NCBI RefSeq assembly: GCF_000203815.1
Contig: NW_004457729.1
Span: forward strand, 310,674-374,673
Direction of reading: 5' to 3'
Source: Cavenderia fasciculata
Lineage: Eukaryota; Evosea; Eumycetozoa; Acytosteliales; Cavenderiaceae
Length of the DNA stretch: 64,000 bases
The notes below the pieces were generated by a model. It worked only from the letters and a program-made list of their open reading frames with translations, made no database searches and was not told where the DNA came from. The position numbers were made by a program, and so were the translations under genes. Positions 1 through 64,000 of this stretch are shown here, piece after piece. Position 1 is the first letter of the stretch. Each line of letters starts with the position of its first letter.

Positions 1-444
1 ATTGTCATTGTCATTGTCTTTGTCCTCAACAACAAGTTTGAATAAATCAGTGAGAGAGAATCTTTCAATTGGTAGATAATAATCATCACGGTCTCGAATT
101 ATTTCATTTCCTAACATGTAAATTGATTGTTTGTTGATCTAGTTAAATTAAAGATGAAGTATTAGTCATCATCATCATGATCACACTAGATACAATGAGG
201 ATTGATTACATACAGTTGGTAAATGACAGTGCAAGACTAGATAATACAACCATAATATAGTCTTGTGACGATCATCATCTAAATAACCATCATATGTTTG
301 TTGAGCTCTACTCTTTTCTTCTACTTCTATTGTCTTGTTATTATTGTTCTTATTGTTATTGTTCTTATACTCTGTTTCAATACGTTCTTTAGATAGTTGA
401 ACAATCACTTGAATGAATGATTCAGGTGGTTCATTCTCATCCAT
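1..444 (-). CDS. L1: importin-5-like protein, 5' part only (cut by window edge)
   Basis: Exons 214-444 and <1-138 on the minus strand. Exon 1 starts MDENEPPESFIQVIVQLSKE, followed by an Asn-rich linker and the helix TILWLYYLVLHCHLPT, which matches the SWLLYLIVKGTYPT landmark of the other array members. The intron has a GTATGT donor and an AG acceptor before INKQSIYMLGNEI, the equivalent of IKDKAIQLLDRLL at the start of exon 2. This is the most divergent exon 1 in the array: the SWLL motif has become LWLYY. The rest of the gene lies left of the window, so I cannot say whether it is intact. By family it would be a cytoplasmic-nuclear shuttling import receptor. Confidence 0.7.
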
Positions 445-550
445 CTCTCATTCTCTCTATGTACCTCTCTCTCTCTTTTGAGCAAAAGAAAACAAAATAA
501 AATGATATAAAAAATATACTATAAAAAAAGATATATTTTATTTATTTGTT

Positions 551-2335
551 TTACGAAGTACTGGCTCTTTTTAATTTTAGATCCATTTTCTTTTTAGATT
601 TGTTCCATTTCCTTTTTCTTATGATATACATAGTTGATGCGATGGCAATGGCAGCAGCTACAATACATCCAACTACTATGCCTGCTATTTGACCAATTGT
701 CAATCCACTGGTAGGTGTCTTGCAAGTTGAATCGCTCATATCTCCTCCTCCACCATCGACATTAATCAAGTGAACGAAATTTGGATCAAGTTGAACATAT
801 GTATTGTAATAAGGTACATCCAACCCAATATAATTTGTTGTGTATGATGATGATGGTGAGGAGGATGAAGATGAAGATGTACTATTGTCAATGTAATCTG
901 TTAAAATTTGATTGTTGATAGTTGCTATTCTATCATCTAGAATTCCTCTTCTAATAAATTGACCCCAAAGACTTTTGTCATCGATATTTAACTTTATCCA
1001 ATCTAAATTGTTTTGTTTGTCTCCACCATATCCATACTCTCTAGATGAACATTCAGAATCATAGGTTGCCTCAACCGAAGTCTTTAACACCACTTGTAGA
1101 GTATTCGTAACAGTGTCAAATGGATACGCTGAAATACCAATAGAAATCTTTGTACTTGTTGCAGGTATATTTATGGTTTGATTGGCAAATTCTACTTGAC
1201 TGTCAACTGCAAACCATTCAATCGTTACTTTAACTAATGTTTTTGTTTGTTGTAGAATGGTTTGATATTTTAATTCAATTGAAGAGTTGGTATTATTAAT
1301 ATTATTTGGAGTTGTAACATTTAATGTCCAAATCTTTGGTATGTACTCTTGGAATACTGTTCCGTCCATTGTTAACTCTCTAATTGCTACAACTGCAATG
1401 ACTGATCGAATGACTGTGGTTGCATTATCTTTGACTATAATATCAATGATTGGTGATGTTTGGTTGAATGTTGGTTGATCGACATTGATGACGGTCGATT
1501 CACAAAAGAATCCTGACCATCCCGAATTACACAGGCAACCGTCAAATGTACACTGTCCATTGCCAGTGCAGTTGACCGACGACGACGATGGGGACGGAGA
1601 ACATGCAGTTGGTGTGGGCACAAATACGGATAAAAGTGGTGGTGGGAGCTGGATTGGCATGACAGTGAAGGGGTGCTCCACGTTATCGGTCGCAGTTCGT
1701 CTCAAAGTGACGCGAACTGGACGATCAACAACCGCCAATCTAGGATTATACTCCATAAACACCATGATGTGATGTGCCATGGTAATCGTGTGTAGTTGAC
1801 TGGTACCATTACCATACTCGATCACTCCAACGAGTTGTTGTGCATTATCACCAAACCCTTTTCCACGAATAGTGATAATCTCGATATCAGTCTGTACAGG
1901 CACGTTTGATGGATAACTATAGAACCCTTCTACACCTGTAATCGATGGAATATCCAATGAATAACCAACTTGAATCATTGAAGTGAATCCAGAAGTCTCT
2001 AACCTCAAAGTAGAGTATCCAATCAGATTATCCAACTTGTCTCTCAACCCATAGACCGACAAGTATATATCCCCATCATTGACACCAAATCCAAGTGGCA
2101 GTGTACAATTGTAATCAAAGAATGATGATGATGTTTTTACCGTTGGTTCAACTACCAATGATTGTCCAAATCTATCTAATAAATAAATAGTTGGGTATCC
2201 CTTCAATCCAATGCCATCATCCACAGCCGTCAAATTAAATTGAATCGTTCTATCATTTGATCCATTATTATTTAAAGATTTGGATATTATTATTGTTCTT
2301 TTTTCTTTGTTTTTGATTATGAACGCAAAAATTTT
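551..2335 (-). CDS. EGF/ComC-type membrane protein, apparently 5'-truncated
   Basis: One open frame ends at 551 and is open up to a stop at 2336-2338. No ATG lies between that stop and the conserved part (the nearest start-like codon is TTG at 2231-2233), and no signal peptide is visible. In order the protein has a beta-rich region, an IPT/TIG-like segment (IRGKGFGDNAQQLVGVIEYG), one EGF-like module (CTGNGQCTFDGCLCNSGWSG), a long ComC-type beta domain ending near VPYYNTYVQLDPNF, a membrane span (IGQIAGIVVGCIVAAAIAIA) and a short Lys/Arg-rich tail. Dictyostelid relatives are type I surface proteins with a signal peptide and more extracellular repeats, so the N-terminal half seems to be missing. 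Only about 110 bp separates it from the end of L2, leaving little room for an upstream exon. It may be a decayed duplicate of the gene at 6800-10453 or its relative. An unseen upstream exon is the alternative. Confidence 0.65.
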   Translation of the reverse strand, partial: KIFAFIIKNKEKRTIIISKSLNNNGSNDRTIQFNLTAVDDGIGLKGYPTIYLLDRFGQSLVVEPTVKTSSSFFDYNCTLPLGFGVNDGDIYLSVYGLRDKLDNLIGYSTLRLETSGFTSMIQVGYSLDIPSITGVEGFYSYPSNVPVQTDIEIITIRGKGFGDNAQQLVGVIEYGNGTSQLHTITMAHHIMVFMEYNPRLAVVDRPVRVTLRRTATDNVEHPFTVMPIQLPPPLLSVFVPTPTACSPSPSSSSVNCTGNGQCTFDGCLCNSGWSGFFCESTVINVDQPTFNQTSPIIDIIVKDNATTVIRSVIAVVAIRELTMDGTVFQEYIPKIWTLNVTTPNNINNTNSSIELKYQTILQQTKTLVKVTIEWFAVDSQVEFANQTINIPATSTKISIGISAYPFDTVTNTLQVVLKTSVEATYDSECSSREYGYGGDKQNNLDWIKLNIDDKSLWGQFIRRGILDDRIATINNQILTDYIDNSTSSSSSSSPSSSYTTNYIGLDVPYYNTYVQLDPNFVHLINVDGGGGDMSDSTCKTPTSGLTIGQIAGIVVGCIVAAAIAIASTMYIIRKRKWNKSKKKMDLKLKRASTS

Positions 2336-2446
2336 TCACCTCTAATGGATCTTTTCCTCCACTCTATTTTTCATCGTAAATGGTACTTGTCATTGACAAA
2401 AAAAAATTCAAATATCTTTTCCAATTATTATTAATCTGTCCTTTAT

Positions 2447-5400
2447 TTATTCGCGAGCAAGTTCTTTTAAATTTGATAGCTGGTCTTTTGTATCTAATGG
2501 AATAATATCCCAATTTGATTGGATTGAATCTTTGATAAATAACCAAGCCCGAATGAGTATTATTTTCTCAAATCTTTGACATCGTGCCAAATAGTTTTGG
2601 ATGATTTGGTGTATCTTGGCAACGTGTTGGTATTCTTTACCAAAACATTGGTTGGGATAGAGACGGATAATGGTACAAAGGTTATCAATGACAAGGGATA
2701 TCTCTTTTTCTTCGGAGAGGGGTTGAAAAGTGGCAAGGAAACTGTCTTTATGAGTGAGGGGAAGATGGTTCAACCATTTTGGAATAATGGTACAGACATG
2801 ACTGGCAACTTGTGGCACATTTCTAATGATTCTACCAACACTCACAATGACAGTTTCCGTGACATCTTTTTTATCCTCTACATATGCATTTGGTGCATAG
2901 GTGATAATGTCAAACGCCTGTAATACTTGCATTACCCAAGGTGAGAATCTGTCTTTGGTAATTTGTGCTGCCACTCCAAGTGCATAGGAAGCAGAATTTT
3001 GTTCCATGACACCAGTTAGTGTAAGACACTTGATAATAGTTGGTATGATCTGTGGAAATGTGTTGATGGCATCTTCACCACCATACTCACAATAGCGTAC
3101 CAAAAAGGAGAGGATTCCTTCATTGATAATTCTCCTTTCTTCTTCTTCTTGCCCGATACCCTCCTCCTCGTCATCATCATTATCATCTTGATCACCTTGT
3201 TCTTCTTGGTTGTCTCGTAACTTTTGACAAGACTTTACCAAGAGATCAGATGTGATGAGGGGTGCTGCCATGACACTGTTTTGTTTGAGGAGCATGCCAA
3301 TCATCTCGTATCCGCTGGACAACGCTTCAACGGTTAGAGTAGGAACATCTGCAATGTCTTCATCGTCAGCTACTATCTCTTCGTTGCCACCACGCACTTG
3401 CTCTGCAATATAGTACATTCTTTTCTCGACCTTGGTAAATGTGTCTAGCACTAATCTAGTCTGGTCAAGTGTCATTGCTTCTTTACCCATCACTCTTATA
3501 AGAGTGGTTGCAATGTCCAAAGCACTTGATATGACAAATAGGCATGGTTCAACAGGACACAATAAAAGTACTGTATTGAGAGACATACCAAATAATCCGA
3601 GTGTCTTGTCACTACGTGCACCAAAATGTAGTTTAGACAGCTTGACACAAGTAGGTAAACTATCAAAGGACCGGTTTCGGATCTCTGCACTGATTCGACA
3701 TTGGACCAAATAACATAGTGCGACTGCTAGCCCATGAACGAATGGAGCCAATGGTATATAGTCTATATAATACGATTCAAACATGATACCGTCATTCAAA
3801 CTATCCAGTGTCTTGGTAATCCTTTCAATGTTGAGTGATGATTCTTCTGTTATTCCCCACTGGGGTAACGGTGTCTCTAGTATCTTGATAGCCATCCTAA
3901 TGAGCATTGGTAAATACACTGCAAACGATTTACCAGCCATTTGCATAAACAAACTAGACGCTCTGAAAACATCGATCAAATCAATCGACTTTTCATTCTT
4001 TCTGACAAACTGCATAAATTTGTTCAAGTCTTTTGAAAATGTTGTCTCGCGCATTATATAGCTACACAATGAAAATGCCTTGATTAAACGACTTGACAAT
4101 ATTCTTGATTTATAATGTTTTTCAAACAAATTTAATAAAATACCAACAATATTTCCAGAATACTAAAATAATTTAATTAATTAATTAATTAATAAATTAT
4201 TTAATAAATAAATACATATTTTTTAAACTAAATCTAAATCTAAATCTAATCTTGTTTTTTATAATTAATATTATTATTATTATTTTTTTTAAAACTTACA
4301 TGTATAAATATTTTAGAACCAGTTTTTAATACTGATATAAATGATAGTAATGCATTTTCAACGATAACTAATTTTGGTGATTGAAATAGTCTTTCAAATA
4401 ATCTATATAATCCCTCCTTTACATTATCGTCAACGATAACATCCATATCGATCATTGCTTTAATCAATATACAACAACGAGTTTGTATACTTTCATTTGG
4501 GTCGTTCATTGGTTTTCCAACAATCGCTTGAAATATTTCATCACTTGATTCAATCATCAATTCTTTAAATTCTTTTGTAAATTGAATTAAACATTGTAAT
4601 GATGCCCATCTAACTCTAATATTTTCATCATTAACAACTAATTTTAATACTAATCTAAAATAAAATAAATAAATAAATAAATAAATTAATTATTATTTTA
4701 ATATTTTACATACTTAAAAATAATTGGAAATTGTTGTGTCAAAATATCAGGATTGATCGAGTCGTAGAATTTAGATAAACTAATTAAAGCAGAGTATCTT
4801 TGTTTCCAAGAGTGTTGTTGAGAATTTAAAAGGACGTTGAGTTGATTGAAAATGTGTACTTGTGCTCGATGATCCTGACCAAGTACACGCAAGAATCGAC
4901 CAAAATGAGAAATAACATCCAACAAACGATTGTCTAGGTGATAGTCTATATCTCTGGTTGGATTCCTCGGTATGAGATCATGATAATGTTCAATCTTTGA
5001 ACTGCTATCTGTCCACTCTTCCAATTCAATGTCTTTTACATTGGACAACCACTCGTACATACAAGAGATAATTCTTTCAAGGTGATGGTCTGTAAATTTG
5101 TTTGGAGATCTAGAAGCTATTTGAAAGAAATTGGGAAACATGATACTTTTAGTTGCATGGTCTCCTTTAAAAAACAATTGAATCATGGTGTCTATGATTT
5201 GTTGAATGAGTTGATGCATTGCTGGATCTGGATAGTCTCTAATAAGGATACTAGTCAGGTTACGTAAAAGATTGTCAAAGAATACTTTTTGAGTATCTAG
5301 ATCGATTTGTACTAGCATTGATAACAGTATAGGTATATATGATCTATACTGATCATCTGACTGACGTTTAAAAAAATCAAACTTGTTGATCATCTTTACC

Positions 5401-6058
5401 AACATTTCTTGTTTCTCCTTTTTAAAGTTATCATACTTTGATAATACTTTAATCAATCCTCTTTCATTATCTTTTAATCCTTCTCCCTCTTTTCCATTTA
5501 TAATTATATCCAATTCATTCCAACTACCTATGAATGAATAAATAAATAAATAAATCAATAAATAAATAATGTATGTTCATTAAAAATGTTCAACAAAAAG
5601 AGTGAGCAAGTTTAATGTAGATATATTGGTTAACATAACATACATCTAGGTAATAAATAAATTGCAAGTGATTCAATGATTCTAAATAAATGACGTCCAA
5701 AAGTATCTGTAAGATTTGTTGTTGTCTTTAGCAACTCGATTGTTTCAACCTTTAAAGCTTCTAATACTTCTTTTGACAATACTCTAATAAGATGTTTTCC
5801 TTCTTTTGTCAAATGTCTAGAAAGTAACTGTATTGCTTTATCTTTAATCTGTGTTTTAAATACATAAGATGATCAAAAGAGAGAGAGAGAGATGATCAGT
5901 AATCAAGATTGATATATATGATTGATATTATCATCATTAGTATGCAACTTATTTACATACAGTTGGGTAAGTCCCGTTTACTATTAAATAGAGTAACCAT
6001 GATACTACTTGTTCAGGTTTATCTATAATATACTTTTTGTATTGTTGTTTTGATGATG

Positions 6059-6092
<34 letters not shown>

Positions 6093-6173
6093 TTCTTTAT
6101 GTTTCAGCTGCTTCTCTTCTTCTCTTGCTAAAATGACAACAGTCTCTATAAACTCTTCATCTGGTTGTTGCAT
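2447..6173 (-). CDS. L2: importin-5-like import receptor, intact five-exon copy
   Basis: Exons, in transcript order: 5961-6173, 5644-5848, 5527-4714, 4300-4654 and 2447-4162, giving 1100 aa. Frames join cleanly with intron phases 0, 1, 2, 0. Exon 1 starts MQQPDEEFIETVVILAREEE, has a ten-Asn tract, and ends SWLLYLIVNGTYPT. Exon 2 is IKDKAIQLL onward. Exon 3 starts SWNELD and holds LEEWTDSSSKIE and QRYSALISLSKFY, the counterpart of the importin-5 segment around WKYRHAGLMALSAI. Exon 4 has NDENIRVRWASLQCL (importin-5: PRVRYAACNAVGQ). Exon 5 carries the C-terminal landmarks SYALGVAAQITKDRFSPW, IIRNVPQVASH and PKWLNHLP. An acidic insert sits near 3150-3205. Importin-5 family members carry ribosomal proteins and histones into the nucleus with RanGTP; cargo of this paralogue is unknown. 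It shares a 626-bp divergent upstream region with the surface-protein gene at 6800. The E4/E5 intron uses a GTAAGT donor. Confidence 0.87.
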
Positions 6174-6799
6174 AATAATATATCCTATGTATGAATTTTA
6201 TTATTATTCTTTTGATTTCAGCTTTTCACTATTATGAAGACTGACAGTGTGGTCTCCTTTTGTATCTATTTTATTAATCAACAAGTATTATTTATTATCT
6301 ATATAACTAAATACGAATCTGATAATCGTGAAGTACTATAACATTTATCATTATTATTTTTAAAAATATTCATCGTTATCAAGTTAAAAAGATAGAAGAT
6401 ATATGCTTGTACCAGGTATTATACATATTATATTAGCAATGACAATGATCTTAGTATTCTTTGAATGAAAAAAGTATTAGTAGTATGGTTTGACAAACAC
6501 ACATGTGGCTTCTAACTATACGTTGTTTGGGTGGCTTCTTCAACGATTAGATATATTTTTTCAAAAAGTGGCTGCACGAGGCCACCCATGATCAACCATC
6601 AGATCAAACCAAAACCCAACTCGCACCTTTAAATCTATTTTTATATGATGTGCAAGGTTACACGACAGCCGATTGGGTCGTAGAGGTTACACTCTTGCAA
6701 CAAAACAACAGACATTCCTTTTTGTTCTTATTTATTTACAGATAGAGAGAGAGATAGATAGATAGATAATAGTATTTATATTATATTATATCTAACTAG
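6174..6799. promoter_or_regulatory. Divergent intergenic region between L2 and the surface-protein gene
   Basis: These 626 bp separate two outward-facing start codons, so promoters of both genes must lie here. Most is AT-rich. The exception is 6505-6700, which is richer in G and C and contains GGGTGGC at 6529-6535 and its inverted copy GCCACCC at 6581-6587, plus CACACATGTGG near 6500. GT/CA-rich boxes of this kind resemble the G-boxes bound by the dictyostelid developmental regulator GBF, but that link is inference from the motif. A GATA-repeat tract (6741-6765) precedes the plus-strand start. No RNA gene is visible. Confidence 0.35.
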
Positions 6800-9700
6800 A
6801 TGATGAAACTATCAACACATTTTTCTTTATACTATTTAGTAGTAGTACTAGTACTGTTGTTAAGTCAACAACAAACAACATTTGTTAATAGTCAAACATT
6901 ACAATATGTTGTAGTATCAACCTATAAAACAGCTGGTTGTTTGGGTGCACCAGTGGTTGTGTTTTCCAATCCCCCAGGTATTTGTTATATTATAGATACT
7001 GGTTCTTACAAATACTCGTATGATCAAGCTGGTGGTCAAGCAAGTGTAACTCATTTCACTGATACTGGATGTACTGCCAATCCGACCCAAACATACGCCG
7101 ATCAGCTAGGTAACTGTGTTTCATACACCATCAACGGTAATACACTTTACAAGCAATTCGCATTGGCCACTCAACCACTACTCCAATTCCAAGGTTACAT
7201 ATCCTATGAAAAACATTATAATTTTAAGTATGCATATTTATATATTATCAATATTAATATTATATATTATAAATTATATTATATTTACATTTATTTCTAT
7301 TTATTATTTATTTATTTATTTATAATTTATTTAGTGATTGTACTGATAAGAATTTTGCAGCAAGAACTTTAATTAGTCCAAATCAAGCAACATGTTTATA
7401 CGCAGAAAGTTTTAATAGAATGATTAATAAGTTGACTATGCCAACTGGCGAATTCATGTCGTTGGACTATGGAAGGTTATCAGTTTGCGGCACACCAACT
7501 GGTACACTTGGATTTAACGCTGGTACCTGTTTGGGTGTACCTGGGGCTATCACATCCTACGGTATAGCATTTCCATGTGTTGTACCAACCCTGACAATGG
7601 ATCTAACATTGCCTGCCGTCCTTTCCACCAATAGAATTACTATCCCTGGTATTTCTACAAGCTGGAAAGCCTATTTGAACTACACCATGACCTCGTATAC
7701 CATCACCTATCAAATCGGTGGTGCCGGTACCGTATTTCCTGCCCATTCCAATTGTACTTCTACCACTGGTTGTACTTTTATTCTTCCATCACCAGCTCAA
7801 AGTATTACTATCAACGGATCACCAAATCTATATGTTCCAACTGGTCTAACTGCACCTTCATTCTCAAAGTCTTATCAATTACCTCCACGTAATATTAATA
7901 TATTTATATTGTAATTTTTATATTTATACATTTATTAATATATTTATTATTATATTTATATTTATTTAGCACCAACTGTTACATCTTTAAGTGTTACATC
8001 AAGAAAATCAACAAGTATTACATTTAATTATAATGTTGGTGATATTGGTATTGATGGAGCAGCTGCTGATACTACCTATATTGTAAAGTTGAATGGAACG
8101 ATTGATGTTACAGACCCAACTTGTATAGTCGGACCAACATGTACTATTTCCAATCTGTCTCCAGGTTCAACCCAAACTATTAGTGTACAAGCCAGTACCA
8201 ATGGTTATACAACACAAGCCTATTCCTCGAGTGTTACACTGTACCAAGAAATCACCGATATTGTAATAGAGTCTGCAACGATTAAAACAAAGAGCGTCTC
8301 TATTAATTATCACCCCATTTCAACTGATACAGCATTCCCAGTTGCCTTGTCCATCCTTGTCAATGGTCAACCAAAAGCCAGTTGTGATTCTAGTAGTTAT
8401 ACAACTAATGGGTGTTTGGTAGATCAACTAACTCCCAACACAACTAATATTATTACTATTACTGCATCTGCCAATGGTTATACATTCTCTAAAGATTTTA
8501 CCTATCTAACTTTCCCAAGTATGTAAATTAAATGATTATCAAAGTATAATAATATTTATTTATTTATTAATTAATTTTATTTATTTTTATATTTATAGGT
8601 TTAAATAATTATTCATTTAATATTACAAGAGTTGGAACTACCAGAATTGATGTTTCATTTGAATATCAAGGTGGAGTAGGTCCAGTTGTACAAGAAATAT
8701 CTATTCCTGGAGAAGGTCTTTGTATACCATTAGCAGTTGCTGGAACCTGTTATTTTAATGTACAACCAGATACTACATACACTGTTTCTGGTAAATTTGT
8801 AAATGACGGTACCTCTTTTTCGCTAACGCCACAAACAGTAACTACCTATCCACTGGTTAGCGGCTTGGAAGTAACTTTTGAACAAGTCTCTCTCGAATCA
8901 CTCAAGATTAGTTGGAGTTCGATAGGTGGTATTCCTCTGCTTACAACTTATAGTATCGATGTTGCTGGTACCAACTTTAGTAATCCCCCCTCGAACCAAA
9001 CACTCCTCTACCAATACCCAAACGGATATCCATACGGACAGACGCTCATAATTACCGTCAATGCTTTAAATGATGGTCTCATGATAACCAAAGAGGTTCC
9101 ATTTGTTGCTTTCCAATACCCATCGATTTCATATCAAATGTTTAAATTTATCAATACCCTCAATTTGACATGGAATCCTATGACTGGAGGTAATCCAAAC
9201 TCTCCAACCACCTACACATCATGGTTGCAGTACCAGAGCTCTGGTCCAAAAATCGAAAAATGCTCAGGCCAATCAATCTTTTATTGTCAATTCAATCATT
9301 TACTTGCTGGTTTGGAGTATAACCATTATTTAACTGTTAATAATTTCTTATTTTCTATTGATAGAAGAGGTGATGATTATACTTCTCAAGGTAAGTTAAA
9401 AAAACAAACAAACAAAAACAAAGATGGATTATTTATTAATTAATTTAATTTATTTTAGAAACTAATATTAGTTGTACAAATAATTGTAATAATCAAGGAG
9501 AATGTATATTGGGAAGTTGTGATTGTAATCAAGGGTGGGATGGTCCACAATGTGATATTGAATTATCAAATAATACATCTACCCCTCTTGTCTATTCTCT
9601 GACACCAAGTACTACAAGCAATACACCACCATCGGTGACAGTCTTTGTAAACAATACTGTTAAATACTCTATTGCATTGTTGAAAGTGTCTGAAGTCGAT

Positions 9701-10453
9701 ACCACTGATAATATCATTGTCAAGACACTTGACTTTTCTACTGGTAGTGCTGGCGGATGGCAATTGAATGGGCTAACAGCCAGCTATACCAATGCCAATG
9801 GAGTATCGATCCTTATCACCTTTGCTCAAACCAGTGCTGGTGAATCTAGTGTAGTCAGTTTCACAGGTAAGCCATACAATGTTACTGGTGGTTCGACACT
9901 ACTCAATATTACAGTTTCTGGTTGGACCTTTGACCTTGCTTCCAACTATTTGGATATTGAACTGTCAGTCTCTCACCCATCATCGATTTGTTCCGATTCT
10001 TCATGGTCTGTCTCTACCAATTCAACGTTTGTCAGTGAAAATAATCTTGCCTCTAGTTTGTTGATTGGTAACGACCCTAGCAACAATGAAACTACAGTAT
10101 TGCTCCAAGGAAAACTTGTAAACTCTGGCGTGGTTGACACTATCCCATCGGTTATCACCTACACCTCCTCTGGATCAAACAACACACCTACCACTCTTCT
10201 CACTATCCGTACTCCTTCATTTACACAATCGGTCACTGTTCAACCTGCATTCCACATCATCACCAAAAATATTACTATCAAACAATGTCCAAACCCCTCC
10301 ACTACCACTTCCACCACTTCTACCACTACCACCACCACCTCTACCACTACTACAACTGGTGATGATGGTAGTCTTGTATCTTTGGCAGTCCATCCCATCA
10401 TCCCATTAAACATTGCTGTTTTCTTTACAGTTATTTGTATTATTTTATTTTAA
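6800..10453 (+). CDS. Secreted FN3-like/EGF/ComC-type protein, probably GPI-anchored
   Basis: Five exons (6800-7227, 7335-7888, 7970-8518, 8599-9390, 9459-10453) give 1105 aa, all joined in frame at GT/AG introns of 68-107 bp. The start is the first ATG before a signal peptide (LYYLVVVLVLLLS); a second ATG follows directly. After a Cys-containing N-terminal region come several FN3-like beta repeats (for example PTVTSLSVTSRKSTSITFNY and LEVTFEQVSLESLKISW). An EGF-like module follows (CTNNCNNQGECILGSCDCNQ), then a ComC-type beta domain. A Thr/Ser-rich stalk (about 10303-10350) is followed by a hydrophobic C-terminus (NIAVFFTVICIILF) with no basic tail, typical of a GPI signal. The architecture is that of dictyostelid surface proteins used in adhesion or cell-cell signalling; a precise role cannot be read from sequence. 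It is convergent with L3, 63 bp away. Confidence 0.85.
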
Positions 10454-10516
10454 ATATTAATAAATAAATAATAAATATTTATTATTATCACTATCAATTT
10501 GATTTGTAATTATAAT

Positions 10517-13500
10517 TTATAATTTTCTTTCTTGTATTAATAACCATGTCCTAGTTAATAATTCTTTTTCTTGTTTACAAGTTTCCAAATAATGATTGAT
10601 TATTTGATGTATCTTTTCAACATGTTGGTATTCTTGACCTAGACATTCATTTGTGTATAGATGTACAATAGCACAAAGGTTACCAACTATAGATATAGTC
10701 TCTTCGGCTTTCTCAGAGACTGGCAGACAATTTAACCATTTTGGAATGATTTCATGGATATTGTTGATTTGTGGAACATATCTGATGATTTTACCAATAC
10801 TAGATATGGCATTTCCAGTTGCAATTATATTTTCATTTGAAGAGTATGCATCTGGTGCCGAGACTATTCTATCTATAGCATGTAACGACTCCATTGCCCA
10901 AGGTGAGAATCTATCCTTTGCAACTTGTGCAGCTGCACCAAGTGCGTAGGAAGCATTTTGTTTAACAAGTGGAAAAGTGATTTTCAAACACTCGATAATA
11001 GTTGGTATGATATGTGGAAATGTGTTGATGGCAACTTCACCACCAAAGTCACAATAATGAGTCATGAAATATAGAATTCCAGCCTTTGTGATATTGGCCA
11101 CGCCAATGTTGTCACCTAGTCTCTTACAAGACTTGATAAATAGAGGGTAAGATGTGATTAGGGGTACTGCAATAACACTATTGTGCTTTACAATCTCACC
11201 CAACATCTCATACTCTCTGCAAACACCTTCATCGATTAAATTTAGTATATCTTCTGGATCTTGATCATCTCCAATTACAGCTTGATTGCCATTGTGTACC
11301 TGTTGTGCTATATCGCCAAGTTTTTGATCCACTTTGCACAGTATATTTAGAACTGACTGGATCTGATCGGTAGTCATTGCATCTTTTCCAATCTCTTCAA
11401 AGATATTACCTCCCGTGTTGATACGATGCACCAATATTTCAGTATCCGTCTCTGATGGACATGTCATAATGGCTGAATCGAATATCTTGATAAACATCTG
11501 GGTCAGCTTGTCCTCATTTTGGTGAATCTTTGACAACTTGATACAAAAAGGCAGACATTCTAGTGAGTAGAATTGAATATCTGTACTGACTGGACAGTTA
11601 ACCAAATTGCACAACGGATCTACCAATCTAAGTACAAATGGTGCCATCATTTCGGAAATGGATTCATCATCGTTTGATGCTTCCATGATTCTAGCCAAAA
11701 ACTTGAGTGTTGATGATACTTTTGTAATATCACGTTGTTGTGATTGAAAAATACCTTGTAATTGATTTGGTAATTGTATCTCTAGTATATTCACAACCAC
11801 TCTAATGATCATTGGTAAATACACTGCAAATGAAATGTCAACAGTTTCGATAAATAAGTCAAATGCAATGAAAAGATCGACTATCATATCAAACCACTTT
11901 TCATTGTTTTTAACAAACACCATCAATATGTATAAGAATTTAGAAAATGTCTTCTTATCTATCACCACACCACATATTGTAAATGCCTTGATTGCAAGAA
12001 CAACTAATCCTGTTTTTTTTCCTCGACTATAAAATACTCTTGATTCTTTTGTTTCATGATATTTTATCAATACTGCAAGTATAATTGGTATTATTCTTTT
12101 ACAATACTAAAAAAATAAAAAGGAGGAGGATGAATATATCTTTGAAAATATAATAATAATAATAACGATTTACATACAGGTTCTAATCTTTTGGTCATAA
12201 CAGTATTTATAACTGATATCAAAGATTGCAATGCATTTTCAATGATATGTATTTTTCTAGATTGAAGTACTCTTTCTAATAAACTAAATATTGCATCCAA
12301 AACACGATCACCAACAATTGTGTCATCTATTTCACCAATCATGTGTTCTTTTAATGAATTCATTATGGTTCCTATCAATTCACAACAATTATTTTGAATA
12401 CTGTCATTTAGATCACGAATGGACCTGACGATGACTTCAAATATTTCATTCCTTGATAAAACCATCAAATCACCATATTCCATTGATAAATTAATTAAGC
12501 ATTCAAATGCTGCCCATCTAACTCGAACATTTTCATCAACTGTACATTTTAATAAAAATCTACAAGGAGGAGGTAAATAATGAATAAATATAATGTTATT
12601 TCAAATATTTTCTGATTATACAAACTTTAAAATGGTTGAAAATTGTTGTGCAATACTAATTTTGAGGTATCTACAAGATTTTGATAAAAATTCCAATGCT
12701 GTATATCTTTCTTTCCACGATTGTTGAGATTGTAAAAAAAGGTAGAAATATTTGAAAATTGGTATTGTTGCACTTTGATCAAATGCACTAACAAATTGAT
12801 TAAAAATCATATGTTCTTGTTCGACATAGTAACTTCGTGGATTTTCACTTTCAATCTTGGTTGTCCATTCATTCAATGATATGTCCTTAATGTCTGATAA
12901 CAACCAGTAAAACAAATGATAGATGATTCTTTCAATCTTACTATCGGTATATATCTTTGGTTCCAATGATATCTCGGCCGAATCCCCTAGCATGTTCACC
13001 AAAAAGTTAAATATTCTTCTTTTGTTGTCTGATTTGAGACAAATACCCTCTTCACTGTTTCTATCCAACACCTTGATCATCGTGTCAATGATTCGTGGAG
13101 TGAGTTGAATCCATTCTGGATCATCTTTGTCATAGATACCGACAAGTCCATCAAGAACTCTATCGATTGATTTACCTTCTAAATTGTCATCCATCTGTAT
13201 GAGCATTGATAATAGTGATCTACAGTGCACCTCTGTCAATTTATCACCAAGAGAGCCAAGTATGTCTACCATATCTTGATTATCTTTTTCAAAGTTATAC
13301 TTTGATAATACTTGCATCAATGTTTTTGCATTGTCTTTTAAATTAAATGGTCCTTCTTCTTCTTCTTTTCTATTTATAATGTTTTCCAATGTTGGTTTCA
13401 ATTCATTCCAACCACCTAATAATAAATAATGTTTTGTTAAAAAGGATTGTAGATTATTATAGCGATACATTTAAATGTAGATCTTACATCTTGGTATTAA

Positions 13501-13977
13501 AACAGTTGCAAATGATTCAATGATACCAAATAAATGTTTTCTAAAGGTATCTGTAAGAGTTGTATTGAGTAACTCGATCGTTTGAAACTTGACTGCATCT
13601 ATTGTATCATCTGACAGTTGATCGATATAATGGTTCCTTTTTTGTTGAACTCTTTTTTTGAACAATAATCTATCAAGTAGCTGAACTGCTTTCTCTTTAA
13701 TCTGTTTATAATTATACAACATGTATTATTAGTTTGTCAAACTCCTTCATTCATGATCACAACATAATATTATACTTACAGTTTTATAGGTACCCTTTAC
13801 GATTAAATATAGTAACCATGATACTACTTTATCTGGTTTAGATACAGTATACTCTTTGAATAGTTGTTTTGATGTTGATTTATAGTTGTTATTGTCTTTC
13901 TTCTCTATTTGTTGATCTTCTTCTTCTTTTGCTAAAACAACAATAATCTCTATAAATTCTTTATCTGGTTGCTGCAT
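10517..13977 (-). CDS. L3: importin-5-like import receptor, intact, shortened C-terminus
   Basis: Exons in transcript order: 13780-13977, 13488-13701, 12626-13415, 12178-12559 and 10517-12106, giving 1057 aa with all frames open. Landmarks: MQQPDKEFIEIIVVLAKEEE, SWLLYLIVKGTYKT, IKEKAVQLLDRLL, GGWNELKPTLENI, LNEWTTKIES, DENVRVRWAAFECL, SYALGAAAQVAKDRFSPW, ISSIGKIIRYVPQI and PKWLNCLP. The protein ends RTWLLIQERKL, about 20 residues earlier than most array members, which continue with a NWD...LSKL helix. The acidic loop of exon 3 is also reduced. The E3/E4 intron has a GTTTGT donor rather than the usual GTATGT, and the E1/E2 and E2/E3 introns use GTAAGT and GTAAGA. Expected role: HEAT-repeat nuclear import receptor. 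Whether the missing last helix affects activity is unknown. Confidence 0.83.
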
Positions 13978-14099
13978 ATTATAGTATGCTTTGATTTAAA
14001 TAGATAATACAATAATATAAAATATAAATACAACAAAAATATAAATATAAGAAAAAGTAGAAAAAGAAAAAATTTAAAAAATTTTTATTCATTTTATTT

Positions 14100-14358
14100 T
14101 GAACTTTATCATACATGTGTTTTGCTGCTTTTGGTAATGAATCTTGTATAAATGACCAAGTTTGAGTTAATAATTCTTTCTCGCATGGTGTACAAGTTTC
14201 CAAATAATGATTGATGATTTTGTGTATCTTTTCAACATGTTGGTAGTCCTTACCAAAACATTCGTTAGGGTAGAGCTGGATTATGGCACATAGGTCAATG
14301 ATATTCTCATCTTGGTCATTAATGGGAAGTTTTAAAAACCATTTTTGAATAAAAACTT
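14100..14358 (-). pseudogene. L4: orphan C-terminal fragment of an importin-5-like gene
   Basis: On the minus strand an open stretch of about 85 codons reads FIQKWFLKLPIND, then LCAIIQLYPNECFGKDYQHV and LLTQTWSFIQDSL. It matches the last sixth of exon 5 of the other copies. Nothing else of that gene remains: it starts abruptly at about 14358, only some 13 bp past the stop codon of L5, and lies upstream of the L3 start. It also lacks part of the usual loop after PIND and ends in an AT-rich tail. It is the footprint of a copy otherwise deleted between L3 and L5. Confidence 0.75.
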
Positions 14359-14370
14359 TTTAGTCTTTTG

Positions 14371-17300
14371 CTAAATTTTATTAAAATATAGCGATAATAG
14401 TGCATCCTTTTTATCTGATGGAATATTATCCCAATTTGATTGGATTGAATCTTTGATAAATAATAGTGTTTCTGTGAGGACATTTTCTAGTTGTAAATGT
14501 TGATGTTGTTTTTGGCGATAGTGTTGGATGATTTCATAAAGTTTAGCAACATGTTGGTAATCTTTACCGAGACATTCATTGGTGTAGAGTCGGATAATAG
14601 CATATAGGTTATCAATTACATCAACAATCTCATCCTTGTCAGATATGGGAAGATGATCCAACCATTTTGGAAAAATTATATCGACCTGGCTGGCTATTTG
14701 TGGAACATATCTGATGATTCTGCCAACACTAGATACTACATTTTCAGTGGCACGTGTGTTGATTTGAGAGTATGCATAGTCGTCAGATACCAAGATATCA
14801 AATAACTGTAAAACATCGATTGCCCATGGTGAGAATCTATCCTTGGCAAGTTTTGCTGCCATTCCAAGTGCAAATGAACCATTTTGTCTACAACCTGCAT
14901 CTTCTGATTGTTTTAGAAACTCGATCATAATAGGTATGATCTTTGGGTATGTACTAATAGAGATATCTCCACCATATTCAAAAAACATTGAGATAAAATA
15001 TAGGATTCTACGCTTCAAGAATTGTTCGTCGTAAACATCTTCTTGTAATTTCTGACAGGATTTTTGAATGAATTGACCATCAGAGATAAGGATAAGGGGT
15101 ACTGTGATGGCACTGTTGTACATGATCATGTCACCAATCATCACGAAGATGTTGGGAACTGCTCTACCGATGATAGAGTTTAGATCATTTGGATAATGAT
15201 TACCAATGACATCTTGATTTCCAAGTCGAGCCTGGTTTTCCATATCTTGAAATATTTCTTCTAGCTTTGACAATACTTCAAGTGTAGATTGTACTTGATC
15301 CAGTGTCATTGCGTCATTTCCCATTGTTTTGATGATACTAATTCCTTGGTAGATTTTTTGTCCCAAGACCTTGGGGTTGGTCTCTAGAGCACATGATATG
15401 ATGATCTCATCGAATACCATTTCAAATATCCTGGTCATCTTGTCGCAACTCGCACCAAAACACAGTTTGGACAACTTTAAACATCCAGGTAAACAGTCTA
15501 GTGAATCGATTCGAATATTGGTGCTGGTTGTTGTACACTTTAACAAGTTGCACAGAGAAACTATCAATCCTTGTACAAATGGTGCCAATATTTCGCAAAT
15601 GGAGTCATTATCGTTTAATTCGTTAATGATTTTAGTTAAAACCTTTAGTGTTGATGATACTCTCTTTTGTTGTTGTTTTTGTTGATATGGATTGGGTAAT
15701 GGTGTCTCTAGTACATTGATAATATTACCCATGATCATTGGTAAATAAATTGCAAATGACTTGCCAACCAATCCAATAAATACATTTGTTGATTTTAAAA
15801 CATTCTTTATCAAATCAATCGATTTACCATTCTTTTTAGCAAACATCATAAACCTAAATAAATCTTTTGAAAATATATTCTTGTTATATTTAACCAGTTC
15901 ACAACACTTTGTAAATGATTTGATTAAACGATTGCATACAATTCTACAGTCTTTATGCAATACTCCTGAATCTTTTGTTCCATGATGTTTTTCCAATGAT
16001 GATAATAGAATTGGTACAAATTTATACTAAATAAATAAATAAATAAATCATTAATGAGAATATATTTTGATTATTAATAAAGTAATAACAAATACTTACA
16101 GGTATAAAATTTAAATTTTTTGATCAGTTAAAATCAACAATACTTCTAATGCATCTTCAACTACATTGATATATGATGATTCAAGTAGTATTGTAAGTGC
16201 ACTACATAGTACTTTTAAAATACTATCATCAATATTACGATATCCCATTGGTTCTATTAGATGGTCGCGCATCAAATAGCAATAACTACTTTGTATACAT
16301 TCATTCATATCTCGATGAATTGATTTTCCAATAGCTTGAAATACTTTTTTTCTTGATTTAATCATTGTTGTTGGAAATTCTTCAAAACAACCATTGAATA
16401 CAAATAAACACTCGAGTGATGCCCATTTATTTAACTTTGGTATTTTCATCATCAATACATTTTAATACTGACCTAGACAAATAATCAATGATTAATAAAA
16501 ATAATATTAATGAATGTATACAAAGTAAATAAAACTTTTTTTAAAAATACATACTCTAAAATAATTGGAAATAGTTTTTCATCAAAAAAATCCAATTCAA
16601 AATATTTTGGTATATTCATCATAGCTGCATATCTTTGTTCCCATTGTTGAGATTTTGAAAAGATTTTGACTTGTTTTAAAACAGGTTCTAAACCACGCTT
16701 GCCAATACCACGCAAAAATCCAACATAATTTGAGTTGGCTACAACTAGTTGATCTTCTTTGTTGTACTCTTCTTCGGGATTAATATTATCATCATCATAA
16801 TCATCTCTGTTATAACGAATTATCATATTGGCAGTCCATTCTTCCAAAGGTACATCCTTGATTTGTGATAGCCAGAAGAACAAAAGAGAGATGATTCTCT
16901 CGATCTGGTTATCTGTATAGAGGGTAGGAGTAGGAGAGGGATCTTTCCTCACAGCCATTGCCAACACATAATCAAATACCATTATCTTTGTCTTTTCAGA
17001 TGCGAAACCATTCCCACTTTGATTTCTCTCTAACATTTCAATCAAAGTGTCAATGATCAGTGAGACTCTCTCGATCATACTTGGAGTATTCGTATCGATA
17101 GCTGGAAGGTTCGTTACTATTTTCTCTATTAAATCTCCATCATCTTGTCCATCCAGTTTTGCAAGCATTGTTAACATCTTGGGTAATAATACACCATACC
17201 TCTCCTCGGTCAGACTACCACCAAAAATATAAGAGTCGATCATTGAGATAAGCTGATGTTTAGACTTTTTAAAGTCATACTTTGATAACACCAAGAGTAA

Positions 17301-17967
17301 TCCAGCTGCATTATCTTTTAATGTTACATCTATATCTTGTTCTTTTACAATATTTTCCAATATTGGTTTCAATTCATTCCAACCATCTAATCAATCAAGT
17401 TTATAAGATCATCACTAACGTTAGTAAAGACACTTAAAGAGTGTATATATAAATATCATATAAAACATACCTCTTGGTAATAAATAATTTGCAAATGATT
17501 CAATGATACTAAACAAATGTTGTCTGTAACTATCACCTGTAAGAGTTGTTGTCTTTAGTAACTTGATTGTTTCAACTTTGATAGCATCTACAACTGATTG
17601 TGATAATGTTTCAATCAATTGCTCCCCTTTTTTAATCAATAATCTATCAAGTAACTGTATTGCTTTATCTTTAATCTGTTTCAGTAATAGTATATTATAG
17701 ATTAAGTATATGATCATCATCATCATCATCATCTGATCTTCTTTCTTCTTTCATTAAATGTAAACATACATTATCTTTTACGATTAAATAGAGTAACCAT
17801 GATACTACTTGTTCTGGTTTAGATATAGAATAATCTTTAAATAGTTGTTTTGATGTTGATTTATACTTCTTGTTGTTATTATCTTTATTTTCTTTTTGTT
17901 TGTCTTCTTCTTCTTTTGCAAGAGTAACAACAATCTCTACAAACTCTTGTTCATCTGATCTCTCCAT
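14371..17967 (-). pseudogene. L5: importin-5-like, five exons, exon 4 frame broken twice
   Basis: Exons in transcript order: 17770-17967, 17471-17675, 16555-17386, 16100-16472 and 14371-16026. Exons 1, 2, 3 and 5 are open and typical (MERSDEQEFVEIVVTLAKEE, IKDKAIQLLDRLLIKKG, DGWNELKPILENI, FALGMAAKLAKDRFSPW, IIRYVPQIAS, PKWLDHLP). In exon 4 a tandem AAAT duplication (about 16425-16433) turns the RVRWAS equivalent into VK-stop. A second frame change lies in the T6 run near 16116-16121, before the E4/E5 donor. The two changes compensate each other in length (the exon stays at 1 modulo 3), but the first gives an immediate TAA. Exon 1 ends KDN instead of KGTYPT. Probably a young pseudogene; base-calling error at both sites is less likely. 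Confidence 0.75.
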
Positions 17968-18111
17968 AATTACATTAAGACTAGACTAAAATAAATACAA
18001 TAGAAATCTAGAGTACAGATATATGTTTGTTTGAGAGAAGGTAATATTATGAAATGAAAAGTAAGTTCCAAAAAAAGTAAAAATAAATATCTGTTGTTTA
18101 TTTTTTATTAG

Positions 18112-18404
18112 ATATCAATGTCATCATTCCAAACTGGGTTAGTCATCTACCTGTCTATGATACGGATGAGTGTGGAATCACCATCTCTAATTTCTGTGCC
18201 ATTATTCGTCTATATCCCAACCAATGTTTTGGTAAAGAATACCAACATGTTGAAAAGATACATGATAACATTATTGCATGTATAAAACAACCACAAGAAC
18301 AACAACTCCTCAATCAAACATGGTTATTTATCAAAGATTCTTTTGAAGAGAATTGGGATACTATCCCATCAGATACAAGAGAAAGAATATTAAAATTAAA
18401 AGTG
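18112..18404 (+). pseudogene. L6 (inverted 3' piece): importin-5-like C-terminus on the opposite strand
   Basis: A plus-strand frame reads NVIIPNWVSHLP, FCAIIRLYPNQCFGKEYQHV and NQTWLFIKDSFEENWDTIPS, ending near KLK: the normal C-terminal end of exon 5. It abuts, tail to tail, a minus-strand piece of the same exon (18405-18612) whose sequence stops at SPWAIDT. The two pieces are therefore parts of one exon, or of two neighbouring copies, that were brought together by an inversion. Roughly 65 residues between SPW and VIIP are missing. Confidence 0.75.
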
Positions 18405-20347
18405 TCTATTGCCCATGGTGAGAATCTATCCTTTCCAAGTTCTGCTGCCATACCAAGTGCCATGGAAGCATACCTTTTCACTAGTAGATTAAAATGTTAA
18501 AGACAGTCGATAATGGGTGGAATGATTTGTGGGAATGAGTTGATAGCATTCTCGCCACCACAAGAACAGAATTGAACCATAAAAGTGAGTGCCACTGTCT
18601 TGAACATACTATCTGCAAAAAAATACATACATGTATAAATTGGTCTTTAAACTTTTCAACAATTGATATCAAAGATACCAATACAGTTTCAACTATATAT
18701 AATTTTGAAGACTGGAGTTGTAATTCAAAGAAACCAATTAATACTTTGAAATTATTGCCAATTATATCTTTTGTACACGGCTCAAAACATGATGATTGTG
18801 CCATCAGTCTTTCAATCAACATCGACCTTGAATTCTTTCATTTGGATCGTTAATTAATTTGGTGAAAATAACTTGGAATATTTCATCTCTATATTGAATC
18901 CCGACCAGTACTTTAAATTCAATTACCAATTGAATTAAACATTGTAATGATGCCCATCTAACTCTGATATTTTCATCTTCAACTGTTAATTTTAATACTA
19001 ATCTAAAGATAGCAAATAAAAATATGAATGATTGGGAATAATTTACATTTTTGAGGTATTTTTGTAATATTAATATTGAACATACTTTAAAATTAAAGGA
19101 AATTGTGAAATTAAATTATCCCTACTGTATTTAAAAGATTTAGTTAAACCAATCATAGCTGCATATCTTTCCTTCCACATTTGAGAATTGACCAATAGGT
19201 TGAAATGTTTGTAAATGAAATCAACAGAAAGTATGTTAAATTTCTTGGAGAATTTTTCAAACATTGCATAAGATAGAATACCTGATACTTTATCGTCGTC
19301 ATCATAGTATTTGTTATAGATACGCCAAGAGTGTGGGATAATTTTGTCATTCCTCTCTTCATCATAGTAGAATTTGATATAGTTGCTGTCCATGTCCAAA
19401 TTGTCTTGATCTGTCCACTCTTTCAATTCCATATCCTTTACATCCGCCAACCAATAATATAAATAAGAGATGGTGCTTTGAATGTGGCACAATACTGGAA
19501 CTTTCTCTGCCAAGACAATCAAATACTCTAATATCGATCTTGTGTTGGTATTGGGTGCTTGTCTATTTTCACGATGTCTGTTCAACACTTTGGTCAGAGT
19601 GTCAATGATCCTTTTGGCTAGTTTATTCCATGTAATAGATTCAGAGGACATTTCAATTTCGGGCAAGCACTTTATGATGAGCTCTATGAGGTTTCCCGGT
19701 TCATGTACATCATACTTTGTTTGGAGGATTGATAACAACTTTGAGATGAATAAACGTCGACTACCACCACAATAATCTTCTTCATCATCATCTTCATAAA
19801 TTGCAATAAATTCTCTGATATTAAACAAATGAGATCTAAATGTATCAGTCAGACTTGAACAACCAAGGTTATTCTCTGTTTCAGTCTTAACAGCATCCAT
19901 GATCGATTGTGACAATATTTTTACTTTCCCTTTCAACCATAGTTTATGAAGAAATATATGAAGTAATTCTACTGATTTCTCTTTAATCTATTTATAAAGA
20001 ATGAATAAAAGATGGTATATTATCATTATAAGTCAGGAGCTAACGTACACCATATCAAGATTCTATATTGTTCTATTGTTTCTTTCTTTTCATTTGTACA
20101 TACAGTTGGGTAGATACCTTTGATCCCTAGAAAGAGTAACCATGATACTACTTTATCTGGCTGATCCAAAACATACTCTTTGTATTTTTGTTTTGATGCT
20201 GATTTATAGTTTGTTTTTGTCTCGATTATCATCTTGTACCTTATCATCATCATCATTATCATTCGAATCAATCTTCATTTGATTCTGACGATCCTCTCTA
20301 TCTAAAATGACAACAATCTCTATGAATTCATCATCTGGTTGTTCCAT
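18405..20347 (-). pseudogene. L6: importin-5-like, four-exon class, rearranged pseudogene
   Basis: Recognisable parts in transcript order: E1 20104-20347 (MEQPDDEFIEIVVILDREDR ... SWLLFLGIKGIYPT), fused E2-E3 19086-19987, E4 18631-19002 and a fragment of E5 18405-18612. E1 changes frame inside the Asp/Asn-rich linker. E4 loses frame after DPNERIQGRC; its length is 0 instead of 1 modulo 3. The E5 piece lacks about the first 280 residues of that exon, and has a stop after IIDCL. It ends SPWAIDT at the inversion junction with the plus-strand piece at 18112-18404. The fused E2-E3 keeps LKEWTDQDN and WKERYAAMIGLTKSF. Its E1 faces that of L7 across a 222-bp gap. Confidence 0.78.
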
Positions 20348-20569
20348 TTTAAAAGTACAATATTTATTTGATTGAAGCAAATATTTGTTAATTGTATACT
20401 ATGTGAGAGTAACAAAGAGTATGACTTTCTTTTTTTTTTTTTTTATTGTTTCTTGAACTTCAATTTTTTAACATCTATGCCCACTGCTCCAGTGAGATTT
20501 GAGTTCATTTATCTTTGTAAACAAAGATACTATTATAAAGTTGTATCAAATATTAGTAGTAGTAGTTAT
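20348..20569. promoter_or_regulatory. Short divergent gap between L6 and L7
   Basis: Two importin-5-like genes face away from each other across 222 bp, so the L7 promoter must lie here or inside L6. The stretch holds a T15-like run (about 20430-20445) and, just before the L7 ATG, a TAGTAGTAGTAG-type tract (20553-20567). A similar triplet tract precedes the starts of L12, L14 and L15. No other feature is visible. Confidence 0.3.
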
Positions 20570-23500
20570 ATGGAAGAACCAAGTGAAGAATTTATAGAGA
20601 TGATCGTAACTCTTGCAAAAGTGGATCAGATGAAACAACAAAAGAATAGAGATATAGATATTGATACAAATAATAACAACAACAATAGTAGTAGATTAAA
20701 ATCAGCATCAAAACAACAATACAAAGAGTATGTTTTGGATCAGCCCGATAAAGTAGTATCATGGTTACTCTATTTAATTGTAAACGGTACTTACCCAACT
20801 GTATGTAGAGAATTACAAATACAATAACATCATCCGATCATTTATATTAATATACAATATACTATGAAACAGATTAAAGATAAATCAATACAACTACTCG
20901 ATAGATTGTTTGAAAAAGAAGAAGAAGAAGAAGAGGATTATGGATTCATAGATGAATTATCAAAACCAATATTGGATGCAGTAGAGTTTGAAACAGAAGA
21001 GTTACTCAACAACTTTTCAACGCTCCCTAGTATTACAGATACATTTAAATGTCATTTGATTAGTATCATTGAATCGATTGCAAACTATAGAATGAGACAA
21101 CCTTTGGATCAAGATGAAGAAACGTACGCAACCGCTCATGACAATCTATTATTGATACTCAAAAAATCAAATGGAAGTGTTTCAGGTGCTCGCATCGAGT
21201 ATGCTTTACAGCAACTAATGTATCTTTACCTTGGACACATATGGATCGAGGATCAGACCCTACAGAATAATGACACTCTGATCGATGTGTTGGATAGACA
21301 TTCACTTGGTGATAGTGAAAAGGGGTTTGCATACAAGAGCACAAAGAGATTGATATATGATTTTATATTGGTCATGGCAGAGACTGAACCGCACGGATTC
21401 ACTGATAGTCACCTTGAAAGAATCGTTACTCATCTGTACGACTGGTTAATCGACGTTAAAGATGTTTCTTTAGAAGAGTGGACTCACTGTAACGACAAGA
21501 TTGACATTGACACCAACTTTTTCAATTTTCCAAACAATGGAGGCCAAAATGATCATGTAATCCAAGATGATGAACAAGAAGAAGAAGAGGAAGAAAATGC
21601 GGGTGACCTCAAAAATGATGACAGTGAAGTAACTAACACTCCAAAATATTCAATATTTGGAAAATTTGCAAAAGTGTTTGGTCAACGTATCGAAGGATAT
21701 ATTTTCAATCAATTCAGCATCTTGTCAACATCTAAACAATGGAAAGATAGATACGCAGCAATGATTAGTTTATCACAATCTTGTAAACATATTCCACATC
21801 GTATTGTACAACAATTTCAATTTATTTTAAAGTATGTAAAAGCATATTACTTTTTATTTTCAATATATATTTATTTATTAATTTTTTAGATTGGTATTAA
21901 AATGTACAGATGATGAAAATATGCGAGTTAGATGGGCATCATTTCAAAGTTTAATTCGATTGTCATTTGATTTTAATGATATGATTATCGAATCAAGTGG
22001 AGAAATATTCAAAGTGATTGGAAAATCAATTCATGATCCCAATCAACGTATTCAAAGTTGTTGTTGTGTATTGATTCATACAATGATGGAACTGTTAAAA
22101 AATGATGATAATATTGTTGACAATAATGTTTTGGATGCATTATTGAGCTCAATCGAAATATTACTTCAATCATCAAAAATATATGTAGTTGAAAATGCAT
22201 TAATATCATTAATGTCAGTGATACAAAATATTGTAAAAGGATTTATACCTGTATGTATTTAATCAAATATAAATATTAAATATTTCATAATTAATATTTA
22301 TTTTAAGTATTATAAAAGATTTATACCAATATTATTATCATTATTGGAGAAACATAATGGAACAAGAGAATCAAAGTTATTAAGGATTCGCACAATCAAG
22401 ACATTTATAATGTGCTTTGTAGTGGTTGATCTAAAGACATTTTCAAAAGATTATCACAAATTTATGGCATTTGTTAAAAAGAATCACAAGTCATTTGATC
22501 TAATCGTCTATGTTTTCGAAGCATTTGATGTATTAATGAAAATATATGGCAAGACATTTAAAATATATTTGCCAATGATTGTAAAGTTGGTCATTACTAC
22601 ATTTGAAACGCCATTACCCAATCAATTAGATGATATAACTCCGTCCGTATCACAAGAAATCACAAAGCTAATGTCAACCCTCAATATTTTGTCCAATAGA
22701 GTGTCTTTATCAAAAGATGGTTCCGTTTACCAACCGTTGACGCAATTTGTACATAGATTGGTAGGTCCACTTTGCAAATTGACAATTAATCCACTCTTTC
22801 CCAAACTCAGAATCCAATCTCTTGCCTGTTTACCTCTTTGTATTGAACTTTTCAAGTTGCGTTATGGTGATCGTAGTGAAAAGACACTCGAGGCATTTGG
22901 CAAGATATACGAAATGGTATTGTGTCATCAAGAGACTGACCTTCGTGTTGCAGTGATACGAATGACAATGTCAACATATCTCATCAACGCAATGGGTAAA
23001 GATGCAATGACATTTGATCAAGTACAGTCGACGCTGGACGCATTCAACAGGATGGAGAAATGGACTGAAGATATTGAAATTGCTGAAGACGATGATGACA
23101 GAGATCAACAGGAGCTAATCGAAACCTCTGGATACGCACTGGTAGCCATCTATGGGATGATTTCTGTGATGATAGAGTACAATGGAGCTATATCGGCACC
23201 ACTCATCACATCTAATTTTTTGACCAAGATTTGCAACAAGTTGCGAAATGATCAAGAAGCCGATGTCATCAAGGTAGTTCTCCTCAACTTTTTGGCTCAT
23301 TTCTGCCAGTATGGTGGTGATTCAGCCATCAACGCATTCCCACAGATTATACCAACCATTATCGATTGTCTGCAACTTACAGGTATAACAACTATACGAA
23401 ACGCTTCGATTGCACTTGGTGCCGCAGCACAGATTTCCAAGGATAGGTTCTCACCTTGGGTCATAGACACGTTAGATGGTTTTGATAACATTATATATGC

Positions 23501-23930
23501 ACCAGATATGTATCCAGGAAACAAAGATTCTATGCAACATATCATCGCTAGTATGGGAAAAATAATCCGATACGTGCCATACACTTCAGCAAACAACCTA
23601 GTCACCTTTATTCCAGAATGGTTGAACCACCCTATCATCTCTAAAATCGAGGATCAGAGTGCCATTGTGATTGTCATTGATACCCTATGTACCATTATAC
23701 CTCTCTACCCCAAAGATTGTCTAGGCGAACAATACCAACAGGTTGTCAGAATACACCAAATCATCCAACACTATTTGAAAATTAGTCAACAACCAGAAGA
23801 GATACAACGACTCGAACAAACATGGTTATTTATCAAAGATACATTTGATGAGAATTGGAATTCTATTCCAGAAGTAACTAGAGATAGAATATCAAAATTA
23901 GAATTAGAAACTCTTTCAAATTTAAATTGA
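20570..23930 (+). CDS. L7: importin-5-like import receptor, intact four-exon class
   Basis: Exons 20570-20800, 20873-21831, 21890-22250 and 22308-23930 join in frame to 1057 aa. The start is MEEPSEEFIEMIVTLAKVDQ, in line with all paralogues. Upstream in-frame ATGs (from 20372) precede unrelated sequence. E2 and E3 are one exon: IKDKSIQLLDRL runs directly into the RIEYALQQLM region. The WNEL to LSKYDF helical unit of the five-exon class, about 70 residues and one HEAT-type repeat, is absent along with its intron. An acidic loop follows LEEWTHCNDK. Later landmarks are DENMRVRWASFQSL, SIALGAAAQISKDRFSPW, GKIIRYVP and PEWLNHP. It is one of the few plus-strand copies and is closely related, with identical length, to minus-strand L12. 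Expected to bind RanGTP and cargo through the HEAT superhelix; cargo unknown. Confidence 0.86.
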
Positions 23931-24013
23931 ATGTAAACCAGCATCCATAAAGATTGAAATAAATTTTATTTTTGTTCTCTTCTGATTAATTCTATAATTT
24001 ATTAAATGTGAGA

Positions 24014-27000
24014 TTAGATTGTCCAAGTATTTGTTATTCTTTCCAAATTTGATAGAGTATCCTTTCTAGCTTTTGAGAGACGATCCCAATTTGCTTCAAA
24101 TGATTCTTTGATAAATAACCAAATTTGATAGAGTTGTTGTTTTTCTTTTTGTTGGCAATCTGTCATATAATGTGTTATGATTTGGTGTATCTTGACAACA
24201 TGTTGGTACTGTTGACCTAGACATTCTTTTGGGTAGAGACGGATAATGGAAAAAAGGGTATCAACCATGATAGCAATATCTTTCTTTATGGGAAGCGTTG
24301 ACAACCACTTTTGAATAATAAAGTTGACATTGCTGACTTGTGGAACGTATCTGATGATTGTACCGATACAAGAGATTGCACATTCAGTGGAATTTTTTTT
24401 TTAACAATATGTTTGCATTCGGTGCCGAGATTATGGTTTCTAAACCATTTAACGCGTCTGTGACCCAAGGTGAGAATCTGCCCTTGACAAACTCTGCTAT
24501 CTTTCCAAGTGTATAACAACTAATTCGAAGGGTGACACTGTCATTTGAATGGGATAGACATTGGATAATGGCTGGAATGATCCGTGGGAATGTGTTGATG
24601 GCAGACTCACCACCATTCTTGACGTAGATGAATATGAAATCCAAGATACCCCTTTTGGTGTAACTATCCTCTTGTTCAGTGTCATGTAACTTTTGGCAAA
24701 TCCTATCCAAGAAATGAGAGGTGATAAGAGGTGTTGCGATTGCTCCATTTCTTTCAAACATCTCTTCAATCATCATATAGTTGACAACGAGCGTTTCGAC
24801 GCTTAAACTTGGTATATCGTCCTCAGGGTCATGGGTTTCAATGACATCTTGGATTCCATCGCTGACTTGTTGTGCAATGCCTTCCAACTTTTGTTCAATC
24901 TTGTAAAATGTGTCCATTACAAATTGAACTTGACCAATTGTCATTGATTCTGGACCCATCTCTTTGATAGAGTCCACTACCGCGTAGATATGATTATGAA
25001 TGCAGGAAACATTGTTTTCCACAAGACATAAATTGAGGACTGAGTTGATAATCTTGTCAAACAACTCGAGTGTATTGTGGTTGTACGAACCAAAATGCAG
25101 TTTGTACTGCTTTAGACAAGCAGGTATGCTGAAAAGTGACTCCTGTCGAATTTCTCTAACGGGACACACGGCCAACTTGAACAGTATACCTACCAATCTA
25201 CCAACGTATGGTGCTAATGGACCATCACCACGATCTCCTTTAATTCTGTTGATCGTGATGCAATTAAAATCTCTGAGATTCTCTGAAACTTTTTCGATTT
25301 CGTCTTGTCTATTGGGTAATGGCGTTTCAAGTATATTTAAAAGCATCCTCATAAACATTGGTAAATACAATGCAAATGAATTGCCAGACGATCCATTCAA
25401 TAGATCCGAATCTCTGAAAGTATTTACGATCCGATCAAACGACCATTCCTCCTTTTTGATAAACTTCATAACCTTGTTTAAATCTTTTGCATAGGTTATA
25501 TTGTTATCCATAACATAGTCACACATTGAAAATGCTTTGATTGCAAGACTATATATCTCTTGACTATCAGTTTGTTTTTCTAACAATGATAATAGTATCT
25601 GAGAGATATTTCTATAATTCTAAATAAAATAAAAAAATTAAAATAAGAATGGTGTAGGAGAATTGATATGTGATTATATTATTAGTACTTACAGGTGCAA
25701 AGTTCATTTGAGTTTTTTGTATAAATTTTGTAAATAATACTAATGACTTTTCAACAAGATATGATTTTGGTGATTGAACAAGTATTTGAATTGAATTGCA
25801 AAATCCATCCAAAACAATATCATCAATCATACCCTTGGTTAGTTTTGGAATAATCTTTTTAAACAAAACACAACAACGATTTTGAATATGTTCATCTGAA
25901 ATGTTGCTTTGAATTGATTTCCCAATCACTTGAAATATTTCTTGTCTTGATTCGACCATTGTTGTTGGAAATTCAACTGATAATCTAATTAAACATTGAA
26001 ATGATAACCATCTAACTTGTATATTTTGATCATTTACTAATTTTAATGCTGACCTATATAGAATATCAAAATAAGTAAACTTAAAATAATTATATTCGGA
26101 CGATTACTGACTTTAATACAAATTGGTGCATAATACGATCATCAGAGTGACAAGACTGTGATAAACTAATCAAAATCGCAAATCTTTCTTCCCAAGATTT
26201 AGAGTTTAACATGGTGTTGAAATGTTTGAAAGCCAGTACTGATGCACGTTGACCAAGGGCGCTCACGAATCGAGACATATTTGAAATGATGTCCCCAAAG
26301 TGATATTCTTGTTCGATAAAGGGGTCTGTGACAGAATACTCTGGTGGAACGTCATTATCATCTTCAATGTTATAGTCAAAGTTATAAAAGTTGTCAGCCC
26401 GTGCTGATGCATCTCTATCTCTTCTCCAATCTTTTAATGATTCATCAGCCAGCCAGTCATTCAAATGATAAATGATTCTTTCAATATCATTCTTATCAAT
26501 TTGACTCTCTTTTTCTTTGGTTGGTGTGTTCCTGGCCAAGATCAACAAAATGTCCAATACCATCTTTCTGGATGAAGAGACATTGTCCAATATCTTTACC
26601 ATCGCTCCATTGATTGGTTTAATGTATTCAATCCAAATAACTGATATTGATATAACATGATTCAAGCCCTCTATTATACTTTTGAGTAATTCCTCATCAT
26701 CATCATCTTCGTCATCATCAACCCTAACCATTTGTTCGAGTATTGATAAGAGTGTGGGCATGTATGATTTGTACTGTTCATCGGTCAACTCTGTGTTATA
26801 ATCATCAGATCTGAACAACTCCTTCAATATCTCTTGTTTTTCTGTTTGAAAGTCATGTTCTGATAATACTTGTAGTAATGCTTTTGCATTATCTTGAAAT
26901 ATTGATTCTTCTTCTTCTTCTTCTTCTTTATCATCTTCTTTTTCTTCTTCTTCATCTTCATTATCATCTTCTTCTTGGTTGTTCACCTTTGATGATGGTC

Positions 27001-27558
27001 GATCCAATTTATCTTTCTCTAATTCAATCCAACGACCTTTTATAAATAAAACATAAGGATAGTTAGATACCTTAAACATAAATGATTGAATACAGTTTTA
27101 AATTATACATACCTCTTGGTATTAAATAATTTGCAAATGATAGAATGATACTAAATAAATGTTGTTTAAAGGTATCTGTAAGAGTTGACTTTAGCAACTC
27201 TATTAGTTCAACTTTGATATCATCCATTAATGGCTCTGTTATAAAACCGATTAAATCGGTTCCTTCTCTATCCACTAATCTATCAAGTAACTGTATTGCT
27301 TTTTCTTTAATCTTTGAATAGTACGATAGTAGTATAAATAAGTCATCATGCATGATCTTCAGTTGATATATTCACATGATCTCTATTTCTACATACAGCT
27401 GGGTAAGTACCCTTTACGATTAAAAAGAGTAACCATGATACTACTTGTTCAGCGTCATCAGAATAGTCTTGGTATTGTTGTTTTGCTTTTGATTTCTTCT
27501 CTAGATTCTGTGCTAAAATAACAATCGTCTCTAAAAAATCTTCATCTGGTTCCTCCAT
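24014..27558 (-). pseudogene. L8: importin-5-like, five exons, one frameshift at a homopolymer
   Basis: Exons in transcript order: 27397-27558, 27113-27311, 26112-27036, 25693-26053 and 24014-25619. All are typical (MEEPDEDFLETIVILAQNLE, IKEKAIQLLDRLVD, GRWIELEKDKLDR, QNIQVRWLSF, KGRFSPWVTDALNGLE, SCIGTIIRYVPQVS). Exon 3 has a long Glu/Asp run encoded near 26915-26985. The only lesion is a one-base shift at a run of ten T (24393-24402; ten A on the coding strand). It separates PNANILLKKK from the in-frame C-terminus that restarts at TECAISCIG. The site is a classic slippage point, so this may be a true mutation, a sequencing error or slippage during expression. Exon 1 is the shortest in the array (54 codons), without a poly-Asn linker. 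The E3/E4 donor is GTCAGT. Confidence 0.72.
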
Positions 27559-27729
27559 CGAATGCTAATATAAAGATCGATGAATAATATATATACTACT
27601 GCACTGAATATAAAATAGTATGAAGATGGAATTTTAGATTTCTATAAAATATTTCAGAAAGGACCATGAGAGGAAAAATACAAGATAAAAAATTTAATTT
27701 AATTTTAGTTTTATTATTTATTTGTTTTT

Positions 27730-30700
27730 TCAAAAGTGTACTACCAATTTTGATATTCTTTTCTTTTTATCTTCTGGTATCACATTGTCCCAATTTTCTT
27801 CAAACGATTCTTTGATAAATAACCATGTTTGATAGAGTAATTCTTTTTGTTGTGGTTGTTGACAAGTTTTCATATATTCGATAATGATATTGTGTATACT
27901 TTCAACATGCTCGTATTGGTGACCCATCAGTTGATCGGGATAGAGTCGGATAATAGCACATAGATTATCAATGAAAATTACACATTCATCCTTGTCAGAT
28001 ATCAAATTTAATTTGTTTAACCATTTTGGAATAATGGTACCAAGGTAGTTGGAGACTTGTGGTACGTATCGGATGATTTTACCAACACTAGAGATGGAAT
28101 ATTCGATCACCAGTTTGTTGTTGTTGTTGTTGAAAAATAATAATGGCCGTGAAGCAAACATGTTGTTGAATGCATGTAACACGTTCAATAGCCATGGTGA
28201 GAATCTATCCTTGGCGTGTTGTGCCGCCACTCCAAGTGCAATCGAAGCTTTCTGTACAAGTTTAGTGTCACGATTATCTGCATCGGTGATTGTCAGACAC
28301 TTGATAATAGCTGGTATAATCTGTGGATAAGCGCTGATTGCAAAATCTCCACCATACGTGCAATACTCGATCAAAAAGTTGAGTATTACAATCTTGACCA
28401 AATCACCTTCGCCCACCGCACTGCTGTTCAACTTTTGACAAATCCTGTCCATTAGATCGGATGAAGCAATGATAGGTGCAGATACGGTGATGTTGAATTT
28501 AACCATCTCTGTAATCAACCCATAGGCGCCGACCACCGTGTATAATCCAATCTGGGTTAGGTTGCCCGCTTCTAAATCTTCTATCCATTGTTCCACCCTA
28601 TTAAAGATACCTAGTACCGATTGAACTTGATCAAATGTCATTGCATCGTTTCCCATATCTGTCAAGAGACTCTTTGCCATTGTGATACGGACCATAACGA
28701 TTGGAAGTTCTGGCTCGTCAAAACACAGACCATGATGGAATAACTTGGTGAACAACTTGTTTCTTGAACTACCTTGTTTCTTGGAGAGTACAAGGCAGGT
28801 GGGCAAACAACAAAGCGATAAAATTCGAATTTTGGGGTTGAGTGTATAGGCAGATAGTTTGCATAGTGGATCGACCAACCTGTGAACAAATGGTGCCAAA
28901 GATTCATAATATCTGCCATCGTCTGATATTTGCATGATATTGGATAAAACTTTGAGTGACGATAAGATGACTGTCGTGCCTTTTTGTGATGATACAGTAT
29001 CTTGTTCTTGATTTGGTAATGGTGTCTCTAGTATATTTAGAATCATTCTAATGATCATTGGTAAATATACTTCAAATGACTTGTCAATCGCTCGAATAAA
29101 CAATTCGGACGCTCTGAATAAATCAACAGCCAAATCAAATGAATTTTGATTCTTTTTGACAAACTGCATAAACTGGTATAAATCTCTTGAAAATGTCTTG
29201 TATTCAAACACGACGCAGCACAATGAAAATGCCTTGATTGTACGACTACGTAATACTCTTGATTCTTTTGTTCCATGATGTCTCTCCAATAAAGATAATA
29301 GAATTGGTATAATCTTATTATAATGCTAAAAAATAAAATGAGTGTTAATGGCACTATTTAAAAAATAATCCAGAAAGTGATTGATTAACTTTAAAATACT
29401 TACAGACATTAACTTTTCAGGAGTGATTTTAATAATAGATATAAATGATACCAAACTATTTTCAACGAGATAAATTTTTGGTGATAAAAGTTGACTTTCA
29501 ACAGAGCTCATCACTTTATCCAAAACATGACCGTCAACCATATCATCATTGATGGTCAATGAATCCAAAAAGTTTTGAATTAATACAACAACAACTTTGT
29601 ATACGTTCGTTGGGATCGCAAATTAATTTTCCAATTACTTTAAATATTTTGTCTCTCGATTTGGTGATTAATTCTTTATAATTAACCGATAATTGAATTA
29701 AACAAAGTAATGATGCCCATCTCACTCTAACATTTCCATCATTAATTAATTTTAATATTGACTTTAATATTGAACTATTAAAAATAAATATATAAAATAT
29801 AAATAACTTTTAAAAAGATTACTTTAAAGAAATGAATGACATACCTTAAATGAGATGAAAAGTTTTCTAAAGTTAAAATATTAATGAAGCTTCCCAAAGA
29901 TTTACATAAACTAACCATTATTGCGTATCTTTCTTTCCATTGTTTAGAGCTTGACAATTTGTAGAAATGATCTAAAATTGGGGGGAGAATACGCTGGCCA
30001 AGTGAGTTTGCCATTTGTCCAAATATTACATGGGGTGTAATACCAGTCGCTTCACTGTCATCGTTATAGTCTTCGGTTGAATTCTCTTCGGTGGGGATGC
30101 TAATACCATCATCTATCTCTCCATCAAATTGAAATTTGAAATAGTGGCTGTCAATGTCAATCTTGTTATTACTCTCTGTCCATTCTTCCACTGATACATC
30201 CTCTACATCGGAAAGCCATTCGTACAAATGAGAGATGATTCTTGAAATGTGACCATCATTCAACTCTTGTGGGTCATTTCCAGCAAGCAATGAAAGATAG
30301 TTAAATATCATTCTTTTGGTACTTTTGTCTTTGAAGCCCTTTTGACAATGTCTATCCAAAACGGTGATAAGCGTTCTAATGATCCGAGGAGTGAGTTGTT
30401 GCATCCAAATTGGATTATCCTCCATGTAAATGCTGAGCAAACGTGTTACAACAGTCTCGATGAAAACCCCTGGAACATTTGATTGTATTAAAGCTAATAA
30501 CATATTGGTAACCAATGATTTATAGTCTTCGTCAGAGATACCATCATGATTAAACAACTTTTTTTCTAGCATTACCAAAGTATTGTATTTTTCTTTTTCA
30601 TCATAATCTTCTTCTTTCTCTTCATCATCTTTTTCTTCTTCTTCATCTTCTTCTTCTTCTTCTTCTTCTTCTTCTTCTTCTTCTTCTTCTTCTTCTTCTT

Positions 30701-31324
30701 CATCTTTTACTTTATCTTTTTCATAATCTATTATACGTTTATGCATTTCATCCCAAAGACCTACATATAATCGCAAAAACAATAAACATTTAAAATTATA
30801 ATTTTAAATTACTATTATCATAAATCATACATACCTAGAGGTATCAAATAATTTGCAAGTGATGCAGCTAAACCATGTAAATGAGTGGTAAAAGTGTCTG
30901 TAAGATCGTAACATGAAAGTAAATCGAGTGTTTCATGTTTGACAGCATCCAATGTTTCCTTTGATAATGATTCTATAAAGTCTTGTCCTTCTTTTTCAAA
31001 TAATCTATCTATTAACTGTACTGATTTCTCTTTAATCTAAAATAAGAAGAGGATATTTCATATTAATTTAAACATATAAAAGTCATGTGATATGTTATAA
31101 TATATTATAAGCTTATTCAGCAAACATACAGTTTTAAAAGTACTGTTGACCATTAAATAGAGTAACCAAGATACTACTTTATCAGGTTCATCTAAAGTAT
31201 ACTCTTTAAATCTTTGTTTTGCTTTTGACTTTAAATCATTCTTTTTCTTCTTCTTCTTCTTTTGTCGATCTTCTATTCCTAAAGTTGCAACTATATCTAT
31301 AAATTCATTACTTGGTTCTTCCAT
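27730..31324 (-). pseudogene. L9: importin-5-like, five exons, one frameshift in exon 4
   Basis: Exons in transcript order: 31130-31324, 30835-31036, 29845-30760, 29404-29774 and 27730-29325. Exon 2 has no internal ATG but reads IKEKSVQLIDRLFEKEGQDF to NYLIPL in one frame. Exon 3 begins GLWDEMHKRI and soon runs into an acidic tract of some 30 Glu/Asp codons. Exon 4 is normal to DPNERIQSCCC, then two bases are missing near 29585, and the correct frame resumes at LIQNFLDSLT. The exon length confirms this: 2 instead of 1 modulo 3. Exon 5 is fully open (IALGVAAQHAKDRFSPW, SVGKIIRYVPQVSN, PKWLNKLN). Everything except two bases is conserved, so this is a very young pseudogene or carries an assembly error. 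Confidence 0.73.
30600..30710. repeat. TTC trinucleotide tract coding for poly-Glu in L9
   Basis: A run of TTC with scattered TCATC units on the plus strand, read as GAA/GAT codons in L9 exon 3. It gives an acidic stretch with an uninterrupted core of well over ten Glu. Shorter relatives occur at the same place in L8 (26915-26985) and in exon 1 of L13 (41575-41602). The tract lies just after the WDEL start of exon 3, where no acidic loop is expected from importin-5, so it is probably repeat expansion in a surface loop. Confidence 0.7.
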
Positions 31325-31538
31325 TACAAAGACTATGATTAAATAATTAATATATATATATTATATATAATAATGATAATACTACTACTTTTGTAGCTAT
31401 GAAACTTCTACTCACCCACTCTTTCTTCGACCGATTTAAAAACATTTTAATTAATTTTATTTAATTTTATTTTTTTATATTTTAACATGATACATTTAAT
31501 TTATATTTAATTTATTTATTTATTCAATAATATTGCAA

Positions 31539-34500
31539 TTATAAAGATAATTTTGATAATATATCTTTTGTATCTTCTGGAATAGTATCCCAATTTGATT
31601 GGATTGAATCTTTGATAAATAACCATGTCCGAGTCAATAATTCTTTTTCAGGACGTTGACAAGTTTTCATATAGTGTTGGATGATTTGGTGTATCTTGGC
31701 AACATGTTGGAATTGTTGACCTAGAGATTCATCAGTGTAGAGATGGACAATGGCATATAGGTTATCAATAAGAGGTGGAATCTCCTCTACATCCTGGATG
31801 GGAAGGGTTGATAACCATTTTGGAATAACGACATTGACATGACTAGCTACTTGTGGAACGTATCTGACGATTCTTCCAATACTAGAGATGGCATTTTCAG
31901 TGGCTCCTTCATTGCTGGGCGACCGTGAAGCTGGTAAAGAGAGCATCACGTTGAATCCTTGTAAAACCTGCATGACAAATGGTGCGAATCTGTCCTTGGC
32001 AATCTGTGCAGCCATACCGAGTGCATAGGAAGCATTTTGTCGTCCCATTGGGTAAGGGACTATCAGACACTCGGTAATGGGTGGTATGATATCTGGGAAT
32101 ACTCCAATAGCTGCCTCACCACCAAACGAACAGTACTGAGCCAAGAGACAGAGGATGGCAGTCTTGACAATTTCATCTTCCCTTTTGTCGCGCAACTTTT
32201 TACAAAGACCGACCAACATACCGGAAGAGGTGACGAGTGGAACAGAGACGGTGGCATTTTGCTTTATCATTTCTCCAATCATTTCATAAACGCTGGCGAG
32301 CCCGTCGATAACAGTCTCTAACATATCTTCGGGATCTCGATCGCCGATGACCTCTTCGTTGTTGTCTCGCACGGCCTTGGCAATATCGAGTAGCTTTTTC
32401 TCGACTTGTGTAAATGTAGCGAGGGTCATTTGTACTTGGTCAAATGACATTGCGTCGGTACCCATCACCTTGATAATGTCGCATGTCATGTTGATACGAT
32501 TGACCATGACATTGAGGTCGGGTTCACGTGAACTTGGTCTGAGCACAAAATCATACATCATGCCAAACGCCATAAGTGTCTTTTCGCTACGGTCACCTGC
32601 ATGATGCTTGAACAGCTTCAGACACGTTGGTAAAAGGTCGAGTGAGAACATACGAATGTCACTGTCGATGGGACACATGGTCAACGTGTACAATGGAAGT
32701 AGTAGGATTTGCATAAATGGTGCCAACGGTTCGTATAGTTGGATCTGACCGTCATCCGATTCATCCATGACAGCATTTAAAACCTTGAGTGTTGATAGGA
32801 TTTTTGTGATGTCTTGTTGTGCTGCTACATGGTTGGGACCCGTTAGTTGATTGGGCAATGGTGTCCTTAGAATGTTGATAATCATACGCATGACCATTGG
32901 TAAATACACTGAAAATGATTTACCAACAGCTTCAATAAAGAAACCAGATGCTCTGAATACATCGACAATCAAATCAAATGACTTTTGATTCTTTTTGACA
33001 AAACGCATAAACCAATGTAAATCTTTTAAATAGGTCTTTTTGTCCATCACTGCTGCAGACATTGCAAAGCATTTGATTGCTCGACTACGTACTATTCTTG
33101 ATTCTTTTGTTCCATGATGTTTTTCCAATAATGAAAATATTATTGGTATAAATTTTCTATAATACTAAAAAAAATAAAAGAAAAATAATTAATATTTAAT
33201 TAATTTAATAAATAATTAATTATTTGTTTTTGTTTTACATACAGGTTTAAATTTCTCTTTAACAGTACCAATAACAGATATTAAAGAAATGAATGCACTT
33301 TCAACTACATATAATTTTGATGAACCGAGTAATTTTTCAAATGAACAAAATAATCCATCCAAGAGACTGTCCACGATCATGTCCTTTGTTAACGATCCCA
33401 TGATTGTTTGAATCAATACACAACAACAACTTTGTACACGTTCATTTGGATCACTAATTGATTTTCCAATCGTTTCAAATAATTCCTCTCTTGATTCAAT
33501 CATTAATCCATTATAAATTATTGATAATTTAATTAATAATTGAAATGATGCCCATCTAACTCTAGTATTTTCATCACCAATTAATGATAATGCTGATCTA
33601 AAAAAATAAAAATAAATAGAAATAAATTAATTAAATATTATTTATATTTTTTTTTGTTTGTTTAATATTAACATACTTTAAAATAAATTTAAATTGTTGA
33701 GAAACACTTGTTGGGATTGATTTACAAACTTTTGATAAACTAATCAAAGCTGCATATCTTTCTTTCCATTGTTGAGATTTTGACAAGACTGTGAATTGGT
33801 TAAAGATAGGAACGACAATACTTTCTCCAAATGCATCTGAGAGTCTGTCAAACCCAGTGTCTGCAGTGAGACCTGCTGCCTCATCACTTATGTCTTCGTA
33901 ACGTTCTAGACTGTCGATGGGTTCCTCTTCCTTTGGGACAATGTCATCATCTTGTTCTTCATCATAGTTAAAGTTGAAAAAGTTATTGTCATTGTCAATC
34001 TTGCTGTTGCTCTCTGTCCACTCTTCGACCGACACGTCCTTGACTTCCATCAACCATGCATACATGTGAACGACGATTGCTTCAATCTGGCCCTGTGTAA
34101 AGTCAAAGGGATTGCCTTCGGCAATGAGCAACAAAAAGTCAAATATACTACGTTTGATGCTTCTCGATGAGAATCCCTTTACGCGATTTCTATCCATCAC
34201 TTTGATAAACGTGTCAATGATTTGTGGGATGAATCCTTGTGTCCAAGACTCACCCTCATTGATAAAGACATCGGTCAGATAGAGTGTAGAATCTAGTATA
34301 GGACCTCCGTGAGAAATACCGTCCAATTGAGAGACAACTGACAGAGCCAATGGGAGAGTCGATTTAAACTGCTGTTGCGACATACCACGAGACAGAATAA
34401 ACGAGTTGAATGTATCGAGTGCATCACGACGTTTATCCAAATCCTCATGACTCAAATCGACGATTTGTTCAGCGTTTAGAAGCTTTTTAGTCTTTTTAAA

Positions 34501-35310
34501 TTCATGTTTTGATAACACTTGTAACAGCACTATTGAATTATCTTTTAGTGGTGTTCCGTCTTCTTCTCCTCTTGCAACAATCTCCAATGTTGGTTCTAAA
34601 TCATTCCATTTACCTTAATAATAAAAATTAAAATAAAACAAACAAGTTAATATTAGTATTTAAATAATATTTACTCTCTCTCTCTTTTTTTTGTATTTTA
34701 TCTTACCTTCTGGTACTAAATAAGTTGCAAATGATTCAATGATACCAAACCAATGCTTTCTAAAGGTATCAGTTTGACGTTTATCAAGTATCTTGATTAA
34801 TTCACACCTGGCTGCATATAATATCTCTTCTGACAATTCCTCTATAAACTCTTGTCCTTCTTTAATCAATAATCTATCAAGTAATTTAACTGATTTCTCT
34901 ATAATCTTTTGTGTGGACGTAAAGTAAAAGTAAATAATAAAGAAAATGTTAGTCATCATGTGATCAATCTAAACTGTTCTACTATTCGATACTATTCTAC
35001 TACTAATACATAGACAGTAATCATTTATTTATATCTTTACATATAATATAATAATACATACAGTTGGGTAAGTACCATTTATAATTAAAAAGAGTAACCA
35101 TGATACTACTTTATTTTGATCTAAAGCATAGTCTTTAAACTCTTGTTTTGCTTTTGATTTTAAATTATAATCCTTTCCTCTTCTATTATTACTATTATTA
35201 TTGTTGTTGTTGTTATCTTTACTATTATCATTTTTCTTTTTTTGTTTTTCTTCATCTTCTTTTGCAAGTGTCACCACTAATGCTATAAAATCATCGTGTG
35301 GTTGCTCCAT
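31539..35310 (-). CDS. L10: importin-5-like import receptor, intact, longest copy
   Basis: Exons in transcript order: 35062-35310, 34707-34905, 33677-34613, 33243-33597 and 31539-33164, giving 1121 aa, phases 0, 1, 2, 0, all open. Exon 1: MEQPHDDFIALVVTLAKEDE, Asn-rich linker, SWLLFLIINGTYPT. Exon 2: IIEKSVKLLDRLLIKEG. Exon 3: GKWNDLEPTLE, VLSKHEFKKTKK, an additional segment DLSHEDLDKRRDALD, VEEWTESNSK, an acidic loop and LTADTGFDRLSDAFGESIVV. The last segment corresponds to the human importin-5 stretch SALDRMACGLGGKLVL. Exon 4: DENTRVRWASFQLL. Exon 5: SYALGMAAQIAKDRFAPF, ATENAISSIGRIVRYVPQVA, PKWLSTLP. It lacks lesions, keeps all HEAT units and has the fewest AT-driven substitutions by eye, so it is the best candidate for a functional, perhaps founding, copy. 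Role by family: RanGTP-regulated nuclear import of basic cargo such as ribosomal proteins and histones. Confidence 0.9.
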
Positions 35311-35446
35311 ACTATACTCGCGATAATAATACTATTACTGCTGCACTCTAACAATGAATAAAAAGAAGAAGAAGACTTTGTTTACATGTTTTGAGTGTTA
35401 TGCTAATGTGCTTGACAAACGTGTGCTCAGAGACGAGAGCTCCCTT

Positions 35447-36846
35447 CTAAGAAAATAAAAATATCTTTTGAAAAAGGAAAAAAAAACGAAGTATGGAGGG
35501 TACCCCAATTTGATTGGGCACACATTTTTTGATTTTGCTAATACTAGAGATAGCATTCTTTGTGACTGTTTCGTTGATCTCTGACAATGCATGTGGTGAA
35601 GAGACCATGGTTTCCAAAGCCGTTAAAACATCGATGACCCAAGGTGAGAAGCTATCCTTGGCAACTTGTGCTGCCATTACAAGAGCGTTTGAAGCAAATA
35701 ATCGAATATTTGCATCATTATTAAGGTTAAGACAATCGATTATAGTTGGTATGATTCGTGGGAATGTGCTGATGGCAATCTCTCCGCCATGTTCACAATA
35801 ATGAGTCATAAGAGTATTGACTTTACTTGGGTTACCTCTTGATTGTCAGCCAACTTTAGACAAGATCTATCCAATAGATCAGAGGAGGGGATGAGTGGTA
35901 TCGAGAATGCTCCATTTCTCTGAACCATCATATCAATCAAAAGATAGAGGTCGGAAAACCCGCTGTTGATTGCATTTCTTATTTCATTGGGGGTAGGATC
36001 GACAAATACATCTTCGTCATCCACTATCTGTTCTTCGATTGTTGTTTACAATTTTGTTTATCAACTTTTCATCAGCAATGATATCCATTTCTCCCAGCAT
36101 TGACAATAGTATAGGAAATGATGATCTAAATTGCTCTTCAGTCTATTGGCCAATACTTCCATTCGAATTAATCATCTCTATCATCCTCTTGGCAAACATC
36201 ACTTTTTTTCTGTTTTAAAGTCATACTTTGATAATACTTGTATCAATGCTCTTGTATTATCTAGTAATGGTAACCCTTCTACTCCTCCTTTTACAATGTC
36301 TTCTAATGATTGTTCTAATTCATCCCAAAGACCTAAATACACAAATAAAACATAAACACATAATAAAACATACCTCTAGGTGCTAAATACATTGCAAATG
36401 ATTCAATGATATTAAATAAATGTTGTCTAAAAGTATTTGAAAGAGTTGAATCGAGTAACTTAATTGTTTCAACCTTGGCTGTATTAATGATTGTATCTGA
36501 TAAATAACCTATATAATCTTCTCGTTGTTTAATCAATAATCTATCAAGTAACTTTACTGCTTTATCTTTAATCTTGTTAAAAGTAAAGAGATAAATATTT
36601 AATGATAGTTGATCACATGATGCCGTATTAATAAACACATACAAATGTAAAAGTACCCTTTACCATTAAAAAGAGTAACCATGATACTGCCCTACTAGGA
36701 TCATCTAAAGTATACTTTTTGAATAGTTGTTTTGTGTTTGAATAATACTTGTAGCTGTTTCTATCTTGATGATGATTTTCTCTTTTCTCTTCTTCTCTTG
36801 CTAAAATAACAACCGTCTTTATAAATTCTTCATCTGGTTCCATCAT
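35447..36846 (-). pseudogene. L11: importin-5-like pseudogene with large internal deletion
   Basis: Remaining parts in transcript order: E1 36643-36846 (MMEPDEEFIKTVVILAREEE), E2 36374-36572 (IKDKAVKLLDRLL to MYLAPRG) and the start of E3 from 36332 (GLWDELEQSLEDI, QVLSKYDFKTEKK). E3 is frameshifted after KTEKK, recovers a piece (EEQFRSSFPILLSMLGEMD), and then, near 36040, jumps straight into the middle of E5. The E5 part reads EEQIVDDEDVFVDPTP, MTHYCEHGGEIAISTFP and NALVMAAQVAKDSFSPW. The rest of E3, all of E4 and the first half of E5 are gone. The C-terminal part ends near 35510 after KKCVPNQIG. Many lesions; not functional. Confidence 0.82.
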
Positions 36847-37023
36847 ATACATGTATAAGAATACTATAGTATACAACTACAAATATATCTATATATTAAT
36901 TGAATACTACTAACACAAACTATATAATTCAAAAAAAGAGTGTGTGACGATAATCATTCTTTGCAATTAAAAAAAAAAAACTTTGAACTTATATATTATT
37001 TATTTTAAATTTAAATTAAATAC

Positions 37024-40000
37024 TTAAGTATCTGGCTCAAGAACATTCAAATTTGATATTTTGTCTCTTGTTTCTAATGGAATACTATTCCAATTTTCTT
37101 TTAATATATCTTCTTTGATATAATCCCAAGTTTGATAGAGTTGTTGTTTCTCTTCTGGTTGACAAGTATCCATATTCATATACCCAACGATTAATTGGTG
37201 TAGTCTTTCGACATGTTTGTATTGTTGATCTTTGCCTATACATTCGTTGGGATAGATACGAACAATAGCACAGAGATTAGAGATGGTAATGGGTCTCTGA
37301 TCCTTGTCTTCTATTGGAGGATGACCTAACCATTGTGGAATGATGATGACAAGGTTGCTGGCTGGAGTGTGTGGGACGTATCTGATGACTCTACCAAGAA
37401 TAGCAACGATTTGTTCCATATTCTCTTTATTATCAGGTGTAGTGTATGCATTTGGTGAGGATACAATGGCATGTAGAAAATGTAATGTGTCTATGACCCA
37501 TGGTGAGAATCTATCTTTGGCAAGTTGTGCAGCTTCACCAAGTGCAAGAGAAGCTGTTCGTTTTACTGAGATGCTTTGAAGTTCCAGACACTCGATAATG
37601 GGTTTTATAATAAGTGGGAAAGTATTGATGACACCTTCACCACCATACTTGCAATACTTTGCCAAAAAGTTGAGGAGAACTACCTTTATGATATCATCTT
37701 CACCATTGTCTCTCAACTTGTCACAAATCTTGTTTAAAAAGGTTGGTGTGATGAGTTGTGTCATGACAGATCCATTATGCTCTACCATAATAGAAATCAT
37801 CCCATAGATAGTGACAAGAGTGTATCCAGCGGTATCGATCAAATCTTGATCATCGTCTTCAGCAATGTCAATGTCACCGTTGACAATATCTTCTATCCAT
37901 TTCTCCATCCTGTTGAATGCATCCAAAGTAGACTGTACTTGTTCAAATGTCATTGCATCTTTACCCATTGCATTGATGAGAAATGTTGACAGGGTGATAC
38001 GGATCACTGCCACACGAAGGTCAGTCTCTTGATGACACAATCCAATTTCATAAATATGACCAAACATCTCTCGTGTCTTGTCGCTCCGTTCACCATACTG
38101 TAACTTGAATAATTGAAGACATGCAGGTAAGCAGGCAAGTGATTGTATTCTAATTTTAGCAATCAGAGGGTTAACTGTCAACTTGCAAAGGGGATCGACC
38201 AAGCTATGTACAAATGGTGCCAACGGGTCATACACTGTACCATCTGTCGCTAATGACATTCTATTGGACAGGATCTTTAGTGTTGACATTATCTTTGTGA
38301 TTTCTTGTGGTGATGATAAAGTTATATCATCTACTTGATTGGGTAATGGTGCCTCTAATATTTTAATGACCATCTTTACAATCATTGGTAAATATATTTC
38401 AAAAGACTTGCCAAATGTCTTCATCAATAAATCAGATGTTCTAACTACTTGGACGGTTAGATCAAATGACTTTTCATTCTTTTTAACAAACTGCATAAAC
38501 TTGTGAAAATCTTTTAAAAATATCTTCTCCTCTACCACTGCACAGCATATTGCAAACGCCTTGATTGCTCGACTACGTAATAATCTAGATTCTTTTGTTC
38601 CATTATGTCTCTCCAATAATTTAAATATAATTGGTATAAATCTTGGATAATACTAAATACAACAAATAAAATATTAATATAAAATATGATTATTAATAAT
38701 AGTAAATGAACTTTTTAACATACAGGTATAAATTCATGACAAACTTTTTGTATAACAGACATTAATGATACAAATGCACTTTCAACTACATATAATTTTG
38801 GTGATTGAAGTAATATTTCTATTGAATTGAATAATCCATCTAAAATACTATCTTCAACAATATTATCATCATTGTTTAATAGTTCCATCATTGTGTGAAT
38901 TAACATACAACAACAATTTTGGATACGTTGATTGGGATCACAAATTGATTTCCTAATCACTTTAAATATTTTTCCACTTGATTCTATAATCAGTTCATTA
39001 AAATCAACAGTCAATTGAATTAAAAATTGAAATGATGCCCATCTAACTCTAATATTTTCATCATCTGTACATTTTAATACTAATCTAAAAACAAATATAA
39101 ATAAATATTAAAACTGTTAATATTAATCAATTTTCTTTCTAAATTTATATTATTATATAGTTTGTACAAACTTTAAAATAGTTGAAAATTGTTGTCTTAT
39201 ACGACTTGGAATATGGTTTGTACATTTTGATAAACTAATCATTGCTGCGTATCTATCTTTCCATTGTTGAGAAGTTGATAAGATGTTGAATTGGTTAAAG
39301 ATGTGCCCACTGATACGTTGACTAAACAAATGAGCAAATTTTCCAAATAATGAGTATACTGGAGTGCTTGTCACTTCACTATCTTCATCATGTTCTTCTT
39401 CTTCTTGTTCTTGGATAAGGCTATCATGCAGCGCATCTTGTTCCTCTTGCTCTCCATCGTATGGAAATTTGAAAAAGTTATTGTCAATGTCAATCTTGCG
39501 ATTGCTCTCTGTCCATTCTTCCAATGATACATCCTTGACTTCACCAAGCCATTCATATAAATGAAAGACTATTCTCTCTAGATGACTATCTGTGAATTCA
39601 TTATTGTCATTCTCTGATACAACCATTAAAAAGGCAAATATCATTCTTTTTGTTTTAGTGGATGCAAATCTATTTTCACTGTCACGTGAGTGTCTGTCTA
39701 ATACATCGACCATCGAGTCAATGCTCTGTCCAATGATATCACCTATCCATGCATTTTCAATGTACATTTGCATCAATTGCTGTACTGCATACTCGATACG
39801 TATACCCGTAACACTTGTATTTGATTTTTTGAGTATCAAGAATAGATTGTCTGTAAAGGCATCTATGTCTTCATCATTTGGTTGTCCTAATCTATAATTC
39901 GAAATTGATTCAATGATACTAATCAAATGAGCTTTAAATGTATGTGTATGACCAAGATCTGTTGTCTTTGAATAATTGTTGATCAGTTCTTCTGTTTCAA

Positions 40001-40420
40001 ACTCTACTGCATCCAATATCGATTTTGATAATTCATTGATAAAATCATGATCTTCTTCTCCTTCCTCTACTTCTTTATATTCTCTTTCCAATAATCTATC
40101 AAGTAACTGTATTGCTTTATCTTTAATCTGTTTATAAATAGTCAATAACAAAAAAAGTATCAATTAAAACGTAAAATCTTTCTAATACATACTGTTGTAA
40201 AAGTACCCTTTACAATTAAATAGAGTAACCATGATACTACTTTATCTGGTTTATCTATAATATACTCTTTGTATTGTTGTTTTGATACTGATTTTAATCT
40301 ACTACTATTGTTGTTATTATCTGTATCTATAGTTATATCTCTATTCTTTTGTTGTTTCATCTGATTTTCTTTTGCAAGAGTTACAATCATCTCTATAAAT
40401 TCTTCATTTGGTTCTTCCAT
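37024..40420 (-). CDS. L12: importin-5-like import receptor, intact four-exon class
   Basis: Exons in transcript order: 40193-40420, 39172-40127, 38724-39084 and 37024-38652, giving 1057 aa. Start MEEPNEEFIEMIVTLAKENQ. Fused E2-E3 runs IKDKAIQLLDRLLEREYKEV to TSQQWKDRYAAMISLSK. E4 has DENIRVRWASFQFL. E5 has LALGEAAQLAKDRFSPW, GRVIRYVPHTPAS and PQWLGHPP. Length, exon layout, poly-Asn linker and acidic loop match plus-strand L7 throughout, so the two are sister copies in opposite orientation. Like L7 it lacks the WNEL-to-LSKYDF HEAT unit. The E3/E4 intron uses a GTTTGT donor, as in L3. A TAGTAGTAGTA tract lies just before the ATG. Expected role: import receptor. Confidence 0.87.
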
Positions 40421-41313
40421 GATATACTACTACTACAACTAAAACTAATACTATATGTACAAAAAATGAATACTGCAAACAAAAAAGGAAAATGAACTGC
40501 TCATCTTTGAAGAGCGTAAATAATTTGAGGAAATTAAAATTTAAATTAAATTAAATTTAACTCTGAGCATCCTGTGGAGTTTTTTGTTGAAGAGAATTTG
40601 GTTTTATAAGTAGATAGTAGGATGGATAGATCAATCTCGTCGATCTCTATCATTCTAAATAAAAAAATAGGATTTTATTAAAAAAAAGTAGTATGGAGAT
40701 TCTATGCGCTGAGAGAGGGAAAAAATTGGGTGTCTTGAGTTTATAAGCTTAGTCCAATTGATGCCATTCAAGTAAAAGAAAAATTCCTCTCAAGATTGGA
40801 CATGATCGATCGGTTGGTAGTTAAAATTGTGGGCAAAAAATAAAATAGAAATAGATAATTTTTTAAAAATGGTTGACACCATCATACTCGTCTCTTTGAT
40901 TACAGCCACTCTGTATCACCGTGTTGAACTGAAAGGTTTATCAATTCGTGTACAGTAGACTCGATCCCTCTGAAACACTCGAATCTGATATTGAAAGCAT
41001 ATCTAACATTTGAGTGACCAATATTGGACCATATTCTGAATCTTCTTCTTCTTGATCAAATTCTTCTTCATCTTCATAATCTTCATCTTCATCTTCACTT
41101 TGACCTTGATCCTCTTGATATAAATCAATTGATTGTATACTATGAGATCAAAGTATCAGATATCAAGACTATCATCATTGAGCATCTTTGTTTAGTATAA
41201 GAAGAGCTAGCAATCTGTCAAAATGAGGGGTTTGTCAAAAAAGGATCATTCTCTTCATTTGTCAACACGTTGTTATCAATCCTTGGAAAGAGATCAGATG
41301 GTAAAACTATTTC
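40421..41313. other. Longest gene-free stretch in the array; possible relic
   Basis: About 890 bp between the L12 start and the L13 fragment with no long open frame. The minus strand at about 40960-41120 reads as an acidic segment (EDEDEDYEDEEEFDQEEEDS), like the acidic loops of array exons 3 and 5, but it is flanked by sequence I cannot align. It may be a heavily decayed array member or unrelated. No RNA gene or transposon signature is visible. Confidence 0.35.
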
Positions 41314-41646
41314 AACTGTACTGATTTCTCTTTAATCTTGTTTATAATAGTAATAGTAGTATTTTAGTAAATGTACAAAATGAATCATACAAATATATAA
41401 TATATACATACAGTTGGGTAAGTACCGTGCACGATTAAAAAGAGTAACCATGATACCTCTTGTTCAGGTTTAGATACAATATACTCTTTGTATTGTTGTT
41501 TTGATGTTGATTTTAATCGAATACTATTGTTTGCTACTTGTTTATTATTTACTCTCTTTATTCTGCAGCTGATCTTCTTCTTCTTCTTCTTCTTCTTTTG
41601 TTAAAGATACAATTATCTCTATAAATTCATCGTGTGGTTGCTCCAT
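41314..41646 (-). pseudogene. L13: importin-5-like exon 1 and stub of exon 2
   Basis: E1 is 41412-41646: MEQPHDEFIEIIVSLTKEEE, a Glu tract, then a frame change in the linker (stop after NKESK, resuming at SIRLKSTSKQQYKEY) to SWLLFLIVHGTYPT and a normal GTATGT donor. The exon is 1 instead of 0 modulo 3, confirming the shift. An acceptor at 41337-41338 and the codons IKEKSVQL follow, after which similarity stops. The remainder of the gene is missing. Confidence 0.75.
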
Positions 41647-41792
41647 CATAATACTTCTATAGAACTGCTATAGATATACAAATAAATCATATACATATAT
41701 AGTAACTTCATTTAATAGAGAATAAGTGTAACAACATATATTTAATGGGTGACCATCCCACCCTTTTTTTCAATTTTATTTTTTTTGGAAGT

Positions 41793-44700
41793 TCAATTTT
41801 TTGGGAAGAGTACTTTTAATATTGATAGAGTACCCTTTGCATCTTCCGGAATCTTATCCCAATTCTCTTCAGATATATCTTTGATAAATAACCATGTTTG
41901 TAAGAGTAATTGTCTTTGTTCTTCTTGTAGTTGTTTTTTGGAGGTATCCAAATAACGAGTGATGATTTGCAGTACCTTGTCAACATGTTGGTATTGTTCA
42001 CCCAAGATTAGATTTGTATAGAGACGAATAATGACGCAAAGATTATCAATGATAACTATTTTCTCATTATTGTCATCTACAAAATGATTATCTAACCATT
42101 TTGGAATAATGTTGGTGAGGAGTTGATTGGCCAATGCGCATTTTGGATGGGGTACATATCTAATGAATTTGCCAATATTCGATACTTCATGATCTCTATC
42201 ATCCGCTGAGAATGATGTAGCAGATATAATGGTATCAAAAACCTGTAACACCTCCATGAAATAGGGTGAGAATCTATCCTTGGAAGCTTGTGCTGCAGCT
42301 CCAAGTGCCATACAAGTTCTTTGTCTCTCTTTAGGATAGGAAAGTTGAGCCGAGCATTTGATCAAGAGTGGTATGATCTGTGGATAAGAGTTGATGGCAG
42401 ACTCACCACCAAAATTGCAGAAAGTCAATAAAAAGTTAACATAGATAATCTTGATGGGAATGTGACCTTCATCACCCTCAATATTCTTGCAAATCATGTC
42501 CAAACAATTTGATAATTAGAGGTGACGCAATGGTTGAATTTCTTGCGACCAATTCCCCCATAAGCTCGTAAATGTGGATCGCAGCATAGGCAACATTACC
42601 CATCTGATTCTCTGGGAATTGGTCACCAGATGCGATATCATCTATCCATTTCTCCATCCTTTTAAATGTGTCAAGTGTTGAGTGTACTTGATCAATCGTC
42701 ATTGTGTCACGTCCCATCGATTTGATGAGGTTGGCAGACATCTCGATTCGTGCCATTGCAACCTTGATGTCAGAATCGGGATGACACAATATCGATCCGT
42801 ATATCTTGTCAAATATTTCGAGTGTCTCTTTGCTACGTTCACCAAAATAAAGATTGGCAAGTTTAATACATGCAGGCAAACAACCAAGAGATTCAGTTGC
42901 AAAGAATGTATTATTATTTGCCAATTTGCGTAATGGATTGATAAAGCTGTGAACAAATGGAGCTATCGGTACATATGGTCCATGGATCAGTGACACCATA
43001 ATACTTTTCAAAATCTCGAGTGTAGATTTTATTCTACTGGAATCTTGGTCTGATGATGATCCATTCATTTCGTCTCCTGTTGGTGTCTCGAGTACGTTAA
43101 CAATCATCTTGGCAATCATTGGTAAATAGATTTCATTTGGAAATGAATCACAAATTTGTTTCACAAGCAATAAACTTGCAGCTCTTAAAACTTCGACCAA
43201 ATCAAACGACCTTTGATTACGTCCGACCAACACCATAAACTTGTATAAATATTTTGAATACATCTTTTTGTCTACCGTCACTTTGCTACACGTTGAAAAT
43301 GCCTTGATTACACGACTACATAATGCTCTTGATTCTTTTGTTGTATGATGTTTTTCCAAAAATCTAAATAGTATTGGTATAAATCTTTGCGAGTACTAGA
43401 AATAATTAATAATAATTAATAATTATATTTAGAATCTAAATAATTATTCAATTTGAAAGAGATTGACATACAGGCATAAATTTCTCTTGAACTTTGTCAA
43501 AGACTGATAATAATGATACCAATGAACTTTCAACGATTTCTAAATTTGGTGATTGAAGTAATATTTCAAATGAATCACATAATGTATCCAAAATGGGACT
43601 TTCAAGTACAATGTTACTGTTGGTAATTGTTTCCATCATTTTTTCAATCAAATGGCAACAACAACCTTGAATAAGTTCATTTGTGTCACGACGAATTGAT
43701 TTGACCATCGCTTGAAATATTTCTTGTCTTGATTTAACCATCAACTTTCTATGTATATATTCAATAGTCAATTGAATTAAACATTGTAACGATGCCCATC
43801 TAACTCTAATATCTTCATCATCATTAACTAATTTTAATGCTGACCTAAACAATAGAAATTAATATTAATATTTTAATTAATAAATATTATTTTACAATAA
43901 TTATTAACATACTTTAAAATATAATCAAATTGTTGGTTGTTGTTGTTGTTATTGGTATGGTTTATTTGATGAGGAATTAATTGAAAAGAATGTGATAAAG
44001 TCGTAATTGATGTATATCTATCTTTCCATGATTGAGAGTTTGAAAAGATGTTGAATTGATTGAAAATGTGCTTTTCCAATGCACCACGCATACTAAATAA
44101 TTGTGTAAAGCATTGAAATTTTTTATAACGTTTATCTTCCGTCGTCATGTCACTCTCTGTCCACTCTTCCAATGATACATCCTTTACCTCTTCAGCAAGC
44201 CAAATGTACAAATGAGAGATAATACTCTCAATATGATTGTCTGTAAAATCTGCTGATTGCAACTTTCCCATGACCATGAAACTGTCAATAAATCTTTCTT
44301 TGATATTTCTGTCTGCGAATCCATTATCGCGATGCTTGTCCAACACTCCAACAAATGTATCGATTATCTTTTGTTTGATTTCTTTTGTCAAAGATGGTTT
44401 TTGCGAGTAAGCAGCCATTATTTGTGATACAATGTAATAGATACGTGTTCCTGAAACTCGCATCTATTTTTGATAGATTTAATAAAAGTTTGGGTAGTTG
44501 TGATGAATCTACAAAGATGACTTCTTCTCCTTCTTTTGCTGATTCATCATCATCATATGATGATTCATAATCATCGTCTTGATCATCATCTTCTATATTA
44601 GCTTGATCTGCTTGAAAGTTTAAAATTGATTGTTCAATACCAATTAAACTAGATTTAAAGTCACCATCTTGAAGACGATGACTTTTATCATCGAGTATCT

Positions 44701-45095
44701 TTTGTACTTCAAATACTGCTGCATCCAATACAGGTTGTGATATCTCTTTTAAATACTCTTCTCCTTCTTTTTCTAATAATTTATCTAGTAACTGTGCTGA
44801 TTTCTCTTTAATCTATAGATATATTGTCAAAGTCAATAATGATGACGATCATCAGTAATATTATTACATATATAATACATACAGATGGATAATCACCCTT
44901 TACAATGAAATAGAGTAACCAAGATACTACTTTAGAAGGACAATCGATGGCATAGTCTTTAAATTGTTGTTTTGTGTTTGATTTTAATTTAAAGTCTATA
45001 TCAATACTATGATCACCATTCAGTCTCTTTTGTTGTTCTACTTTTGCTAAAACTACAACGATCTCTATAAATTCATCATCTTCTGGTTGCTCCAT
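41793..45095 (-). pseudogene. L14: importin-5-like, four-exon class, two frame lesions
   Basis: Exons in transcript order: 44883-45095, 43913-44812, 43472-43844 and 41793-43395. E1 MEQPEDDEFIEIVVVLAKVE. Fused E2-E3 starts IKEKSAQLLDKLLEKEG and shifts frame near 44458, where LSKIDAS should continue with VSGTRIYYIVSQ. E4 is open (DEDIRVRWASLQCL). E5 shifts by one base near 42510, after STIASPLII, and resumes at LDMICKNIEGDE. Both exon lengths agree with the shifts. The C-terminal half is otherwise typical (ALGAAAQASKDRFSPY, GKFIRYVPHP, PKWLDNHF). Probably a recent pseudogene. Confidence 0.73.
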
Positions 45096-45290
45096 ACTAA
45101 TGATGAGCAAGATATATACTAATACTACTCTACTATTATTATCTCAATGAATTAAAATAGCCCTTCAAGCACAAACTCTCAGTGATGTTCAAAAAAAAAA
45201 AAAATTAATATAATAATTGAGGTTCAGATAAAAATTTATTGCCCGAACTTCGTTCAAAGTTAACTCATACAAGTAAAAAAGATTGGGAGT

Positions 45291-48200
45291 TCATTCTTTA
45301 TTCATTTTAAATTTAACTCGTACTTTTCTAAGGGATAACAAAGAGCCCATTCGAATGTTGTAAATTTGATAGTACTTTTCTTGTATTTTCCGGTACTTGA
45401 TCCCAATTCGCTTCAAATATATCTTTGATAAATACCCATGTTTGGATGAGTTGTTGTTTTTGTTGTTTTTTAGCATATTGTTGGCAATTATTAATGTAGT
45501 GATCGATGATTTGGCAACATGTTGGTACTGTTGACCGAGACATTCTTTGGGGTAGAGACGTATAATAGTACAAAGGGTATCATTTAAAATGATTCGCCCT
45601 CTCTTGGAAGATGCTAAAAGATGATCTAACCATTTTGGAATGATGACATTGGCATTGTTGATCTGTGGTACATATCTGATGATTTTACAGATACTAGAAA
45701 GAGCATAATCCGTTGCAGCTATGTTTTCCAGAGAGAATGCAGGAGGAGAAGAGATCATAGTGTCCAAGACATGGAATGTTTGAGTTACCCAAGGTGAGAA
45801 CCTTTCCTTGGCAGCTTGTGCTGCTGCTCCTAGTGCAATAGAAGCACCCTGTCTTGCTTTGGCATCTGATAGTTTTAAACACTCTATCATGAGTGGTACG
45901 ATATGTGGGAATGCATTGATAGCAACATCACCTCCATATGTACAAAAACTGGAGAAAAAGCTGAGTATGGCAGCCTTGATCATTAATTCACCGCCACCTT
46001 CGAGTTTTTGACAGAACCCCTCCAAGAGTTCAGAGGTGATGAGTGGTACTGCCACTGGACCATTAAACTTGACCATTTCTTCAATCAAACCATAAAGGTT
46101 GAGCAACACGTAGGCTTCATGATTGATCATATTAAAATCTGGTTGGTCACCAATATGATCAACCAATATCGATTGCTCCACTCTTTTAAATGTGTCTATT
46201 ACAGATTGCACTTGTGTGCTGGTCATTGCGTCATCTCCTATGGCTGAGATGAGGAACGATCCCGTAGATACACGCAATAGAGTGATATGAATATCTGATT
46301 CGGGATGAAACACAACTGCATCGAGTATCTTGCCAAATACCTCGAGTGTTTTTTCACTGCGGTTACCGAAATGATGCATGGTCAGTGCCAGGCATGGAGT
46401 GACACAGGGTAGTGATTGAGAACGCAAATTGGTGTTGAATGGATGTGTAACCAAGTTGCAAAGTGGGTCGACAATGCTTTGCACAAGTGGCGCCAATGGT
46501 GCATAAAGTCTGTTATGGTCATCCTCCAACAAAAAACCAGACAATATCTTTAGTCCTGCTAGTATTCTATAATAGTTGTCCACAAAAGTTTGAGTAATAT
46601 CTTCGGGTCGTCTGGGTATTGGTGCCTTTAGAACCTTTACAATCATCCTAATGATCATTGGTAAAAAAATATTAAATGGTTTATCAGCATTTAGTATCAA
46701 ATCCTTTGATACACCAAGTACATCTAAATTCAAATCAAATGTCTTCTTTCCAAATGCCTTGATTACTCGACTACGTAATAATCTAGATTCTCTTGTTCCA
46801 TTATGTTTTTCCAATAATCCAAATAATATTGGTACAAATCTTTTATAATACTATAAAAAATAAATGATTAATTATTATTATTTTATATTATTATTATTAT
46901 ATATTTTTGTACATACAGGTTTAAATTTTAATTTGATTGATCCTACAAGTGATATTAATGAATGTAATACAATTTCAACTAAATATATTTTTGATAATCC
47001 AACAAGTAGTTTTTGAATCCAATTAATTATTCTATCCAAAACATTGTCATCATTCATGTGATTGGTTAATGCATCCATCATTGTTTTAATTAATACACAA
47101 CAACTACTTTGAATAGATTCATTTGGATCTTGAATTGATTTGTCTATTACTTTGAATATTTCATCTCTTGGTGGAATAGATAATCCTTCAAATTGAACCA
47201 TTAAGTCATCATAGTCAACAGATAATTGAATTGAACTAACTAATTCAACTAAACATTGTAATGATGCCCATCTAACTCTCACATTTTCATCATTAAAACA
47301 ATTTAGTACTGACCTATTAGAAAATAATAAAACAAATATTAATTAATTTGTTGTATATTTGTTTGTGTTTAAAAATATATAATATTTGTTACCTTAAAAT
47401 AAAAATAAATTGTTGTCTAACAGTTTTGGAAATGTGTGTACAAGAATTGGTTAGACTCAACATAACTGCATATTTATCTTGCCATGATGAAGTGTTTAGC
47501 AAGATACCTAGAATGAGTCTTTCAGAATGTTGTCCAAACGCTTTTGAGAATAGTTTAAATGCAGCTTGAGCAGTATAACCTGTCACTTTTACATCATTAT
47601 CGTCAGGTTTGTCCATAGATTGCTCCTCTTCTGTTGGTAGATTGTCATAGTCTCTCTCTTCAACATAAATATTTCTGAAATATGCACCGCTCTTGTCAAA
47701 TTTCTTATTGCTCTTTGTCCACTCTTCCAACGATACATCCTCATTTACTTGAGTCAACCACCGGTACAAATGATAAAAGATTCTCTCTACATGACTATCT
47801 GTATACATGATTTGAAATTTCTTGACCCATAGAAACAGACATTCAAATACCATACTTTTGGCATTAAAGTCTTTTTCGCTATGTCTGTCCAACACATTTA
47901 TCAAGGTGTCAATACCTTGTAGAACGACAGGTGTCAGCCAAGATGGATAATCCATTGACATTCCTATCAGATGAGATACCCTTCTCTCGATAGAGTTACG
48001 ATATGGAATAGAATATCCATCAGACTTTGAGAGTGTCAATAACAACTTGGTGAATATTATCTTTTCTTTTCCATCATATACAACTTCTTCTTCTTCTTCT
48101 TCCTGTTCATAATAGTCATCCTGTTCATTATCATCTTCTTCATTATTATTATTATTATCTTCTTCTTCATCTACTTTTTTCTCATAAATTGAAAGTGATT

Positions 48201-48655
48201 CTCTAATACCAAATATATGATCTCTACAAGTATCTGTAAGACTATCATCCTCGAGAATCTCTTCAGTACCAATGACAGCATCTTCTGCTATCTCATCTGA
48301 CAATGCATCTGCAAACTCTTCACCTTTTTTAACTAATAATCTATCAAGTAACTGTATTGCTTTATATTTAATCTTTATATATATATATAATAATAATAAT
48401 AATATTATAGTAAAAAAGTATTTCTTGAGTCACATCGATCTATCAGATCAATCAAACTCTACATACAGTTCTAAAAGTACCCTTTACAATTAAAAAGAGT
48501 AACCATGATACTACTTGTTCAGGTTTATCTATAGTATACTTTTTGTATTGTTGTTTTGATACTGATTTATACTTGTTATTGTTATTATCTTTATCATTAT
48601 CTTCTTTTGCAAGAGTGACTACTAATTCTATAAATTCATCAGTTGGTTGCTCCAT
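45291..48655 (-). pseudogene. L15: importin-5-like, four-exon class, two deletions in exon 5
   Basis: Exons in transcript order: 48467-48655, 47393-48372, 46917-47313 and 45291-46850. The frame is open to 45291, 1041 aa, but exon 5 carries two deletions. About 27 residues are missing in frame after RVIKAFG. Ten bases are missing near 45511, where siblings have a GTGTATCTTG-type stretch between two TTGG repeats. This puts the last 60 or so residues out of frame. The proper C-terminal frame (QLIQTWVFIKDIFEANWD) is still present and ends at 45328. Other landmarks: MEQPTDEFIELVVTLAKEDN, DENVRVRWASLQCL, ALGAAAQAAKERFSPW, ICKIIRYVPQI. Could still produce a protein with a foreign tail; a pseudogene is more likely. 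Confidence 0.7.
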
Positions 48656-48810
48656 AATATTACAATTTATTTGATACTACTCTACTACCACTTTAACGTG
48701 GATACTAGCAATGATAATGATATGAAATTTCGTGGGTGACTTTGAAAAAATTTTGGAAGTTCAAAATATGCAAAGCATGATTTATTTAATTAATTATTAT
48801 TTAATAATTA

Positions 48811-49121
48811 TTAATATAAAGAAAACTCGTTTTCTTCAAGTGTACCAATTTGTAAATTTGATAGTACCTCTCTTGTATTTTCCGGTACTTGATCCCAATT
48901 CTCTTCAAATATATCTTTGATAAATACCCATGTTTGGATGAGTTGATGTTTCTGTTCTTGTGGTAGGTGTCGATGTTTGAGGGTTTTAATATAAAGATTG
49001 ATTGCTCTGTGTATCTTGACGACATGTTGGTATTGTTGAACTAAACATTCTTTGGGGTAGAGACGTACAATAGCATAGAGGTTCGAGATGACAATGATTC
49101 TATCTTGCCTGTCACCTACTA
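48811..49121 (-). pseudogene. L16: orphan C-terminal fragment, near-identical to the L15 end
   Basis: An open stretch of about 100 codons reads ISNLYAIVRLYPKECLVQQY, QHVVKIHRAINLYI, HQLIQTWVFIKDIFEENWD and LSNLQIGTLEENEFSLY, then stop. It is the end of exon 5 with no preceding exon. Over about 100 bases it differs from the L15 3' end at only four positions, far closer than any other pair I compared, so it comes from a recent duplication or conversion. It starts abruptly at about 49121 in AT-rich sequence. Confidence 0.78.
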
Positions 49122-49238
49122 TTTTTAAATTTTATTTCGATTTTTTTTTTTTACTCAAACTTATAGCTTTAGCTCACAAGAGGAATTCATTTTATTTTGT
49201 TTCACCTGATCATAGAGATAGTATTATGTCTTTGTGTA

Positions 49239-50887
49239 ATGATGGAGAAACCAGATAAAGAATTTATAGAGATCTTTGATATTTTAATAGATCAACAGAT
49301 AAAGAAGATGAAATATGATCATAATAATAATAACAGCAGACAAGACAATGAAAAGAGGAGAAAAGATGCAAAACAACTATTCAAACAATATACTATATCT
49401 AAACCAGATAAATTAGTATCATGGTTACTCTATTTAATGGTAAAGGGTACCTACCCTAATGTATGTAGTACTCAAAGAAGAATGATCTTGTGACAATAAA
49501 ATGACGAATATCTACTGATATTCTTTACTCTTCATACACTATCATAAAAGATTATAGAGAATGCACAAAGTTTCTTGATAGAATGTTGTTGAAAAAAGGA
49601 AAAGAGATTATAAAGTTCATCGAATCATTGCCACAACCAATAGTTGAAGCAGTCATGAAACAATCAAGTTGTTAAAGACTACACTTTCAGATATCTTTTT
49701 ACGACATTTGATTGGTATAATTGTATCATTTGCAAAGTATTTAATACCTACCGGTATGTAATCGATAGTTTTATCAATTATATAGCTTTATAACTGTTAA
49801 TAACATTGTTGTACTTTACACTATAGAACAATGGTTTGAATTAGGAATGATTGTAGAGACAATTCAATTCGGAGAAGAATATGATTCAATACTTTTAGAA
49901 AATACAAAAGAGTTGATGGTATATGCAACGTATGACTTTAAAATGGATAAAAAAGAGATATTGTTAGATCTGATCAAAAACTTCAGAATTTCAAAGCTTG
50001 CCAGAGGAACAGTTTCCATTATTCATGCCCATGCTATTATCGATGGTATTGTAGATGGAGAATTACTAGATGATATTGTTGAAAGCCTGTCAGGTATTTT
50101 AGACAATAATCCGCAGCTGATGAAAGAAATATCTCCTCAGATTAGTATCACATTGATAGAGGTATTGGACAGACACCGCGAAAAGGGTTTCAAGAATAAC
50201 GACACAAAGAATAATATCTTTGAGTATTTGGCAGAGACTTTTCCCACACGCATTACTGATCGCCAAATTGATAGGATCATTGTACATTTGACCGAATGGC
50301 TTATACAAGAAAAATCTATGGTATTGGAAGATTGGGCATATAGTGATGACTCACAAATTGACCTTGATGACAATCTTTGTAACTTTATATATGATCAAGT
50401 ACTTTTTAATGACATAAAGTATTCAAAAGATCATCTGTCATCAACCGTTGCAACTATTTCTCGATTCGTAGTGGCGCTTGATCGTATTGCACGAGTTATT
50501 TTCGATCATTTCATCATCTTGTTAAATTCTAAATCATGGAAAGAAAGATATTTATCTTTGATGACCATGTCTGATTTATTTAACAAGGATCCTGTCAACA
50601 TCCTCGCTGAAGAAGAGAAAGTAATTGATATTATCATATCTAACCTATGCGCCATTATCCGTCTCTACACCAACGAAAGTCTAGGTCAACAATACCAACA
50701 TGTTGTCAAGACACACCAAATCATCAACCAGTATCTGAAAACTTTTCCTTCACATTGATCCAACCAACAACTACTTTACCAAACATGGTTGTTTATCAAA
50801 GATATTTTTGATGCAAATACGAATGACAGTATTCCATTAGAAACAAGGAAGATAATATCAAATTTACAAGTTATAATAATTGATTGA
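49239..50887 (+). pseudogene. L17: importin-5-like pseudogene, E3 joined to the end of E5
   Basis: E1 49239-49460 (MMEKPDKEFIEIFDILIDQQ to SWLLYLMVKGTYPN). E2 49551-49753 has a frame change near 49655: stop after KQSSC, resuming at ETIKLLKTTLSD. E3 starts at 49827 (EQWFELGMIVETI). After WKERYLSLMTMSDLF and NKDPVNIL, near 50605, the sequence jumps into the C-terminal part of E5 (IISNLCAIIRLYTNESLGQQ). The rest of E3, all of E4 and most of E5 are missing. A stop follows FPSH at 50756-50758, after which the frame continues LLYQTWLFIKDIFD to 50887. Plus strand, directly upstream of L18. Not functional as an import receptor. Confidence 0.8.
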
Positions 50888-50986
50888 TCATTTTAATTAG
50901 AGGCACCTATTTACTATGAATTTTTTCAAATTTTTTGTTTTTTTATCTTCCCTTAAAAATAAATAAATAATAATAATAGTTAAAGA

Positions 50987-53900
50987 ATGGAACAAATAGA
51001 TGTCATCAAAGATGAATTTAAAGAGATTATTATCATTTTATCAAGAGATAAACAGATCGATAGAGATGATACTACAAGAGACATTAACAAATACAACGAT
51101 AATAGTCAAGCAAAACAAAGATTCAAAGAGCATGCTTTATCAGATCCTAACGATACAGTATCATCGTTACTCTTTTTATTATACTTACCTATTCAGGGTT
51201 TAGATCAAACTGTATGTGATTAACAATCAAAGATAGAGATCATGATGACTAATAATTATCATAATACAAAAGATTAAAGAGAAATCAGTACAGTAACTTG
51301 ATAGATTATTGATCAAACAAGGAAAAGAGTATATAAAATCATTAGAACATATAATATTGGAATCAGTCAAGTATGAAACAATAGAGTTACTCAAAACAAC
51401 TCTTACAGATACCTTTAGACAACATTTATTTGGTATCATTGAATCATTTGCTACTTGCTTTGTACCTATAGGTATGTTGAATGATTGTTGTTTAAAACTA
51501 TATCGATCATTCAATCAATCATTGTACTAATATATTCTTTTGATTAGGTGAATGGGATGATTTAGAATCATCAATATTAAAAGTAGAAAAAGAAGGATCA
51601 CCAATCTTAAAAGATAATACTATGGCATTGATCAATGTATTGTCAAAATATGACTTTAAAAAAGAGAAACAAGAGATGTTGATAGAGATGATCAAGTCTG
51701 AAGATGACTCTTTTCTGAAATTGACAGAAAAACAGTATCGATCATTCATGCCAGTTCTACTATCATTAATGCTAGAACAAATCGATGTGGTTGATAACTT
51801 TTTTCTAAAGATGTCTATCCCCAAGCTGAAAAGAATCTTTGTCGAGAACACTAATACCACAGCATGGATACAAGAATTCACTCCACAGATTATTGAAACG
51901 TTGATCCTGGTGTTGGATAGCCACCATGAAACAGGATACATCGACACAAAAAGTATAATAATGGATTATTTGTTGTATGTGATCAGCATATGTACCGATA
52001 TTCACATTGAGAGGATCACCTTTCATTTGTACGAATGGTTGACCCATGTCAGAGATTTGTCACTGGAAGAGTGGACAGACAGCTTTCCAGCAGAGAATAA
52101 TATTTTAAATAATGGAATCTCCAACAACATTTATGATAACATTTGCTTTGAAGAGAGGGAAAATGACATTATCCCAACAAACTATCCCATCGGAAATCTA
52201 GATTATGAACGAGATGACATTGAAATAGATTCAAGTTTTTCTCAGTTCTCAACTGGTGCCGCAGTTTATCGACATGATGTTATAATACCAATTTTCAAAC
52301 ATTTCAACATCTTTTCAAATTCTCAACAATCGTGGAAACAAAGATATGCAGCATTGGTTGGTTTGTTTAGATTTCGTCATTCCCTTTATGGCAAATTGTC
52401 ACTTCAATTTCCACAAGTTTTAGAGTATGTAGTTGAAAGCTGATAATAACTATATTTACAATTTTAATTAATTATAAAATTGTCATTTAATATCTAGATC
52501 AGTATTAAAATTGGTTGACGATGAAGATATTAGAGTTAGATGGGCATCATTACACTTGTTAATTCAATTAATTAAGTTTGTACAATTGGAAGACAAGTCA
52601 AGAAGAGAACAACTATACTCTGTGATTGAAACATTAATCTCAAAATCCATTGGTGATGATCAAAATGAACGTATTCAAAGTAGCTGTTGTGTATTCCTCA
52701 CGTCTTTGAAATATTATAATATTTCTGATCACCTCGTAAAAGGTTTATCAAGTTTGTTTGTAATACTTCTTCAATCTCCAAAATTACATGTAGTCGAAAA
52801 TACATTATTGTTGGTTGTAAATAATATTGTCCAAGTTGGACCTGTAAGTAAATATATCACAAGAAAATTTTAAAAAAGGACAATTATTAATATTTGTTAT
52901 AGGAATCTAGAAATATCATTCCAATTCTATTATCTTTATTGGATAAACATCATGCAACAAAAGAATCAAGATTAATACGTTGTCGTGCAATAAGGGCATT
53001 TTCATTATGTGGTTCGTTGATGGACAAGAAGATATTTTCAAAAGAGTTAATCAAGTTTATGGTTTTTGTTAAAAAGAATGAAGAATCGTTTGATTTGATT
53101 CTACATGTTTTGATAGCATCGAATTTATTTATTAAAGATATTGGCAAATCATTTTCAGTGTATTTACCAATGATCATCAAGATTATTTTCAAGATACTAG
53201 AGAAACCATTTCTCAGTCAAGAAGAAGAAGAAGAAATGAATACATCACCCAATATAAAGATAATACTCCCAACTCTAAGGAATTTGAATAGAATAATGCA
53301 TTCCGGAGTTTATGAACATTTGGCACCATTTGCACATCTATTGGTAGACCCACTACTCAACTTGGTCAAGAGTCCATTCGAACTCTATATTCGAATAAAT
53401 TCCCTGGACAGTTTACCAACTTGTATGAAACTGTCCAAGATGCAATTTGGTGATCGTGATGGTGACAAGACTCTAGAGATGTTTACAAAGATACTCGATA
53501 CGTTACTCTTATCAAATCCACTCGAACCTGATCACTATTTCTTTTTGCAATATCGTATCGACACGGGATCAAAAGTTATCAAATCAATGGGCAATGATGC
53601 AATGACCCCCGATCATATTCAGTCAATACTATGCATATTATCCAAGATGGAGGAAAAGTTGTACAACATTAAAGAACAGGTACAAAATGAAAATCTAGAT
53701 GAAATTGGCGATGAGGATGAAGAAGATGTTCTAAATTCAACCTATGGTGGAGTTGCTAGTATTTATCAGATGATAGGCCAAATCATCAAACAAAATAATC
53801 TCGTGGCGGTATCTCTTATAACCTCTGAACTCTTGGACAGAGCATGCAAGAAACTAGGAGAATTTGAAGAATTAGATCATACTGACAAGGGAGGTATACT

Positions 53901-54501
53901 CTATTTTATGGCTTGGTATTTGGAATTTGGTGGTGACTTGGCCATCAACTCTTTCAAATTTATCATACCAACCATTATCAAGTGTATAACCCTCGACGAT
54001 GACATTGTGCGAATCAACCTTTCAGATGCACTTGGATCTGCAGCAAAAATTGGAAAGGATAGATTCTCACCATGGATCAATGAAGCGTTACTGGCACTTG
54101 ACACTTTGATCTCTGAAACCGAGACAGACTACCAACATTTCAGGGATTTTGCCATATCGAATATTGGTAAAATCATTAGATATGTCCCTCAGGTCAATGT
54201 CAATGTTATGATTCCTAAATGGTTGAGCCTTCTTCCCATAGAAGACAAGAAAGAAAATATTAATGTCATTCATAATCTATGTGCCATTGTCCATCTATAC
54301 CCCAAACAGTGTTTATATGTTGAAGAACACAAAGATGTACCCCAAATTTTTTATATCTTTGATTATTACAGACAGACGTATCAACCACCACAACAAGAGA
54401 AAGAATTACTCTCACAAACTTGGTCATTTGTCAAAGAATCATTCACACCTATCGATACAGAGAAGACATCAGTTATGTTATCATACTATTTGGATCAATA
54501 A
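50987..54501 (+). pseudogene. L18: importin-5-like, five exons, a single nonsense codon
   Basis: Exons 50987-51211, 51273-51471, 51548-52424, 52498-52843 and 52903-54501 join in frame to 1082 codons. The only lesion seen is TAA at 51294-51296 in exon 2, where siblings have TTA in the motif SVQLLDRLL. Exons 3 to 5 are fully open: GEWDDLESSIL, VLSKYDFKKEKQEML, LEEWTDSFPAE, DEDIRVRWASLHLL, ALGSAAKIGKDRFSPW, NIGKIIRYVPQVNVNVMIPK. Exon 1 is divergent (MEQIDVIKDEFKEIIIILSR; TVSSLLFLLYLPIQGLDQT). No alternative acceptor that skips the stop and keeps the frame is apparent. Translation from an internal ATG in exon 3 (51622) would give a receptor without its N-terminal HEAT units. Confidence 0.75.
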
Positions 54502-54559
54502 TATTTTACTCTTTCAAATTGAATAAAATAAGAAAGAAAACTAGATCTCTTGGAACTTT

Positions 54560-55290
54560 TTGTTTATTTATTCGTGTACTACCAATTTTGATATTATCTC
54601 TTTTTTATCTTCTGGAATAGTGTCCCAATTATCTTAAATGATTCCTTTATCAGTAACCAGGTTTGGTATAGTAATAATCTTTCTTTTTGCTGTGGTTGTT
54701 GACAAGTTTTCATATATTTAATTCACATATTGGTTGACAAGCTCAAGTTAGACTGACCATAGCTGCATATCTTTCCTTCCACAGTTTTGATTTTACAAGG
54801 ATACGAGATTGAGCCAAAATGGGTACTGCAAAACGTTTACCAAACACAAGTATGAGTTGATTTAATAATTTATAAGCTGGTGTACCTGTCGCTTCACTAT
54901 CGTATCATAGTGGTGTGACCGATGTTCTTTTGTTGGTGGTGGTGTAATATAATCTTTTTCATCTTCATAGTCGAGTGGGAAAAAGTTGTTGATTGAAGTT
55001 AAAGATGTCGAATCACACGCCATTGCGAAAATAAAACCAAACATATGATAGTTTTGTTTCTAGTGGTTGTGGTCTTCTTTTCAGCGTGTCTGTCCAATAC
55101 TCTAATCATAAGGTCTATGATCCGTGGAGCGAATTGGTTCATCCAAGGTGGATTGTCGTTTAGTCTATAAATCTTTGTTTTGCTTTTACTATATCTTTGT
55201 CTTTGTTGTTGGTACCATCCTGATCTCTTGCTAAAATAAATATTGTATTTATGAATTCTTGATTTGATCCATATCTGCAAACACAACACA
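54560..55290 (-). pseudogene. L19: scrambled relic of an importin-5-like gene
   Basis: Three pieces remain, in transcript order. The first is an E1 start (SNQEFINTIFILARDQDG to KAKQRFID, about 55160-55280) without its usual ATG context. The second is an E3 part (PPWMNQFAPRIIDLMIRVLD, then FPLDYEDEKDYITPP and WKERYAAM, about 54730-55165) with stops and shifts. The third is an E5 C-terminus (MKTCQQPQQKE, QTWLLIKESF, about 54560-54720), frameshifted before the NWD motif. The C-terminal piece resembles the end of L9, and the E3 piece resembles L20 (KDYIPPT), so it may be chimaeric. E2, E4 and most of E5 are lost. Confidence 0.7.
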
Positions 55291-55467
55291 CAAATACCTA
55301 TATTACATTAAAGAATTAGAACAAATAACTGTATCCTTACAAATGGCTATGATGATGAGTGAAAGAAACATTTTTTTTCTTTTTTTTTTTTTTTGGGGTT
55401 TTTTTTCAAGAGATTCATTTGGATGAACCTATTAATTATTTGATTTGTATTTGTATTTTGATTTTAT

Positions 55468-58400
55468 TTAAAGTGGTGGATCTATCAATTTTGATAAAGT
55501 ATTTCTTGTAGTTTCTGATGTAATATTGTCCCAATTTGATTTGAATGATTCTTGAATAAATAACCAAGTTTGTGAGAGTAATTCTATTTCATCTTTTTGA
55601 CAAGTTGTTTTCCTGTATTTCAAGATGAAACCATGTAACTTGACAACATGTTGGTATTGTTCACCACCGAGGAATTGGTCTGGGTAGAGACGAATAATCG
55701 AACAAAAGGTTTCAATAATCGGTACTTTGTCGGCGGTGACAAGTGGTAGCTTGTTGAGCCATTTTGGAATGATGACATTGAGCATACTTGAGACTTGTGG
55801 TACATAACGAATGATTTCACCGATACTCCTGATTGCATACTCTTTGGATGTTTTGTTGTCGACAACTGTTGATATTGGTTCGGATAACATAGTGTCGATT
55901 GCTTGTAACACTGGTGTGAGATACGGTGAGAATCTATCTTTGGCAAGTTTAGCAGCCACCCCAAGTACAACTGCTGCTTTGATTGGTGCCAATGTACCTT
56001 CTAATGACAGACACTGAATAATAGTTGGAATGATCAGAGGGAATGCAGTGATGGCAACGTCACCACCATGAGTCGAGTATGACAACCTTGACCATATCAC
56101 CTTCATCATCCTCTGTTAGATAATCACAAATATCCTCCAATATATTCGTGGTACCTGTGATGAGTGGTATTGCAATGGTACTGTTATACTTGATCATCTC
56201 TGTCATCACACCATAGAGTGCAAACAAAGCTTGAGCAATATTCTTTAAAAATGGTTCTGGCATATTGTCACCAATAATATCTTGATTTCCAGCTCGCACT
56301 TGGTCTGCCATTACGAATAACAATGGTTTCATCCGATTATATGTGGCGACTGTCGACTCCACCTGGTCGAGTGTCATTGCATCTTTACCCATTGTTGAAA
56401 CGAGGTAACTTGCCATAGAAATACGTAGTGCACACATTTGAGGTTCCAATTCCTGATACCCCAACGCTGCATCAAGTATCTTGCCAAATACTTGTATTGT
56501 CTTGTCACTACGCTCTCCCCATTGTATTTTGTACAGTTCAAGACAAAATGGTAAACATATCATCCGAATATTACTGTTGAATGGGTATATTGCAAGTTTA
56601 CAAATGGGATCGACCAAGCAATGTACAAATGGTGCCAACGGGCGATATGAAGTAAGAACTTTCAACTTTTCATCTTTTGAGTAATCTTCATCCTCGTCAT
56701 CTTCTTCATCTTGGTAATCTTCTTCTTCATCATATTCTTGATCATATTCTTTTTCATTTGATTTCAAGATTGTGTTTAAACCTTTGAGTGTCAATAGTAC
56801 CTTTTTCATATCTTGTTTTGATTCATCTGGCATTTCATCTATTTCTGCTTGTTGAGTGGGTAATGGTGTCTCGAGTATATTTGCAATCATCCTAACAAAC
56901 ATTGGAAAATACATTGGAAATGATTGACTACCATCTTGAATAAATACATAGGATGCTCTGATGACATCTACAATCATATCAAATGACTTTTCATTCTTTT
57001 TGACAAACACCAAAAACTTGTTTAAAGATTTTGAGTATTTCTTTTCGTCAACAAATGATGAACACATGACAAATGCCTTGATTGCATGACTACGTAATAT
57101 TCTTGATTCTTTTGTTGCATTATGTTTTTCCAACAAAGATAATGAAATTGAAATAATATTTCCAAAATACTAAAATAATAAATAGAAATAAATAAATAAA
57201 ATAAATACAATTAAATATTAATAATTAATTATTTCTTTTTAAACTTACAGGATTAAATCTATTTTTAACAACACCAACAATTGATTGTAATGATAGTAAT
57301 GCATTTTCAGCAACATAGAATTTAGGGGATTCAACTAGTGCCAAGAGACCACGACACAGTCCATTTAACACATTATCACCAATCATTTCATTGGTCAATA
57401 TATCTGTCATGGTTTGAACCAATACACAACCACTAGATTGTATTCGTTCATTTGTACCTTGGCGAATCGATTTTCTAATGACATTAAATACTTGTTGTTT
57501 TACTTGAACCATTAAATCACCAAATTCAATTGATAATATAATTAAACATTGAATTGATGCCCATCTAACTCGTATATTTTCATCTTCAAATAATTTTAAT
57601 GCTAAACTAAATTAATAAAATAAATAAAAAAAAAAAAAAAAAAGATTAATATTATTATTATTATCTTTTTGTTTGTTTTACATACTTTAAAATAATTGGA
57701 AATCTTTGAAATAAAACTTCAGATGAGAATTTACAAGCAGTAGCCAAACCAACCATAGATGCATATCTTTCTTTCCATTGGGTAGAGTTTGACAAGGTAG
57801 TGTTGCATTGATTGAAAATGGGAATTACAGAAACTGGACCAAATACTTGGATGAATTGTGCAAGTTTGGAATGAGCTGTAATACCTCTCCCATCACTAAC
57901 ATCGTCATTGTAAGTGGTAGGATCATCATCATTATTTGTTGGTGGAATATAATCTTTTTCTTCGTCATAGTTGAATGAATAAAAGTTCTTGTCAATGTCG
58001 ATTTTGGAGTTGGTCTCTGTCCACTCTTCCATCGATACATCTTTGACAGTTGATATTAACCAAGCATACAAATTGACTATTATTCTTTCAACTTGAGTAT
58101 TATTAAAAAGAGTTACATTATTCTTTGCCAAGACTGTCAAGTAATCATATACCATTCTTTTAGTACTATTGACAAGATACTCCTTTCTTCGATGATTGTC
58201 CAACAACACTATCAACGTTTCGATGATTTGTGGTGCAAGTTTTCTCATCCAAGATGGATTATTGCTTCGTACAAAAATCTTCATCAATCGGTAAATAACC
58301 TCTTCCAAGACTGTCTCTGAGACGCGGTCATCCATCGATGGTGGTTTTGAGATGATTGTTAGCAACTTGGAGACAAGTGTTACATAATCATTGTCAATGA

Positions 58401-58782
58401 CACCTCTTCTATTAAAAAAGTTACGAAGCATCAATGTGAAATCCAACTTTTCTCTCATTGCTTCATCTTGTAACTCTTTTCCTCTTTTAGCTAATAATTT
58501 ATCAAGTAATGATCCTGCTTTTTCTTTAATCTTTTAAATGATCATCTGTTAGTCATCTTCATCCATCATCATAATCATCATCATAATTAATTAATTAATT
58601 AATTATAATTACACACATACATTTGGAAAAGTACCTTTGACCATTAAATAGAGTAACCATTCTGCTACTTTATCACTATCAAAATCATTCTTTTTGATGG
58701 TATCGTCAATATCATCTTTCTTGTTGTTTGTATTTGCTAAAGTAACAATGATCGCTATGAATTGATCTGTTGGTTGCTCCAT
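55468..58782 (-). pseudogene. L20: importin-5-like, third architecture, one frame lesion
   Basis: Exons in transcript order: 58621-58782, 57686-58530, 57249-57606 and 55468-57169. E1 is short (MEQPTDQFIAIIVTLANTNN to EWLLYLMVKGTFPN). The next exon begins like E2 (IKEKAGSLLDKLLAKRGKEL) but passes in frame into mid-E3 (RRGVIDNDYVTLVSKLL). It therefore lacks most of E2 and the first part of E3, more than in the four-exon class. E4: DENIRVRWASIQCL. E5 carries an acidic insert (about 56680-56760) and one short deletion near 56080, where DMVKVVIL should continue to YSTHGGDVAI; this changes frame. The remaining C-terminus is normal (VVLGVAAKLAKDRFSPY, SIGEIIRYVPQVS, PKWLNKLP). Likely a young pseudogene. 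Confidence 0.73.
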
Positions 58783-59259
58783 CATAACATAAATATAACT
58801 ATAACTAGTGTTACTATACGATATTAGCTAATAATAATACATTAGATACTACTACTATTATTACTTTGAGATTACATGTATAAAATTAATTTGATTACTA
58901 CTGTGATTATTCATACCACAAGAGTACCACACTCTTGTGTGAATGGTGGTTGGTAGTGGGTGAATATTCTCCTTTACAATATGTGTACAGCTACATACAA
59001 TATGTGTAGACCTATTATTAAATGTGATGTTCAGATCTCATTGTTGTTTATTATATTTAATGAATTAATTGTACAAAAGAATAGATAGATGATCGTCACA
59101 GAAAAAAAAAAAACAAATCAAACAAAAAAGAGATTAATAATAAAATAATATAATATATATTATATATATACATATCTTATATCTATCTATCTCTACTTGT
59201 TATGACTATGTACAGAGAGACACAGAGAGAGATCCTTATATTATAGCTATAATATTTTA
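58783..59259. other. AT-rich intergenic region with a perfect hairpin and direct repeats
   Basis: No gene is visible in these 477 bp. It holds a perfect nine-base inverted repeat, CACAAGAGT at 58917-58925 and ACTCTTGTG at 58931-58939, with a five-base loop. A GT-rich patch follows (58941-58962), then two exact copies of TACAATATGTGTA at 58975-58987 and 58996-59008. A12 and (TA)n runs come later. It separates the start of L20 from the truncated 3' end of L21, so the motifs could belong to the L20 promoter. Function is not known. Confidence 0.4.
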
Positions 59260-62200
59260 TTAGCGTCGATCATTGACCATTTCATTTTCTTGTTGTTCTA
59301 GACACTTGATAATATGTGTTATGATATGCGGATAAGAGTTGATGGCTAAATCACCACCATACTCACAGTAATTGGCCAATAATTCAAGAATTCCAGTCTT
59401 GATATCATCAATCACTTCATTATCACGCAACTTGTTACAACACTTTTCCAATAGATTCGAGGATGTGATGAGGGGTGTAGAGATGGTGCTGTTGTATTTT
59501 AACAAATGACTAATGATCTGATAGTTGATGTGTACCTTTTGGAGATAGTATCTAGTATTTCATCAATATCTTCATCATCATCGTTGTCGTCATCGTTATC
59601 TAATTGGATTCCATCTCGAATATGATCTAATCTATCAAAGAGCCTATTATCCATCTCGTCAAATATATCCAAAGCCGATTGTACTTGATCAATCGTCATT
59701 GCATCTTTACCCATTGCTTTGATGACCATACATCCATCTTCGATATGATCGGTGTAAAGGTGTGATTGCTCCCATTCCACGAGGAAACAATCTAGAACCA
59801 TACCAAACATCTCAAGTGTCATGTAGCTTCGTTCGCCATACAGAAAAGTAAACAGATTTGGATATGATCTCGTGAATTTGGTTGAGCATCCAACAAGTTG
59901 CACAATGGACCAACTAATCTATGTGCAAATGGTGCCAAAGGTTCATAAAGTGATTCATCTTCTACTTTACCCATTATTTCGACCAAACCGAGTGCATCCA
60001 ATTCTGTGAAATCGGGTAAAGGTGTTGTCTCTAATTCATTGATCATCATCCGCATAATCATAGGTAAATACACTGAAAATGACTTGTCAACAGCATCAAT
60101 GAATAAATGAGATGCTCTGAATACATTATAGATCGGAGACCCAAGAGCCTTTTCATTCTTTTTAACAAACATCATAAACTTGTGTAAATATCTTGAAAAT
60201 GTCTTCTTTTCCATCACTTTACCACAGATTGCAATTGCCTTGATTGTACTCTGACACAGTTTGAATGATTCTTTTTCTGTATGATGTTTTTCTAATAATG
60301 TTAATAAAATTGGTATAAATCTTTGTGAATACTAAATAATTCCAGTGGAAATTTGAAATTAGTATCTGTATGAATGCAAATATTTTAATTAAATTGAACT
60401 TACAGGTCTAAATCTATCTTTAACAGTATCTACAACAATCATAAAGGATTGAATTGTAATCATAGTGACTGATAATATTGGTGATTCAAGTTGAATTTGA
60501 AATGAACTAAATAATCGATCCAAAGCATTATCATCTATCATGTCTTGTTTTAATAAAAGCATCATTCTATGAATTACCCAGCAACAACTATTTTGAATAA
60601 ATATATATGGATCATCACGAATTAATTGGAAAATAACTTGAAATATATCATATCTTGATTCAACAATCAAATCTGACAAATCAATCGATAATTGAATTAA
60701 ACATTTAAATGATGCCACTCTAACCAAGATATTTTCATCATTTACTAGTAAATATTACTTTAATGTTTTTACATACTTTAAAATTATTGGAAATTGTTCT
60801 CTATGACCAATTTTTTCTTTAAAGAATTTACTAAATTTAGTTATGCTCATCAATGCTGCATACCTCTGTTTCCACGATTGTTGAGAGTTTGAAAAGATGA
60901 GAAAATGCTTGAAAATGGGGACAGCAACTTTTTGACCAAATGTATGTACAAATCGATGAAAACATGAAGCCGCTGCTACCAGCTGATAGTTTTTGTTATA
61001 GTCCCGATAGTAATCTGTTATTATTTCATCATCTTCTTCACTGTCACTGTCACTATTACTATCACCACCATCACTGTTACTATCATCATTATTATCATCG
61101 TCATTGCTGTTGTCAATAATGTTGCCAATGTCAATCATGGATGGTTTGTCTGTACACTCCTCCAATGATAGATCCTCGATATCAGATAACCACTCATAAA
61201 AATGAGGGAGGATTCTTTCAATGTGACTATCTGTAAAGTAATCGGGAGTTTTCGATGCCATTTCCAACAAGTGTCTAAACACAACCGTTTTGTTGTTTTT
61301 AGTTTCGAAACCTTTTTCACGATGTCTATCCAATACATCTATCAATGTGTCAATGGTGTGTACAGTAAAATCTTTCATCCATATTGGATTATAGTAGAAA
61401 ATGATACGAGTCAAGTTGCATACACACTTTTCGAGTAAGTCTCCATCGACAGACCCATCCATTTCCGCCATCATTGATAGCAGCATTGGAATGTATGATC
61501 TATATTGCTTCTCTGTCAATTCACGAGCAAAATCAAAAGATTCAACCATATCTACCAACATATTTTGTTTATCCTTTTGAATACTAGTGAATGAAAATGT
61601 ATTGAGTAGTGCCATTGTATTATCTCGTAATTTTGATTCTTCTTCTTCTTCCTTTTCATTTACAAATGTATTCAATGTTGATTCTAATTCATCCCAAAGA
61701 CCTAATTAATTAAATCAACGTTAATTTAGATCGATAATATGATTGTATCAATTTACACATACCTCTTAAATAAACTGCAAGTGATTCAATGATACTAAAT
61801 AAATGAAATCTCTTTGTCTCTGTAAGTGTTGTATTTAGAAACTTGATTGTTTCAATCTTTACAACATCTACCATCTCTTCAGACAATGATTTAATAAAAT
61901 ATTGTCCTTTAAACAAGTCAAATAATCGATAAAGTAACTGTAATGCTTTATCTTTAATCTGTTGATAAAAGAGTAATAAATGTGTAATAATTGTATTAGT
62001 TATATGTAATATCTATCTACTTATCGTTAAAATATGCATACAGTAGGATAGGTACCCTTAACCATCAAAAAGAGTAACCATGATACTACTTGTTCTGGTT
62101 TTGATAAAGTGTACTCTTTGTATTGTTTTTTTGTTTGTGAATATAAACGATCAAATATTAAATCATCTTCTCTACTATTATTATTATTATTATTATCTCT

Positions 62201-62275
62201 CTTTATTTGTTTATGTTGATCTTGTTTTGCTAAAATGACTATTATCTCTATAAATCCTTCACCTGGTTGCTCCAT
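59260..62275 (-). pseudogene. L21: importin-5-like, 3'-truncated and frameshifted
   Basis: Exons in transcript order: E1 62042-62275 (MEQPGEGFIEIIVILAKQDQ), E2 61763-61958 (IKDKALQLLYRLFD), E3 60777-61701 (GLWDELESTL, a long Asp/Ser-rich loop, QRYAALMSITKF), E4 about 60404-60740 and E5 59260-60331. The gap between E3 and E4 is reduced to about 35 bases with no in-frame acceptor. The core motif of E4 reads LVRVASFKCL, without the usual Trp. E5 changes frame at least twice (about 59850 and 59530). It ends at IIKCLEQQENEMVNDRR, so the whole KDRFSPW and RYVPQ part is gone. A clear pseudogene. The E1 donor is GTATGC. Confidence 0.82.
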
Positions 62276-62414
62276 AATAATAGATAAACAAACTAAAATA
62301 CTACTATACTATATGTTGATGATGATTATAATACTAAAGATAAATACTAAATAGTATTATAGCAATGAAAGATATAAAATGAAATGATACAAATCAAAGG
62401 TAAAAAAAAATAAT

Positions 62415-64000
62415 TTAATTTATTATTTTATTTTTTAAATAGTATGAAAGTGACATTTTAATTGTTGATGGAATAGTATCCCAATTTGATTGTATTGATT
62501 CTTTGATAAATGATATGGTTTGAAAGAGTAATTGTTGTTGGTTTTGATCGAGTAGTTTTTGGTCTCGACTTAACTGTAAGATAATCAAAAATAACTTTTC
62601 CACGTGTTGGTAGATCTTACCAAAACACTCGTTGGGATAGAGATGGATAATGGTACAAAGGTTAGAGATGAAAATATCTTTTTTGTACCATAAAGGGAGA
62701 TGACTAAACCATTTTTGAATGATGTAATCGACATTGGACAGTGTTGGTACATATCTGATGATTTTACCAATACTAGATATGGCATGTTGTTTGACGATTT
62801 CTTTGTAAACTATTTCAGAGTATGGTTCAGATGCTATACTATCCAAAGCCTGTAATGCATCGATTACCCAAGGTGAGAATCTGTCCTTGCCAATTTGTGC
62901 AGCCACTCCAAGTGCAATTGAAGAGAATTGTCTTTCCATGATATTATCAGAGGTCATACACTTGACAATGGTTGGTATCACCTTTGGAAAAGAGTTGATA
63001 GCATTTTCATTACCGCACTTGAAGTATTGCATCATAAAATAGTGCGTATTCTGCTTGACCGAGAATTCATCTTCAGTGCCATCCAATATCTGGCAAGCTC
63101 TATCCAAATGATCAGATGTGATGAGTGGAGCTGTGATGGCTCTATTGTGTTTGAGCATATGTCCCATTGTCATATATATACCTTCTATTCCTTGAGAGAT
63201 TGAACGTTGTGAATCTCCCGTGGAGAATAGTCCATCTCCAATGATATCTTCATCTCTGTCGTCAGAAAATACTTTTTCAATCACATTTAACCTGTCCAAG
63301 GTTGAATGGATTTGATCCAATGTCATTGAATCCTTACCCATTACTTTAATGACTTTGGCTCCCATAATTATAAATTCTCCTAAAATATTAAAGTGGAGGG
63401 GTTGAATTGAACAATAGGTGAGTGCCAATTCGAGTATCTTTCCAAACATTTCTAGTGTCTTTTCACTTTTTGCTCCAAAATGAAGCAAGTACAATTTTAA
63501 CACTGCTGGTAAATTGGAAAGAGAATTCTTTTTGATTTGGTTGTTGAATGGGTTCATAGACAATTGAAAATGCAATCTACCAATCTCTGAGAAAATCGTG
63601 CCAAAGGTTCATAAGCAGTTTTCTGTTTTCCATTAAACCATTCCAAAATATCTTTCAAGTTATTGAGTGTAAGTATTATACTCTTGACATCTTCTTCTTC
63701 CTCTTCTAGTATTGGTGTCTCTAGTATATTGATAATCATTCTAATAATCATTGGTAAATAGATTGCAAATGAGTTACCAACCAATTGCATAAATGAACCA
63801 GATTCTTTGAAAATATATTCTATCACAACCAAATCCAAAGACTTTTCATTCTTTTTGACAAACTGCATCAACATGTATAAATATCTTGTAAATGTCTTTT
63901 TGTCTATTACTTTGCCGCATAGTCCAAATGCCTTGATTACACGACACCGTAATAATCTAGATTCTTTTGTTCCATGATATTTTTCCAATAATGATAATAG
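62415..64000 (-). pseudogene. L22: importin-5-like exon 5, cut by right edge, one deletion
   Basis: Only exon 5 is inside the window; it continues past 64000. It reads LLSLLEKYHGTKESRLLRCR, MQFVKKNEKSLDLVV and FAIYLPMIIRMIINILETP. About four bases are missing near 63572, where RLVD should continue PLHFQLSMNPF. After that the frame is open to the stop at 62415 (IALGVAAQIGKDRFSPW, SSIGKIIRYVPTLSN, QKWFSHLP, QSNWDTIPS). The rest of the gene cannot be judged. Either a young pseudogene or a sequence error. Confidence 0.68.

Follow-up and report, generated by a model that had tools for sequence, protein, structure and literature searches.

The subfamilies of karyopherin-beta are commonly regarded as old and stable, and it is from families such as the olfactory receptors that birth-and-death arrays (intact genes standing in tandem with pseudogenes and fragments) are familiar. 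The locus described here shares with such arrays the tandem mixture of intact genes, pseudogenes and fragments, but what has multiplied here is a core transport receptor, whereas a family such as the olfactory receptors perceives signals from outside. A survey covering 36 proteomes (among them that of Dictyostelium discoideum) presents, in its excerpted text, little evidence for large within-taxon expansions of karyopherin-beta genes; the IMB3 expansion that it lists amounts to just two versions in Phytophthora, while for XPO1 it reports 15 genes in Trichomonas vaginalis (PMC3083441). In view of the latter, the statement of an earlier note on this DNA that transport receptors do not expand in such a manner is too strong. 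The Trichomonas case resembles the present one in being a lineage-specific karyopherin-beta expansion; it concerns, however, another subfamily, and the excerpted survey gives neither a tandem array nor a decay series for it (PMC3083441). In Drosophila, Apollo and Artemis form a tandem pair of importin-4 genes, in which one copy is specialised in the loading of sperm chromatin protein; they have in common with our locus the tandem duplication of an import receptor, but they are two in number, belong to importin-4 instead of importin-5, and the excerpted papers mention no pseudogene array (PMC10520872, PMC8645118). Among the literature matches listed (as excerpted), none reported an importin-5 array in amoebae.

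A tandem array of importin-5-like loci

The window (i.e. the whole stretch of 64,000 bases that was analysed) was mapped with profile models of five exon blocks, which were made from its own ORFs, so that the seed ORFs match by construction; the same five profiles, applied to the reversed window, gave no match at i-E <= 0.05. The importin-5-like exons were found to fall into 23 loci (Table 1), 19 of which lie on the minus strand, and the tandem array is hereby confirmed as real, the previous count of about 22 loci having been right. Uninterrupted loci number five; a further seven come close to full length but carry one or more lesions, and beside these there are five relics and four fragments, the remaining two loci being truncated by the window edges, so the range from intact copies to pieces that had been described before is indeed present; at its intact end there are five clean ORFs, although these are the only clean loci and one of them (L2) is short at the C-terminus. 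The uninterrupted loci splice to proteins of 1057-1121 amino acids, with GT..AG introns at positions common to the copies. The array exits the window on both sides, as had been claimed, with an exon 1 on the left and a cut gene on the right. The further claim that the loci fill the 64 kb holds in part: their spans cover 54,537 bases (allowing for two overlapping span pairs), but two non-importin genes are placed among them (at ~551-2335 and 6800-10453).

A gene for a ComC-type surface protein was observed inside the array, and its domain makes it plausible that the organism is a dictyostelid, as it probably is. The sequence AGTAGTAT was found upstream of the start codon in 8 of 16 cases (in a scan in which the start of L0 was placed 2 bases off) and was rejected as a shared promoter motif, since the best k-mer of 100 shuffles reached the same count of 8 (mean 5.3).

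Table 1. Importin-5-like loci of the window, with their state of preservation, position, strand and the basis on which each was placed.
Locus	Class	Features	Position	Strand	Basis
L0	edge-cut	exon 1 of a further copy leaving the left edge; 231-base frame, open from ATG to GTATGT donor	214..444	-	exon-1 profile 223-432, i-E 2e-11
L1	uninterrupted	intact, 5 exons, 1100 aa	2447..6173	-	splicing free of internal stops; every intron GT..AG
L2	uninterrupted	5 exons, 1057 aa; ~24 codons short at C-terminus (exon 5 profile stops at position 516 of 540)	10517..13977	-	splicing
L3	fragment	exon-5 tail	13979..14359	-	exon-5 profile; DNA match to neighbour L2
L4	near full length	exon 4 frameshifts	14371..17985	-	exon profiles
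L6	fragment	exon-5 tail	18087..18500	+	profile 18111-18404, i-E 1e-37
L7	relic	degenerate copy	18389..20371	-	broken pieces of exons 1-5
L8	uninterrupted	intact, 4 exons, 1057 aa	20570..23930	+	splicing; identity to L13
L9	near full length	exon 5 frameshift at a stretch of ten A	24014..27564	-	exon profiles, splicing
L10	near full length	exon 4 frameshift; 18 consecutive Glu in exon 3, tandem repeat 30591-30706	27730..31360	-	exon profiles, splicing
L11	uninterrupted	intact, 5 exons, 1121 aa	31539..35310	-	splicing; exon 5 modelled
L12	relic	exons 1-2, scraps of exons 3 and 5	35447..36876	-	exon profiles
L13	uninterrupted	intact, 4 exons, 1057 aa	37024..40420	-	splicing; PDB matches
L13b	fragment	exon 1, two frames	41388..41667	-	exon profile
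L14	near full length	exon 3 and exon 5 frameshifts	41793..45143	-	exon profiles
L15	near full length	frameshift near 3' end	45291..48676	-	exon profiles
L16	fragment	exon-5 tail	48814..49131	-	exon-5 profile; DNA match to neighbour L15
L17	relic	deletion joins exon 3 in frame to exon-5 tail; exon 2 split over two frames	49173..50884	+	both profiles in one ORF
L18	near full length	full length, single in-frame TAA in exon 2	50984..54501	+	splicing
L19	relic	remnants of exons 1, 3 and 5	54571..55307	-	exon profiles
L20	near full length	exon 5 frameshift, deletion in exons 2-3	55468..58827	-	exon profiles, splicing
L21	relic	exons 1-3 open, exons 4-5 broken	59263..62308	-	exon profiles
L22	edge-cut	exon 5 with frameshift, cut by right edge	62415..64000	-	exon profile

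Kinship to importin-5 and the cargo groove

Judged by sequence and predicted fold, the family has its nearest karyopherin relatives in human IPO5 and yeast Kap121, and it is a strongly diverged branch of the importin-5 kind. PDB served as a check independent of the window's own profiles: when exon 5 of L11 was compared to it, all seven matches at E <= 0.01 were Importin-5 or Kap121 (IPO5 1e-19, Kap121 ~3e-15), and the same was true for all seven matches of the full spliced L13 at E <= 0.001; the exon-5 profile, moreover, reached IPO5 with an E of 3e-30 as compared to 3e-5 for transportin. The AlphaFold model of L11 exon 5 (pLDDT 88) retrieved in Foldseek IPO5/RanBP5 at ranks 1-3, Kap121 at ranks 4-11 and 13, and importin-4 at rank 12. 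Exon 4 alone matched Kap121 first (7e-8), followed by designed armadillo proteins (4e-6) and IPO5 (1e-4). The likeness, both in sequence and in fold, is strongest over the C-terminal two thirds of the array proteins and extends to a similar length, a HEAT solenoid and an acidic stretch as in Kap121; the differences are that here 23 loci stand in a row, that the N-terminal third is scarcely recognisable and that the NLS-groove residues are mostly replaced. Neither exon 5 nor the full protein was placed by any profile outside the importin-5 group, the membership that had been proposed from the letters. The alignments (A1 and A2) were built from whole ORFs and therefore carry at their ends some residues that derive from introns; in A1, moreover, the row of L15 closes with an out-of-frame stretch past its frameshift. 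No relative was recovered from viral_contigs (exon-5 and exon-4 alignments) or genome_contigs (exon-5 alignment), collections that hold viruses and prokaryotes only and are therefore uninformative on other amoebae.

For the cargo groove we used R349, Q350, D353, E396, N430, D438 and N477 (collected from PDB mutant titles), which we take to be the NLS-groove residues of Kap121, and four of which (E396, N430, D438 and N477) are identical in yeast and human. The whole set is kept in none of 14 loci: N430 is retained in 0/14, N477 in 0/12, D353 in 1/14 and E396 in 1/14 (with K, R or H in its place in 8), while position 438 is acidic (D or E) in 11/14. This loss does not exceed that at the other columns common to yeast and human (P 0.16; 0.047 when polar columns only are considered), so a targeted loss of the NLS groove was rejected as a specific claim, and the replacement of groove residues may be part of a general divergence and need not imply a new specificity. 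Furthermore, the family shares residues that are absent from yeast and human, which points to a constraint of its own: a yeast/human-common Tyr is replaced by W in 13/14 loci, and the second Ala of a yeast/human-common AAAA by Cys in 13/13. Conservation linked to structure was not seen in exon 5, where helices (0.43; single helices 0.23-0.60) and loops (0.42) were alike in a comparison that pooled inner and outer faces. The excerpted texts of PMC5677370 and PMC8004120 do not give the NLS-groove residues.

Turnover, selection and the possible role of the copies

Birth-and-death evolution of the array is supported by its composition, as intact, broken and fragmentary copies lie side by side in tandem and no homogenisation is evident in the identities of the intact copies. 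The intact copies are, by our estimates of divergence, old: their pairwise amino-acid identity is 44-48% (67% for L8/L13), and dS is 0.84-1.04 in 9 of the 10 intact-copy pairs. Two of the four fragments adjoin the gene most like them at ~80% DNA identity (L3 next to L2, 80.5% over 154 bases; L16 next to L15, 80.3% over 233 bases), and for the other two, L6 and L13b, the neighbour is not clearly, or not at all, the best match (that of L6 being the non-adjacent L10).

We consider, with a probability of about one half, that the array represents a lineage-specific family derived from importin-5 (IMB3/Kap121) by birth-and-death, the intact copies of which would serve the nucleus as specialised carriers or chaperones. 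In such a scheme copies would arise and disappear through unequal crossing-over, and an ordinary importin-5 gene elsewhere would perform the housekeeping job, by which the array would become free to alter both its cargo groove and the Ran-binding arch at the N-terminus; the intact copies would then act as nuclear carriers or nuclear chaperones for lineage- or stage-specific cargo, and not as a general importin-5.

It is possible, though rather unlikely, that the turnover is neutral, i.e. that tandem duplication is frequent, most copies are redundant and constraint is merely relaxed, with no specialised job behind it. Broken, partial or cut loci make up 18 of the 23, and the dN/dS values of three broken copies barely differ from those of the intact ones (0.37-0.63 over the 28 pairs of eight copies, five intact and three broken, as compared to 0.37-0.54 over the 10 pairs that the five intact copies form). 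Under the site models (M0 omega 0.41), M1a assigns 41-49% of sites to omega 1, in keeping with relaxed constraint; its other class, however, has an omega of 0.21-0.23, and five ORFs of more than 1000 codons are still open despite the dS reached by most pairs. By their dN/dS, selection on the intact copies has been mostly purifying.

We regard it as doubtful that the proteins no longer take part in nuclear transport but serve as HEAT-repeat scaffolds. Importins bind Ran within their N-terminal ~300 residues, and the first 300 residues of this family are scarcely recognisable as importin: Pfam IBN_N and TPR_IPO5 were absent at E <= 1 from the N-terminal region of both proteins examined (L11 and L13, of the five intact copies), an absence for which the models themselves may be responsible; the exon-3 profile reached Kap121 (2e-9) via the last 90 of its 298 positions only, and IPO5 hardly (0.05); and the model of exons 2-3 (pLDDT 65) had no Foldseek match at E <= 0.001, the top seven matches of this poor model being Kap121 at E 0.003-0.02. 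The changed groove residues would likewise suit a scaffold. On the other hand, the solenoid is of full length, the acidic stretch, situated where exon 3 ends, aligns with that of Kap121, and the C-terminal half is most like IPO5. Similarly doubtful is a diversified, fast-turnover repertoire of import receptors, in which the rewritten groove of each copy would admit or hold back different proteins, be it for stage-specific nuclear programmes or for the policing of transposon, viral or bacterial cargo.

Genetic conflict had been put forward in the earlier note; such a role, by which the array would be an arms-race repertoire (in drive, allorecognition or the nuclear entry of transposons and viruses), seems improbable. 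The high turnover and copy divergence, the presence of the ComC-type gene and the fast-evolving nuclear-transport duplicates of Drosophila (PMC8645118, as excerpted) would agree with it, and M2a was preferred over M1a (2 dlnL 6.76 for five full copies and 10.48 for exon 5 in 10 loci, the latter excluding L14, L20, L21, L22 and smaller pieces and including L9 and L15 with their first in-frame piece only), which gives a weak indication of positively selected sites among the copies. Nevertheless, this gain is carried by few sites (~2%), none with a posterior above 0.9, and the omega of 15-25 in the fast class is so extreme that it may stem from alignment or saturation effects; moreover, L8/L13 (the least saturated pair) showed no 50-codon window with a dN/dS above 1 (maximum 0.94, with one window undefined and a 7-codon tail at 3.1). 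We accordingly rejected positive selection as the main force. In all pairs of intact copies dN/dS stays below 1. From the interpretation given in the earlier note, the kinship to importin-5 and birth-and-death are upheld, but not a mode of evolution resembling that of immune or drive genes. Lastly, a multiplication of haplotypes or of a single gene by mis-assembly is hardly credible, since at the DNA level the longest match that two copies share has no more than 75% identity (among the best 25 of 355 matches, with short pieces at 80-83%), far below what haplotypes or repeated contigs would show, and order and strand vary and decay is specific to each copy.

Should the organism be a dictyostelid, gene editing may be within reach (a 2026 paper, as excerpted, deals with CRISPR in diverse dictyostelids). 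An importin-5-type receptor is usually present in very few copies; here we find a long row of old and diverged ones, some apparently working and many decaying, and 23 importin-5-derived loci with an altered groove would amount to a natural experiment in a nuclear carrier changing its cargo.

Extent, gene plan and integrity of the array

A search combining stop-to-stop ORFs with five exon-block profiles recovered 23 importin-5-like loci in the window (L0-L22 in window order, with L5 unused and L13b added), the spans of which, introns counted, take up 54,537 of its 64,000 bases (GC 32%, with poly-Asn runs) and 19 of which lie on the minus strand (plus: L6, L8, L17 and L18). The profiles were made from ORFs of the window itself and the seed ORFs match them by construction; the reversed window gave no matches to the five profiles at i-E ≤ 0.05, and the independent test of family identity is provided by the PDB searches. 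An earlier note had the array running past both edges, and this is borne out: L0, near the left edge, consists of exon 1 only (an open frame of 231 bases followed by a GTATGT donor) and L22 is truncated by the right edge, so that the array extends in both directions.

The copies follow one exon plan, in which exon 1 (usually beginning with M-[E/Q]-[E/Q]-P) ends before GTATGT or a similar donor, exon 2 mostly starts with IK(D/E)K, exon 3 opens near a Trp and closes with a HEAT helix, exon 4 contains RVRWAS, and exon 5 spans ~540 codons. Five copies (L1, L2, L8, L11 and L13) have uninterrupted spliced frames (1100, 1057, 1057, 1121 and 1057 residues, respectively) and GT..AG introns of 57-156 bases; among them, exons 2 and 3 are merged into one in L8 and L13, and in L2 the exon-5 profile match stops at position 516 of 540. 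The remaining loci include L18 with one in-frame TAA, L9 with a frame broken at ten consecutive A (possibly a sequencing error), frameshifted copies (L4, L10, L14, L15, L20 and L22), relics (L7, L12, L17, L19 and L21) and fragments (L3, L6, L13b and L16). Acidic runs also occur in copies other than L10, at varying positions and shorter than its 18 Glu.

Two non-importin genes are interspersed with the array. The 594-aa frame matches DUF7034 (8.7e-23), the ComC supersandwich domain (7.9e-8) and EGF (1.4e-5), and carries a C-terminal hydrophobic stretch; the second, a likely multi-exon gene, has a signal-peptide-like start, matches to fn3 (3.2e-6) and EGF, and a Thr/Ser-rich tail followed by a hydrophobic end. 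ComC is a dictyostelid protein, and the ComC/DUF7034 gene, together with the low GC and the poly-Asn runs, points to a dictyostelid as the probable source of the window.

Coordinates of individual features within the array
Feature	Position	Strand	Remark
ComC-type surface protein gene, 594-aa open frame	551-2335	-	between L0 and L1
Likely multi-exon gene	6800-10453	+	between L1 and L2
First 50 codons of L8	20570-20800		compared with L13
L9 5' end + L10	27101-30320		3.4-kb blastn match, first member
Run of 18 Glu, exon 3 of L10	30591-30706	-	
L12 5' end + L13	36362-39653		3.4-kb blastn match, second member
First 50 codons of L13	40193-40420		compared with L8
L17, exon 3 fused in frame to exon-5 end via deletion	49814-50743	+	exon 2 broken

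Kinship to IPO5 and Kap121

The importin-5 kinship put forward in the earlier note is supported. A profile built from 11 exon 5s ranked human IPO5 first (3e-30), followed by yeast Kap121 (~5e-21) and transportin (3e-5). All seven PDB matches of the L11 exon 5 at E ≤ 0.01 were IPO5 or Kap121, full-length L13 matched these two only (E ≤ 0.001), and the predicted exon-5 structure (mean pLDDT 88.2) had RanBP5/IPO5 as its top Foldseek match (E ~2e-12, TM-score by query 0.72), with Kap121 next. Exon 4 alone was less specific (profile: Kap121 7e-8, designed armadillo proteins 4e-6, IPO5 1e-4), and the signal of exons 2-3 was weaker still (profile: Kap121 2e-9, mainly through the final 90 of its 298 positions, ahead of designed armadillo proteins 4e-6 and IPO5 0.05; single copy: E 0.011 only), their poor model (pLDDT 65) having Kap121 with RanGTP as top match (E 0.0034). 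Pfam yielded generic HEAT-type matches and, in L11, a TPR_IMB1 barely over the cut-off. Of 11 exon 5s, three matched Importin_rep_6 (E 0.0003 at best), and the two full copies searched (L11 and L13) showed no importin domain at the N-terminus.

Seven Kap121 residues (R349, Q350, D353, E396, N430, D438 and N477) are named in the titles of mutant PDB entries, and we take them to be its NLS site; yeast and human are identical at 396, 430, 438 and 477. Within the array, E396 is kept in one of 14 loci (K, R or H in eight), N430 in none of 14 (Q in nine), D438 in four of 14 (D or E in 11), D353 in one of 14 and N477 in none of 12. A special meaning of this loss is weakened by the surrounding region, since mean retention in the family is 29% over the 52 columns common to yeast and human there, and the four groove columns do not fall significantly below this background (P 0.16, or 0.047 when restricted to polar columns). 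The array instead has invariants of its own; for example, a Tyr common to yeast and human is W in 13 of 14 loci, and the second Ala of their AAAA is replaced by Cys in 13 of 13. We take this to mean that its ancestor would already have diverged from ordinary importin-5 before multiplying.

Divergence, selection and turnover

The intact copies share 44-48% amino-acid identity, with the exception of L8/L13 (67%), a pair that also gives the longest DNA match between copies (75% identical); short DNA pieces reach 80-83%. Such divergence does not fit identical contigs or haplotypes as the source of the copies. Nei-Gojobori dN/dS was 0.37-0.54 in all ten pairs of intact copies (up to 0.63 over 28 pairs, with L9, L18 and L20 added); dS was 0.84-1.04 in nine of the ten, and these distances are therefore near saturation, while L8/L13 gave dS 0.56 and dN/dS 0.37 (bootstrap 0.31-0.46). 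Site models, run with purpose-written code on the five copies (1018 codons) and on exon 5 of 10 loci (527 codons), returned M0 omega values of 0.41 and 0.45, respectively, and favored M2a over M1a (two degrees of freedom) with 2 dlnL of 6.76 (P ~0.03) and 10.48 (P ~0.005); the fast class comprised ~2% of sites, its omega (15-25) was extreme, and no site reached a posterior > 0.9. We read the selection as purifying with wide relaxed stretches, and positive selection as a hint only. Over the initial 50 codons, dS between L8 and L13 is 0.18 (vs 0.56 for the whole gene), possibly marking a gene-conversion patch.

A tree of 14 exon 5s, in which L8+L13 had a support of 100, two further nodes 84 and 92, and the rest 25-66, and in which inner branches were short, fits an old burst combined with turnover. 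The exon-5 tails L3 and L16 lie directly upstream of L2 and L15, and each matches that neighbor best (~80% DNA identity), which is the remnant expected of a tandem duplicate after deletion of most of its length. Not all fragments follow this pattern, since the L6 tail matches L10 best and the L13b exon-1 piece matches L1 and L13 about equally. A 3.4-kb blastn match (65%) joins the L9-L10 and L12-L13 regions, hinting at a putative two-gene block duplication, and the AT-rich spacer within it may be a chance alignment.

Precedents and proposed origin

No report of the importin-5-like array was found among the literature matches listed. According to the available portions of the survey by O'Reilly and colleagues (36 proteomes, including Dictyostelium discoideum), the most dramatic karyopherin case was Trichomonas with 15 XPO1 genes, IMB3 (the subfamily of IPO5 and Kap121) was present in two versions in Phytophthora, and Amoebozoa were left out of the reference phylogeny, several sequences being more diverged (PMC3083441). 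The main text of a study on dictyostelid family expansions, as far as available, mentions neither importin, karyopherin nor HEAT (PMC8535579), and in the accessible part of another, four dictyostelids are described as sharing a conserved protein of the ordinary importin-beta type (IBN_N + HEAT_EZ), which is not stated to be importin-5 (PMC5282741).

Most likely, a duplicated importin-5, freed of its housekeeping load, would have retained its solenoid while its N-terminal arch and cargo face were altered, and would then have been multiplied by unequal crossing-over. This proposal builds on the observed array, kinship, open frames and constraint; we further infer a separate housekeeping gene, and the expression, Ran binding and cargo of the array copies. 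The resulting copies would serve as specialised carriers or chaperones, a fate shown to be possible by Drosophila Apollo, one of a tandem importin-4 pair, which is described in the available parts of two reports as loading a sperm chromatin protein (PMC10520872, PMC8645118).
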